Notes under the pieces: model-generated
The model's input: the letters and a program-made list of their open reading frames with translations, nothing else
Told to the model about the DNA's origin: nothing
The model's database searches: none
Assembly: GCA_023213315.1 (NCBI GenBank)
Contig: JAKCPI010002924.1
Location: forward strand, 79,754-143,753
Reading direction: 5' to 3'
Length of the DNA: 64,000 nt
DNA from: Euborellia annulipes
Taxonomy: Eukaryota; Arthropoda; Insecta; Dermaptera; Anisolabididae
Program-made: the position numbers and the translations under genes
Part shown: positions 1-64,000 of the stretch, piece by piece
Position numbering within the stretch: position 1 is the first letter of the stretch
How the letters are laid out: every line of letters starts with the position of its first letter

Positions 1-396
1 GGACCGGAAAAATAAGCTTTAATCAAAATCGGCCAAAGAGTACTAGTACTTTACTGATGTACTTTTTCAGTTTTTTTCCGATTTTCTCAAAATTCGCTCT
101 AACGATTTTGATTAAAATTCAAAAATCATTTATTTTTTAGATGCTCTTTCAAATGCATATTCTCATTTTGCTCTCAAAATTGTTTGAAGCACACTTTACT
201 TTGTACTTCATAGCAGATATGGTTGCCATGGTAACAAAATGTAAAAATTTTTCTGTTTATAAATTTTATATCTTGAATTTTAATATATCGGAGGAAACTA
301 AACATAAAAATCTGGTATGACAAGCACAGTACAAAACTTTCTCTTACCAAGGGTAGAAGAAAGTTGTGTGCTGTGCGACTAGTCACACCAGATTTT
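1..396 (+). mobile_element. Hairpin unit, cut by the window edge
   Basis: Starts mid-unit (AAAATCGGCCAAAGAGTAC), continues with TAGATGCTCTTTCAAA and ATGGTTGCCATGGTAAC, and ends in the hairpin at 306-396 (CTGGTATGACAAGCACAG / CTAGTCACACCAG). The short ORF over it is not a gene. Confidence 0.7.
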
Positions 397-961
397 TAAT
401 AACCTTCTGATGTTGTTAGCAAGTGCCCCATTTTGGGAGAATCTTTCCAATTACAGACATTAGTCTTTTTTTTTTACTCATATATTATATATATATAATC
501 TATTTTATTAAATATAAAAATAGAAATAAATTTTTAATCATAATAAATAAATTCAATATTTAATTCAATCAGCTCATCAAAGACTAGATAAATATTAGCT
601 TTAAATATGCACATTATTAAAAATTGTTATTTTTGTCCTCCTAAATGAGGACGATATTCAAAAACCCGCCACCCGTCAGCTCAGCTGCTTTTTGTTCAGA
701 AAATTGAACAAAAACAAAAAAATAAAGAAATATTAGTAGTCGGGGGAATCATTACACCATCATTCATTATTATTATTATAATCTTCCACCTTTTTTTTTC
801 TTCTACGGTGATAAGAGTTCCTTTATTTATTATTTTTTTTTTTTAGATTATTTAAAGGAGCTTAATGATTGTTAGAAAAGTTGTATTAAGACACCTTATA
901 CTACAAGGAATCATTTTGTCCTTTGTGAAGGAAAATGAAATGAAATTGTGTGTAAAGTGTC

Positions 962-1696
962 TAAGTACAGTGAGAGACAATATTAAGTCCCACCCATGCG
1001 TTTTCTACTTGTGATTATTTCATTGTTTTTAAAAAAATTTTGAATTATCAAACCTAGAAAATTTCCAATAAAGATTTTAATTTTCTTTTATAAAAACAAT
1101 TAAATAATCAAGAGGCTCGCTGGTGTAGTGAGCTAGGGTGTCAGCTTCTGCAAAGAAGATCCCTGTTCAAATCCTTGGCATGCGGATTTTTCATTAAATA
1201 AAAATATTTATTTAATGTAAACAAATCCTCAAGCAAGCCCTGGATTGGAATATAGGATCCTTCCACAAAGCCCCAGCAACTCCACGAGGAGAGGGAGCTG
1301 CTGTGACATCCCGTCCTGTGGAAGGGACGTAAAGAAGGCTCCCTCTCAGTGATGCATTCTTCGAAAGGAGTAGGCTACACGCGGTGTGAGGGAGTCCCTC
1401 CTCAAACTAGGACATCCTCCATAGCATAGAAGAGGTTGGATAAAAGGAGCCGGTTGGAACCAGAAATAAGGATTAGTTCACTAGCTAGAGACGAAAGAGG
1501 AGGAGGAGTAGAGATAGGAAATGATGTAACTTCACGGGGTGGGTAGATGGCTACGGCAGAGGGGTTGGGTTGAGGTGTGTGTCTCGTACACGAAAGCACC
1601 TCGGGCAAATAAAGGGATCCCGATGGAATTTAAATAAAAAAAAAATGAAATAATCACAAGTAGAAAACGCATGGGTGGGACGTGACCCTCGCTGTA
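962..1696. mobile_element. Inverted-repeat MITE split by a SINE
   Basis: The left arm (962-1110) starts ACAGTGAGAGACAATATTAAG and the right arm (1648-1696) ends in its complement, GGGACGTGACCCTCGCTGT. The intact homologue is at 8191-8401. The composite SINE at 1111-1647 sits between the arms. Confidence 0.8.
1111..1647 (+). mobile_element. Composite tRNA-derived SINE, 537 bp, with target duplication
   Basis: Head has A box TGGTGTAGTGAGC (from 1121) and B box GTTCAAATCC (1165-1174). The body at 1213-1622 recurs in reverse at 57107-57500. The tail is A-rich. The direct repeat AAATAATCA flanks it (1102-1110, 1648-1656), showing insertion by target-primed reverse transcription into the MITE at 962-1696. 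Confidence 0.85.
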
Positions 1697-1945
1697 CATA
1701 TATTATTCGAATTAATTGGTATTCAATTAATGTGAATATATCAGGGTGTCTACCAAAAGAGTAAAATTAAATAAATATTTATTTTGAAAGTGCCCTGAAG
1801 GAAGGAGCTGTTTTTTTTTTTTTTCTTTCCATATAAGACCTTTACGATAAGCATTGTTAATGAATTTATCTATTGGAGGTCCAGGCATTCTTGAAGGGCT
1901 GTTGCGTTTAACTATATAGTTAACTAAGCTTATATATATATTTAT

Positions 1946-2226
1946 TAGGGTCCGACCGAAACAAGATTTTCAGCCGAAACCGAATATTCGGCCTCTTAGT
2001 TTCGGCAACCAGAAACTTGTATTTCCTATAAAAAATTTATATCATTTTAGCTTTTTTTTTTTTTTGAAATTTTTTTCTTTTTCTCCCTCCCATTAAAATC
2101 ATTTTACCTTTTCTTTTTAGGGAGACTAACCGAATTTTTCCGCACCGCAAAGTTTCGGCTACTTTTTGGCCGAAACCAGGATTTTTGGCCGATACTGACC
2201 GAAATCGAATATTCGGTCGGTTCCTA
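1946..2226. mobile_element. hAT-like MITE (TAGGGTCCGACCG family)
   Basis: Terminal inverted repeats TAGGGTCCGACCGAA and TTCGGTCGGTTCCTA, flanked by an exact 8-bp duplication ATATTTAT (1938-1945 and 2227-2234). No coding capacity; the inside repeats TTCGG/CCGAA motifs. A related fragment lies at 62427-62530. Confidence 0.85.
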
Positions 2227-2302
2227 ATATTTATAGGCATGTTCTTCCCGCCTCCCCCCTCCCAAAAAAAAAAAAATGATCATTGCCGATGGCACCCAAG
2301 GG

Positions 2303-2561
2303 CAGCGGCGTAACTAGCCTTTGAGGACGGAGGGGGCGAAGCTCAACTGGGGCTTTTTTTTAGTATTCGAATCTCGTTCTGGCTTTTTTTTGTAATTTTT
2401 CTCCGGATTTGTGATAAAAAATGAATTTATTCTGAAATTTCAAAAAAAAAGCCGGAGATTTTGGGAAAAAGCGGATGCGCGAGGGGCGCCAAAAGCTTGA
2501 ATCGCCTGGGGCGGGGGGGGGGGCGAGTGCCCCCTTTCGCCCCCACCTCGATACGCTACTG
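2303..2561. mobile_element. hAT MITE with GC-rich core
   Basis: Ends CAGCGGCGTAACTAG and CGATACGCTACTG form CAG...CTG inverted repeats. The 8-bp duplication CCCAAGGG at 2295-2302 and 2562-2569 is exact. Contains a G run at 2507-2523. Non-coding. Confidence 0.87.
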
Positions 2562-2726
2562 CCCAAGGGAACCCCCTGATTTCTCAGAACCATCCACGCA
2601 CCAGTAGAGTCGTTTCGACTTTTCCTTGAGGGGAGTGGGCAAACTTTTATTTTCTTAAAATTCCCAAAAAATTCATTTGTAAAACAAAATAACTTGTATT
2701 GATAATAGAAGTGGCTGTTCAACGAT

Positions 2727-2976
2727 TAGAATGATAGAAAGGAAGAGAGGATGTCAGCCAAAAGGAGAGCCTCTATCGAATAAAAATCTCCATTCAGAAG
2801 ACGTTTCGGTTTTAATTAAATAAATCCATCATCTCACTGGTGTACACCTTGAGATTGACAATAATCTCTGATGATGGATTTATTTAATTAAAACCGAAAC
2901 GTCTTCTGAATGGAGATTTTTATTCGATAGAGGCTCTCCTTTTGGCTGACATCCTCTCTTCCTGTCTATCATTCTA
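2727..2976. mobile_element. Inverted hammerhead-type element, family a
   Basis: Two ~105-bp arms are near-perfect inverted copies. The plus arm holds CTGATGA (2868-2874) and GAAACGTC (2896-2903) with GG/CC closing stem II. The minus arm has the equivalent core mutated to GAGATGA. Interior about 35 bp. Confidence 0.75.
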
Positions 2977-2988
2977 AAATAACTTGTA

Positions 2989-3310
2989 ATTCAGTGTTTT
3001 CCAAACTGGGAGCCGCGGACTAGGGAGCAGGGCTGCACCTATGAAAACTTGCGCCCGGGGCCAAAAAAAATTTTTTCTTAAATATTTATTCAACATTAAC
3101 TCTGCTTATCGCACCTCTGGACTAATTCCAACCCCCCCCCCTAATGACAAAAAAAAAATATTTAATATTATTTTTAGAAAAGATTGTTATTTTTTGTCAA
3201 TGCCGGCGCCCCGGGGCTGGTGCCCCCTCGGCCCCGCCCTTGTTGCGGCACTGAAGGGGAGGCGCCGAATATTAGCCCCACCCTCCACCCCTTCTTGAAT
3301 GCGTTTAGGG
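2989..3310. repeat. Degenerate hAT-like GC-rich patch
   Basis: Begins CAGTGTTTTCCAAACTGG, a hAT-type terminus, and contains poly-C plus GGCGCCCCGGGGC stretches. The other end was not identified. The short open frame inside is low-complexity and not a gene. Confidence 0.4.
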
Positions 3311-3761
3311 CCCACTTGCTACACTTTCTTCTTTTTTTGTGATAGCGTCTGCTTTGAAATTTACAGCTTTCAAAATAAATATTTAATTTTAAAACTTTAA
3401 TTCTTCTCTAACAATCTCCTCATTTCTGCTTATTCTTTCAATTAATGAGATCGGTTAGATAAGCAACAACAAAAAAAAAAAAACAACAAATACTACGATC
3501 GCCTTAAAATAAAGTCAAATGAACTTTTAGAAAATTCATTTTTATTTTTTTCACGGGGTTAAATAATTATAAAAAAAAAAAGATGGTTTGTCGTCTTCAG
3601 TGACTTTCAACGATCGATACAATGCCGTTAAAAAAAAAATAAAGTTTCATTATTGGCGCAATAACGCTCTCAAATATTAAGACACGCTGGTTATGGAAAG
3701 AATTTCATAAAAATCGGCAATGCATGTGTGTAAATCGAATTTTTGTTTTTTTTTTCCCTCT

Positions 3762-4004
3762 TCAAAATTTTGTATCCACTATAATCTCATCGCCATTTCG
3801 GATATTATAGCTGTAAAGTTGTTTGCTTGGGAATTTCATCTCTTCTGGTCCATGAATGCCTTTCATATCTTGGTCCATGTAAAATAAACGCATTTTTGAT
3901 GGCGCAATGTTAAGTATCGGCTCGAGACGTTGTTTCAGGTCTTGTACGGTTTGATACACCAACATACTCCGCACCTCGATCAGGTCACCAAACGTGAATT
4001 TCAC
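3762..4004 (-). CDS. TBCEL: TBCEL last coding exon (ubiquitin-like domain)
   Basis: Follows GTTTAG in phase 0 and encodes about 80 residues ending IIVDTKF then TGA. The fold is ubiquitin-like, with a QTVQDLKQRLEPIL helix and the GPEEMKFPSKQLYSYNIRNGDEI ending typical of TBCEL. The stop at 3762-3764 is followed by an A-rich 3' region. An AATAAA on the minus strand near 3542-3547 is one possible polyadenylation signal. Confidence 0.95.
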   Translation of the reverse strand: MKFTFGDLIEVRSMLVYQTVQDLKQRLEPILNIAPSKMRLFYMDQDMKGIHGPEEMKFPSKQLYSYNIRNGDEIIVDTKF

Positions 4005-7000
4005 CTAAACAAAAAAAATTTAATTAAAATACTTATTATTTATTTATTCATATTGGCCCTATATATAAGGAATCGATTGCATTGAAAAGTATTGATAGTG
4101 TTTAAAATCAAAATGTGATCGCTAGGGCTCTAAAATATTATGTTGGTGGCGACGACAAGAACTAAAAATCATAATAAGAATCCCCATAGGAGTTTCACCC
4201 CCCTTTTTTAACAACCCCATCTCTGTGCCATCTTTGAAAAACAACAATCAAATCTCTTTGGTTATTTCTTATTTTAATTTATTAATAATGCATTCAGAAG
4301 TTTATATTTAATCTTTAACTAATGGATATTTATTCTGGTCAACTGTCATCATTCACATATTAGCTAAAAGGAGATTTTAAGCAAATTCCGAATTGAGATT
4401 AACGGTATATTTTTTTCATTTTCGAAACTATCTTAGCTTTTAGTGAATCTTATTTTTATTTTACAGGAAGTGTGACAACTGACAATTGAATAAATGTATA
4501 ATGTTTATATGACAAAAAAAAAAACATCCTGAACCTGCTATTTTGAGGTTAGTTTTTTTGCTGACACAAAAAATCTGGTGTGACAAGCACAGAACACAAC
4601 TTTCAATTACCAAATGTAGAATGTGCGATCAGTCACAGCAGATTTTTTATTTTGTGACTTCCAGGGATCAATGAACTTGGGTTGCATGATTTGTTAATTT
4701 AAAGGAGGGAATCCGAGCTCTTTAATCCTATCTTAAATTAGTCCGTTATTTCTGCTGAATTTTTGAAAAGGGAATTAATTTTAATATTAGTCTAATTGGA
4801 AAAATTATTTCTTTATCAGATTAAGAAATTCTAATAATTTAATTTTTGAGAAACCCCCTCTCTTAATCTCCTTGGTTGTACTCCTTATGGCAAGATTGTG
4901 GAATCATCAGCTGCCCATTTTCCTTCAACAGCTCGAGTTCGAGCAAATCGTCATCAACACGAGTCTTGCCTTCGGGGCACTACAACACATCTTCTTCCAA
5001 CAAACTGGATCCCAATATGCGGAACATATGGCCTGGAGAGGAGATTATTACCACCAACAACAATCCAATCATTCGACATCCTAGACCGATCGAAACGTAT
5101 CCATCTCCTCGCCAACATTTCGGAGCCAGCTTTCATTGCCGACAACGAGGCCGACTAATCTTCGCCCTTTCTTCATTGTAATATTTTTTTATTTTTATAA
5201 TTAACTCAAATCGAATTTTTATATTTAAATTAATTCCCCTTTTTTAAGCAGAAGTAGATAACTAACTCTCCTTGAGCATATATCTCCACACTACACAGAG
5301 CTATTTATAGTTGCGTAAAATATTTTCAAACAACTTACCTTTACTCTTTTTTCAGGACTTAAATCCACATTGACGAGTGGATCTAATTTTCCATGAATTC
5401 CAACCAAATCAGAATAACGTTCTGGTCGATCAGCTTCTGGCTTGTGCATGTAATATCGAATAAAGGCACGTTCTGCATCCTCGCGTTCTTCATTTGTGAT
5501 TTCACCTCCTCCATTAAGAGTCATCACATTTGGTAGCCGAGCGATCAAAAGTTGACGGCGTTCATGTTCAGTATACTCCTTAAAATTAAGAAATCAAGGT
5601 ATTTTTATTTTCTTCAAAATTTATTAATAAAAGGAGAAAATGGACACTTGAAATTTTTTTGTTTAACTGTTCACTAATAATATTAAATTTACTTTTAACA
5701 ATTAAAAAAAAAAAAAAAAAAAAATTGCCGAAACCCGGGATCGAACCAGGGACCTTTAGATCTTCAGTCTAACGCTCTCCCAACTGAGCTATTTCGGCTA
5801 CGCGGCAGAACATCTATAAATAACCTTCCTAACAACAAATATCATTTTTTCTATTTTATGTTTTTGAAATCGTACCGGAATCATTCGTTTTTTCAATCTT
5901 GGTTCTTTGGAACCCTGTAATAAATATTAAAATTTTATTAATTTTTTTTATTTATTAAAATTTAGAGAATATACGTCGGAACTATTTCTTTTAAAATTAA
6001 ACAATTTAAATCGACATTGTTAGGAAATTAGCCGGAAAGATTGTATTGTTGTTATTTTTTTTTTTTAATTTTTATCTTAATATGTTTGTCATCATAATAT
6101 AAATCTTAGTGACATTCTAAAATATCAAAAGCAACTAACCTACGTAAGCTATTATTATTATTTTTATATACAAAATTTGTTTTATTTTTAAAATCTAATT
6201 TTTTCGCCTCTATAATAATATATCTGTCCTGGTATATAAAACCTAACCTATAAAATTTCTTAATACATCAAGTATTAATATCTATTTAATTTAAATTTTT
6301 GAAATATTATAGTTCCGGCGTTTTTTAAAATTATTTAATTTATTTTCTGTTATCATACCGGAGATAACACATTTGTTTGTCGTTTGCTTCGTACACGGCT
6401 TATTACTTCTTTCTTTTGCTAAAAATTTAAAATTGTTTTTAATAATGAGTAATCAAAATTAATTTATTAATAATTAATGTCACCCTTCATTAACATTACC
6501 CCATTAGGCTATTTACTTTATAATTTATTATATTATCTGGAGTTTTAAAGCATTCATTGGCGTAATTACCACCCATAATTTATCAGGTTTTTTTTCTATC
6601 TATAAATGAGAATGCAATATGCTATTTAGTTTACATATCTTTCTTTTAATTGCAGATAAAGGGCTAAATCATTGGAAAGACATCGGGGAGATCGCGATTT
6701 AAGTAGTCAAGCATTTTGAAAGGGGATATTAACCAGAAAAAGAGATCGCCATAAATCCAAGGTGTGTATTTCTAAATGAGTTTGGTTTTCATCTTAAAGT
6801 CTTTACCTTCTCATTAGTGTGGTTTGAAAACCGCCCCAAAAAGCCCTCTCTAGTCGGTATTATTTTTTGGTGTTGTTCTGAGACTAGCTGTTTGCCGTTG
6901 ATAAGGTATAATTAAAAGGGTTTTTATTTCTATATGCATATCAAAATCAAAGTATTTTCTTTGGAAACTATTTATATTTTACCTCAAAAAGCGGACATCC

Positions 7001-10000
7001 TTGAACTCGAAGACATTTCAAAGCTGGAAATCGGCCCAATCGATCAATCTCGTCCCATGTTGATAATTGTGTGTTGTTCAGATTAAGGAACTCCAAGAAA
7101 CGAAAACATTGGTGAGGGGTTGCTATATTCGAGCCACTAGCTTCACTTTCCGATTCAGATCGATTGTATCTTACACTTTCACCTGTAAGATAAACAAATT
7201 TTTGGAAATGGTAAATTATTTTTGGAAGGCTTATTCTTTATAATCCGTGTTTTCTTTTTCTACATTATCTTTTTTTTAGATAAAAAATCATAGATTTCGT
7301 CCATATTTATCTAAATATAAGTTAAATAAATTTTAATCGCTTTTTTCGGGCTGATCTTTAGAACAGGAAGCGAGAACTCCACCTCTATCCTAAGCGTCAG
7401 AGCTCAAAGAAACATTTATTATATAAAATATTTCATTGCTATTAATTACCTTTTGCGTCATTTTCGGTAGGTGAAGTCTCTTCCGAGACATCCAGGGAGG
7501 CGATCGGACATTGAGCCAGAACAAGAGCTTCTAATCTCGGGAACGCTTTGCCAAGTTTGGTCACCTCTCGCCATTCTCGGATGGGATTGCCGGTGAAATG
7601 GAGTTTCTTCACTGAAGGACAAGTGCAATCTGTATTGGATCCAGGTGCGTTGTTTTCTTTCTCATGAAGACTTGTTTCAGAAGGTGTCAATTCAACAGTA
7701 GAATATTCATTTAGGCTTAAGTGTAACTCTTCCAAGCTAAAAAAAAAAAAAATTATGGATCGGTAAAAAATGTTATTAAATTTTCATGAATTACAATAAA
7801 TAGGCAAAAAGAAAAAAGAATGAGTGAAACTATTTATTTATAAAATTCAATTTAATCAAAATTAACATAGTTGAATCTTAAAAATTAAAACCTTATTTTA
7901 TATAAGGAGAAATAATGCCTCTTTTAGCCTCCCCTGAGGATAAATTATTATTTTCTTTAGAAAACGCAATTTATACCTGTGATGTTATTCATGAAGTTAG
8001 AAAAATAAGAGACGCAGCTAGTTTTTTTGATTTATTTATTTAATCCACACAGCTGACGTTTCGATCCCGTGTTTGAACCATCTTCAGAACTGGCGAAAAG
8101 TCATTATGAAAGTGTCCCAGTGGAATTTATACATTGTTGAATCAAAAAACCAAACACTTATATATTAATTATATACACAGTATGCGACCAGGTACAGTGA
8201 GGGACAATATTAAGTCCCACCCATGCGTTTTCTACTTGTGATTATTTCATTGTTTTTAAAAAAATATTATATATTTTTTAATGGAAACTTTCATGGTTCT
8301 GAAAATTTCCAATAAAGATTTTCATTTTCTTTTATAAAAACAATGAAATAATCACAAGTAGAAAACGCATGGGTGGGACTTAATATTGTCCCTCACTGTA
8401 CATAAAAAAATTTTTAAATTTTTATTTTTTTATCTACCTGATCAACGCATACTGTGTATATATTTTTTATATATATATTTGGATGTTTGGTTCAACAATG
8501 TACAAAATCCACTGTGGCACTTTCATAATGACTTTTCGCCAGCTTTGAAGATAGTTCAAACACGGAACCGAAACGTCAGCTCTGGGGATTAAATAAATAA
8601 ATAAAAAAACTTTACAAAGAAAATTTTCAAAAATAAGAACTAAAATGCAAATAAGAAAAAAATTATTTTCTTTTCGGGGCGATATGTCACAGGAACTCTA
8701 ATCTGGATTCAGGTTTTATTTTTAGAGGTCGTCGATTTTGCTGTAAGTAGTTCGTCGCAATCGTCGCATTTCAAATGCAAATGTCCTCTTTTTCGATCTT
8801 TCTGATTGTCCACGTAAAGAAAGTCAAGTAAAGAAACGTTGAATTTGGGTCATCTTTGTTAATTTTCGGACTTCCCTCTAAATCCTTCTTTAGTTGTTGA
8901 CTTTGCCAATTGGATTCTCCTCGAAATGTTTCTGAATTTCAATATAATTATAGATATATTGAAATTTTTCTTAGTCTTGAGGGCGACTTCCTCTCAGATC
9001 ATTTGTTGGTGTTTTAACTTGCACTTATAAATGGAGGATTAATTCTTTTTGATCCCTTTTTTAGAATACTTCTCCTTTCTTTAACTAACTCTACTTTTTT
9101 ATACCTTTCACAGAGTAAAAAGATAAGAATATACACTCGAATAATAAATAAATCATATAATCAAGGAAACTCAAAAGACATATCACTAAAAGCATAGATT
9201 TAAATATTTTTTTTTTCTCTTTTTTTTATATTACAAATGATTCATTCATTCTTTCGGCCACGCATAAAGATTGAAAGTACTTTGGTATAAAACTAAGATT
9301 TATGTAATCATTGTTTATCTGCTGCTTTCTATTAAATTGTTTAAAATTGTTGGTTCAGAGGAAAGCTTACTCGTAATGAGTTCCGTATTTCCGAGATTAT
9401 AATTACGAAAGAAATAATTAATTTACATTTTTATATCATTTAATTGGGTTGGTTATTAAGAAAATAATGAATGAATGAAGATGAAATTTTTAAGTAGATT
9501 TAATACAAATACAAATAATTTAAATCAATTTAATAAAACATTGTCAAAAATGTCGATTTTCAATTTGAGGGACAAATATCCACATTTTTGTCTTTGTTTT
9601 ATTCAAATTGTATTAAATTGATATGGATTTGTGTTAAATTTGCATAGAAATGTATAAGATATTTCATAGTAGCTTTGAGATAGATTAGAATAAGCCTTTT
9701 TAAGAGGACACAAAGGGTTACGTTTTTTTTTTTTTTGACGCGCAGTATATATGATATAATTCTATTTTTTATCCAAAACTAATAGAGAAAGTGACAACAA
9801 AACTATTTATTTTCAATTGGATTAAAATAAATTGTAGTACGGTTAAGGGTGGGTGATTCCGACCCAACCAAAACGTGAAAAGTCCACGGCTGAGTGACCT
9901 CAAGAGGTATTTTAAATAAAAATAAAAAGAAGAATGGTCTCCCAGGTGAGATTACCTTGACAACTTGCCGACCACACACTCAATGTCGTAATCATTGGTC

Positions 10001-13000
10001 AAGTTGCGTGCCAATAAAAAAGTGCAATTTCTGATTCCGCTAGTGGATTTCATTTATAATAATATTATTAGTTAGAGTTGGATCAAAGGATCTCTCGTTG
10101 TTCCCGGAGCTTAGACCAAGGACTTTTGTGCCTTATAAGTCGCAAAAGAGAACCTTGAGTTAAGTTAAGCGCTTGCTTTGTCCAGGCATATTTTTATTTT
10201 GACTTAACACGCATTCCAATGTTTGTAAGGCCAGGATTTATTTTTATTTATAATTTTTAATTTAGATCAAGTACAATTTTATTTAAAAATTCTATTCTTT
10301 TCTGCAATGTTGCTAAGGGGAAAAATCTCTTGTGTCTTATCCAATGTTGGAAGAAAATAATTTGGCATTTAGGGCTTTGAGGTGATCATTAAAAATTATC
10401 TTTTAGAAAACTCATTGACATTTGTTAGTAAAGCAAAGCGAGACTTTTATTCCATTTTATAAATGCATCATCTGAATTTTTTGTTTAAGATCTTTTTCGT
10501 CATCAGAGGCCATTTAGACCTTAGAATTTAATTGGAATAAATTGGGAGGGGACCCCTAGCACAACAAGAGGCGCACCATCAGCGAGTTGCAAGTGGCTTA
10601 TTATTCAACATTTTTTTCTCGATTTCGAGATACACTCAATCGTTTTTACAATATTTGGGCCTTCAATCCAAGTTTTTAGGGAAGCGAAGGTCAAGCTTTG
10701 TTTACAAGTTTTTCATATTTATATCAAACCAAATGAATATTCTTGTCAACAATACAATGTCAGGTTATTTTTATTATCTCGATCTGAAAGATTTTTTGTT
10801 TCGTCCTGTTTGCTGGGGATGAGATTATCTCCTACTTTACTACCCCAAGAACCAGGTCGAAGAGTTTGCAGCTTATAGGCTAAAGTCTATTTGCCGCCCC
10901 CTCTCTAGTTCATATTTCCTTAATACATTTGTTTTATACGATAAATGAATAATAAAATTCATAAGAATAATATTATTAACTTCTTCATTTTCTTTTGAAA
11001 AAATTTTCAAAATTTTTGTCGCTCTTGGCTGCAGCCTTTTTTTTAGACTATTTAGAAATATGGTCCTCCATTTTCTTGATTAGTATCTTTAAACTTACGC
11101 CAATTCTCTTCAATATTAATTTTATTAAATTTTTGAACATTTTTTCAGAAGACCTACTGGGAATACATCTTTCGTCTTTTTTTCATAGACCCACGCTTTA
11201 TAATTGCTAATTTTGATTAAAAACTTTTGCTTAAAGTTTTCCAGCTTCCATGATAATGAACTTTAAAGAATAAAATAACAAATAAAATGCCCGGCGAGGC
11301 TGGCAAGAAGAGAGAATCAAGTTCGTTATAATCAAGTAGCGTTTAGAGGCCCCAGAACAAACAGACTATTTATTGAACGCCGATAAATGCTTTTTTTCTT
11401 CGATACTTGAAATATATTACTAGCCATCGCTGCAGAAAAGACTCAATATATTAATAAATAAAAAAAAAGAGAAATGATTCGATTAAATAAAAAAAAATCT
11501 GTTGTGAAACACACACACAACTTTTTTATCCTGATTTCAATTGAGTTTCCTTTTTTCTTTTTGTTAATTTTTCGATCAAAAATTTAATAAATATTTCTAT
11601 TTTATGGCTTCAAAGTGAGATTTTCAACTCATTTCTCAATTAATTAATAAAAGTAAAAGTTTTTGATACCTTGATATATATTAATAAAATATATCATTTG
11701 TGATTAAGGAACAATAAAAAGAGTCTAGAAGAAATTTATTAAAGATAGAAAGGTTAAACGGCGACTGCATTAAAGTTCAAGTTTATTTATTTATTTTTTT
11801 TTAAATTTGCATAGTCCTCTTACCTTGGCAATTGTCGTATTAGCCTCCTGACACTGGGCCAATCGATTCTGCATCCGTTCAGGACCAAATTCTTTAGATA
11901 AGGATAGTGCAGAGACGAGGGCCTTTTGCTTCGTTCCATCGTCTCATCCAACCGGTTGAAACTCAAATTGACGAACTTTACGCGGGGCATGTGTTTCAAA
12001 ATATCGAAGATCTGAAATTTATTAATATTATTATCATTTATTACGAAATATTATTCCTTGTTTGAAATGTATTATTACTTTTTATATAACTTAACGCTTT
12101 AATGAATTGAGTTAATTTATTTCAAAATAACTCAACTTGAAATATGTTAATGAAAAAAAAAAAATAATTTCTTAGTGAACAATAATTATTTCATCTGGGA
12201 TTTATCTCGATGCGGAGACGCATCTGGAGGATGGAGCAAATTAAAAAAAATCCAAGAATTAGGAAAGAGGCGCAAAATTAGCTTGAGGGAAAAATATATA
12301 ATTTTCACCAGACTTTAATGACGTATTTTGGGCAAAATGGTAAATTGGACAAAAATATTTATTTTTTTATTTTATTTAAGGTTTTTTTCAGCATCTAAGG
12401 CCATATCGTCGCCTGAATCACGTAGTGGCGTATCTCACTTTCTATCATTTTTCAGGAGAGCTTTTTATAGTTCGTGTTGTTATATTAAATGTATAGATAC
12501 GCAAAACCAAAAAACCTAAATAATACGAAAAAACATGGAAATACAGATTCGTCACTTTGTGATAATGTAAAGAAAGCCAGGACACGGCCATACCCGTTAT
12601 ATCTCAATTTTTAATTTTTTTGAGATACGTCACTACGTGATGCAAGCGACGATATAGACCCCATCCCTATTTATTTCAAGTGATTTGTAATCAAATCAAA
12701 TAAATTTTTCTCGCTTGGGACTCCGGCGCGAGAAGCTTATGTCTTCTCTCTGAGCCACGGGTCACCGGCAAGGTAGAAGATAAAACAACGTTTCACCCAT
12801 CTTCAGGACAAAGGTATTAAAAGATTTTAGCACTGCCTCCTTCAGGTGTTAGATAAGTAAGAATGTTAGTCCAAAATATACTAAACATTCTTACTTCTCT
12901 AACAACTGAAGGAGGCAGTGCTAAGGATTTTTTAACACCGAAACGTCGACAAGGGAAAATAAGTCTTTCTTTTTGTTTCATCTTCTCTCTTCCTCCACAT

Positions 13001-15980
13001 TGTCTTTTATAATGATTTATATAAGATCCAAAAATAATTTATTGTTAGATACAACACTTATGATTTTGTTATCTTTTCGAATTTATTTTGTGGCCTATGG
13101 TAGCTATTTTGTTTAAATAAATTTATTAATTATATTTTCCTTAATTTTTTTATCTACAGGAGGATGAGGTGGAAGAGAGCAAAGCTTTGAATTCGAGGCA
13201 ACACTCAGATGCATCGGCGATCTTGTTTCTCCAACTTTAATTTGTGTTTGAGCGAAAACCAAATCTACTTTCTGAGGCCACCATTCTCGTCGGAATTGTT
13301 CCTTGAGGTAATGTTTTCTAATTTAATTCATGACTCTTTGTTTCTATTTATTGGTATATTTCTTTTCTTTTAATCGTTGATTGTCTGGGCTGGATGTTGA
13401 GATTTAGTATCCAAATGGCTTAAATAAAATCATCAGACTGCCTGGGGTCCGAACCCGCGACTTTTGAGACCTTATGAGGCTAGCACATTAACCCCTACAC
13501 CAAGCCCGAGGGCTATTTTGTAGTTATTGACATTAAAGTTTAAAAATTTTGATGCAATTCTAAATTTTAGATAGAAAATAAGATCAATATATTCCACTAA
13601 AAATTGTATATATACTAAAGGAAATAACATTGTTTCATAGGCAGGATTACATTCTGAAAAACTCTACGCCATTTATTTTTAAATTAAAAGAAGCTGATGA
13701 AATTATTTAACTTGTCCAAGGGATATATGGGGGAGATTTCGCCATGGGCGTAATTGAATATCGTGAGCGATTAGATTAGCCAACGGCAGGGCAGAACAGC
13801 GATTGCCATTTGCCATTTGCACAATGGCAGTGGCAGGCAGGCGCGCACTTTCTCTGCATTCAACTGACCAATATATCAAACGAAAGTGATTTAAAAAAGA
13901 GCCTTGTCTTTGTTATAAGAATGAATGACATCCTAATCTCGTCACCTCCTCCAATTAAGGTGGGAGATAATTTCAAAATGTATTATTAATAAATCGTTTG
14001 CAAATTATAACCTTTGTTTATTATTTAATTACATTTGTAGTTAGGCCAACAGACAAAGGAATATTTTAATAGGATAATCTTTAAGAATATTTATCACAAA
14101 GTGTATTTAAGAATGAGGGTAAAATGGAAACTTAAAACAGACAACATATAACCATAAAGACTGTTTGATTTTTATATTTCATCTTACAGACAGACGACTT
14201 TGATTAAATTATAGTAATAATTTGAATGCGCTCTTTGATCTATCTAAATGAACTTTATCTAATGAAAGAAAGTTATTTTCAACTTTCTTTTCAATAAATT
14301 AATATTTTAGAGATCATTCATCCTTAAAAATAAATATATCACTTTGACTCTTAAGTACTGGCTCAACGAATGGAAGGCCAAAATTGTCTCAAAATACTCG
14401 CTATACAGCGTAGCTCGATTTATCTCAAAAGAGAATGTTTTGCTGGCGCGATTCAAGGGGGAATGAGCTATCTCTTCCCAGGCTAGAAATGAGACATAAA
14501 TTCAGTCTTTCGTCTCATGATAGGAGAGAGGGGATTAAAGGGGGGGGCGGTGGGGGCGACCCGAGAAGAAATTAAAAAGTTATAAAAACTAGTAATTATG
14601 ATTTCCGCTCTTTAATTTCAATTGAATTTGTTACCAATCAATTTAAATAAATAGGAAAGGGGTCTAAATGACCATAGATGCCGACAAAGTCCTTAAATAA
14701 AAAAAACCCCCCCCCGACAAAATGATTAATCCCCCCTAGATAGGAGTTTTTCGAGGGGGGAGATAATATGGTGTGACTGGCGGCACTGCACACAACTTTC
14801 TCTTTCGGTAATTTAAAGTTGCATTCTGTACTACTACTCTGTATACAAATCAAATTTTTAAGTATTCATTTTTAAAATTTTATATTAAAAATAAAATTTA
14901 ATATAAAATAATGGAGTGGAATCAGCCAAGGAGAGAAGGAAATTTTTCTGTCGACGTTTCGAGCGCCAGTCACGCTCTTCCTCGGGACAGTCTAGTGTCA
15001 ATTCTTACAGATTGTACAAGTTTCCATGCATTCGTATACACATGCCTGTTAAAAATCATTGTTTAAATCATAAAATGAACACACTTTACATTGTTAATGT
15101 TAATTGAAGTTCATTTGTTGATTTCAAATGATAGTAAAAATTACTACAATCTGTAAGACACTGCCCTGAGGAAGAGCGTGATTGGCGCTCGAAATGTCGA
15201 CAGAAAAATTGTTTTTTTTTTTAATTCTTTCCCTTGCTGGCTCCACACTTCATTATTTTATTTAATAAGCACAGTCTAGTGACTACAGAAAAAATTTTAA
15301 TTCTCAAGAAAAATACTGTATTTTTCTTAAATCTCCGGGGGGGGGGGGGGGTAATTGCCGCCCTTAACTCGAACAATCAATCGCAGTATCTTTTTTCTAT
15401 CAAATCTTTCTGAAGTTTCCTATATTTCAACCAATTCGTGAACGTTTAGGAGAAAAAGTAGAGGACTAGCTAACATTTGAGAAAGCGTTTATTTAAGTGA
15501 ATTTACATGTTGGGTTTGTTAAGACTTAGGCTAATAAGTGATTTCCTCTTATTTTAAAATAGAAAATAATCCGCCACTGTTTTAAATAATAATAAAAGCA
15601 TCGAATTTTTGCTTTGACATGGATTATTTTTAACCAGAGCTGATGTTATTTTTAAAAACAAAAAAAATTAGGTCATGGGTTAATAATAAAAATACCTCCT
15701 TCCATCTGGTGAGTTTGTTCTGGGCTAGGTCGAGTTCTTCAACGCCCTGACATTTATCGGCAAGAATCATCTCATCGCCGGCGGCGTCGATATCGCAGTC
15801 ATTTAAGACTAAAAGCGAAGGGATGCAATTGCGTGGGTTCTTCTTGGGCACGTAGATGGCAATTGGAAGACCGGAAGCAGATTCAGGTGATGGGGGTGGC
15901 GTGTCAGGTGTCAGGCCACAGCACCCGCAGGACCCACCCTCGCCGTACTTGGACTCGAGGGCTTCTAAAAGGGACGGCAT
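3762..15980 (-). CDS. TBCEL: Tubulin-folding cofactor E-like protein (TBCEL), multi-exon gene
   Basis: Exons in coding order: 15696-15980, 11824-12011, 7450-7736, 6983-7182, optional microexon 5876-5914, 5339-5578, 3762-4004. All junctions are GT-AG. The phases join cleanly: a Ser codon is split between exons 2 and 3 and a Gly codon between 3 and 4. The product is 480 residues, or 493 with the microexon. It shows leucine-rich repeats (for example LLVLND, LDLAQNKL, VNLSFNRL, FLNLNNTQL), an LRR cap region (ERRQLLIARLP, ERAFIRYY) and a C-terminal ubiquitin-like domain ending in the GPEEMK...GDEIIV pattern. It has no CAP-Gly domain, which separates TBCEL from TBCE. By family knowledge TBCEL binds and destabilises tubulin heterodimers in the cytoplasm; the Drosophila orthologue acts in sperm individualisation. 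Introns are full of repeats. The transcription start was not found. Confidence 0.94.
4568..4648. repeat. Solo ~80-bp hairpin in the last TBCEL intron
   Basis: AAATCTGGTGTGACAAGCAC pairs with GTGCGATCAGTCACAGCAGATTT. The body of the larger unit is absent, so the hairpin can exist on its own. Confidence 0.65.
4917..5181 (+). other. GC-rich exon-like segment between TBCEL exons
   Basis: An acceptor-like tract (CATTTTCCTTCAACAG) is followed by about 260 bases of about 48% GC in otherwise AT-rich DNA. Two plus frames stay open: one ends AFIADNEAD at 5158, the other runs to a TAA near 5181. Neither resembles a family I know. It sits in the intron before the last TBCEL exon, on the other strand, and could be a last exon of the plus-strand transcript. 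Confidence 0.3.
5339..5578 (-). CDS. TBCEL: TBCEL coding exon (LRR cap and linker)
   Basis: Eighty codons from EYTEHERRQLLIARLP to LSPEKRVK, phase 0 at both ends. The acceptor is TTTTAAG|GAG and the donor AAG|GTAAGTT. It contains the most conserved TBCEL block: ERRQLLIARLPNV, LNGGGEITNEERE, AERAFIRYY, and GKLDPLVNVDL leading into the ubiquitin-like domain. Confidence 0.95.
5726..5798 (-). tRNA. tRNA-Phe (GAA)
   Basis: A complete 73-base cloverleaf. The acceptor stem GCCGAAA/TTTCGGC pairs fully. The D arm has GCTC...GAGC, the anticodon arm TTAGA-CTGAAGA-TCTAA gives anticodon GAA, and the T arm is CCTGG-TTCGATC-CCGGG. A box TAGCTCAGTTGG and B box GGTTCGATCC are canonical. It is followed on its own strand by a T run (the A run at 5703-5724), the Pol III terminator. 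CCA is not encoded. The gene lies inside a TBCEL intron in the same orientation and shows no SINE tail. Confidence 0.95.
5876..5914 (-). CDS. TBCEL: Possible TBCEL 39-base microexon
   Basis: A 13-codon phase-0/phase-0 segment (GSKEPRLKKRMIP) with a good acceptor (TATTACAG|GG) and an acceptable donor (CCG|GTACGA). Because both phases are 0 it can be included or skipped without a frameshift. Family members join the flanking exons directly, so it would be a basic lineage-specific insertion or an alternative exon. It may also be chance. Confidence 0.4.
6656..6761 (+). other. Plus-strand exon-like segment antisense to TBCEL
   Basis: A classic acceptor (TTCTTTTAATTGCAG) and donor (AATCCAAG|GTGTGTATT) flank about 106 bases. 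All frames carry stops, so if transcribed it is noncoding or decayed. It is listed because it shares canonical splice borders with the other plus-strand segments. Confidence 0.22.
6983..7182 (-). CDS. TBCEL: TBCEL coding exon 4 (LRR)
   Basis: Begins after ATCTTACAG, completes the Gly codon, and runs 66 residues from ESVRYNRSESE to GCPLFE. The donor is GAG|GTAAAAT. Motifs are LEFLNLNNTQLSTWDEIDRL and LKCLRVQGCPL, matching the family pattern of an LRR followed by W-E/D-I-D-L. The exon starts with a Ser/Glu-rich loop. Confidence 0.92.
7450..7736 (-). CDS. TBCEL: TBCEL coding exon 3 (LRRs)
   Basis: The first base completes the split Ser codon. The exon then reads LEELHLSLNEYSTVEL, continues through VKKLHFTGNPIREW and LEALVLAQC, and ends at ENDAK plus one base of a Gly codon. 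The acceptor is a long T-tract followed by AG; the donor is AAAAG|GTAATT. The LEEL.L.LN.Y.TV segment is the strongest similarity to animal TBCEL. An insert around NNAPGSNTDCTC lengthens the loop between LRRs. Confidence 0.94.
8020..8600. mobile_element. Inverted hammerhead-type element, family b
   Basis: Minus core 8055-8087 (CTGAAGA ... GAAACGTC) and plus core 8545-8577 (TTGAAGA ... GAAACGTC), with stem II GGTTC/GAACC in the family consensus. The intact MITE 8191-8401 sits inside. A second member lies at 26190-26450. Confidence 0.72.
8191..8401. mobile_element. Intact TA-flanked MITE with ~60-bp inverted repeats
   Basis: Ends CAGTGAGGGACAATATTAAG and its complement, with arms of over 60 bp nearly perfect and TA on both sides, as in Tc1/mariner MITEs. 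It is inserted inside the hammerhead-type inverted element at 8020-8600. Confidence 0.85.
8601..11823. other. TBCEL intron 2 without further genes
   Basis: AT-rich intronic DNA. Apart from the MITE piece at 9440-9755 I see no RNA gene or convincing exon. A slightly GC-richer patch at 9840-10180 has no open frame. Confidence 0.5.
9440..9755. mobile_element. Partial copy of the CGTAACATTTTG MITE
   Basis: Shares AAAATGTCGATTTTCAATTTG, TTTTTGTCTTTGTTTTATT and the GGTTACGTTTT...GACGCGCAGTAT end with 16398-17186. The left terminus is decayed. Confidence 0.6.
11824..12011 (-). CDS. TBCEL: TBCEL coding exon 2 (LRRs)
   Basis: Too broken up by flanking stops to appear as a long ORF, but found by its acceptor (AATTTCAG|ATC) and donor (CCAAG|GTAAGAG). 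It encodes 62 residues from IFDILKHMPRVKF to IRQLP, plus two bases of a Ser codon completed by exon 3. It holds two LRR cores, VKFVNLSFNRL and LKNLVLNGCRI. Exon 1 enters in phase 0. Confidence 0.92.
12655..12780 (-). mobile_element. Second tRNA-derived SINE family
   Basis: On the minus strand GTGGCTCAGAGAGAAGAC can serve as an A box and GCCGGAGTCCC as a B box, followed by AAGCGAGAAAAATTTATTTG. The same TTCTCGCTTGGGA piece recurs at 16088-16108. Flanking arms at 12397-12440 and 12620-12665 are inverted copies of ATATCGTCG...ACGTAGTG. Confidence 0.5.
12781..12965. mobile_element. Inverted element with decayed hammerhead, family c
   Basis: Arms GCACTGCCTCCTTCAG / CTGAAGGAGGCAGTGC are inverted. 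The plus side ends ACACCGAAACGTCGAC, the minus side has CTGAAGATGGGTG but has lost part of stem II. Confidence 0.6.
13161..13312 (+). other. Plus-strand exon-like segment inside TBCEL intron 1
   Basis: Bounded by TTTATCTACAG and CCTTGAG|GTAATG. GC content is raised. The only frame open to the donor begins after a TGA and can start at an ATG (MHRRSCF...) and end FSSELFLE. It does not resemble TBCEL and lies antisense to it. Function unknown. Confidence 0.3.
13404..13513 (-). mobile_element. tRNA-derived SINE fragment (same family)
   Basis: Head half in reverse: GGGGTCCGAACCCGC (B box) and CCTACACCAAGCCCGAGGGC (A box side), with ATCCAAATGGCTTAAAT. The tail is absent. The tRNA-like look is from the SINE; it does not fold as a functional tRNA. 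Confidence 0.75.
13730..13910. other. GC-richer patch in TBCEL intron 1
   Basis: GCCATTTGCCATTTGCAC, GGCAGTGGCAGGCAGG and GCGCGCACTTTCTC stand out from AT-rich flanks. No long open frame. Possibly regulatory. Confidence 0.25.
14705..14893. mobile_element. Fragment of the CAAGGGCGGAT hAT family
   Basis: Poly-C tracts and GGTGTGACTGGCGGC are followed by the AAATTTTATATTAAAAAT body seen at 28200-28265. Both termini are missing or masked. Confidence 0.55.
14930..15225. mobile_element. Inverted hammerhead-type element, family d
   Basis: Minus site 14948-14990: stem I CTGTC/GACAG (5 bp), core CCGAGGA, stem II GAGCG/CGCTC (5 bp), GAAACGTC. Plus site 15161-15203: core CTGAGGA intact, stem II GAGCG/CGCTC, GAAATGTC. 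Flanked outward by inverted ATTTTT and CTTGGCTG-like arms. Confidence 0.8.
15696..15980 (-). CDS. TBCEL: TBCEL coding exon 1 (N-terminus, first LRR)
   Basis: Encodes 95 residues from MPSLLEALESKYGE to LTRWKE. The ATG at 15980 was chosen because it lines up with the short N-terminus of the family just before the conserved SKYGE-like segment. A good splice acceptor (TTTTGTTGCAG) lies 15 bases upstream, after 15996. The ATG is therefore probably in the second exon, behind a noncoding first exon not identified here. The donor is GAG|GTATTT in phase 0. Residues 20-35 are a Pro/Ser-rich linker. The exon is clearly GC-richer than its surroundings. Confidence 0.9.
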
Positions 15981-16397
15981 GACGTTCACGTGGCTCTGCA
16001 ACAAAATTATTTTTTTTTATGAACAATTCTCACAACCTTTTTCGGCATCTAAGGCCATTTTTATTTCAAATGATTGGCAACCTATTCATTTTTTCTCGCT
16101 TGGGAGGGTTTTCCAAAAGAGGAAATGAGTCAGTTAAGGGCGTACAAAGAAGAGCAGCAGGTGTGTTAGTAAAAGCACCTTTTCAATGACGTTTGAGTTT
16201 AGGTGAATATCAAAGAGCAAATAAGCATTCATTGATGCAGATGTTTTTCTGCTTCAAAGATCAGAATAATTTAAAAATAATCAGTCTTCTTTAATCTACA
16301 TAAAAAAGATAGGCTAATATTTAAAAACAAAGAAGGGGTAATATCAAAATTATTAACTTAGACCTAAATAAAACTGCACTGTGCTTCAAAAAAAAAA

Positions 16398-17186
16398 AAC
16401 CGTAACATTTTGTTTCTTCTTCTTAAGACCTGTTCCAATCTACCTTAATGATACTCTAATTTAAGAAACATATCTTATACATTCCTAAGTAAATTTAACG
16501 CAAATACAAATCATTTTAATAAATTTCATACAATTTAAATAAAATATAGAAAAATATGTCGATTTCCAATTTGAGAGACAAATCAACATGATCTCTCGCT
16601 ATGTTTTGTTGGATTAATTAAATATTAATTAATAAAAAAATTAAATATTAATTAAAAATTTTGTTTTTATAAGAATTTCCAATAAAATAAACAGAGAAAA
16701 ACTGAAATTAAAAGATTTTAGAAATTTGGCGTTAATAAAAAAATTTAGATATTTTTGTCTTTGTTTTATTTAAATTATTGTTATTATGTAATTATTGGTT
16801 GTGTTAAATTTACTTAGGAACAAGGGCAGATACAAGGGAGGGGGGTAAAGGGGGTAATTACCCCCCCCCCTCCCCCGAGATTTGAAGAAAAATACTTTTT
16901 TTCTCAAAAAAATTTATTTTTAATGTAAAATTTTAAAAATTAAAAATTTGATTTGTATTTATATTCTGGCAAACAAGTACAAAATGCGCCTTTAAATTAC
17001 TGAAATTAAGAAAAATTGTGTGCTGTGCGACCAGTCACACCAGATTACCCCCCCCCCCCCCGAGAAACACCTCTGGATCCGCCCTTGTTTAGAAATGTAT
17101 AAAATATTTCATTTTAAATTAATAAATTACAGTATCATTAAGATAGATTAGAAAAGGTCTTTTTAAGCAGAAAGTGTCTTACGTTT
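16398..17186. mobile_element. Mariner-like MITE carrying a nested hAT MITE
   Basis: Left CGTAACATTTTGTTTCTTC with TTAAGACCTGTTCCAATCTA; right TAGATTAGAAAAGGTCTTTT and GTCTTACGTTTTTGTGACGCG form long inverted repeats. Related partial copies lie at 9440-9755 and 39590-39715. Non-coding. Confidence 0.65.
16821..17097. mobile_element. hAT MITE (CAAGGGCGGAT family) nested in another MITE
   Basis: Starts CAAGGGCAGATACAAGG and ends TGGATCCGCCCTTG. The flanks CTTAGGAA and TTTAGAAA match at 6 of 8 bases, so this is an older insertion than that at 56208. It interrupts the mariner-like MITE at 16398-17186. Confidence 0.82.
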
Positions 17187-18513
17187 TTGTGACGCGCAGT
17201 GTATTTGGGATCTAAAATACCAGTGTGTAAATAATCATAAGGTAAACGGATAATAATTTTAACTTTTGCAGTTTACATCCTGCACAATTTATTTATTTTT
17301 TAGATTCCCATGAATTTTTTATTTTTTTTCCCTCTATAAAGTATTCTTCCTGTTATAAACCTGGTATTTTAAGATAATTAGGTCTAATCCAAGATATATA
17401 GGTTTATGTAAAATATTCGCATCATCTTCATTTATCAGATTGCTTTAAAATATCTATTCGATAACTCTTATCATTTCGAATTATTTCAAAATGAATTGTA
17501 TCGAAATCACATTTAAGGATTATATCTCCAAATATTGTCTTAATTCGAACGAAATTTACTTTTTTTAGTCCAATCGATTTTGATTTGATTGATACCCCGT
17601 CGTGGCTCATTCTCTAAACTGCTGCTAGAAATGGCAATTGCATTTGAACAAAATGAATTTCTCTTTTCTCTATTGAACGTAGTGGGAACGCAAAGAGTTT
17701 GTTTTGCTGAGGGGGGGGGGGCGAATCTGATCAACCCCCCTCCCCCTGGCCTTGTCGCAGCATTGTCATACACATGCAGGTGCATATCCTCATGTTGCAT
17801 TAATGGCCACATCGCCTCTTTTATTTTATTGTATTAATAAATTCAATTTAATAAGATTTCACATATTTCAAAACTTTATTAAATTACTTGTAAAGAATTT
17901 ATTAATAAATAAAAACATTTTGCAATAAATTCAATTATTTTTCCCGGTTTTATTATTGGCATTAACGTTTCTCTTAAGAAAGTATGAAAAATAAATAAAT
18001 ACTGACCCACTCTAAGAGAATTAAGATATTGCATTCCTACAAATCTAGCCTACAATCTAGCAAATTTGATCACACTGTTATTCAGGATTTATATAGCCTA
18101 CTAGAGTGACGGCCAAAGGAGACATTTACATTTCTCTTACCTCTCTCTCCAGGCTCAAAAGCTCAAAAATGTCTAACATTTTTATTTTAGAAGGAAAATA
18201 AAAACAAGGCCCGAATTATTTAATTTTCCTTTGTCGACGTTTTATCATTTTTTTAAGTTAATATATTTGTTTCATTGTCATCGCAGTTAATTTATTTGGC
18301 CTTTTTGTTTTTGTTGTTTTTTTTTACATTTATTAACTTGAATTAGAAGTTATAAGCTGTGAGAACTCTCATCTTGGTGTCCCTATTAGATTTTCCATTC
18401 AGTTGATTCACCTGGCAATATAAATGAGACCTTGACCTTGGCAAGGTGATGCAGCATTTTATTTGCTTTTGTTTTCGGAGTTCATCAGAATGAATGTTTT
18501 ATGTCTTTTGCAG

Positions 18514-18741
18514 ACGAGACCGTTGGACGTGTGGGCGAACTGGTTGGCTGGTCTCATTCTCCGGATGGTCCATTTGAGGTGAGAGCATCGCCATCGTCAT
18601 CTAACAACGGCCGAAATTCAAATTTCTCTTTTTGCCGGGAAAGACTCCCTGGATGACTCAGACCTGGGAGAGACAATGATCCCAGTCCTGGCGGCCTCCA
18701 AACTCCTCTCCATCAGCAACAATCGCGCTCTTTGTTTGCCA
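18514..18741 (+). other. Plus-strand exon-like segment(s)
   Basis: A strong acceptor (TGTCTTTTGCAG) precedes 18514. Donors are seen at CATTTGAG|GTGAGAG near 18579 and TTTGCCA|GTAAGTG after 18741. The second part reads open in one frame, LLSISNNRALCLP at its end, with leucine-repeat-like spacing. It joins in phase to the segment at 22297. The first part cannot be joined to it without meeting a TGA. The segment is about 50% GC, unlike its flanks. It could be a real gene with an unrecognised junction, a pseudogene or a noncoding RNA. Confidence 0.35.
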
Positions 18742-20070
18742 GTAAGTGTGCGCTTTTTTTTTTTTTTGTTTTTAATTCGTTAATGCGTCACTCGCTTCAT
18801 TCATTCAATTTATATCAAATTATAAATATTGTCAGACTTCAAGGTCGCTGATAAAATTTGATAAACACTCAATAATTCTTAATATTGACTTAAATTAATT
18901 AAAAATTCAAGTAAATATTTATTTTTTTTAATATCCGAATAAATGGTCGCTTTTTATTCAGAGCCCATTCTATCGAAAATGAAATTCTTATCAAGAGATG
19001 AAGTGACCTGCTAGATGAAGTTGAGAAAGCCTTAACTAAAAAGACTTTCTTAACTTCAACTAGCAGGCTAATTATAAATAATTGCTTTTTAAATTATACT
19101 AATCTTTAAATCTTTTTAGAAAATAATTTCGAGGTTAATATTTTTTTTTTTAATAAAATATATTTATAATAAATAATTCATAACTAGGAAATAATATTTT
19201 TTGATAAGATTAGTTAAAACAAGAGGAAATAGAAAAATTAAAAATGATATAACAAAAGAAAAATTGAGAGAGAAAGAGGATCTCTCTTATAAACGATTAG
19301 AAAAAATCAAAAAAAAATTTTAATCTTTTTTATATTTCCAACTTTAAGTTGTCTTATCACCTGATGATCAGAAAATGGACCTCAAAAACGAGGTCATTGT
19401 CCTGTAAGAACAATAATTACTGGTCACCCTAGCTTTTTAAAGGAAGAGCTGCGATAATAGCAAATAATTAGATTGGTTGGATAAGTCCTAATCTACAAGT
19501 ACTACAGGCCTATTAGGAATAAAAGTAAATCTATAAATTGCAAGACAAAGTCCGCCAAATCGCAGAAAATTGTAAACGAGCATTAGCTCAACCTTGGAGG
19601 CATGTTGTGAAAGGCGGTATCGTACAGAGTTCGGGGTTTGTTGCATTTAGGAACATTTTTTTCTTCATATTCATAAACTTAGCTCTTAGACTTCGGTTCC
19701 CTCCCCAAATAAAATATAAAAACTAGTTACCAAAAGAAGCAGCGAAAATCAGAAAAATAGAACCGAGTTTTTAACATGTGGTAATGAAATTGAGAGAGCA
19801 TTTGTCAAAAGCTCTGGCTCACCACATAAACTAGAAAATTAAAACCAATTAAGACCATATAAAAATAAAACTAAGAAAAATTTGCCTTAAATGCTGACAA
19901 CTTTAACAAGCTCTGGCAAGAAACAAATTCTATTTTCTCAAACTTTTGTTAAAAATGCAAAAAGAGAAATAATGAGAGTTGACTTTGAAGAATTATTTTG
20001 ATTGCCAAGGCCTGCCTGCCTGGTATTCTCCAGCTACAATCCATCTCTTCCCGCCAAAAGTTTTTTTTTT

Positions 20071-20304
20071 TTATATCTTGCTTCTTGTGATTTGTTTTTT
20101 TGCTAACCCGTTTCCAGCAAATACCAAGGCTGACTGAAACGCGTGGGTTTCCGCGCGCTGCGCAATTTGCAAAGCAAATAGACACGAGCGCAAGTTTGCG
20201 CAATTGGCGGGCATGCACGACGATTGCTGGCTGGGCTGGCTGATATCCTGACACATCACACCCAGGCCCAAGCAGACAAACAGACACCAACCAACCGCCT
20301 TCAT
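20071..20304 (-). CDS. Small secreted protein candidate
   Basis: The ORF begins MKAVGWCLFVCLGLGVMCQ, a textbook signal peptide: Lys, hydrophobic core, and a likely cleavage after the Cys/Gln region. A short mature part with three cysteines follows (C-x4-C-x5-C, around residues 30-41). The region is GC-rich in AT-rich surroundings. On the same strand, AATAAAAAGG at about 20330-20340 could serve as a TATA-like element. A GTATTT within CCTTG|GTATTT near residue 60 could be a donor, so the last ~17 residues may be intron. Family not recognised. Confidence 0.4.
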   Translation of the reverse strand: MKAVGWCLFVCLGLGVMCQDISQPSQQSSCMPANCANLRSCLFALQIAQRAETHAFQSALVFAGNGLAKKQITRSKI

Positions 20305-20519
20305 TTGAGAAAGTGACCGACCGCCTTTTTATTTTGCAAATCAAAAATGGAAACTATTAATTATGACATGCAAAAATTATCATCACTACAAAAGACATCA
20401 TGATTAGCCAACCCAAAGAATCATTCCTGTTTAAAATATCGAATAATTAATGAATGATTCATTAAAAAAAAAAGAACAAAAAGTAAAATTTAATAGCGAT
20501 GAGAAATGGCTGTAGATTT

Positions 20520-20905
20520 TGAATTGGAGATAGGAGACGTAGCAGCCAAGGAATTAAATAAAAGACTTTTATTTAATTAATTGTCGACGTTTCGGTTGCA
20601 AATCACGGCCTTCCTTAGGACAATTAATTGTCAAAATACAAGATATACAGTATTATTCTTAATTATTGTTGCAAATTATAGCAATCTATATTTAATGACT
20701 AGCCTACTTATCTATTATGAGTGACTTGCTCGCTTAGGGCTTCTTACAATCAATCATCATTTAATATAGATTGTATAATTTGCAACGACAATACTGTACA
20801 TCTTGTAATTTGACAATTAATTGTCCTGATTTGCGACCGAAACGTCGACAATTAATTAAATAAAAGTCTTTTATTTAATTCCTTGGCTGCAACGTTTCCT
20901 ATCTC
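20520..20905. mobile_element. Inverted hammerhead-type element, family e
   Basis: Minus site 20575-20629: stem I AATTAATTGTC/GACAATTAATT (over 10 bp), core CTAAGGA, stem II GG/CC, GAAACGTC. The plus copy keeps ATTGTC-CTGA and CGACCGAAACGTCGAC but has lost the middle. Outer arms GGAGATAGGA / TCCTATCTCC close the element. Confidence 0.75.
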
Positions 20906-21950
20906 CAGTAAAATTTAATTTGCTCAATGTTAGTGAGTCATAAGGAATAAGAGTTGAAAAAATTCGTTTCAAGTTAAAACTTGCGAGCGGACAGAAGAAC
21001 ATTGATTTATAAAATGAATATATCATAAGTTTGATTGAATCTATGTTCGTTTTATTTTTTTATTTCTATAAAAAAAGGTCAAAGTTGAAGTATGCATCGA
21101 TGTCAAAAAATCCAATTAACTTCAACTTGTAGAGATTTCACTTATTATTCAATTAACTAAGAAAGTCCTCCATGAAATGGTGGCATTTTTTATTTTCTGA
21201 CATTTTATAACGAATTGATTAGCCTTGGACTTCATTTTCTATATAAATTAAAGAAAATTGACAAGATTAATTTCAATTAGAGGTACTTGTTAGCAATTTC
21301 TTTCGAAACCATCAATTAATTTTTCACTTTCATATACACCTAAATTGTTTCTTTTGGTGATTTTGTGCAATTTTTTTAGGTTTTTGGAAAGCGAAAAGTT
21401 ATAACTCAAAAACTTTGCTATTTTTATAGTAATTTTATCCTAGAAAATATTAACTGACCTTATTCTTTTAATTACCAAACCATTTATTAAAATTTTAATG
21501 CGAATTTTAAATGGGATTTTGGCCAAATTTAAGAAATGAAAGCCTATAATAATAATCAAACTAGATGATGAAGATGGACAGGAAATGAATTTTTTATTTA
21601 GAATGTTGCCCAAGAGAAAGCCTTGTCGAGGTATTATATTTAAAGTTTCAACTGTTTGCTCTAGTTGAAACATTATCTAAATTAAAAACACTTGGCTAAT
21701 TGTTTCAAATTTATTTATTGATTATCAATCGAGAAATCACTTCTGAGGATGACACAGTGTTGATTTATATAATGAATAAATAATTTGAAACAAATAACCG
21801 AGTGTTTTTATATGTATGTAATTTAATTAAATTCATAATAAAATCTATATGTAAAATTGCGGAGTGTCCGTTTGTCACGCTCTGACGAATCTCACGTTCA
21901 AATTTCGTTATGGAGAGGCCAGGAAAATTTGAATCCACCTTTTAATGACT

Positions 21951-21991
21951 AGCTCTGAGGATGGTGCGAACCCTGGACCGAGATGTCAGCT
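21951..21991 (+). ncRNA. Decayed hammerhead-like site
   Basis: Stem I AGCT/AGCT, core CTGAGGA, stem II GGT/ACC, but GAGA in place of the invariant GAAA, then TGTC. Probably inactive. Confidence 0.4.
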
Positions 21992-22296
21992 GAATTAGAT
22001 TAAATAATCAAATGAAAAAACAAAAGCTGCTGCATTTCTCATTTTCATCCTTAGCCTAATTTGATATTTAAAAATCATCATTTGAACTTTGAAATGTTTT
22101 TAATAAAAAAAAAAGAAGAAGTTATGCAATAATATCAAGATTAGCATTTCTTTTGTTGCTGGATGCACTTTCAAGTTAGATATCAATTTGAATCATGATT
22201 TCAGAATAATTTCTTTAAAATTGGAAATTTTCTCATATTTTTCGAAAGATTTATCTTTTTATGACATTTTATGCAATTTATTTATCTTAATTACAG

Positions 22297-22365
22297 GATT
22301 GCTTGCCTGCTGTACGAACAATAAAAATTAATCTACCAGGCAAAGAGGCACTCACTGGGATGTAA
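22297..22365 (+). other. Possible terminal exon of the plus-strand transcript
   Basis: An acceptor TTAATTACAG is followed by 22 codons, DCLPAVRTIKINLPGKEAL and three more, then TAA at 22363-22365. Joined in phase 0 to the segment ending at 18741 it gives LCLP-DCLP, which reads like the end of a leucine-rich repeat. No close AATAAA was found. Confidence 0.3.
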
Positions 22366-22524
22366 TTTATTATTTAGATAGCTCTCTCGTTTACTTTTAT
22401 TCTCTTTTTTTCTGCCTTCTCAACCAGATTGAATTCCGGAATTTGCTTTTGGGGAGCTGGAAGTTTTTTTTTTTTTTTTTAAATTTGCAATTGCAGTTAG
22501 TTTTCCCACAGAAAAAGAAAAATG

Positions 22525-22955
22525 TTTATTGGTAGACAAAGAAATAGAGAGGGTTGAAAAGTTCAAGTACTTAGATCACTGGATAACACCCTAAAAGAAA
22601 GAGAAGCAAGTGCGCAGATTGCACTTAATTTGGAGAAGAAGTGAACTAAACAGTGTTGGAAAGATGACCCGAACAACGTCTACGCAAGTCTAGTAGAATC
22701 TTCTCTAACGTTCGGGTGGATGGAAATGCCCTAAAGAATGGAAAAGAGTACACGCAAAGTGTTAAGGCTAAGGAGAGATACACCACATCAGAGTACATTT
22801 GGAAGTTGGCAACCCGAAGACTCCAGAATCTTTGAAAGAAAAATGAAATACGATGACCGCATCAGGGATGGGACATTGAATAAGAAAGAGAGAGAAACCT
22901 GGCCAAGAAAGAGATGTGGGATTTCCCGCCAAGTAGTAGATTATGTTAAATATAT
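22525..22955 (+). pseudogene. Degenerate LINE reverse-transcriptase fragment
   Basis: The plus strand contains IERVEKFKYLDHWITP followed by a stop, matching the VEKFKYLGS-type motif downstream of the LINE RT catalytic site. ALNLEKK and lysine-rich open pieces follow (22738-22935). Several stops and shifts show it is dead. Confidence 0.55.
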
Positions 22956-23188
22956 AATTTTTTTTCTCTTTTTCAACACCGACTTTAAATGAAATTTAAT
23001 ATGCGATTAATTACGATGCATATAATCTAGTCACAAGGTGAGATTCATTCTGGTTAATTTCGGAAAAAGGATGAAACCAGAATACCGTGTATTGTACATA
23101 GATTATATGCTAAGTAATTAATCGCATATTAAATTTCATTCTAAGGCTAAAGGTGTTGATGAAAAAGACAAAAAAAATATATATTTAT

Positions 23189-23453
23189 CAGGGGCGTATA
23201 TAAGGGGGGGGGGCGAGGGGGCCCGGGCCCCCCCCCGAAATTTCCCAAACACATAACTTATACATATATAGGGATATACAGACATCAGCGCAACAAATTT
23301 TTCCGCAGGATGGAAATCTTTGGTTCCGCAAAAGAAAAAATGTTCCGCAAAAAATTTCGTGTGAAAAAAATTTAGTTTCTTAAAAAAAAAATTTTCCGCA
23401 GAAAAATTTTAGAGTTCGGGTCCCCCCGAAAAAAATTTCTATATACGCCCCTG
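23189..23453. mobile_element. hAT MITE (CAGGGGCGTATATA family)
   Basis: Ends CAGGGGCGTATATA and TATATACGCCCCTG are perfect inverted repeats flanked by the exact duplication ATATTTAT (23181-23188, 23454-23461). Inside are poly-G/C tracts and TTCCGCA repeats. A degenerate relative lies at 46785-47094. Confidence 0.92.
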
Positions 23454-23924
23454 ATATTTATATTCTTTATAATTTAGACCTCTATATAATTAATTATCCA
23501 GGCTAGACCTTGCAAACCGATTAAAACAGAAACTGGTTAACTTTTTTTTTTTTGTTAAAATTTTTATAACCATAAAACCCGTCGTTTTTCCAAAAAAAAC
23601 GAGTCTTTTTGTTTTTTCAAGTGATAGTATTTATCCCTGCAAGTAAAATATTAAACTCCAAAGTTTATAGCTTAAAACGCGCCCGGGAGTAAACTGCGAA
23701 ATTGACTTTTACAAATTATAGGCAAAATTATCCACAGTTTAATTAAATATTATTTTTATACTCTATTAAAAAAAAGCCGACTACTCGGTTCTTACTTTAT
23801 AAAAAACCTAAAACCGGGTTTTGAAATTTTTGCAAGTACTAGTCCAGGAGAAAAGATTCCGAGCAAAAGGTTAGCTCTAAGACATGGTTTAGAAGTTTTG
23901 TCCCCTGATTCCAAAAAAATTGGT

Positions 23925-24318
23925 TTTCACGACATGGTCTGTGTGTATGTGTGTCTGTGTGTGTAAGTTCAATTTTAAGCATGATTAATAAGAATAATTG
24001 AGCTATGAGGCTGAAATTTTATATTTAAGTTAAACACCCCCCCCCCCCCCTGGAGCGTGAAAATAACCTTTTAATCAAATTCGGCCACTTTTTCAGTTTT
24101 TTTTTTCGATTCTCTCAAAATTCGCTCCAACGATTTTGATTAAAATTCAAAAATCAATTATTTTTTAAATGCTCTTTAAAATGTATATTCTTGTTTTGCC
24201 CTCAAAATTGTTTAAAGCACACTTTACGCTTGTACACAAAAAATCTTGCGTGACAAGCACAGAACACAAATTTCGATTACCGAAGGTAAGAGTGCTGTGC
24301 GTCGAGTCACACCAGATT
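23925..24318 (+). mobile_element. Hairpin unit copy
   Basis: GGTTTTCACGACATGGTCTG, a GT-rich tract, TTCGCTCCAACGATTTTG, and the hairpin at 24238-24318. Confidence 0.65.
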
Positions 24319-24789
24319 CTTTTGAGTGTGATGGTGGAGAGGGGGGCTCAATAATCAAATATGCCCGCCACCCTTTTATGCAAGAGCGGCCCTGGCAATA
24401 ATAAAAATGTCTCAATCAAGATCCGGAAAATTCTGGTTTTTCTGAAGACGTGTTTCCATTCGTTCGTTAATTCCAAAAACGTTTTATATCGGGCTAAGGG
24501 GTTTCATTTTGATTATGAGGTCATGAACGGAGCTAAACATTGTTTGACAAGATGATATAATATGTATTGATGTGTCAGGCAAGCAAGCAAGCAAATTTAA
24601 CGTAACAATCTTAATAATAATACCCGGATGTTTAAAAATTCCTTCTCATAATAAATATTATTATTTTTTATTTATATAAATTAAAATAGAAAAAAAAAGA
24701 TTTTTTTTTTTCAAATTATATAACTTTAGATGGATTTATTAGAGCGCATTATTTCGAAATGAAATTTAAGGTAGAGGATATAAAATTTT

Positions 24790-25440
24790 TTGGCAGAGAA
24801 GCAAGCAGAGCCAGCAAGTCCTTGACTGTTCTTTGTTTGTTAACAAAAGTTGCGTGCGCACAGCACCGTCAGCTGACAACAACAACAAACATCAGCTGTG
24901 CTGGCTGCCAGCCAGCTATCGATTGCTCTAGCTAGAGAGAGAAAAAGTTAAAAGGAGAAAATAATACAATGAAATTCATTCGTACATTGTCATTTACCGG
25001 AGAGTGAAGAGTTTAAGATTGTTGTTGTTGTTGTTGTTTGTTGTTTGTCTATGGATCCGGCCCGTGGGGTTCGATAGTTGTCCGCCAAACTGTACACAGA
25101 TCACCTTTCTCGCAAATGTTCTCAATGCCACACAGAAGAAACACACACAGAGACATAAACAATAAAGACAAGAGTACCTCTTCAATTTTTGGTTTTTGAA
25201 GGGGGACACAATTGGAATGTGTAGAATTTGTTGATGTAGTCGATGTTGATAGCAAGCAGCAACGCAACCAACTGAGAGTTTGAACGTTTGCTACGCAACC
25301 TCCGAGGGGGGGGGAAGAGAGAGAGAGAGGGGGGAGGGAGATAGTCACAACCAGAATGCACTAAACTCAAAGTGCCTCCCACCTCCCACCCCTCACCCCT
25401 CTTTCTTTATTAAAAAGCGAAAGGGAGCGAAGCGAACATC
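24790..25440. other. GC-richer, E-box-bearing patch without assigned gene
   Basis: Contains CAGCTG twice (around 24870-24900), repeated GGCTGCCAGCCAGC, a GTTGTT microsatellite near 25020-25045 and a GA-rich tract at 25310-25345. Base composition resembles a promoter or a noncoding first exon. Several overlapping short ORFs are low-complexity. It could hold the missing 5' exon of a minus-strand gene such as TBCEL; not shown. Confidence 0.3.
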
Positions 25441-26189
25441 TTTATGCATTTATATATCCATACCAATCACAAAATGTTATCTTCTCTATTAATTTACATA
25501 GAAAACTGAAGAAGATTAAAAGATTTTTCAAATTGGGGGTGGGGAGTTCATATTCCTCCCCTCTGAACAATCAAATTAGCTGCGCTTTTGGAATGAATTA
25601 TTGCACAAGATAGGCAACCCAAGAAGCGTAGAGGCATTTGGGTTGCCGCTTGAGAAGGGGTTCTTTTTCCCTCTTTGGTCTTTTGAGAGCGACTTTGAAT
25701 TCTTGCCTGACTCAAAACTTTCATAAATAAAATCGCTCTCTGAGCCTGGGTGCAATAAATTTTATTCCTTTAAGCTTAAAAATGTATATTGTAAGGGAAG
25801 GAGCTAAAGTCATTCGCTTGTTATTGCCATGATCGTGCCTGCTTTAGCCAATCAGAAAACTTGCCTTGGACTGAGGATGTCTGTCATTGTATAATTTTTC
25901 AGTTAGTTTTTAAAATAATTTATTTGTATTTCTTAATTTATTTATTTGGCTATTATTTTAATTTGACAAGTAACCACTTAAAGCATCACATTTGAAGATT
26001 ATCTTGCCCAGTTTCGAATTCAAGAAAATTTTAATTTATTTAATTAATATTTGATAAATAAAAAAAAAATTTTCATTTCAAATATATACAATTTTATAAT
26101 TGATGCAATTGTATAGCTGTGATTTAATATTAATGGAAGTTAGTTCCAAAATGAGAAAATGCAGCTATATATGTTTTTCTTTATATTAT

Positions 26190-26450
26190 TATTTTATTTG
26201 CACAGCTGACGTTTCGGTTTTATGAACTCTGAAGATTGTTCCAACATAGAACCGAAACGTCAGAAGTACACATAAAATAATCAAGAGTTCAATTGCTGTT
26301 GACTTTACAAGAAGAAAAAGAGAAAGTACAGGAGCAAAGAAAAAAGTCACAACTCTCCTGATTAGGCCCTAATTTATTTTATTTGTACTGCTGACGTTTC
26401 GGTTCTATGTTTGAACCATCTTCAGAGTTCATGGTCCTACCCTCTAATAA
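26190..26450. mobile_element. Inverted hammerhead-type element, family b, second copy
   Basis: Minus core 26393-26425 is intact: CTGAAGA, stem II GGTTC/GAACC, GAAACGTC. Plus core 26229-26261 has CTGAAGA and GAAACGTC with one stem II change. A partial arm with GACGTTTCGG lies at 26207-26218. Confidence 0.75.
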
Positions 26451-27573
26451 TAGAAATTTTCTTTAGATTTTCAGATTAAAAAAGAAAGTAATTCTCATTT
26501 TTAGTGATAAAAAATTTGAAAACTTAAAGTAAAAGAAAATCCCGCATTCCAAGTTCTTTGAGATTTGAGGGAATTCGGTCGCCACTCCATTGCTACTTGC
26601 CCTTTTCGTATGAAACAAAAACATTTTTTTTTATTTTTTGGGGATACCTAATCAATTTACGATTCGAATAAGAAAGAATAAATCCGCAAAAAACGAAATA
26701 AAAAATTATAGATTCTTTTTATTTAGCTCTAGAAACTTTGATTTTTTTTCCCCCAGAGTTAAAATCGATTGATAGGAAATGGGTCAACTTAAAGTGAACT
26801 CATCGCAATTTTGCTTCTCTTCTGAAAACATTCAATATTTCTAAATTAATTACAACCATTATATAACATGTATCATCAACATGAAGAAATTTGCATTCAC
26901 TTATTTTTTGCATTTTAATAAACTATTCTTTGAGTATTGTCCAAATACTCCTTTGCTTCTCCTAGAGCTTAGGTAACCCACAAAGCAGAGAGAGTTGCGC
27001 AGCTAGAATTGGCTTCTTTGGGGGTTTTTGGTTTTATTTTGGCCGACTTTCCTTTTAAGCAGTGAGGACCTTTAAGGTGAATATTTAAAATAAAAACGCA
27101 AAAATGAAAAGACAGCAAATAAAGACACTATTTTTTCCCTCTCCTGGAAGGGGGAGAAGAGTTGGTCCCCTCTGATTGCGCCATCATGTTAAACTACGCC
27201 CTTCTTCAAACATGTTTTTTTTTTTAATTGAAGTATTCAAAACAAACGAGGAAGAATAAGTAAACATTCCATAACCACTCCTTAAATTTAGCCTTGACCT
27301 TACTTATTAATTCTACATTTCAAGATATTCTCAAAATTCAATCGTTCTAGCTGTATTTGTTTAAGGGAGAGGGGGAGGTAGGAGTGGCCTCCAAATTTGA
27401 ATCTCAAATAACTTTGAACTTTTCAATGCAGTTTTTTTTATAATAAGGAATTTTCTTAATCTTATAGACTCTCACGAAACATTGACACTCGCCTGTTTTT
27501 ATAAAAAAATATACATGTGCACAAATTCGTGCCGCGACAACAATGACAACTTTGTGCCTAATTCCTACTAGGA

Positions 27574-27609
27574 CTGAGGATGGAGGAATACACTTTTGTC
27601 CGAAATGTC
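27574..27609 (+). ncRNA. Isolated hammerhead-like core
   Basis: CTGAGGA (27574-27580), stem II closed by GGA/TCC, then GAAATGTC (27602-27609). AGGA before and TCTT after can pair as stem I. Embedded in an AT-rich repeat; no inverted partner found. Confidence 0.45.
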
Positions 27610-28024
27610 TCTTTTTCGACATTTGGCATCCAAAGGCTCTCTTTATTTTCTGCACCTGTACTTGTTCTCTTCCATTTCAAAATTTAAATTTTTCAATATC
27701 CAAAAATGAAAAATTAATTAGTCTTTTTTTTCAAGAAAGTCTCTTAGAAGAGTGGTCTGCATCCTAAATCACTTATTCTTCTTTTTCTCTTAAGATATCT
27801 AAATGACTCAATTAATTAAATAATTTAGGAAATTAAAATAACGGAAAAAATTGACCAATGACAGGCGAAAGAAGCTGAAAGCTTGTTTCGGATTGGCTAA
27901 AGCTAAGCCCCCCTAAACATGTCAACAACTTTGATTCCTACTTATTAAGAGAGAAAAAACAAAAGAACCAATTGACAAAAAGTGCCTTGAATTTACTAGA
28001 TTAGATATAGGCCTACCGTGGAAA

Positions 28025-28290
28025 CAAGGGCGGATCCAGAGGTGTTTCTCGGGGGGGGGGGTAATCTTTTTTTTTTTTTTTTTGGGGGGGGAAGAAGGAA
28101 AAAGGGGGGGGGGGGGGGGGGGGGGGGTGGTCACAACTCGTCGCACAGCACACAATTTTATCTTAATTTCTGTAATTTAAAGGTGCATTCTGTACTTGTT
28201 TGCCAGAATATAAATACAAATCAAATCTGTGAGTATTAATTTTTAAAATTTTACATTAAAAATAAATTTTTTTTCGAAAAAAAGTGAGGA
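28025..28290. mobile_element. hAT MITE (CAAGGGCGGAT family), inverted copy
   Basis: Starts CAAGGGCGGATCCAGAGGTG and runs in the opposite sense to 56208. G runs, a T run, the hairpin half (CACAACTCGTCGCACAGC) and the AAATTTTACATTAAAAAT body are present. The far terminus is lost. Confidence 0.75.
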
Positions 28291-28742
28291 AAAGTGTGTG
28301 CGTTAAAAAAAAAACCCTGTTCTTGTTTGAGACACAGTCATGAAAAAGTTACAAAGATAAAGTAAAAATCAAATGACCTTATCCAATTCAATCTGGCATT
28401 TTTACTTTCCATCGACTTTCAATTATATCCGAGTGAGAATTCAATCAGAAAAATATTATGTAACTTTGAATAACGCTAATAATAATGGCAATAAAGTATT
28501 GAACTATTATATAGTCTACAAAACGCCAAAAAATAAACTTTTTTGCCAACTTGCAACGAACACTCAACTTTCTATCGAGGAATAATTTTTATTTAATTTG
28601 TCTCTTAGATGAACAAAAAATGCAACTAAATGACATCGCACAATTTGCTCTCAAAAGAAAATGTTTTTCTCTCAACTTTTAGCTTTTTTCTTGGACAAGG
28701 AGAATTTTATTACAAATTTGAGTTTAATAAAATGAAGATATT

Positions 28743-29435
28743 CACAAGGAAGGAAGCAGGTGCAGCCAAAATTAAAGCCTCCGATTTTGTTACAATTAAT
28801 GAGACGTTTCGAGAAAACTTTATTTCCTCATCATCAGTCAGGGGTTTTTCGAAATGTTGTGAAATATTCATTTGATTCTCTGCCATACTCTTGGCCCGAT
28901 CTCACATATTCAAAGGGGTTTTTATAAGGGAATTTTTGAGGGAAATATACATTTTGTTTTTAAAAAATTTTTAAAATTTTTATATGTCTATGTAAATTTG
29001 TCTTTATTGATTTGATGAAAAGCTTTCTTCTTTCAATATTTCGTTTTAATTTAAATAGCATTGACCAGATTTTAAGATTAAATTTTTAATTATAGAAATA
29101 TTTTAAGAAATGTTGAAAGAAATATATTTATAATCGAGACGCTTTTACAATTTTTAACATTCTCACTGAACAAGTCAATGAATAACACACCCATAAAGAA
29201 AATACATAATAAATGTATTGTGCCCTTTTAACAACTCCGGGACAAATACAATTTGTAAGTGTTATCTTATATTGTTAAAAAAATTTTTCTATCTATTATA
29301 TATTAATGTGTTATATTATGTATTTCTTGTGTAGGAAAGACTGATGATGAGGAAATAAAGTTTTCTCGAAACGTCTCATTAATTGTAACAAAATTGGAGG
29401 CTTTAATTTTGGCTGCACCTGCTTCCTTCCTTGTG
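28743..29435. mobile_element. Inverted hammerhead-type element, family f, both cores intact
   Basis: Arms 28743-28840 and 29338-29435 are inverted copies. Minus core 28803-28837 and plus core 29341-29375 both read CTGATGA, stem II GAGGAAA/TTTTCTC, GAAACGTC. TCA after the cleavage-site C can pair with TGA before the core on the minus copy. About 500 bp of AT-rich interior. ORF at 28630 crosses the arm and is not a gene. Confidence 0.85.
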
Positions 29436-30329
29436 CATAAATCAACAGCCACGTACTTCATTGGTTAAAGAAGATATTATCAATGGTGAGATTGAAATGA
29501 AAAACTTTCTTGCGGTATTTCAACCATCAATCAAATTTTCTCATCTATTTATTTTGATTTTACGAGAGCTCGTAAATTAAATAAAAGTCTTACATAATCT
29601 TATCATAATATTAAACAGAAGAGGAGAGGAGAGTCTCTCTTTAAGTCGGGATAAAATGCAATATATAAAAGCAGGTCACTACGGGTCCTGCGGTGGCTTA
29701 AAATAGGGATAGCAATCCAGTGAGATATTCTAAAATGATGTAATGTCTGTAAAAACGACGCATTTAAGCAAGAGTGAGATGGACAGGGTTGGCCTTTTGC
29801 CAGGCCCCCATTTCATTTGAATTGTACCATTGTGCTTGCGTTTGTGTTTATTTATTTATTGTAAATAAATAATCGATTATTTTGATCATTGCCAAGGCTT
29901 CGCCTTGCCTGGATGACCCAGACAGACTCTCTGAGAAATTCAGGCTAAAACTTGAAAGTTATAAACGCCTCGCATCTCTGATAGAATAGAATAAATATTT
30001 ATAAAAAATTACCACAACAACAAGTAATATTTTGAAGGACAAATTCAAAGTAGCTGACAAAAGATGAAATTTAAATTAAATTCTCCTTTTTTTTGGCTGT
30101 AGATGCCTGTAAAATTTTAAATTATAATACAGATAGCATTATCTTGAGCAACGATCTTGGTGGCTGTTGCGCTTCACTCTTGCCAGCCCCCCCCCCCCCC
30201 GCCTTCGAAATACCTTTTATAATATCATAGGCGTAGCCACAAGGGGGCGGGGGCGGTTCAACCATAGAAAATATTTCTGAGTCCTCTGAATATTCATTTG
30301 CTATGAAATACAGTTTCCTACAATTAATA

Positions 30330-30423
30330 GAAATCTGGTGTGTCTGGCGCACAGCACTCAACTTTCTCTTACCCTCCGGTAAGAAAAATTTGTGCGCACC
30401 GTGCCGGTCCCCCCAGATTTTTG
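30330..30423. repeat. Hairpin repeat
   Basis: GAAATCTGGTGTGTCTGGCG pairs with CGGTCCCCCCAGATTT, with loop TCTCTTACCCTCCGG. Diverged on its right arm. Lies inside a GC-rich patch (30190-30520) with hAT-like ends that I could not pair. Confidence 0.6.
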
Positions 30424-31629
30424 TGTCTAGTAACATAAGGTTTGCTCTGACATGGCGTGCCATGGAAATATTCTGATGTATTAAGGGTGCCGGGAACCGG
30501 AAAAGTTTGGCAACCCCTGGCCTTATTTCAAGGGTTCTGATTTCAATATACACGTATAAATAAAAATGAACAAATTTTTTGTTTCAATTTGCTTACTTCA
30601 TGAAATTTGACAAAAATATCTTAAATACTTAAATTTAATTCATTAAAAAAATGCAAAAAAAAGTTATTTGAGATAATTACAAAGGCAGGATTAGAAGGAT
30701 TATCTTAATTTTACTAAAAGCCTTCAACGAATATAAGATAAACATTGATCTTTGACAATCATAAACAATTTTTCCAGAATAAATTATAATGAAGAATTTG
30801 CGTATATAAATTCTTTTAAATTTTGCGCATTTTCTCTTTAGCTGATGAAATAAACAGAACAATGTCATGGCCCCAAAAAAGAAGAGCTCGCTAATATTAA
30901 AAAAACAATCGAATCATTTCTGGAACTTCTTTAAATACGTAATAATAATGAGAAAATTCATTTTGTTTCGGGCTGAGCGGACGGAGCCCCTGCAAGAACG
31001 CAACCCTCAACTCGACATTCAGACCAGAAAGGAGGACAGACAATAAACGAGAGATAATATTTTTCTAAATTATTATAATTTCAATTTTAATTTTAATACG
31101 CAAACTAATTTATTTACTTTTACTTATTAAACGAAGAGAGTGAGTGGAGAGAGAGAGAGAGAGAGCTAATGGCAGATTCAGGGTCAATGCTGACCGATCT
31201 GGTGAAATCCTTGCAGCCCTCAAGGCTGAGCGATTTGATCTTTAAGCGCTATTAAAATAAAAGCGGTGAAACTTACTTTATTTTTTTCTTGTTTTTAGGA
31301 TTGTTTCATATTCTAAAAAGAGTCCGAAAATTGGAGAATTGTTGCTTGATTCGAGGGAGGAAAAATATTTGATGCGTGTCTAGCATGAAGTTTCTATAGA
31401 AATAATAAAATAATGACGTGCGACATTGTGACGTTGAATCATATGCGCAGGGGGGGGGGGATATTAAAAAAACTATTGAAATAATGTCGATGAGAGAACG
31501 ATGAGGACTAGTCTAAGGGGAGGCTAAAAAAAGTCCCACCCCTGGCAATTTTATTTGTTTCTAGGATCCATTCGCTATTCTTTAGAGAAAGTATTCATCA
31601 AAGACAATGTGGGGAAGGCCGTAATACAG

Positions 31630-32095
31630 ATAGGAAATAAAATAAAAAGAGAAATGTTTTCGACCCCGATTTATTTTATTTTCTCTTGTCGATGTTTCGG
31701 TGACTAAACGTCACCCATCTTCAGGACCGATCTTGTTGGTAGCTGCACTCGATGTTATTCGCAGAAACGCAGGATAATTTATAAACGTTGTAGTCAGCAT
31801 TGTTTTTGATGATATTTGGATTTACTTCTACCTGATTATTGCTCACTACAACGTTTATACATTATCCTGCGTTTCTGCCAGTACCAACAAGTCCTGAAGA
31901 TGGATGATTTAGTCACCGAAAAGTCGAAAAGGGAAAATAAAATAATTCTGGCTACGCTAATGTTTATATATTATCCTGCGTTTCTGTCAGTACCATCGAG
32001 TGCAGCTACCAACAAGATCGGTCCTGAAGATGGGTGAAGTTTAGTCACCGAAAAGTCGAAAAGGGAAAATAAAATAATTCTGGCCTCTTTATTTC
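31630..32095. mobile_element. Inverted hammerhead-type element, family g, with a duplicated arm
   Basis: Minus core 31691-31724 (CTGAAGA, stem II GGTGAC/GTCACC, GAAACATC). Two direct plus cores, 31894-31925 and 32024-32057 (CTGAAGA, TCACC, GAAAAGTC). Stem I GTC/GAC is retained. AACGTTTATACATTATCCTG-type spacers repeat between them. Confidence 0.75.
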
Positions 32096-32449
32096 ATCTT
32101 CTAGAAAGAGTTAATTTCTTGTGTGATAGGCCTATTATGATTTCACTCACATCCAAAGGCAAATTTGAATGAATTCAAGAAAGAGCCTGAGAAGAAATTC
32201 TCCCTTTCCTCTTCCTACGCAAATATTTCACATTTTGTAGAATTCTGTTAATCATAGAATTTACTAAGAAGGATCAAAGACCACTTCTCTTCTCGTGAAT
32301 CGATTTTTTTTGTTCCCTACCAATTAAACAAACAAAATTTCTATTGTGATTATAAAAGGGTAGTAGATTCATTTATTTTTTTTGTCGTTTCGGCATCTTA
32401 GGCCATATAGACTTTGACGATACTCATTATTCAAATTTGATCTTTATAG

Positions 32450-32535
32450 GGATTCAGGCACATTTATTTAAATCTTTTGGTATACTAATGATTTAAATAA
32501 ATAATGATCGGATAGCCTGGGATCCGAATTGGGTA
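32450..32535 (-). mobile_element. SINE body fragment (same family)
   Basis: GGGATTCAGGCACATTTATTTAAA-like start and GCCTGGGATCCGAATTG end resemble the reverse SINE body. Heavily decayed; lies just upstream of the promoter-like patch at 32651. Confidence 0.4.
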
Positions 32536-32650
32536 TAAGATTATCAATATTGACATTTGTAGAATTTGATTAAATTTAGTTTTTATTGTTTTTACATTAT
32601 TTCGTCACACCAGATTTTTTTAAAATTAATGCCTTGGATTATTATTATTT

Positions 32651-32734
32651 GACCAATAGTAGAGCAGCATTGATGTCACGTGACACTATTGTTTCGTTTG
32701 TTCGACACTAGTTGCCGGCGTCGCCACCCTCAGT
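32651..32734 (+). promoter_or_regulatory. Promoter-like patch with CCAAT and E-box
   Basis: A CCAAT pentamer at 32653-32657 and a palindromic TCACGTGA E-box at 32676-32683 lie 50-80 bases before the exon-1 ATG. A GC-rich, CpG-containing leader (TTGCCGGCGTCGCCACC) follows. No TATA box. Spacing fits a TATA-less housekeeping promoter starting near 32690-32715. Motif-based inference only. Confidence 0.4.
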
Positions 32735-32889
32735 ATGAGCTCCACGGTCAGTGAAGAAGCTTCCAAAAAAAATCCTCTCCGCTCTCGCCTGATTAACAAG
32801 CACCCAAGGATGCAATCCACGATGTCTTTTCTCCACGATTATTTCCATTTTAAAAACGCCGGCCTTCAACCTCATCTTCACTTTCCTAG
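32735..32889 (+). CDS. First coding exon of an unrecognised gene
   Basis: ATG in a GC-rich patch, 51 codons plus two bases, ending at a donor CCTAG|GTATTT. The peptide begins MSSTVSEEASKKNPLRSR and ends near LQPHLHFP. It is basic, lacks a signal peptide and has no membrane segment. Codon and base use differ from the AT-rich surroundings, and a promoter-like patch lies directly upstream. I could not find the next exon with confidence, nor recognise the family. The following ~1.5 kb holds only weak open stretches, such as a hydrophobic one at 33103-33366. Confidence 0.55.
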
Positions 32890-34110
32890 GTATTTATTTT
32901 CCTTTTTAATCCTTCTCATTTTTATTACATAATCCTAAAAATAATGAAAAATTAAATATAGATTGAAAATTATTTTATTTTGAATATGCTTTTTCATTTT
33001 ATAAGTATTCTCATCTGTATCCAAAATAAAAAAAAATAATATCAAATTAAAAAGATAATTTAACATGAGTGTGAGTAAATAGATAATTGTTTTTCATCAA
33101 AATTGATTGAGATGATTCTAGAAGCCTCTGCATATGGGAGTGTGGGGATAAGAGTCAATGAATATAACTATGGCGTTTTCGTTCTCTTTCTCGGTGCAAA
33201 AGTAGCGCTCTACTTTATCTCTTTCTCGGCCATTCATGTGTTGTTGGTCGATTGTCGTTCGATTTGTTCATCTTCCGAGATTTATATTTGTTTTCTATTA
33301 TTAGATTTATTTTTATTCGTTTTTACAAGTCTAGTTAATTTTAATATTTTAAACAATATTAGGTGAGATTTTTTAATTTATTATTATTATTATTTTATTT
33401 TTAATGCCTATTTACATCTAAAAAAATTTCTCCTAAATATGAATTCAAATAGGATTGAATTATATAAATAAAAAACCTATATTTATGATCCCATAATTAT
33501 ATTATAAAATCTGGTGTGATTGACCGCACGACACACAATTTTCTCTTACTTTTGCTAATCGAAACGCTATCGTTATAGAAAAACAAACAAAATAAGCTAT
33601 AGCGCCTTCACTGTTTAGTAGTCAAATATGATCTCAAAAAAAATATATTCTAAATTTATGAGAGATCCTTTTAAAAAATAATCTTCCTAACCTATATTTC
33701 CTTTGAATATATTACAAAAAATTTCGAAGACTATTTTTCTTATAAAAAAAAGCTTGTATTTACAAGTTAGTATTTTTCAAATTGAAACAATTTCGAAAGT
33801 TGGCATATTTAATTTCCCGAGTCTAACCAAATTTGTCATCTCTAAATAGAACCAGTTCGCCTCTTTATGTTTTTTCTAATTACAATTATAATTACAGCTT
33901 GGCTTTTGTAATCCAGAGCTCACCAATTTTTAATTTTTTATTCTATTATACCTGGTACTTCAACATCAACACTATTTCGTTTCAAGGGGGGATCAAAAGG
34001 GTTTTTCGGGGGGGGGGGGGTTGGGGGGTGTGGCTGCAAACAACAAATTTTTTTTAATTTCTTTTTATAAAAGGGCATCTTTTTTTTTTGTAAAAATAAA
34101 AAAAAAAATT

Positions 34111-34120
34111 TTAAATAATT

Positions 34121-34167
<47 letters not shown>

Positions 34168-34200
34168 TGGGGGGGGGGGGTTCCCCCCCCCCTTTTTTCG
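34111..34200. repeat. Long A tract with G and C runs
   Basis: About 40 consecutive A near 34125-34163, then G(12) and C(9). The lysine-rich and phenylalanine-rich frames here are artefacts. Confidence 0.8.
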
Positions 34201-34544
34201 TTTTGACTTTTTAATTTCAATGATTTCAATGATAATTCATGATTAATTTCATTTGGACAATTTTTCTCACAAGAGAACAGAACAAAATTCTTTGCAAGCA
34301 TTGATATATTCGATATAAATTTTTATTGTTGCTATATGGTCTAACAAAGTCTTCATTTAAAAAGTAAAAGGTTTTTTAGTGTCTTCAGCTCTCTAAATTG
34401 CTGTGCGCCCTATAAACCTGCAGCTTTTATGTTTCTTTCGATGTCATCCGTTTCTTAGCTTCTTCTCTCGGTTATAATAAACTTCAATGTTTATTTCTTG
34501 CACGTTTTATTTATTATTCTTTCTCTTACCTATGTATTAAGTAT

Positions 34545-35109
34545 TGGATTCATTTCATAAATTCGATGTCGAGATTTTGATGGATATACACGTTTTGAGG
34601 TCCCCTGAAAAATTGGTTTTCGCAACATGGTCTGTCTGTCTGTGAACAAAATATCTCAAAAACGAAAAGAGCTAGGAGGTTGAAATTTTATATTTAAGTT
34701 AGACACCCCCGGGACGTGACACGAAGCTTTTGAACAAAATTGGCCAAAGAGTACTAGTACTACTTTACTGATTTACATTTTCAGATTTTTTGGTTTTCTC
34801 AAAATTAGCTCCAACGATTTTGATTAAAATACAAAAATCAATTATTTTTTTAGACACTCTTTAAATTGTATATTCTCATTTTGCTCTCAAAATTGTTTGA
34901 AGCACACTTTACTCTTGTATTTCATAGGGAAGATAGGAGAAATGGTTGAACAAAATATAAATATTTTCCCGTGTTTATACATCTTGAATTCAAATTTCAG
35001 CGAGAATTAAATATATGTCGACACGAAAAATCCGGTGTGACAAGCAGAGAACACAACTTTCAATTACCGAAGGGTAAAAGGCTGTGCGACCAGTCACACC
35101 AGATTTTTT
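34545..35109 (+). mobile_element. Hairpin unit copy
   Basis: ATTCGATGTCGAGATTTTGA, GGTCTGTCTGTCTGTGAAC, AGAGTACTAGTACT and ATAGGAGAAATGGTT, ending in the hairpin at 35026-35109. Same order as the most complete copy read from its other strand. Confidence 0.75.
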
Positions 35110-35435
35110 CATCTCTCAAGGCAAAGGGATGAGGCAGCCTCAATGGATTTAGTATGATCTCTTGCTACACATTTGCATAGCAAAGAGACCGCGCTTTTTT
35201 TTTTTACAATACTTATCCTTGAGATTACTATTTTTGATAAAATTATGTTAAGCCTGGAAAAGTAGAGTTGAGGCATTTGTTTGACTCTGTTTTGGTTCAA
35301 CGACCTGACCGGCAGGCACTAAGAGGGAAGGGGAAGTACAGTCGCTGACAAGCAAAGAGGATGCAAACAAATCCTCTTATTTCATTAAATAATTAAGCTT
35401 CATATAAACTTTTTAGGATTTTTAAATAAATTTCA

Positions 35436-36245
35436 AAATTTGGTGTGTCTGATACAGCACTGCACACAACTTTCTCTTACCTTCGGTCGTTGAAAGTTGT
35501 ATTCTGTGCTTGTCACACCAAATTGTTTTGTGTCGAGATATATTTAGTTTCCGCCGATATATTAGAATTTTTTCTTTTTAAACACTCACACTTTTATCCC
35601 AATTCGTACTCACACTCACACATATACGCACAGCCTTTTCGGCAACTATTTAAGCCATTTATTTAGTATCCAAATGGCTTAAATATGATCGGACTGCCTG
35701 GGATCCGAACCTGCGACCCTATGTAAAGAAGGCCAGCACTCTAGCCACTACACCAAGCCCGAGTGCATTTACTAGAATTTAAGATGTCAAATTTATAAAC
35801 ATGGGAAAATATTTATATTTCGTTACCATCTTAACCATTTCTCCTATCTTTCCTATGAAATACAAGAGTAAGGTGTGCTTCAAAAGATTTCAAGGGCAAA
35901 GTGAGAATCTAAAAATTAAGTGATTTTTGAATTTTAATCAAAATCGTTTGAGCCAATTTTGAGAAAAAAAAAACTAAAAAAGTATATCAGAAAAGAATTA
36001 ATACTTTTTGGCCGATAATGTTCAAAAGCTTCATGTCACATGCCAGGGGGTGACTAACTTAAATATACAGTTTCAGACTCCTAGCTCTTGCCCTTTTCAT
36101 TCTTGAGATATTTTGTTTACAGACAGACCATTTCGCGGGACCTCAAAACGTGTATATGCATCAAAATCTCGACATCGAAATTTTAACAAGAATCCAATAC
36201 TTTCTCTCTATATATATACAAACATAGGTAAGAGAAAGTAAAAAA
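35436..36245 (-). mobile_element. Hairpin unit copy (inverted) split by a SINE
   Basis: Hairpin 35436-35525, then TGTCGAGATATATTTAGTTTC, the SINE at 35571-35772, CCATTTCTCCTATCTTTCC, GACCTCAAAACGTG and CTTTCTCTCTATATATATA...GGTAAGAGAAAG at the far end. The short ORF at 35445 is part of the hairpin. Confidence 0.7.
35571..35772 (-). mobile_element. tRNA-derived SINE (same family), inverted
   Basis: Reverse orientation: AAACACTCACAC tail side, GTATCCAAATGGC body, CACTACACCAAGCCCGAG head. The duplication TAGAATTT flanks it (35563-35570, 35773-35780). It interrupts the hairpin-unit copy at 35436-36245. Confidence 0.85.
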
Positions 36246-36529
36246 CTCTACACTAATAGACCTTCGAACCTCTTTGGGTGTGGGGCAAAGCAGTTAAGTT
36301 TTTTGTTGAAGTCAAATACAGCTCATGGCAAAAAAAAAATATCCAACTCTATTTTGGGGCTTATATAAAAATTTTTTTCGGGGGGGGGGGCCCGAACTCA
36401 ATTTTTTCCCCTGATAAAACCTTTTTTGGCGAAACTAAATTTTTCCTCAGGGCGGCAAAATTTTTTCCCCTGCCATTGGAATCATTTAACCCTTTTTTTT
36501 CTTTCTCTTACCTCTATATATGTTAATAT

Positions 36530-36810
36530 ATAGAGAGAGAAAGTATTGTATTCATGTCAAAAATTCGATGTCGAGATTTTGATGGATATACACGTTTTGA
36601 GGTCCCCTGAATCCAAAAAGGGGTTTCGCGACATGGTCTGTCTGTGTGTGTGTCTGTGAACAAAATATCTCAAGAACGAAAGAGCTAGGGGTTGAAATTT
36701 TATATTTATGTTAGTCACCCCCATGGGACGTGACACTTGACAAAATCGACCAGAGAGTACTAGTACTTTACTGATGCACTTTTTCAGTTTTTTCGATTTT
36801 CTCTTTGCTC
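36530..36810 (+). mobile_element. Hairpin unit fragment (non-hairpin end)
   Basis: AGAGAGAAAGTATTGTATTC, TCGATGTCGAGATTTTGATG, GGTCCCCTGAATCC and AGTACTAGTACTTTACTG. Shorter shared pieces follow at 37330-37500 in both orientations. Confidence 0.6.
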
Positions 36811-39589
36811 CTTTTTTTAGGAAGACCAAATTTTTATTCCGCGAAAAATTTTTTTTTCCAAACTAAATTTTCACGCAGAGCGACTAAATTTTTTGACGAA
36901 ATAAAATTTCCGGGGGGGGGCCTCCTTGCCTCTTAATAGACCCTTGTTCACTGAATACCCGCATATATGTTTATAGATTTGGAAAATTTCGCGGGGGGGG
37001 ACTATGTTCAGGTGCGTTTTTATGTATTTGTAATAAGAGCAATAAATTTGTTGTGGCAATCACTTTATTAAAGATATGATAAAGTTACACCACCAAAAAT
37101 ACCATATAAAACCATATAACCAGAAATATGATTGTAGAGAGAGTAGTTGGCATTTTTAAATATCAGCGTCAATTTTTCAACTGCTTAGCTGACTCCAAGC
37201 GCTCTCTTTAGGACTTCCCATTGACTTGTCGCTTTGTTCCTGCTTTCGTCTAAAGAGAGCGACTCACTCTCATGCATCTCATTAATTGAATTTTTTTTTA
37301 CAATGTTTCGGGACACACTTTTTGAACAAAGGGGACCTCAAAACATGTATTTCCATCAAAATCTCGACATAAATTCATTACTTTTACTTTCTCTTACCTC
37401 TATATATGTTAATATATACAGAGAGAAAGTATTGGATTCATGTCAAAAATTCGATGTCGAGATTTTGATGAATATACACGTTTTGAGGTCCCATGAGTCC
37501 GAAAGTGGTTTTCGCTTCCGTTTTGGTATAAATCATTTATTTAAAAGACGCCTACATCCAGTGGAATTTTACAACGCTTTTATTAACTTGCTTTCCTGTT
37601 TTTTTTTTTAGTTTTTTTAACTGAAGCATTAACGAAATTATGAACAAAATTGTTTAAATATATCTAGTTATGTTTATTTCTTGTTTGGAGAGAGAGAGCC
37701 AAGCGCCTAAGAGATTAGCAGCTAAAGTTTTTTTTTTACCAGACTTTAACTATTTTGCTTATAATTTCGTTAATAATCTCATAGTAGGCCAATGGTCTCA
37801 TCATCATATTTAATTTAATTTTCTAGAAAAGAAAAAAAGAAGAGCGGTTGCCTGCCCATCAACAAAAGAACAAAGAAACTCTTTAAGGCTGTATCCGAGC
37901 TGATTCTGATAAACCGGCGACTTGCGAGGGTGGTGACATTTCGGTACTCCTCTTCGAGGTCTCCCAGCAACGGCACAGGAATCGAAACGCTTCAAATCAC
38001 ATCTCCGGAATAAAAGCTAAGACTCGACTCATTCAATTTAAATTCAAAGGGGGAATAATTAATAATAATTTAAAAAATTTGGTGTTGTCTGTGTCTTCTA
38101 CAGAGCCGGGGACTTTTTAACGTGACAACGTCTTGTTCTTGACTTCAAACTATTTTTATTTTCTCTTACCTATATTGAAATATTTAGAAAGAAAGTATTG
38201 TTTTATTTTTTTAATCGTACTTTGTTCTCATTAACAAACATCTTCATACATTTTCATAGTAACAATATATGACAGGTGTGGCCAAACTTTTATCCATTTA
38301 GGGCGACTTTTGCTTAAAATATGAGGTTTTTCGAGTAAAAAATTGATTTTGGAGTTAGTTACTCGGGATTTGCGCATAATGGGCAAAAAAGAAGCCTCTT
38401 CGTTATGATGATATTTTTTGAGTTTCGTTCACTTCTCATAAAAGTCAAGTTACTAAAAATTTAAAAAGCTATAGTAAATTTTAAATACATATTTATAATA
38501 GAAAGAGAGATTTCGAATGACATATAAAAACATTAGTGTTTGAGAGAGGACTCACCGAAATCGGTTGGACCGCAGTTTAATCTCGACGAATCGCGCTGGT
38601 AGTCGATAATCTTGATAATTTGATGGTATAATGTGTAGTTGTACGTAGGCGTTGATTTTTACAATTGTAATTAAAAGAAATTTGTCACTCTGGACACACG
38701 TGCGCACATGCGCTTTGAGTCCCCTCTCCAAGACTCAGGAGGTAGGAAAGGAAAAGTCGGGGAATATCTCAATATTCAATTTTATATCGAACAATTAGAT
38801 TTATACTAATATATTTAAAAAATAAACTCATATACAGAAACAAATTTTTGTACAAACTCTGAGAAAAAATATTAAAAAATTCAACATAGATTTACATTAC
38901 TTATTCAAAGAATTGTCATAAATGATCGGCATTTCTCATTAGGTATGAACTGTACCAGTATATCTCAGTAGAGTATGTCTACTTATGTCAATCGAACCGG
39001 AGTCCCCGGTCTGTGATGTTGATGTCAGTCATTGGACAAGCTATCATTTCCTATAAAAACAAACAAATATTTATTAAAAAAAAAGAAAAATTTTATTTTT
39101 AAAGTTAAAAAGGACAAAAAAACATTAGAAGTAGTGGGGACCAGGAGGGCGTGTTCTCCTCCCAAATAAGTTGGGGAATAAATTTTTTTATATACGAGTA
39201 TATAACTTCGCGTCAAAAAAAAGTAACGTTTTGTTTTTTCGTTGATTGATTGGGCTGAAGGTTGAGATTAATAAATAGGAGAAAAAAACCAGCGCCTCTT
39301 TATCCACCATACACACTACTTTTTTTTGCAAATATTTCGGGTTGCAAAACGCCACCCATCATCTGTGCAGCACCTATACAAAGATAATAATATATCCTAT
39401 CATGTTATTTTGGGGCTTCGTTACTACACCTATATTCCACCTTTCTAACAATTTCTTTATTATTTCAGTGGTGCGTGGAATATATTGATTGTTCTGTTAT
39501 TACTATTGTTATTGTTGAGTTCGTTCCAGTCATGTGTACTGCTTTTGATTTTTTGATAATTTTATTAATAAAAAATGGGGGGGGGGGGA

Positions 39590-39720
39590 TAGTTTTGTTT
39601 CTTCTTCTTAAGACCTGTTCTAATCTACCTTAGTGATTCTCAAATTTAAGAAACTTTTAATATGAAATATCTTATACATTTCTAAGTAAATTTATTTAAA
39701 ATAATTAAATAAAATAGAAC
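39590..39720. mobile_element. One end of the CGTAACATTTTG MITE
   Basis: TTTTGTTTCTTCTTCTTAAG, CTGTTCTAATCTACCTTA and ATACATTTCTAAGTAAATTT match the left arm of 16398-17186. A G run lies at 39578-39588. Confidence 0.6.
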
Positions 39721-40163
39721 GTTTGGGCCTATATATTTACACCCAGCATTAGATGAAATACAGAAGAATTATTTATACATACCGTTATGTATAGTATTAT
39801 TTTTTACCTACTTCTTTTTGTTAACTGGCTGGAAAAAGTTCTGGAACCATTCTTCTTCCAATTTCCTCTTCTTATTTTATTCCAGCCTCCTCTCAGAATG
39901 GGTCATTTTACGTGATTGAGTGGCCCCGGTTGTGGACGTTGCGGCGGATTTCGATGTTTCATTAGAGCGGTGATTTGAGGTTACTGGGGAATGGGGTTTT
40001 GGAGCTACTCTGGGAAGGGGCTGCTTTGGAGCGGGGTTTTAGGGATGTGGAGGGGATTTTGGGGTTCTTCAGAGCGGGGTTTTGGTGTTTGAACGGGTTT
40101 TAAAGTTATAGAAGACTGGCTTCCGGGTATCTCGGAGAGCTTTGTTTTGAAGGATTCAAAGGA

Positions 40164-41668
40164 TTATGTTTTGGAAAATTTAGAGGGCTCAGTTTTCGAA
40201 GTTAACGCTGTATTAGGAGGCGAAACAGGTCTATTTGGTTTTGAGGAGGGTGATGATGAAGATGATGAGAATGACGAAAAGGGCGACGAAGAAGTTGAAG
40301 ATGACGATGATGAGGATGACGAACACGTTGAGCAGGGCGATGAAGAAGGCGATGAGGAATATGATGATGAGGATGATAAACATAAAGGTTTCCCAAATAA
40401 ACCATTCCAAGATTCTGGGAATACCTTGGGATTTTTGGCTGTTGGTTCTGGGTATGAAGTAGGTGACGACGGGAAAGAAGAGGATAGAAAAAGCCTGGAC
40501 CAGACCCGTTGGATAGGAAGTGATTTGACTTTTGGTGGGAAAGATACTCTGTAAGAGGATGTAGATGGTGACGATAATGAAGAGGTTAGAGGGGGAAGTT
40601 GCCATGGGTGGTTGTTTAGCAAGTTCCTGGGTAGTAACTTGATTTCTGGCTCCAATTTCGCCTGGGCCATGTTGACTCAGCTGTGAATAAAAAAAATAAA
40701 TGTTAATATTCCTCCTAATGTCTTACATAACAACTAATATTTTTCCTGTAATTTATTTCTTTTATTATGGAGAAGATTGTTTTAAATTGAATTTTATACG
40801 GTATGCTAATAATTGTGTTATACTGGTATAATATAAATATAATGATGCCAGGATTTATCACCTGCTTTGTTTGGGACGGAGCTGATGAAGACGAACAGGG
40901 GTTTTTCACAGGGTTCCTTTCTGTAGGTCCCTGAGAAGCGATATTGTCCTTCTTGGGAGTTTTCTTGGAACCTAACGAAGAGCGGAAGTTAAATGGCCTT
41001 GTATACGCTGTTGGCGTTCACTTCTGAAAAAGAGTATAGAAATAAACATTAGTTTTTGAAAGACAATTTTGATATTGCATGAGATTCACAAAAAAAACTT
41101 TAATATTTTCTAGCTAACGTTTTGAGAATGTCACACTCTTCTTTAGGTCAAAAAAATGTCCTATGTTACAGTAGGCTATTCATGTTCTTATTGATTTGTG
41201 ATATGTGCAATAACAACAACAAACTTCAGCTGCAATTTGTATTATTTTTCATCTGGCTGCTCTTAATCTCCTATTTACTCATTATACCTTCAGCCATTTC
41301 TCCTGGATTTAATCATTTTAAATTAAATTAAAAACACGCGGTTATATGTTTATTAGTAAGGATATATTTCGTAACTCTACGTGTCATCCTCAGCAGTAAT
41401 AAAAATACTTTTTCGAAAGTACAAGTAGAATGCAAATGTTTATTACCTGTTCCTTGATGTGAGATTTTTTCGGGGACGGAGATAGAAATATGGAGGACTT
41501 CCCGCGATGTTCATATGATGGAATGGGATCCATTTCCTCGTGCCTTCGGTCAAACCCAAGAAGTCCAAAAATTGCTCTCGATTCCCTGAGATGTTTCTGA
41601 GCTTCTTGGTAGGATCCCATTATCTTTTCCACCCGAATGGACATCTCATCCCTTTTTTTCGTAGATTC
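40164..41668 (-). CDS. Tandem gene family, copy A (serine-rich protein, broken)
   Basis: Three exon-like parts. 41447-41668 is bounded by TTACAG and CAG|GTAATA and gives 74 open codons, charged then Ser/Pro-rich (RDEMSIRVEKIMGSYQEAQ). 40862-41023 (CAG...CAG|GTGATA) reads KTPKKDNIASQGPTERNPV but starts with AAG TGA, so it is interrupted. 40164-40680 begins after TTCACAG; an ATG at 40670 starts a 168-codon Ser/Pro-rich frame. That frame is also open in copy C, so it is the likely coding one. An alternative frame of the last exon is very hydrophobic; both come from ATCATC-like repeats. No family recognised. Confidence 0.5.
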
Positions 41669-41769
41669 CTGTAACAACAAAAAACAAATTAGCATTAATC
41701 TAGGCAAATCAATGATTTTGATTTTCTTTTTTTCGTTTATAGATTATACTATAAAAAAAAAAAAATTCG

Positions 41770-42872
41770 ATTGGCTTGTATTATTATCAAGGAGATGAGG
41801 TGCAGGTGGAACATTAAGAGGATGACGAAGATGAGGGGGATGTGGGGGATGTCACCGCGGGTGGTTGTTTTCCAGGTTCCTAGGTACCAATTTGAAATAG
41901 GCGATGACTGACTCCAATTTCGCCTCGTCCATGTTGCCTCAGCTGTGAATAAAGAAAATATTAATAAATATTAATATTCCTAACGTCCTACATAACAGTT
42001 AATTAATTTTTCCTGTAATTTATTTCTTTTATTATGGAGAAGGTTGTTTTAAATTGAATTTTATACGGTATTAATAATTGTGTTATACTGGTATAAAATA
42101 TAAATATAATGATGCAAGTATTTATCACCTGTTTTGTTTGGGACGGAGCTGTTTCGTTGGGACCTGACGAAGATCGGATGTTAAATGGCTTTGTTCATGC
42201 TGTTAGAGTCCACTTCTGTAAAAGAATATAGAAATAAACATTAGTTTTTGATAGGCAATTTTGATATTGCATGAGATTCACTAAAAAATCTTTAATGTTT
42301 TCTAGCTGACGTTTTGAGAGCTGGTCGCACTTTTCTTCATGTCAAACAAAATGTCCTATGTTACAGTAGGCTACTGTGTATTTTTTTCATGGGCTTATTG
42401 ATTTGAGATATGTGCAATAACAACAACAAACTTCAGCTGCAATTTTTATTATTTTTCATCTGGCTGCTCTTAATCTCCTCTCTACTCATTATACGTTCAG
42501 CCATTTCTCCTAAATTTAATCATTTTTAATTAAATTAAAAACACGCGGTTATATGTTTATTAGTATAGATATATTTCGAAACTTAGCGTGTCATCCTCTG
42601 CAGTAATAAACATACTTTTTCGTAAATACAAGTAGAATGCAAATGTTTATTACCTGTTCCTTGATGTTGGATTTTTTCGGGGATGGTGATAGAAAAATGG
42701 AGGACTTCCCGCGATGTGCATATGATGGAATGGGATCCATTTCCTGCCTCCGGTCAAACCCAAGAAGCTCAAAAATTGCCTTGGATTTACTCAGATGTTT
42801 TTGAGCTTCTTGGTAGGATCCCATGATCCTTTCCACCCGAATGGACATCTCATCCCTTATTTTTGTAGACTC
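41770..42872 (-). pseudogene. Tandem gene family, copy B
   Basis: Exon 1 at 42654-42872 is open for 73 codons and differs from copy A by substitutions and one missing codon. Exon 2 at 42129-42215 is shortened and has a TGA where copy A has a Tyr codon. Exon 3 starts at 41942 with the conserved ATG (MDEAKLESVIAYFKL) but meets TGA after about 27 codons and loses the Ser-rich tail. The splice sites remain intact. Probably a decayed copy. Confidence 0.55.
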
Positions 42873-43188
42873 CTGTAACAACAAAATATAAAAACAAATT
42901 AGCATTAATCTAGCCAAATCAATCACTTTGATTTTCTTTTTTTCGTTTATCGATTCTAGAGGAGAAGGTCCAAATTTGGGCTACCTTTTTGATTTTTGAA
43001 TGTAGTTGGTACATTTTTGGACATATGGGTGAATTTAAACATTGAATCATATCCTACAATTCTGGAAAGTTTCATAAATAAAAACTCACTGTTTCATAAA
43101 AAAAATGCTTTATTCAAAAAAAGCGGGATGTTTTTGTTGCTTCGGGGCGTGATTTTGGAGCTTCTTCGAAGCGGGGTATTGGCTCACT

Positions 43189-44048
43189 TTAGGAATTTAA
43201 TGATGTAACAGTAGGCGAAACAGGTCTATTTGTTGTTGAGGATTGTGATGATGAAGATGATGAGGATGACGAACATGTTGAGCAGGGCGATGAAGAAACC
43301 AATGAGGAAGATGATGAGGAGGACAAACTTAAAGATTTCCCAAATAGACTATTCCAAGGTTCTGGAAATACGGATGGATCTTTGGCTGGTGGTTTTGAGT
43401 ATGAAGTAGGTGATGACGAGGAAGAAGGGGATAGAGAAAGCCTGGACCAGGACCATTGAATATGAAGTGATTTGATTTTTGGTGGGGAAGATGCTCTGTA
43501 AGGAGATTTAGATGTTGACGATGATGTGGATGAGGATGAAGGAGATGAGGTGCAAGTGGAGCATGAAGAGGATGACGATGAAGGGGATGAGGAGCAAGTT
43601 GAGCATGAAGGGGATGACGATGATGAGGGGGATGTGGGATGTCGCCTCGGGTAATTGTTTGCCAGGTTCCTGGGTTCCAATTTGAATTAGGCGATGACTG
43701 GCTCCAATTTCGCCTCGTCCATGTTGCATGAGCTGTGAATAAAAAAAAAAAAATTGTTAATATTCCTAATGTCTTACATAACAGATAATATCTTAAATTT
43801 TTTCCTGTAATTTATTTCTTTTATTATGGAGAAGTTCGTTTTAAATTGATTTTTTTACGGAATTAATAATTGTGTTAAACTGCTATAATTTAAATAAAAT
43901 GATGCAAGGATTTATCACCTGCTTTGTTTTGGGACGGAGCTGATGAAGACGAACAGGGGTTTATCGCAGGGTTCCTTTCGGTAGGTCCCTGAGATGCGAT
44001 ATTTTCCTTCTTTGGAGTTTTGTTAGAACCTGACGAAGAGCGGGGTTT
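43189..44048 (-). pseudogene. Tandem gene family, copy C (partial)
   Basis: The last exon starts at 43732 after TTCACAG. It carries the conserved MDEAKLEPVIA start, a TAA shortly after, then a 163-codon Ser/Pro-rich frame open to 43189 that aligns with copy A. Shared blocks include YRASSPPKIKSL and FPEPWNSLFGKS. Exon 2 (about 43920-44048) is present with a one-base insertion before its donor. Exon 1 is missing. The unit seems truncated at its 5' side. Confidence 0.5.
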
Positions 44049-44059
44049 TGATTGTGAAA

Positions 44060-45355
44060 ATAAAAGTATAAATTTTATAATAGACCAAATTTATTTATGG
44101 AAAAATTAGCGATCGAGATTAACTTTCAATTTGTTTTATAAAAATATGTGTGTCTTTTTATTAATTCTATTTGTTTAAATTGCAATTAAATTATTATAAA
44201 TCTTTGCCTCTCTTCTTTAGATAAAATAATCTCATTTGACTTGGTCTTAAATTTGGATGTTTAAAAAAAAAAATAATTAAATTAAACGAAAGAATGTATT
44301 GAATTCCTCCAGGCGTATTCGTTTATATTTAAATCAATTATTACTATTAAACAAACTGGCCTGAGAAATTCACTTTTTGCGACCGAAAAGTCCTTGAAAT
44401 TATCTTAACTAAATTATTATTATTACGGTCCATTTAATTATAGTTTTTTTCTAAATTCAAATTTTATATTTTAATTATTTTAAGAGTTTATTGTTCGATT
44501 TATTTATTATTTAAAAAATGCTATTTGGCAAGAAAATCGTGTGATTGTGAGCTTACTGATAGAGATATTTGGTGTTTGGGTTGTCCGGATTGATGACTTC
44601 GGCGGCTGTTGCAGTGTGTCTCGACGAAGGCAGCAATCTCGGAGACCGAAATGTCGTTTTTATAAGAAGTCGAACTTGGCGTTAGGATGTCATAGTCGGT
44701 GTAGGAAGTCAGACTCGGCGATAGGATGTCAGCTCGCAGACCATTGTTGTGTTTTTTTGTTTTATTTATTTGATTTTTTGTTGTATTTGTGTTAATTTCT
44801 TCTTTTCTTTCTCTTTCTTCTATAATAATTGTTTGATTTTTTTCTAGGTTTATTTGATAGATTGATTGTTTAAGTTTTTTATATTAATTGAAATTGTTTT
44901 TTGTTATTTTTTGTTTATGGGATTTTGATAGTGTGGTCTGTTTGAAAATTTGGACTGTTTGATAATTTTGTGCTCTCGAGTCGTTCTCTCCTTCCATTAT
45001 ATAGTCCAAATTCCTCTCTCGCCTGACGTCAGCCTCGTCATTTATCCTTCTGCTCTGAGTTCGAAAAGTAACCAATTTTTTAATATCTCTGCACTTTTGA
45101 CTTGTTATTTGTTAAAATGCTCATACCACTCGAAATTTAATGCCAAATAACAAATTTTGATTTCCTTAATACTAACTCACTTTCACATTTTAGGAAATTA
45201 GTTTAACCTTTGATTTTCTTGCCAATTTAATTAAAAAAATATCATTTTTCTGATTATCAGTTCACTCTTATCATTTTTTTCTTTTTAAATAAATTATTTT
45301 AAATATTTTCTAGAATTTATTAGTTAGGTGATCTTTTCCTATGGACCATTTTCGG
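44060..45355. other. Stretch between the triplicated family and the U1 locus
   Basis: AT-rich, with a GC-richer patch at 44545-44750 that contains two direct TCGGCG/TAGGATGTCA repeats and a hammerhead-like remnant ending ACCGAAATGTCG. No supported gene. Confidence 0.4.
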
Positions 45356-45359
45356 GGTT

Positions 45360-45700
45360 GGTACAATATATATATAATTGTAAAAAAAATACGACTTCGA
45401 GATTCTGATGATTCTAAAAAGTTCCCTTTTGAATCGATATTAACATGCAAATTTATGGGGAAAAAGAAATTATGGATTAAAGAGCCGGAAAAATCTGAAA
45501 CACATCAGTAAAGTGTACTTCAAACAATTTTCACGAAAAATTTTAAGAATGCACTTTTTAAAGGGCATCTAAAAAAAAAAATAGTTGATTTATATGAATT
45601 TTAATCTTAAAAGAAAAAGATTTATACTCTCTTAACATGATAACTAACCATTTCTCCTATCTTTCCTATGAAGTACATGAGTAGTGTGCTAAAAAGATAT
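45360..45700 (-). mobile_element. Diverged hairpin unit fragment
   Basis: ACGACTTCGAGATTCTGATG, CAGTAAAGTGTACTTCAAAC and CCATTTCTCCTATCTTTCC share order with the unit. The hairpin is lost. A related piece lies at 46370-46600. Confidence 0.5.
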
Positions 45701-45831
45701 TGTGCCCCGGGCGCGAGTTAAGCTCGCTCGCCACTGTGGGAAAATATTTATATTTTCTTACCATGACAACTATTCCTCCTATCTTTCAATGGGGTTGGTG
45801 GGTCTCGGGTGATGGGGTAACCCCAAGCCAA

Positions 45832-46364
45832 AGATATCCTAAATTATATGATAAAACAAAAGAAAATTCGAAATGTTTTGATAAGAGCTTAAAAATGAGA
45901 TTAGTTCTATATTTCCGCCGCTAGAGTGCTCTGATAGTATTTATCCTACTAAGAAGAGAATTTATTAATTTCTTAATTATTTAGAGAGTTTTAGTACATT
46001 TGGGGATACTAATCCTAGAAAGAATCCTTGTTTAAAAGAGAATCGATAAAAAGTGATTTGAAATGGTTAGAGGGGAATTGTTGAATAACATTTAAAGCTG
46101 GAACGCATGAATGTGAGAGAAATGAGAGGTGTATGAGTATATATAGTTGGGAGAGGGCAAGAGAGAGCATACTTACCTGGCGCAGGGGTTACCATGATCA
46201 CGAAGGTGGTTCCCTCATGGAGAGACCTGTCCATTGCACTTCGGACGGGTTGACCCGTGCGATTGCCCCAAATGTGGGCAACTCGGGCGCGTAATTTTTG
46301 GTAGTCGGGTCTGCGTTCGCGCTAACCCGGACATTTTATACTCAATTAAAACATAAATTTCAAT
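45832..46364 (+). repeat. Duplicated U1 locus, unit 1
   Basis: Starts around AGATATCCTAAATTATATG and ends just after the U1 3' flank (CTCAATTAAAAC). It matches 47802-48335 with only scattered substitutions and small indels. About 340 bp upstream of U1 is conserved, which should contain the proximal sequence element; a TATATATA lies near -31. The 5' boundary differs from unit 2, where unrelated sequence begins. Confidence 0.88.
46169..46332 (+). ncRNA. U1 spliceosomal snRNA, copy 1
   Basis: Begins ATACTTACCTGG, the 5'-splice-site-pairing end. It continues through the U1-70K loop region (ACCATGATCACGAAGG), the CCATTGCAC loop of stem II, and CCCCAAATGTGGG. It reaches an Sm site AATTTTTGG at 46293-46301 and closes with stem-loop 4 (TCGGGT...ACCCGGA around CTGCGTTCGCGC). 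The length of about 164 bases fits metazoan U1. Upstream, TATATATA sits near -31 (46138-46145). U1 recognises 5' splice sites. Identical over its length to the copy at 48144. Confidence 0.96.
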
Positions 46365-46784
46365 CTAATGATACCAAATATCGGGAAATTTCGGATACTA
46401 GCACTTTACTAAAATACTATTTGCAGGTTTTTTTAGATTTTGATAAAAATTCATAAATCACCTATTTTGTTTAGATGTCCTTTAAAAAGTAGTAAAATTG
46501 TTTAAAGTACACTTTACTGATGAAGAATTTCAGATTTTTCAAATTCATTTTCCGGCTCCTCTTTCCATAGAACCTACGTTAAATCCCCATATGGGGATTT
46601 TCTTGTTAATTTCGATTCAAAAGGGGGTACCCTTAACTTTTTACACATTAAAAAAAAAATTCTTATGAAATTTTGTATTTATTTAGGATTATCTATTAAA
46701 ATAAATAAATGAGATTAAAATTTTGAAAAATAACCAGAGTTTATTTCAAGCAGTCAACATTTATAACTCAACTAAATCGCCCTA

Positions 46785-47094
46785 GGGGCGGTATATAAGG
46801 GGGGAGCCGAGGGGCATTTTTAAACCAAAAGGGGCGTATATAGGGGGGGCGAGGGCCTTCCCCCCTGAAATGTTTGATTGGCCCCGCAGCGCGAAAAAAT
46901 ATAGTTCCGCAAAACATTTTTTTCTGCACGATGGAAAACTTAGGTACCGCAAAAGAAAAACTTTTCCGCAGGGCGGTTCCGCAAAAAAAAAAAAAAAAAT
47001 TTTTTTTCGCAGGGAGCAGGGAGAAAAAAAATTTAGTTTCTTTAAAAAAAACTTTTTGAGGTCCTCTGCAAAAAAAATTTCTATATACGCCCCT
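46785..47094. mobile_element. Degenerate or nested copy of the CAGGGGCGTATATA hAT MITE
   Basis: Begins TAGGGGCGGTATATAAGG, has a second internal start GGGGCGTATATAGG near 46831, and ends TATATACGCCCCTG. Shares the TTCCGCA-rich body with 23189-23453. No clean target duplication was found. Lies between the U1 repeats. Confidence 0.65.
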
Positions 47095-47389
47095 GCTCTA
47101 ATTGCCTCCCTTCCTCCCTTTGTTAAGCCTTCTACAGAACTTTGGGTCTTGACTAACTAACTTTTACTTTGGCCATTATTTAATCATATGATTAGCCTAA
47201 ATGTTCAGAATTATGTGAAAAGACTCGAAAGTTATAGGGAGCCTAGTCATCGGCGCCGGAACGGGGGGGGGGGTACATTGCCCCCCCCCCCTGGTATATT
47301 AGTTGAACATATTAAATTATTTTAATTTTCTAAAAAAATATATTTTTGCCCCCCCCCCCCCCAAGAAAAAAAATTTGCCCCTCCCAAGA

Positions 47390-47575
47390 AAAAGTTGAAA
47401 TGACGCCACTGTGCACCATCAGTGATTTCTTCTGCTACTATGGCATTTTGAGTTTTGTTCTTATAATTAGTTGATTTTTCTTTATTTTCTTTATTGGAAT
47501 TTTTTGGATTAAACCAACATTCTGAAGTCCAGTGACCCATCTTTTTACAAACCCAACATTTCTAAACTGAATATA
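47390..47575 (-). pseudogene. Copia-type Gag zinc-knuckle fragment
   Basis: The minus strand reads CWVCKKMGHWTSEC, an exact C-x2-C-x4-H-x4-C zinc knuckle. An Asn/Lys-rich stretch (NPKNSNKENKEKSTN) follows, as in Copia Gag proteins. It is cut off by a poly-C/A tract at 47340-47390. No protease, integrase or RT is nearby. Confidence 0.7.
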
Positions 47576-47801
47576 TTTTTAAACCCAACAATAGATATAA
47601 ACAACAAAGAATATGAATTATAAGTGAATCCTTCAGTTGTTTGTATGTCAGTCTCTTCCTTCTTCTTTTCAACAGGCGTCAGACCGTGCAACGGACAGGC
47701 TTGTCCTATTTCTTCCGGTCGCAAAAGCGCATGATACGGATGGATGGGAAAAAGTGAGGTCCCGCATCGCGGGAAAAAGGCGAGGATAGAAGAAAAAGAT
47801 A

Positions 47802-48335
47802 TAGATATCCTAAATTATATGATAAAACAAAAAAAAAATTCGAAATGTTTTGATAAGAGCTTAAAAATGAGATGAGATTAGTTCATATTTCCGCCGCTAG
47901 AGTGCTCTGATAGTATTTATCCTACTAAGAAGAGAATTTATTAATTTCTTAATTATTTAGAGAGTTTTAGTACATTTGGGGATACTAATCCTAGAAAGAA
48001 TCCTTGTTTAAAAGAGAATCGATAAAAAGTGATTGGAAATGATGAGAGGGAAATTGTTGAATAACATTTAAAGCTGAACGTGTGAATGTGAGAGAAATGA
48101 GAGGTGTATGAGTATATATAGTTGGGAGAGGGCAAGAGAGAGCATACTTACCTGGCGCAGGGGTTACCATGATCACGAAGGTGGTTCCCTCATGGAGAGA
48201 CCTGTCCATTGCACTTCGGACGGGTTGACCCGTGCGATTGCCCCAAATGTGGGCAACTCGGGCGCGTAATTTTTGGTAGTCGGGTCTGCGTTCGCGCTAA
48301 CCCGGACATTTTATCTCAATTAAAACAAAATTTCA
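47802..48335 (+). repeat. Duplicated U1 locus, unit 2
   Basis: Direct repeat of 45832-46364, about 2 kb apart centre to centre, carrying the second U1 gene. Differences are confined to the flank (for example a short duplication in the ATGAGATGAGATTAG stretch). The spacer between units (46365-47801) holds a GC-rich hAT-like patch and a copia fragment. Confidence 0.88.
48144..48307 (+). ncRNA. U1 spliceosomal snRNA, copy 2
   Basis: Same sequence as the copy at 46169: ATACTTACCTGG start, stem-loop II CCATTGCAC, Sm site AATTTTTGG and final stem-loop CTGCGTTCGCGC. No base difference was seen in the RNA region. It lies in the second half of a duplication that also includes about 340 bp of upstream flank, so both copies probably carry the same promoter. 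Confidence 0.96.
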
Positions 48336-48714
48336 CATGTAGAAAAAGCATGAGTGTTCGTTTTCTTTGTCTTTAAATATTCAGAGACCCCTTTGTTCTG
48401 TTTTATCCTTAGAATCTAAAGATTTACATCCATTTGGTAAAACAAAAACAAAAAATTTAATTGAATTCACTTTTGCCAAATTTATACATATTTGCAATTA
48501 TTTTTGATATTTTGAAACTTGTGCACATTTGGTCGTTTTCGGGGAGGGAAAAAAGTTTGCCCCCCCCTGAAATGACGTCTCTGTTATAAACACTTTAAAT
48601 TATATAAAAATACTAGCCGAAGTGGCGGAGGAAAGAATTGATATCTCAACCCTTTAAAGTCTTATAAAATTTAATAAAAATGTAAACTAGTAGCCGTAAG
48701 GAAAGTAGATGTTA

Positions 48715-48790
48715 TTAAAAATTATTTAAATTATTTTGGTCGACGTTTCGGACTCCAATCACGTCCTTCTTCGGCACCAAAGGTTGTTAA
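48715..48790 (-). mobile_element. Solo hammerhead-type arm, family h
   Basis: Core 48742-48774: CCGAAGA, stem II GGAC/GTCC, GAAACGTC. Stem I TTGGT/ACCAA pairs 5 bp after one mismatch. No inverted partner is seen. Confidence 0.65.
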
Positions 48791-49006
48791 GCAATACATA
48801 TAGATGTTGTCGTGTGATATATAGAATATTTATACAATATTATAATATCTTTTTGTGTAGATTTCGTGAGCCAAATTATTAGACTACTTGCGGCGCCGCC
48901 CTCCTTCGACGAGCTTCCCGCCTAGGGTGAACCGCCCCCCTCGACCTTCCGTCAGCTGGCTCTGACATGCTTGCTTCGAACCCTTTTTCTTAATTCTTAA
49001 TTATTA

Positions 49007-49405
49007 TTGCCATTCCAATCCAGTGCCTGCTTGAGGATTTGTTTATTACAAAAAACAAAAATCCCCCTCCGAAAACAAACTCAAAAAGTTATAGGAATTT
49101 CGGAACCCTTGTATTTTTTTGGACTCTCCATAACGTCTTCTATAAGACTGCAAAATTACGTGTCAAAATTCCATTCTATATAACTAACTTCTTGTTGGAA
49201 TTTTGAAACGAAATTTTCCAGTCTTATAGAGGAAGTTATGGAGAGTCCAGGAAAAAATACTCGGATCCCGAAATTCCTAAAACTTTTTGAGTTATTAATT
49301 CCTAAAGTTACTATTTCTCCCATAGGAAATGTAGAGAGAAATATTTATGTATTCTATGGATGTAAACAAATCCTCAAGCAGGCACTGGATTGGAATATAG
49401 TAATG
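49007..49405. mobile_element. Fold-back MITE (ATTCCAATCCAGTGCCTGC family)
   Basis: Two inverted arms of about 190 bp share ATTCCAATCCAGTGCCTGC / GCAGGCACTGGATTGGAAT, ACAAATCCTCAAGC, AACTCAAAAAGTTATAGG and TGGACTCTCCATAAC blocks. A solo arm is at 52763-52935, and a short piece lies at 1218-1255 inside the composite SINE. Confidence 0.75.
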
Positions 49406-49713
49406 ATAATTTTTTTTTCATAATTAAGAAAAGGCGAGGGGCCGTCGCAGGCGGGCCTGAGGGGCGTTGCGGCTAGTAGATATTGATTATAGTAGGTTTG
49501 ATGGTAGGTAGAAAATTCTGAAGCTGCCAATGGTTTGTAGGATCAATTGATTTGTGGTCCCAACATTTTAACTGAACCTCCATCTCCCATCTGGACCAGA
49601 TCGATGCAGATGGTGTTCATATTCTGTCTTCTTTATTTCGTGGTCCTGGTTATTTTGTTTAAATTATGAAAACTTGCCGACAAATTAAGTAACATTATTT
49701 ATTGCAAAATAAA

Positions 49714-49802
49714 CATTTGGTGTGACTGGTCGCACAGCACACAACTTTCTCTTACCTTTACCGTAATTGGAAGTTGTGTTCTGTGCTTGTCACACCAGAT
49801 TT
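49714..49802. repeat. Hairpin repeat
   Basis: CATTTGGTGTGACTGGTCGC pairs with the arm ending GCTTGTCACACCAGATTTG; loop TCTCTTACCTTTACCG. Half copies at 50379-50421 and 33505-33545. Confidence 0.65.
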
Positions 49803-50549
49803 GTTTTTTGTGTCTACATAATTATATTTAGTTTCCGGCAGTACGGAACAGTAGAATTTGTGTGTATCGATTGATTGAAAGGAGGAAAAAGTGCCAGCCA
49901 GCATTCTTCTAAACATCCACTCTCTTTTATTAGAACACATTTTATTTGTATCTACTCTACAACTCGTTTTATTTATTTATTTATTTTTTCATAACACTAG
50001 TATAGAAAGGGCGGTACGAAACGACTTCTTATTTATTATTTATGGTCATTCAACTATTTATTATCTCATTATATAAGTTTAAAATTTGGTTTTATTTAAC
50101 TGAGGTGGTTTGGGTTGGGCATCCAATCAGCCAAAATCTAAACAAGAGTAAAAGTGACAACGATGTCCGTTTTGCTACTCCTCGTCGTCGTTATCTCCTT
50201 ATTTGTATTAATATATTCTTTTAACTATTAAATAGGATACTTGCTTCCTTCTTATTTTATTTTATTTAGTAAAATAAAAGTAATTTTATTGAATTTTTTT
50301 GATGGAGGGAATGGAAATAGCCCTTCTTGTAAACTAATCATTTTCTCTTGAAGATGAACGCAACCGACGCTCGGAACCTTCGGTAATTGAAAGTTGTGTT
50401 CTGTGCTTGTAACACCAGATTTGTTGTGTCGATATATAGGTCCTATGTAGTTTCCGCCGATATATTAGATGTAAAACATCCCCCCACCCCTGTGGCCGAG
50501 ATGCTAGAGAGCTTGACAAATGTCAATAATAATAGTCTTAAAGGCCATG

Positions 50550-50640
50550 GATCCCAGGCATTCCGGTGAATATTTATTTAGATCATTTGGCTAGCAAATG
50601 GTATAAATAAATGTGCCTGGACCCCCTAATATTTATTTAT
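50550..50640 (+). mobile_element. SINE body fragment (same family)
   Basis: ATCCCAGGCATTCCGG, an ATCATTTGG/CCAAATG-like palindrome and GTGCCTGGACCCCC are shared with the body of 62817-63073. No head or tail. Confidence 0.5.
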
Positions 50641-50758
50641 TGCCTTTTTGGTTCTTACACTTTAATATAATATATTTATAATATTCAGTACATAAAATTC
50701 AATATTTGATTCACAATTCACAATTACAAGTTTTTTTTTTTTTTTCTTTATTAATTTA

Positions 50759-50910
50759 ATATGGAACCAGGCCCCTTAGGGCATAGGCCTCTCCCAGATG
50801 CTTCCACGCCTCTCGTTGTCTTGCCACTCGTGTCCAGTCCTTTCCTGCTGCTTCCGCCAAGTCGTCCGACCATCTTTTGGAAGGTCTTCCGCGTCTTCTT
50901 TCTCTATCCC
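50759..50910 (-). pseudogene. 3' end of an RTE-like LINE
   Basis: The minus strand reads GRPSKRWSDDLAEAAGKDW, then RVARQREAWKHLGEAYALR and a stop at about 50759. This is the typical RP..RW.D...W...A..R..W tail of RTE-type LINE polyproteins. An AATAAAG-like stretch and an A run follow on that strand (T run at 50731-50745), as expected for a 3' terminus. Everything upstream is missing. Confidence 0.75.
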
Positions 50911-51339
50911 CCTAATATACCGTATATAAATAATTTTGTATCTTTAAAGTCTATATGGCAAGATGCCCAAAAGACTAAAAAAAAAAAAAAAAAAAAATAT
51001 GCAAAATTTATAAACAGACCTGTGGATCAGGGCTAGATTGAAATAAATAGGGACAGAGTCTAAATAGCTTCAGATGGCGAAAAAGGCCTTAAATAAATAA
51101 AAAAAAAAAAAAAAACACTAAATGGCCTCAGTGGCCGAAAATGCAAAATTAAAAAAAAAAAGATATTATATTAAAAAAATTGAAAAAAGTCGGTCATAAA
51201 AGTCGCTTTTTTTAAAGTCTCTGAGAGGCAAAAAAAGCACCAAAAAGTCGCAAAAGTCGTTTTTGAAAATCTCAAAAAAAGTTTCTTTTTGTGAGATCAG
51301 TAAAGATATCTAAGAAAATCTGGAAACGTCTTAAAATTG

Positions 51340-51599
51340 CCCTCGGGCTTGGTTTAGTTGGTAGCGTGCCTATACCGAACGTTGGCTCGGACCCCAGGCA
51401 GTCTGATGATTTTATTTAAGCCATTTGGATACCAAATGGCTTAAATAGAAATGCCTGGACCCCCAATAGATATTATAAATAATAACTGTTATCCTCAAAA
51501 TCTTATATGGCCTGAGTTGCCGAAAAGACTGTGTGAATGTGTGTTTGAGTGTGAGTGTGAATGAGAAAAAAGTGTGAGTGTTTAAAAAAAAAAAAAAGT
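51340..51599 (+). mobile_element. tRNA-derived SINE (same family)
   Basis: CCCTCGGGCTTGGTTTAG start, the TTTAAGCCATTTGG...ATGCCTGGACCC body and TGTGAGTGTTT plus A tail. Flanks TCTTAAAATTG / TTTCAAAATTG look like a slightly decayed duplication. Confidence 0.85.
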
Positions 51600-52313
51600 T
51601 TCAAAATTGACAAAAGTCGAAAGACTCTCTAGTTATAATAATAATATAATATAAAAATCACGTAATCGCCATCTCTATTAATTAATCGTCTTAAATAAAA
51701 AACAAATTAAGACAAAGAAATTAAATTTGTAATTGTATTTGTGATATTAATATAAATTACAAAAGTAAAAAAAAAAAAAAAAAAAAAAACTAATTTCCCA
51801 TACTCGATCTTTAGCCTAGATGATGCAAACTTTCACTCTCGCTCTCTTTTTAAGCCTTCCGGCCCTTTTTCGACCTTGACCTTTATTTATATAAATAATC
51901 TCATAATTAATTAATCTTTTTTTTTTTCTAATTAGAACACATTTCGATGTTTTTTTTTATCAAGCAGGTATTTAATTTATGCGTTGTTGTTGTTGATTTT
52001 GTTGTTAATATTAATCAATCGTCTTTTCTTTTTTTTTTTTTTTAATAAAAATAAATAACCTTTTAGTCAATTGTTACATAATATTATGCAATAATGTTCT
52101 CAGAAACTATTACTGAGATATAGAAATTTTTTTTTTTTAAACCAAATCGGACCATTAAAGGGAATCGAATGTCCTTTACTCAATTCTATCTCCTTAAATT
52201 TAACAATTCGAAATCTATTAATTGCAAAAATGTTGTTTCAAAAACAATGATATCAAATGCATTGAAAAAATATTATTACAAAAAACATTGACATAAAAAT
52301 GCAGGCTTTATAT

Positions 52314-52678
52314 CAGTAGCGTAGCGTTTTTTAGCTGGGCCCCCCGCAAACCTTTATTTCGGGCCCCATTATTAGACCTTACAAAAAATATTTTTAAAAT
52401 ACAGTATATCCCTGAACCCTGAGGGCCCGGGCCCTCTCAAAGGCAAATTTTCATTAATTTTTTTTTTTTAATCTAAATTTTTCCGTTTTCACAGGAGCCC
52501 TGAGGGCCCCAGGCTCTTTCAAAGGCAAATTTTCATTAATTTTTTTTTAATCTAAATTTTTCCGTTTTTACCGAAGCCCTGAGGAGATACAGTTTTTTAG
52601 CCCGACCCGGCCCGTGGGCCCCCCAAGGTCCGGGGCCCCCGCATTGCGGGGTCTGCGGGGGCGTACGTTACGCCAGTG
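52314..52678. mobile_element. hAT MITE with internal tandem duplication
   Basis: Ends CAGTAGCGTAGCGTT and AACGTACGC-like/TACGCCAGTG are imperfect inverted repeats. The 8-bp duplication CTTTATAT (52306-52313, 52679-52686) is exact. An ~80-bp unit (CCCTGAGGGCCC...TTTTTCCGTTTT) is present twice inside. Confidence 0.88.
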
Positions 52679-52762
52679 CTTTATATCCTTTTTTAGATTG
52701 TGTCGTAATTTTTCAGACAAAATTCACAAACCGCCCTCGCCTCTTTTAAATTAGGAGAAGAA

Positions 52763-52935
52763 AATTATTACTATTCCAATCCAGTGCCTGCTTGATGATT
52801 TGTTTACATTCATAGAATACATAAATGAAAATACATATTTCTCATTACATTCCCTATAGGAGAAATCGTAACTTTAGGAATTAATAACTCAAAAAGTTAT
52901 AGGGATTTCTCGACGAAAATAATTTTCTAGTAATC
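52763..52935. mobile_element. Solo arm of the fold-back MITE
   Basis: ATTCCAATCCAGTGCCTGC, GATTTGTTTACAT, TATAGGAGAAAT, TTAGGAATTAATAACTC and AAAGTTATAGGGATTTC match the right arm of 49007-49405 in reverse. Confidence 0.65.
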
Positions 52936-53051
52936 CGTAGAAGGTCTTCATTTTTACAATTTGAGAGAAAAAAAAACATAAAACAAAAAAAAGACAATTA
53001 AACAACAACAAATCAGACAAATACAATATACCATGTTATTATAATAATTAA

Positions 53052-53630
53052 TTAAAGAAAACGGCAAAACTCGCCGAAACTTAGGCCAAAAACATCAACC
53101 CCCTTCCGGTTGGCCTCCCTAATATTCCGAAAAATTGGGGATCCTTCCCCGTATAAGGTCCGAACATGCTCCTGGTAAAAAAGATATTTCCTCCTACCAT
53201 AATGAGCATGCACGGATAATCCAATTTTTGCCAGCAATTCACTGGAATCAATTCTCCCATTAAAAACATTGAAGATAAACTTCAACCCAAGACTCCTCCT
53301 CCGGTCTTCAAGTGATCCCATCTCGAACAGCTCCAAAAGATCACGATATGGAATGGAGCAAGTGTAGAATCCGGTGGATCTGTAAAACAGATAACGAAGA
53401 AATTTCTTTTGGACGGATTCTACACTATCAATCTGGGATCCTGTCAAAGGGTCCCAGATAAGAGCTGCATACTCGAGACGGGATCTCACCAGAGCAAAAT
53501 ACAATGTCTTCAAAATTCCGACACTAGTAAAACATTTACAACTTCGAATTACAAAGCCCATTATTTTAGAATTTAGAAGGTCGACATCCAAGCCCGCTAT
53601 ACCGGAAAAATAAATAAATAATTTATTAGC
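53052..53630 (-). pseudogene. 5'-truncated LINE, reverse transcriptase C-terminal part
   Basis: A 179-codon open frame ends at 53052. LKTLYFALVRSRLEYAALIWDP, followed by VQKKFLRYL, is the conserved thumb/C-terminal segment of Jockey/CR1-type non-LTR reverse transcriptases. The catalytic palm (FADD) is absent because the copy starts after it. Upstream of 53630 an ATTT-rich tract marks the truncation. The 3' flank on this strand is T/G-rich. Confidence 0.85.
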
Positions 53631-53639
53631 TTCTTATAA

Positions 53640-55280
53640 TTACACTTGTGCTCTAGGGGCTAGAACAGTACTAATTTAGCTTGAGGCTTCAGACTTCTAG
53701 GTATTTCTTATACAGCACATTTTGGGTTTAGAGTTGAATGCATCGTTATTTAGGCCCAAATTTTTATTCCAAAGGTGCAAACTAACTGCCTTGAACAAAA
53801 TGTGCAACTTTTGATAGTATAATACACGGTTTTATACATGGATAAAACTAGGTCGATGTAAAAAACTGTAAAAAAAAAAACCAACTCCCTGAAAAAAAAA
53901 AACAGATTAAAAGATAAATGAATTTTATTTGAATTTTCTTTCGGGGGTTAGCGCATGCGCATCCGAGTTTTATACTTTGGCCATAGTTTTATACTGTTGT
54001 ATCCACGATTTTTGTTAAAACAAAAATCATGTATAAAACTGCTTATTACTTTTGTTAGGATACTTTTTGATAAGATTCATCCATTTTACAATATCGTTTT
54101 TTTTTTTTTTTTTTTTTGTTGAAGATAAATCGTTCCAAAATGTAGACTTTGACCAGGCGCTTCAGACAAGACTTTTGTTTATTTGAGTCAATATCCGATT
54201 ATAATCTGCTAAAGGAGGCAAAAAGTGCCCTTCGAAAATTGAAAGACTTTTTTTTCTATATTTAATTAAAAATGTTGAAATGGTCATTTAATTTTGGCAT
54301 GCGATGTGTCCTCGAGAGTTTTCCGGAGGAACTTAAGAAATTCCTTTCAATCAACCTGTTAGTCGTTTTTTTTATAATTATTTATTTACTATAGTATATG
54401 CTTAATATGACTAGGCGCGTAGATAATCTAATAGAAACGATGTTATTTTAAAGGTTGGGCCCCTCTCGTTGCCTAATCTCTCTCTCGCTCTTGCAAGAGG
54501 TCACTTCCTCTTGCTCTAGTCTAGTAGATCAATTAAATTTTCTTTTTTTTTTTCTCTCTTTGAATCAATTCTCCTCGTCGTCTCCTGTCACTAAATTTGT
54601 AATCGTATTGACCTAAGAATTAAAAAGAACTTTTTATGATCTTGGATTGTAGGCCTACCAGATGTGTGAGCTTATAAAAATAAAATTAGGTTAAATAACA
54701 AAGATTATATGAAATTGTTTTATAGTAGATAAATTTTGTAATATTTTTTGACAATCCAAAAAAAAATTAGTATCATAAATGACACCCAACTATGGCTAAA
54801 GTGTAGAACATGTCGACATTTTTATTTTTTCTAGGATAGAAAAATTATTTCTCTCCATTCTCTCTATTAGCCTAAAATAGAGACGGCAAAGCCAATTTTA
54901 TTCAGATTTCTATAAATATAGCTTTTTAAAAACCGTAAAAAGGCTGCACATGAAAAATATTTTATTAATCCCAAAAAGAGTGTTTATAGGTGTGGGGTGT
55001 GTGTGTGTGTGTGTGAGTGTGATTGAGAAAAAAGTGAGTGTTTAAAAAAAAAAAAAATGAATTATTAATAACTTAACCTAACCTAACCTTCAGCTGTCAT
55101 TTTTGTCTTGGATTGTTTCGAATATTTATATAACGTTGAACCTTAAATAAATAAAAACTTATGTAGCAAAATCTCCATTTTCTGACCCGGCCCAAGTTTC
55201 AAACGAACAGAATGCAAGCGTGCAAAAAATTAAACGAACAGAGGCAAAATGTGTAAATTATACTACCATGGCAAACAAAA
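53640..55280. other. AT-rich stretch without a gene
   Basis: Holds T runs, a GT-rich SINE-tail-like piece at 54990-55065 (TGAGTGTTT plus A run) and three TAACC-type pentamers near 55073. Nothing coding seen. Confidence 0.45.
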
Positions 55281-55284
55281 CTGA

Positions 55285-55645
55285 ATAAATAAATCCGGAG
55301 CTGATGTTCAGGCAATTTATTCGGATTAATTCCCTCCGCTATAGGTCAACGTTTCGGGGTTCAAATGGCTCCTTCTTCAGGACCATGCGGTGTTGAGAAA
55401 ACAATTAATCCTCAATCAAACGAAGAATGATGAGGATGATCATTCTTCGTTCGTGACCATTTGCCACTTGTCTTGTAGCGAAAGTAACCACAACATTTAA
55501 GACAATTGAGGGCTAATTGTTTTCTCAACACCGCATGGTCCTGAAGAAGGAGCCGTTTGGGCCCCGAAACGTTGACCTACAGCGGAGGGAATTAATCCGA
55601 ATAAATTGCCTGAACATCAGCTCCGAATTTATTTATTTATTCACC
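55285..55645. mobile_element. Inverted hammerhead-type element, family i
   Basis: Minus site 55344-55384 and plus site 55537-55577 share stem I GGTC/GACC, intact CTGAAGA and GAAACGTT (cleavage base U, allowed by the NUH rule), with GG...CC stem II. Arms GGAGCTGATGTTCAGGC / GCCTGAACATCAGCTCC close it. Confidence 0.8.
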
Positions 55646-55754
55646 CTTCTCAATAATATCCACCAGGCTGCCCCTATCTTCATCACAGACCTAATAGTTA
55701 TTTTATTATAGCTGGATCGAAAAATTTTTTTTTTAATTTTACTCTCGATTCTCG

Positions 55755-55850
55755 TCTTCTGGGAGATGTAGCAGCAAAGCTTTACTTATTTTTTAAATTG
55801 TTTACGTTTCGGGTGCTAATCACGATCTTCTTCAGGCCAATAATTGCTTA
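55755..55850 (-). mobile_element. Solo hammerhead-type arm, family j
   Basis: Core 55803-55835: CTGAAGA intact, weak stem II, GAAACGTA. Preceded outward by GGGAGATGTAGCAGC, the same outer arm style as family e. Confidence 0.55.
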
Positions 55851-56207
55851 GATTTCAAGATTTTTGTAACTTCAATTATACAATTTTAAAATGTCTTGTA
55901 TCTACAATTAATGGGTGACTTACGTAAATCCTCTGGATTTGTTTCTTTCAATGCCGCTAGGTTTCCCGTATCCTAATTAAATCCTACAATCACATCTCAT
56001 CATTTAGTTCCGGATCCCTTAAATGAGATTCGCCCAAAATAAAAATCTACGTATATATTAAAGAAGTTGCAAAACTTTCAAATAACTACGCTTCGTTGGC
56101 TATTTTTTTACGAATAACTCGTGAACTACTGAATGGATTGTCATGAAATTTGCTCCAAGCTATCGTTCTAATTATTATGGCTGAGCTTCAAAAGATTTTG
56201 TTCAGAG

Positions 56208-56473
56208 CAAGGGCGGATACAAGGGGGGGGTAAAGGGGGTAATTACCCCCCCCGAGATTCGAAAAAAATACCTTTTTTTCGCAAAAAAATTTATTTTTAA
56301 TGTAAAATTTTTAAAATTAATACTTAAAAATTTGATGTGTATTTATATTCTGGCAAACAAGTACAGAATGCGCTTTTAAATTACCGAAATTAAAAAAAAA
56401 TAGTGAGCTGTGCGAAGAGTCACACCAGATTACCCCCCCCCCCCCCCGAGAAACACCTCTGCATCCGCCCTTG
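56208..56473. mobile_element. hAT MITE (CAAGGGCGGAT family), intact
   Basis: Ends CAAGGGCGGAT and ATCCGCCCTTG are inverted repeats. The target duplication GTTCAGAG at 56200-56207 and 56474-56481 is exact. A C run lies at each side. The interior carries half of the GTCACACCAGAT hairpin seen elsewhere, so the two families share sequence. Confidence 0.92.
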
Positions 56474-57106
56474 GTTCAGAGGAAGCTGAGAAAAACGTGG
56501 TTCAAGTTAATAATTTACCGGTCCCTGCGGTCCGATTCACTTCTAACTTTAATAACTTCTTATGCCCTCTTAGGACTAGAAATTTGCCAAACCTCATCCT
56601 AATCAGATTAATAGTTCCAGAGATATAAGCGAAAAAAGCACATCACACACACACACACACACATACATACATACAGTATGAATAGAGAAATTTATTTTGT
56701 AATCCTGAATCCCGTCCTATAGAAAAAAGGCCAACCTAATTTCATTTATTAAATAAATAAATAAATAAGAAAGTCTCCTGCGATGTTGTGATCCAGTAAA
56801 TGAATATTGCATTCTACTTCCGCACACATTCTTGAAATCTTCCAATTAATGGATAACTATGTACGGTGGAAACACAAAAAGATGTGCTTAGCTTTCACCT
56901 TTAACTTGATTTGTTTTAAGGTTGCAATTAAAATTAGTCATAGATAATCATAATAAATAAATATTAAATAGAATAATATACCCTTGATTTTGGAAATTTT
57001 GAAAGGAAGGTCTCTGACGAAAAGGACGAATTTTTTCGTTTTTGTTTTATTAGTCTCAAAACACTTTCCCAGCCATGGACCCAGTTGGAGTTTTCAATAT
57101 CATTGC

Positions 57107-57500
57107 CCAAATTATTATTATTATTCCTATCGGAATCCCCGTTTATTTACCCGAGGTGCTTTCGTGCACGGAGACACACACACTCCTCAAACCCAACCGG
57201 CCTCTGGCCGTAGCCATCTACCGGCACCCCGTGAAGTTACATTATTTCCTATCTCTAACTCCTCCTCCTGCTTTCTTCCCTTAGCTAGTGAACTAATCTT
57301 AATTTCTGGTTCCACCCGGCTCCTTTTATCCAACCTCTTCTATGCTCCTGAGGATGTCCTAGCTTGAGGAGGGACTCCCTCAGGTCTTTCTCCTTTCGAA
57401 GAATGCATCACTGAGAGGGACGTTCCTTCCACAGGACGGGTCCTCTCTCCTCGTGGAGTTGCCTGGGGGCTATTGTGATGAGATCCAATATTCCAAACAT
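57107..57500 (-). mobile_element. 5'-truncated copy of the composite SINE
   Basis: Reverse-complement match to the body of 1111-1647. Shared blocks include ACCCGAGGTGCTTTCGTG, CCATCTACC, CCCCGTGAAGTTACAT, GAATGCATCACTGAGAGGG and ATTCCAA. The tRNA-like head is missing. Small open frames inside are not genes. Confidence 0.8.
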
Positions 57501-57759
57501 CAGATCCCCTAATTATCAAGATATCGAAGAAGCTTATACTCAATTTCACTAGTAAATCTAATATTTGTCTGATAGTCATTCAAGTTTAGTTTGTTTGTGG
57601 GCCTTTAATTCCACGGGATAAAAATGAAAATAGACAACAAAGTTGCAAAACTTTCCCACTGTACAACAACTCGATTAGGAGAAAGAAAATTTTTCCAACT
57701 TCGTTGTCTGTTATATTATTTCCTGTACTGCTGTGCGTATTAAATATAAATAATGGAAT

Positions 57760-58100
57760 GAAAACAGCCAAGGAAAGAATAAAAAAACAAATTCTTCTGT
57801 CGACGTTTCGAGCGTCAATCACGCTCTTTCTCGAGACATTGTAGTGATTGTAGTATTTGAATAACAATTGACATCAACAAACTAACATTAACAATATAAA
57901 GTTTGTTTATTTTCTGATATAAACAATAAATAACAGGCATGTTTATGAATGCAAGGTAACTTGTACAATCCGTAAGAATTGACATTAGACTGTCCCGAGG
58001 AAGAGCGTGATTGACTCTCGAAACGTCGAAACGGCGACTCTTTCCTTGCTTCGAATTCAGAGGTACCAAAGATTTAAAGTTGCAAAAAGGCGTAGTAGGG
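57760..58100. mobile_element. Inverted hammerhead-type element, family d, second copy
   Basis: Minus core 57802-57834 (TCGAGAA, decayed; stem II GAGCG/CGCTC; GAAACGTC). Plus site 57990-58032: stem I 5' strand CTGTC, core CCGAGGA, stem II GAGCG/CTCTC, GAAACGTC. Arms carry CAGCCAAGGAAAG and CTTTCCTTG. Confidence 0.75.
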
Positions 58101-58213
58101 CTGGCTGGCTCCACGCTTGGCTGAACATCAGATGAATGAACATCGGGACGAATGAACATCCCATGTTTTTGACCTTTAATGCTGTTCTTTTTTTTCAATT
58201 CACTTTCATTCAA

Positions 58214-59419
58214 TCAATGTCAGATTAGGCAACGTCTTTTTTTATTATTATATTTATTAGTAATTAACGCCTAAATTTTCTGAGGTAAATTGCCAATTGT
58301 TTAAGTTGATAAATTATTGCCTGTATAATAGAAAAAAAATTGCATCATTTTTTTTTACGTCATGGACATTTAAAAAGTAATTTAACTATGAGATTTTTGG
58401 TATATTTCCTCGAAATTGAAAAGAGAAGCTTCTATAGAGAAAGTGAAGGTAGAAGTTAGAGCTTTTGCTTGAATTCATTGCTTTTTGTAATAAATAACCT
58501 ACATATTGGATATTTAGAATGTTTACATACAAAAAACCATAACAAAGGAAGCAATTAACCTCAACCTACAAAAGTGAATGTGTATATTATTTGATTAAGC
58601 ATAATTGAACTTGGAAAGACGTTTCCGAAATCTTTTATAATGTCTAATTGATATGAATGCCTTCTCCATTCGCTAAAATATCGGATACCTTACCAAGATT
58701 TTTGACTTTCAAAACGTTATGACACTTTCTTGGGTTCGAAAACATGATTTTGCAATGGTGTGTGTGTGTGTGTGTGTGTGGCGTTCGTTACTCTTTTTGC
58801 TTCCGTGATAGATCTCACGCTCACTTATGAACTTGATTTCGATCAAACTTGTTATCTCTTGCTTTTCTGTTTTCTTCAATGAATTCAATAATTTAAGGAG
58901 TATTTTACTTATTTCTTTTTCAGTTCTAGACTAAACATGTTTGGCTTCTGTTGTACCCAAAGAATGGCTTGGTCTAACCCTTTTGGCACCCCGTGCAAAA
59001 AAAAAAAAAAAAAAACAATTTGCCCTTCTCTTTAGCTAACCTGCCCTCAGTTATTGTTTTATTTGAAGGCACAAAATGAAAATCCAATTAATTTTTATAA
59101 GTAACTAATAACTGATACATTTCATTAAAGATGTAAACCCCAAACAATAAGGCAAGAGAGAGAGAGAAATAAACATTATATTCGCGTTTAGTGCATAGAA
59201 TGAGAGAGAGAGAAAGAAAAGTAAAAGCACTTGATCTATTTCATTGGCTAGTTCCCAGATAAAAGTCTTAAGGTTTGGTAGTTGGTATTTTTGCTTGTGA
59301 ATCCCTGAACGAATGCGGCTAATTCACAATTGTATATGTACTTATAAATTGGGCACCTTGACTGGCTGGATTATTAAAAATTAAACTGTTCAACAAATAA
59401 TAAATATTTATGTTGTAGT
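58214..59419. other. AT-rich stretch without a gene
   Basis: No exon-like or RNA signals. A GT microsatellite at 58760-58780, GA tracts near 59160-59215 and an A run at 58998-59016. Confidence 0.45.
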
Positions 59420-59427
59420 ATGTAGTA

Positions 59428-59712
59428 CAGCGTTTCCCAACCTTTTGAAGTCCACGGCACCCCAAAGGTGCGTTGGGAATAATATTACACACTAGCGGCA
59501 CCCTTCCTTTTTTTTTTCCCTACCAAATCGAAATTTTTTTTCCACCCTGGGGCAAAATTTTTTTCCCCATGCGTGAAAATCATTTGACCTTTTTTTTAGC
59601 AAAACTTTATTTTTTCGCCTCTTTATTTTATTTTTTTTATCTAAATATCTCGCGGCACCCCTTAGGTTCTCGCGGCACCCTTGGGTGCCGGGACACCGGT
59701 TGGGAACCACTG
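59428..59712. mobile_element. hAT MITE with CAGCGTTTCCCAACC ends
   Basis: Ends CAGCGTTTCCCAACC and GGTTGGGAACCACTG are the classic Charlie-like hAT terminal repeats. The exact 8-bp duplication ATGTAGTA lies at 59420-59427 and 59713-59720. Non-coding, with GCGGCACCC repeats. Confidence 0.93.
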
Positions 59713-59812
59713 ATGTAGTATAATTTAGTTTATTCGATTTTATCACATCGGCAGTGATTTTTTTTCTCCTCCGTGCTGACCCACTGATTTTACAGCCCCG
59801 TACAAGTATGTG

Positions 59813-60330
59813 TACGAGGGCAGGTCAATAAGTCCGTGACTTATTGAATGAAACACAGGTTTTTGGATAAAAAATTGTTTTATTTTTCAACGTAGTCTCC
59901 TTTGAGCTCTATACACTTTGTCCAACGTTTCTCCAATTTTTTTTATCCCTTCCAAAAATAAGATTTGTCGAGGACATCAAAATAGGTATTTGTTTGTGAG
60001 ATGATTTCATCATTGGAGTCATCTTATTTTTTAAGGTTTGGAAACAAGAAATAGTCAGCTCGGAGAATAGGGCGGATGAGGGAGCAATTCGTATCCTAAT
60101 TCATGGATTTTTGCCATGGATCACACGAAATTCACTTTTTTCCATTTTCTTCTCAAATCACGAGGTAGTCTGCTATTAATCGATGTCAAACAAAAACTAA
60201 AAGTCCCAGCTGGTTCAAATTTCGACAGGAGTCAGCTGATAGTTGCCTGCTGACAGAAGCACTGTTGCCATTTCAGTTAAGAGGCGGGAAATTCAAAAAG
60301 TCACGGACTTATTGATGGTTGGTTCCTGAT
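59813..60330 (-). mobile_element. Deleted mariner element
   Basis: Starts after a TA with CGAGGGCAGGTCAATAAGTC, and ends with GTCACGGACTTATTGA as an imperfect inverted repeat. On the minus strand, just inside the 59.8 kb end, KLEKRWTKCIELKGDYVEK followed by a stop is the conserved C-terminus of mariner transposases. Only about 0.5 kb remains against the usual 1.3 kb, with catalytic D residues lost, so it is non-autonomous. Confidence 0.82.
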
Positions 60331-60649
60331 TTGTGACAAATTCTCAAAAAGTCGTTCTCTAAATAAAAGCAATTATTGATTTTTAATGTTCTTTTTGCAC
60401 AACTTATCATTACATTCATCATGTTCTCTTTTAAATTCTGTCTATAATTATTCCATTGCATTTAGAAATGATTTGCAACTTATTCTTAGGATTTAAAGAG
60501 ATTTCTGCTTCATTTTTTGCCATTAATAATTGGATAATGGGATCCCCAGATAGCATGTCCAATATTTTTGGTTCAACAGCATATGGTCCTGATTGGCATT
60601 GGATATAAGCCAAGTATATGCCACAAATTCGCTCCCTATAATATCTTTA

Positions 60650-61342
60650 AAAATCTGGTGTGACTGGCGCACAGCACACAACTTTCTCTTACCTTCGGTA
60701 ATCGAAAGTTGTGTTCTGTGCTTGTCACACCAGATTTTTGTGTCGACATGTATTTAGTTCCCGACAGTATGGAACATGAATTCAGATGTAAAATTTATAA
60801 GTATGGGAAAATATTTATATTTTGTTACCATGGCAACCATTTCTCCTATCTTTCCTATGAAATACAAGAGTAAAGTGGTCTTCAGAAGATTTCAATTGCA
60901 AAATGAGAATATACATTTTAAAGAGCATCTAAAAATTAATTGATTTTTGAATTTAAAAAAAAATCGTTGGAGCAAATTTAGAGAAAATCGAAAAAAACTG
61001 AAAAAGTACATCAGTAAAGTACTAGTACTCTTTGGCCGATTTCGATTAAAAGCTTATTTTTCCGGTCCCGGGGGTGTTTAACTTAATTATAAAATTTCAA
61101 CCTCCTAGCTCAATTCCTTCATGCTTAAAATTGAACACACACACCCACCCACACACCCACCCACCCACCCACCCACCCACCCACCCACAGACAGACCATG
61201 TCGCGAAAACCACTTTTTTGGATTCAGGGGACCTCAAAACGTGAAGATCCATCAAAATCTCGACATCGAATTTTTGACATGAATCCAATACTTTCTCTCT
61301 ATATATATATTACATATATACATAGGTAAGAGAAAGTAAAAA
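60650..61342 (-). mobile_element. Hairpin unit, most complete copy
   Basis: One end is an ~85-bp near-perfect hairpin (60650-60738: AAATCTGGTGTGAC...GTCACACCAGATTT). The body includes CCATGGCAACCATTTCTCC, TACTAGTACTCTTTGG, a CCCA microsatellite and GACCTCAAAACGTG. The other end is a second hairpin, CTTTCTCTCTATAT...AGGTAAGAGAAAG. The two ends share TTTCTCTTACC. No ORF. Class unknown; non-autonomous. Confidence 0.75.
61140..61192. repeat. CA/CCCA microsatellite
   Basis: ACACACACCCACCC followed by about ten CCCA-type units. It replaces the GT-rich tract at the same place in other hairpin units. Other microsatellites: CA at 56645-56664 and GT at 58760-58780. Confidence 0.85.
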
Positions 61343-62425
61343 TGTTCTCGTGTGAGTAGTCGCACAGCACACGATATTGTCTTACTCTGGGTCCATGATT
61401 AGAAAAAAGTAGGTCCAACTGTGTGTGAACAAAATATATCAAGAAAAAGAGCATCTGGTATGAATTACTGGTTTCAAGAGCGCGCGGGCTTTAGATTCAA
61501 TTATCTCGATTACCGTCGAAATTTAGGTTAAAAATGATAATAACCAAAAAAGAGCTTTCTAGTGATATTATTGCAAATTTCATTTGATTTTTTGTTAGGA
61601 TATTATAAAAGAAAATTCAAAAATCAATTTCATATGACCACCATTGTATGCGTATTATATAAATAGAATGTAATTCCTTCAACTTTTAGAATCGCGATAT
61701 CTCGGAAATGATGATTCGCACACAAAAAAGTATGAAGACAATTTTTGTAGATAATTTTATGATCTACAATTTTTGTCTAACCAATTTCTTTGAATAAACT
61801 TATCGTTCTCGAAAATCCAAAAAAAAAGAACCGAAAATTTTGAACTTTGACTTTGAATAACTTTTTTAGCGCACATGGGATCGATGGGGACTATTTGTAA
61901 TGGTGTACCCAAGATCTACACCAATTATTGTAATTTGAACTAATAAGTTATTAAATAACAAATTTCTATTTAAGAAATTCAATATGTAAAATCTTTTCCA
62001 ATCTATTACTTAATTTCAATTCAATGGAAATTAAATATCTTTAAAATAAATTTAATATCATTTTAAATAGACCTGAATGTATAATAAATAATAGGCCTCT
62101 ATGTAATTTTATTTCATCTCCAAAACCGGTTAAATATAAATTCTCTCTTTCTCAATGTCACACTTTTACTTTTTTTATTTCATTCATTCTTTCAACAAAA
62201 TTTTATATTTTTTTTTCTCATCTTAATTTTCTCATTATAGTAATTATTAAAATATATTTCATTCATCAGTTTATATAACATTTTATTTAAATCAGATCTA
62301 GATCAGGATTTTTACTAAATAATATTTTGTCAAATGATTACAACATTTAATCACTTGTTTGTAAACCAAAGGTGATTTCCGTAGCAAAAACAACTAGGCT
62401 TGTCACCCGTACTTTATAATAAATA
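61343..62425. other. AT-rich stretch without a gene
   Basis: Begins with a hairpin half (GTAGTCGCACAGCACACG) directly next to the hairpin-unit end. The rest is low-complexity AT with stops in all frames. Confidence 0.45.
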
Positions 62426-62426
62426 G

Positions 62427-62530
62427 GAACCGACCGAATATTAGGTTTCGGTTAAAGGTTTCGGCCTAAAATCCTTGTTCGGGCCAAAAACTAGCCGAAA
62501 CTTTCGGCCCACCGAAACCTGAGTTTGAAA
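62427..62530. mobile_element. Fragment of the TAGGAACCGACCG hAT-like family
   Basis: Begins ATAGGAACCGACCGAATATT and continues with the same CCGAAAC/GTTTCGG alternation as 1946-2226. The other terminus is not recognisable. Confidence 0.55.
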
Positions 62531-62609
62531 AGATAGGATGAGACTCACACGCAAAAAAAAAAAACGTAAAATGATTTCCACGGGAAGGAGAAAATAAATT
62601 CGTTGTATT

Positions 62610-63182
62610 TTGATTAAAATTCATAAATCAATTATTTTTTAGATGCTCTTTAAAATGTATATTCTCATTTTGCCTTTGAAATCTTATGAAGCACACTTTA
62701 CTCTTGCACTTCATAGGAAAGATAGGAGAAATGGTTACTAAAGGAAAAATGGTAACAAAATATAAATATTTTCCCATGTTTATAAATTTTACATCTTGAA
62801 TTTAATATATCGGCGGGCCCTCGGGGCTTGGTGTAGGGGTTAGCGTGCTAACCTACGTATACCAAGAGTCGCGTGTTCGGACTCCAGGCAGTCCGATGAT
62901 TTTATTTAAGCCATTTGGATACCAAATGGCTTAAATAAGAATGCCTGGACCCCCAATATGCAATATATTAATCAATAACGGATATCGTAAATGTCTTATA
63001 TGGCCTGAGTTGCCGAAAAGACAGTGTGAGTGTGAATGAGAAAAAGTGTGAGTGTTTAAAGAAAAGAAAAAAAAATATATCGGCGGAAACTAAATATATT
63101 TCGACGCAAAAAATCTGGTGTGACAAGCACAGCACATAACTTTCTCTTACCGAACTAAGTGCGGGCAGTCACCCCAGATTTT
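62610..63182 (+). mobile_element. Hairpin unit copy split by a SINE
   Basis: TAGATGCTCTTTAAAATG, GATAGGAGAAATGGTTAC and ATATATCGGCGG lead to the SINE at 62817-63073, then GGAAACTAAATATATTTCG and the hairpin 63108-63182. Confidence 0.7.
62817..63073 (+). mobile_element. tRNA-derived SINE (GGCTTGGTGTAG family), full length
   Basis: A box GGTGTAGGGGTTAGCG, B box GTTCGGACTCC, a body with ATTTAAGCCATTTGG palindrome and GCCTGGACCCCC, and a tail with GAGTGTGAATGAG then A-rich. The exact 13-bp duplication AATATATCGGCGG flanks it (62804-62816, 63074-63086). Inserted into a copy of the hairpin unit. Confidence 0.92.
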
Positions 63183-63864
63183 GTATGCTACCCCCTGGCT
63201 ATTATAAAATGAAAATTATTCGGTATTTTCTCTCTCCATTGCCCTTGAGTTATACCAGGTATATAATTGATAATAAACTTGTAACTTTGATTAAAATATA
63301 TTTAAATTTCAAATTGATAGATGGATGGCAAAATGATTATTAAAGCCGGAGGGAGGGAGGGGGTATCAAGCAAATCTCCGTTCATAAATTGACTCTCGTT
63401 TATCCGGTCGGTGAATTAAATAACCTATTGTTTATAAATCAGGAGTTGTGATTGCAAAACCATTTCTCTCTCTCTCTCTCGGTGTGACATGACATAACTT
63501 CCTCGGACACTGGTTTACCCCTCGGGCAACTCCTAGTTGACGACTTGCTCGGGTTACCATTTCCTCTTCACTTGTTCTTGATCTCTTCACACGAGAGAGA
63601 GAGGGAGAGAGAGAAAGGAGCAAGTCTGCATCATCCTGACTTGGTCAAGTGGGTGGGGCTCTCGAACCCCCCCCCCCCCCCCCTCGACGCTCCACTTGCC
63701 AATCCCAGCTTTTTTATTCTTATTTTATTACAAGATTCAGGAAAGAAACAAAGAATGAATTCAATTTGGCTTTAGATTTAATTACACACTTGTATAATTT
63801 GCCTTATTTATTAGAATTTGAATCTTAAAATCGTTAAAGATTTTTTTTTACAAGTTGTTTAGTA

Positions 63865-63940
63865 TAAAAAATCCGATGTGAAAGGAGCAAATCACACAAC
63901 GAATGTCATGTGTTGTGCTCATTTCCCACCAGATTTTTTT
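63865..63940. repeat. Hairpin repeat, diverged
   Basis: AAAAATCCGATGTGAAAGG pairs with CATTTCCCACCAGATTTTT, with CACACAAC/ATGTGTTGTG inside. Several paired positions changed together compared with other copies. Confidence 0.55.
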
Positions 63941-64000
63941 GTGTTAGTATATCATTAGTTTCATTCAATTAAATCTAAAATTTAAAAATATTTTGTTACC

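Follow-up and report, generated by a model that had tools for sequence, protein, structure and literature searches.

Minimal hammerhead ribozymes have a reduced stem III, are dispersed in thousands of copies in animal genomes and are tied to the pseudo-LTRs of Penelope-like elements; the minimal type I hammerheads of these elements were reportedly described by Cervera and de la Pena in 2014 and by Lunse et al. in 2017. The sections of the reviews drawn on here describe minimal Penelope hammerheads as arranged in tandem and possibly cleaving as dimers, and retrozymes as direct repeats giving circular RNA, with fuller hammerheads in most animal retrozymes. In the rotifer Adineta vaga, Penelope elements have head-to-head inverted pLTRs with 8–10 bp duplications, a 31-bp tail on one inverted repeat and a shorter second arm (PMC3846280). 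That paper does not mention the hammerhead (0 occurrences), and it leaned to self-priming on an antisense template as the source of the head-to-head arrangement, leaving the question unsettled (PMC3846280). In Anolis carolinensis, insertion of the Poseidon element PAc extends both strands of the cut and makes use of two internal start sites (in vitro with no difference between strands), between which the tail lies, and targets are AT-rich; hammerhead cleavage is not required for insertion, a search of RNA data turned up no cut ends, and the later steps of integration are described as yet to be validated (PMC11167929).

The window (the whole 64,000-nucleotide stretch of Euborellia annulipes DNA analysed here) contains pairs that resemble Adineta vaga Penelope, as far as the cited sections go, in having inverted repeats, short duplications, a one-sided tail and a shorter second arm. 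The rotifer copies in those sections are mostly coding and few, whereas the window holds solo hammerhead pairs and the genome more than 1000 copies of the motif. PAc is similar in the hammerhead near the repeat, the AT-rich targets and, as the ends are read below, the two start sites with the tail between them and the extension of both strands. In contrast, PAc copies are described as tandem (PMC11167929) and the window pairs are head-to-head, and the PAc hammerhead overlaps the start codon whereas that of a coding family, P1, lies 3' of the endonuclease with no ATG there in the copies read. The elements also resemble metazoan and plant retrozymes, as these are outlined in the reviews, in being small, non-coding, hammerhead-bearing retroelements. 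The minimal Penelope hammerheads of the same sources are described as tandem; the close copies here are head-to-head. With more than 1000 small copies in one genome, the question of how Penelope-like elements integrate and why many are head-to-head with a one-sided tail becomes countable: each clear-ended copy would preserve the position of the cut, of the junction and of the two start sites.

Hammerhead motifs in the window

The core order, CTGANGA (at most one mismatch) followed by 13–23 nt and GAAA[CT]GTC, is present at 13 sites, against a mean of 0.13 and a maximum of 1 in 60 first-order Markov shuffles, and a chance origin of the motifs is rejected. Nine sites also have a stem II of at least 3 bp (shuffled mean 0.02, maximum 1). 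A covariance model built from 52 distinct motifs, with matches graded by E value, gives 22 sites at E ≤ 0.036 and a 23rd at E 0.92; eight of the 22 are training sequences and 14 are new to the model, one of the latter (26383) having a 33-nt motif identical to a training sequence. Four more sites, whose stem-II segment is longer (2800-, 2868+, 28803- and 29341+), are detected by pattern scans only, for a total of about 26, such that the sequence-only reading of about 20 sites was a fair one. Its families of inverted repeats carrying hammerhead cores were likewise recovered by an inverted-repeat analysis of the window (Table 1).

Table 1. Hammerhead-bearing elements and single sites in the window.
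Feature	Coordinates	Hammerheads (strand)	Stem II	Arms, ends and remarks
Element A	2690..2988	2800-2835 (-, 5' part truncated); 2868-2903 (+)		Inverted pair; arms 2726-2833 / 2870-2977, 99% complementary; left tail 2699-2725; duplication TAACTTGTA at 2690-2698 and 2980-2988
Element B (family F1)	8023..8609	8055-8087 (-); 8545-8577 (+)	GGTTC	Tail on left arm; separate inverted repeat 8192-8401 within centre
Weak hammerhead-like site	12895..12956	+		E 0.036; adjoins inverted repeat
Element C	14941..15240	14953-14985 (-); 15166-15198 (+)	GAGCG/CGCTC	
Element D	20482..20919	20586-20618 (-); 20820-20846 (+, degenerate)		Left tail 20495-20524; duplication AGTAAAATTTAAT at 20482-20494 and 20907-20919
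Single hammerhead-like site	21945..21997	+		E 3.5e-7
Three-hammerhead site	26198..26435	26208-26259 (-, truncated); 26229-26261 (+); 26393-26425 (-)		
Single hammerhead-like site	27574..27609	+		Scan and covariance model
Element F	28734..29478	28803-28837 (-); 29341-29375 (+)	GAGGAAA/TTTTCTC	Arms 98% complementary; right tail ~29440-29469; duplication GAAGATATT at 28734-28742 and 29470-29478
Element G	31665..32083	31681-31734 (-); 31884-31935 (+); 32014-32067 (+)		All three hammerheads decayed
Single hammerhead-like site	42298..42350	-		E 1.4e-4
Single hammerhead	48742..48774	-	GGAC/GTCC	
Element H	55284..55637	55348-55380 (-); 55541-55573 (+)		Arms 95% complementary
Further site near Element H	55793-55845	-		
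Element I	57792..58037	57802-57834 (-); 57995-58027 (+)		Weak arms; outside end statistics

The window sites have the core CUGANGA ... GAA and a cleavable NUH expected of minimal hammerheads, and their order is that of the minimal type I hammerhead, for which self-cleavage is predicted. Several copies are degenerate, with core mismatches. The proposed check with Rfam hammerhead families gave no hit within the window at E ≤ 10, and a genome search with RF00008 was empty, the positive control of the same search also being silent. One motif pattern has 1458 exact copies genome-wide and its reversed control none.

Among the 52 distinct motifs, 90.0% of the 468 cells of stems I and II are paired, against a shuffled mean of 71.0% and 18–43% in slid-register controls; 93 cells are altered on both sides (35.8 in shuffles), and the covariation score is 0.594 (0.276 shuffled, at most 0.12 slid). 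Three of five covariation measures lie above every shuffle and two do not stand out from the shuffles (pairs changed on both sides, 7 vs 7.3; further pair types, 19 vs 18.0). Covariation of stems I and II across families, as first read from the letters, is thus borne out. The pairing stem II is present too, but not where it had been placed: in the best register it never follows CTGANGA directly (0 of 13 sites), beginning one base later in 11 sites and having a broken first pair in 2. Stem III is, as had been suggested, a bare self-complementary tetranucleotide, ACGU, with the still self-complementary AUAU in its place in P1, and is predicted to be able to pair between two copies.

Orientation and ends of the repeats

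Two genome listings of 100 places each give the same count for close motif neighbours: 15 of 16 are divergent (head-to-head), one is tandem and none is convergent. Retrozymes are described as direct tandem hammerhead repeats, and the comparison with their arrangement does not hold here. Neighbours within 1200 nt at loci L031–L060 comprise 23 divergent, 20 convergent and 13 tandem, and are not predominantly head-to-head; these loci are arrays of mixed orientation (e.g. L037, L054 and L058).

Arm ends were called for family F1 by tail and end motifs (tail-call rate 2.9% on background windows) in a scan of 46 genome stretches; local-alignment calls ran into AT-rich flanks and were not used. The counts exclude overlapping loci (L002, L005, L009, L016, L024 and L029), copies whose arms score below 25 (21 of 88), three copies close to the end of a contig or stretch, and L104, which is the same place as L035. 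The ends fall into two classes, a short one ~70 nt beyond the motif and a long one ~30 nt farther (the tail). Sixteen of 21 F1 pairs have one end of each class and five were not so called; for 16 of the 20 resolved pairs P is 0.0052 if ends are independent (long fraction 18/40). The sole long/long pair (L109) is by eye probably a false tail call and is kept in the counts.

Among the 16 one-of-each F1 pairs, nine have flanks with at least 9 nt in common (duplications of 9–13 bp, eight of them lying flush at the two ends), compared with 10 of 240 mismatched flank pairings, and none of 20000 permutations reaches the observed duplication count; seven of the 16 pairs tested have no clear target duplication. 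In 42 pairs of mixed families, after exclusion of seven further divergent pairs with weak arms, 15 have a duplication of at least 9 nt (3.4 expected). Within the window, elements A, D and F have a tail on one end and a target duplication; no clear duplication was found at B, C and I, and none at H. Head-to-head repeats, a short target duplication and a tail of ~30 nt on one end, which characterize inverted pLTRs, are thus all represented.

These ends bear on two other origins for the inverted repeats. Fragments of MITE-like DNA transposons, with terminal inverted repeats and a motif present by chance, would also be short, non-coding and flanked by target duplications, but the tail makes the ends unequal by ~30 nt in 16 of 21 pairs where identical termini are expected, the duplication lengths and centres vary, the stems show covariation, and copies coding for an endonuclease share these ends; this origin is extremely improbable and was rejected. 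Self-priming, in which a cDNA or antisense template folds back on itself and creates the inverted repeat by copying its own sequence, was the interpretation given to head-to-head junctions and junction palindromes in the sections cited of the rotifer study (PMC3846280), and palindromic F1 centres exist (e.g. L035). It would be expected, however, to include the tail in the second arm and continue into the flank, whereas in 16 of 21 pairs one arm stops at the short site and the short arm is flush with the duplication in 8 of 16, making it a rather unlikely source of these pairs. Self-priming on antisense RNA is less clearly countered by the arm-end data.

The centres tell against a whole inverted unit propagated in one piece as a non-autonomous element. 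Several F1 copies do align end to end through the centre, and the L031–L060 arrays resemble a single composite repeat with many occurrences, but F1 centres and truncation points differ among copies, between 3 nt and more than 300 nt, and coding P1 copies have the same ends. One-piece copying is decidedly unlikely, and a fixed palindromic unit always copied whole is weakened as a candidate by the same differences.

A coding family with the same ends

The absence of a Penelope reverse transcriptase or GIY-YIG domain from the window was noted at the outset, and we agree: 23 endonuclease ORFs used as queries gave no coding match there at 1e-5. Elsewhere in the genome family P1, with 286 relatives, encodes a reverse transcriptase (RVT_1 match 0.6 bits below the cut-off) and GIY-YIG, and in 10 of the 30 endonuclease loci read its hammerhead motif is situated 3' of the endonuclease. 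All four P1 insertions with both ends covered combine a long end with a short one and have perfect target duplications (11, 11, 12 and 13 bp). The solo inverted pair L020, with a 13 bp target duplication, is 87–89% identical to the P1 end over 98 nt and 93–95% over 59 nt upstream.

The Penelope assignment is therefore direct for P1 and L020, but for the window families it runs only through common ends and motif. A coding parent with such ends was found in P1; none was found in the genome for the window's own families, which match hammerheads of endonuclease loci in part (e.g. 74% over 81 nt with L073). Since the ends of GIY-YIG copies match those of the window pairs, the latter most probably represent solo pairs of inverted terminal repeats from Penelope-like elements, an architecture already known. 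They are at most non-autonomous members, because the reverse transcriptase and GIY-YIG ORF present in P1 was not found in them.

Probable insertion from both cut ends

The hammerheads probably sit in head-to-head Penelope repeat pairs made by reverse transcription primed from both cut ends. The observations behind this are the divergent neighbours, the two recurrent ends, duplications in about half of the testable pairs, the variable inner junctions and the GIY-YIG-coding copies with the same ends. The enzyme of a Penelope-like element would make a staggered DNA cut whose two ends both prime reverse transcription, one presumably starting cDNA at a distal RNA site, which yields the tail, and the other ~30 nt closer to the hammerhead. 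Both cDNAs would pass through the hammerhead toward the RNA 5' end and be joined head to head at variable points. The two different ends of the window pairs suggest in this way that the enzyme would copy the element's RNA from the two sides of the cut in the DNA. Five of 21 F1 pairs in which one end of each class was not called, seven of 16 without a clear duplication and the mixed L031–L060 loci are points against priming from both ends. In the anole in vitro reactions, moreover, the start sites are alike on both strands (PMC11167929), which on its own gives no expectation of one of each.

A wider proposal, to which we give rather less than even credence, is that all Penelope-type insertions comprise two target-primed reverse transcriptions, one from each DNA end, with one start site of each kind, the proximal one in the loop of a covarying hairpin, that solo pairs are their direct record, and that the inserted RNAs are uncut. 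In ten hand-picked arm/tail sets, seven pair in the expected register (6–8 bp) and three do not, which is suggestive of a tail hairpin. Family by family, the proposed hairpin stems at the proximal start site would read AGCUG/CAGCU, GGCUG/CAGCC and UUGCUGAA/UUCAGCAA.

Traces of hammerhead cutting

The same copies test hammerhead cutting of the inserted RNAs, and exact-match counts indicate that it almost never took place. Arms starting right after the cleavage site have three exact genome matches, intact arms 273, and a control position inside the motif one, the ratio being approximate as the three patterns differ slightly in length. Hammerhead-cut templates left hardly any trace among the genomic copies. 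The retained core, stems I and II and self-complementary stem III, which persists through the P1 switch from ACGU to AUAU, would suit the proposal of dimeric ribozymes that are active where these motifs lie. A solo head-to-head pair gives no dimer in cis, however, because one transcript contains one sense and one antisense copy; close neighbours are head-to-head in 15 of 16 cases, cleavage-site arm starts are rare, and the anole element does not require cleavage to insert (PMC11167929). Dimeric activity here, as had been proposed, is thus very unlikely. Under priming from both cut ends the hammerhead would be a passenger in the template, and its cutting would require two sense copies, such as in a tandem Penelope transcript. 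Of the three cleavage-site-start matches two were read, L111 proving to be an internal deletion and L112 being consistent with a cut template; the third, on the next-numbered contig, is identical in its letters.

Hammerhead motifs and stem covariation

A dense set of hammerhead-like cores with covarying stems had been described in the sequence-only reading, and both parts of that description hold. The hammerhead order occurs at 13 sites in the window versus 0.13 in shuffled windows, and a covariance model places 22 sites at E <= 0.036, of which 14 had not been used to train it; a scan yields four more longer-stem sites beyond the covariance-model set. Pairing starts one base past CTGANGA in 11 of the 13 sites and directly after it in none of the 13.

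Of 117 matches in the sequence examined, 103 have the 18-nt segment, and 52 remain after removal of identical motifs. Across these 52 motifs there is covariation in both stem I (4 bp) and stem II (5 bp), with 93 cells changed on both sides versus 35.8 in shuffles, and three of five covariation measures lie above the shuffles, the other two showing no excess in this set. In slid structures of the 52 motifs, used as a control, pairing drops to 18-43%. With distinct stems only (n=25), 86% of cells are paired versus 63% after shuffling, a level reached in 0 of 2000 shuffles. The GG/CC and C/G columns of stem II are biased because genomic loci L001-L030 were fetched with a pattern that fixed them.

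Paired arms with unequal ends

Neighbouring motifs no more than 1500 nt apart are divergent in 15 of 16 cases for each of two exact patterns, with one tandem case each and none convergent, as counted in the first 100 listed places per pattern (of 1458 and 273 matches), the two lists sharing at least the pair on contig C93. At greater separations orientation is mixed in both lists. L001-L030 show divergent orientation for 18 of 22 neighbours at distances up to 400 nt and for 19 of 31 up to 1200 nt. Loci L031-L060, which were fetched with a different stem pattern, give 23 divergent, 20 convergent and 13 tandem neighbours within 1200 nt, with similar spacings repeated across them as in one composite repeat. 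Several (L037, L054, L058 and others) contain a recurring array of three hammerheads with two stem types, in the order +, ~160 nt, -, ~40-50 nt, +.

In the main family, F1 (GGTTC stem II), arms end either after ..ACCCTCTTATTAA, ~67-70 nt outward from the motif (short end), or after ..CAGCTATAAATTGTTTATGCA, ~30 nt beyond (long end, with the tail). The 21 divergent F1 pairs comprise 16 with one end of each type, 3 short/short, 1 long/long and 1 without an end call; among the 20 with both ends called, 16 compares with 9.9 expected by chance (P 0.005). Flanks of these 16 share at least 9 nt in nine cases, with eight flush with both ends, versus 10 of 240 mismatched pairings, and the observed total is reached in 0 of 20000 permutations. 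The duplicated stretches are mostly AT-rich. Inverted pairs A, D and F in the window have one tail each. Inner junctions vary: the motifs nearly touch in L001, where the centre is 3 nt, and the largest centres exceed 300 nt; the template positions reached by the two arms differ in most pairs measured.

A Penelope-like family with the same ends

Searching the 903-Mb genome holding the window for GIY-YIG gave 118 matches, and the 30 best of them were read. One family, P1, represented by an ORF in L068, scores above the curated cut-off for GIY-YIG and just below that for RVT_1. It has 286 relatives, one in Drosophila virilis (34% identity over 97%), and the organism-named proteins among 120 listed are all insect. 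In 10 of these best 30 loci the P1 hammerhead follows the endonuclease on its 3' side and shares its strand; another hammerhead occupies this position in L074, L078 and L085 (weakly in L074 and L085), and a hammerhead is upstream in L073 and on the opposite strand in L089. Hammerhead-like motifs with GAAATATT occur on both strands near the GIY-YIG matches of L083 and L084.

All four P1 insertions with both ends readable (L070, L073, L075 and L076/L077) have one long and one short end and perfect duplications of 11, 11, 12 and 13 bp. The tailed arm alone is coding in three; in L076/L077 both arms code. A pair without a coding part (L020) matches the P1 end; its duplication is 13 bp long.

Proposed priming from both DNA ends

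The end and duplication counts fit a model in which each insertion is primed twice, once at either start site. Purified protein of an anole element extends both cut strands from two internal start sites, and the stretch separating these sites makes up its optional tail (PMC11167929). A rotifer study describes inverted pLTRs with 8-10 bp duplications and a 31-bp tail on one, similar to the ~30 nt of F1; there its authors prefer self-priming on an antisense template (PMC3846280). With plain snap-back copying, the second arm would take in the tail and continue into the flank. For priming from both DNA ends, we infer in which order the steps occur and how the products are joined; the short end would sit within the loop of a putative hairpin, seen in 7 of 10 hand-picked sets. 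These two papers were the relevant ones in a partial coverage of literature on Penelope inverted ends and two-ended priming, and we do not claim this reading as unpublished.

Most insertion templates were not cut at the hammerhead, since 273 intact F1 arms compare with 3 starting at the base after the cleavage site and 1 at a control position (exact matches only, with patterns differing slightly in length). Two of the three cut-site starts were read: L111 is an internal deletion and L112 fits a cut template. Insertion of the anole element in vitro does not require cleavage (PMC11167929). The proposal of a dimeric ribozyme working at these loci is not supported. The P1 core is GAA-AUAU-(A/C), so that the bare stem III has moved from one self-complementary tetranucleotide to another, which, judged from sequence, would mildly support pairing between two copies. 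Tandem Penelope transcripts could yield a sense-sense dimer; one transcript of a solo head-to-head pair cannot, and this, with the predominance of intact arms, counts against the proposal.

Other features of the window

The inverted repeat containing GTCCCACCCATGCGTTTTCTACTTGTGATTATTTCATTG looks like a separate MITE-type insertion, and the 193-aa frame may encode the terminal part of a LINE reverse transcriptase.

Features of the window and target duplications of its inverted pairs
Feature	Position	Strand	Remarks
Target duplication, element A			TAACTTGTA
Target duplication, element D			AGTAAAATTTAAT
Target duplication, element F			GAAGATATT
Inverted repeat	987-1681		alone
Inverted repeat	8192-8401		in centre of element B
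tRNA gene	5726-5798	-	69.8 bits
Long A-run, then G-run/C-run palindrome	34116-34205		attracts chance Rfam matches
Two similar low-complexity open frames	40093-43811		acidic or serine-rich by strand
GC skew	40001-44000		+0.23
U1 snRNA genes, identical pair	46169-46331 and 48144-48306		same strand, 2 kb apart; exact identity continues for 61 nt upstream and for 8 nt downstream
Open frame	53052-53633	-	193 aa
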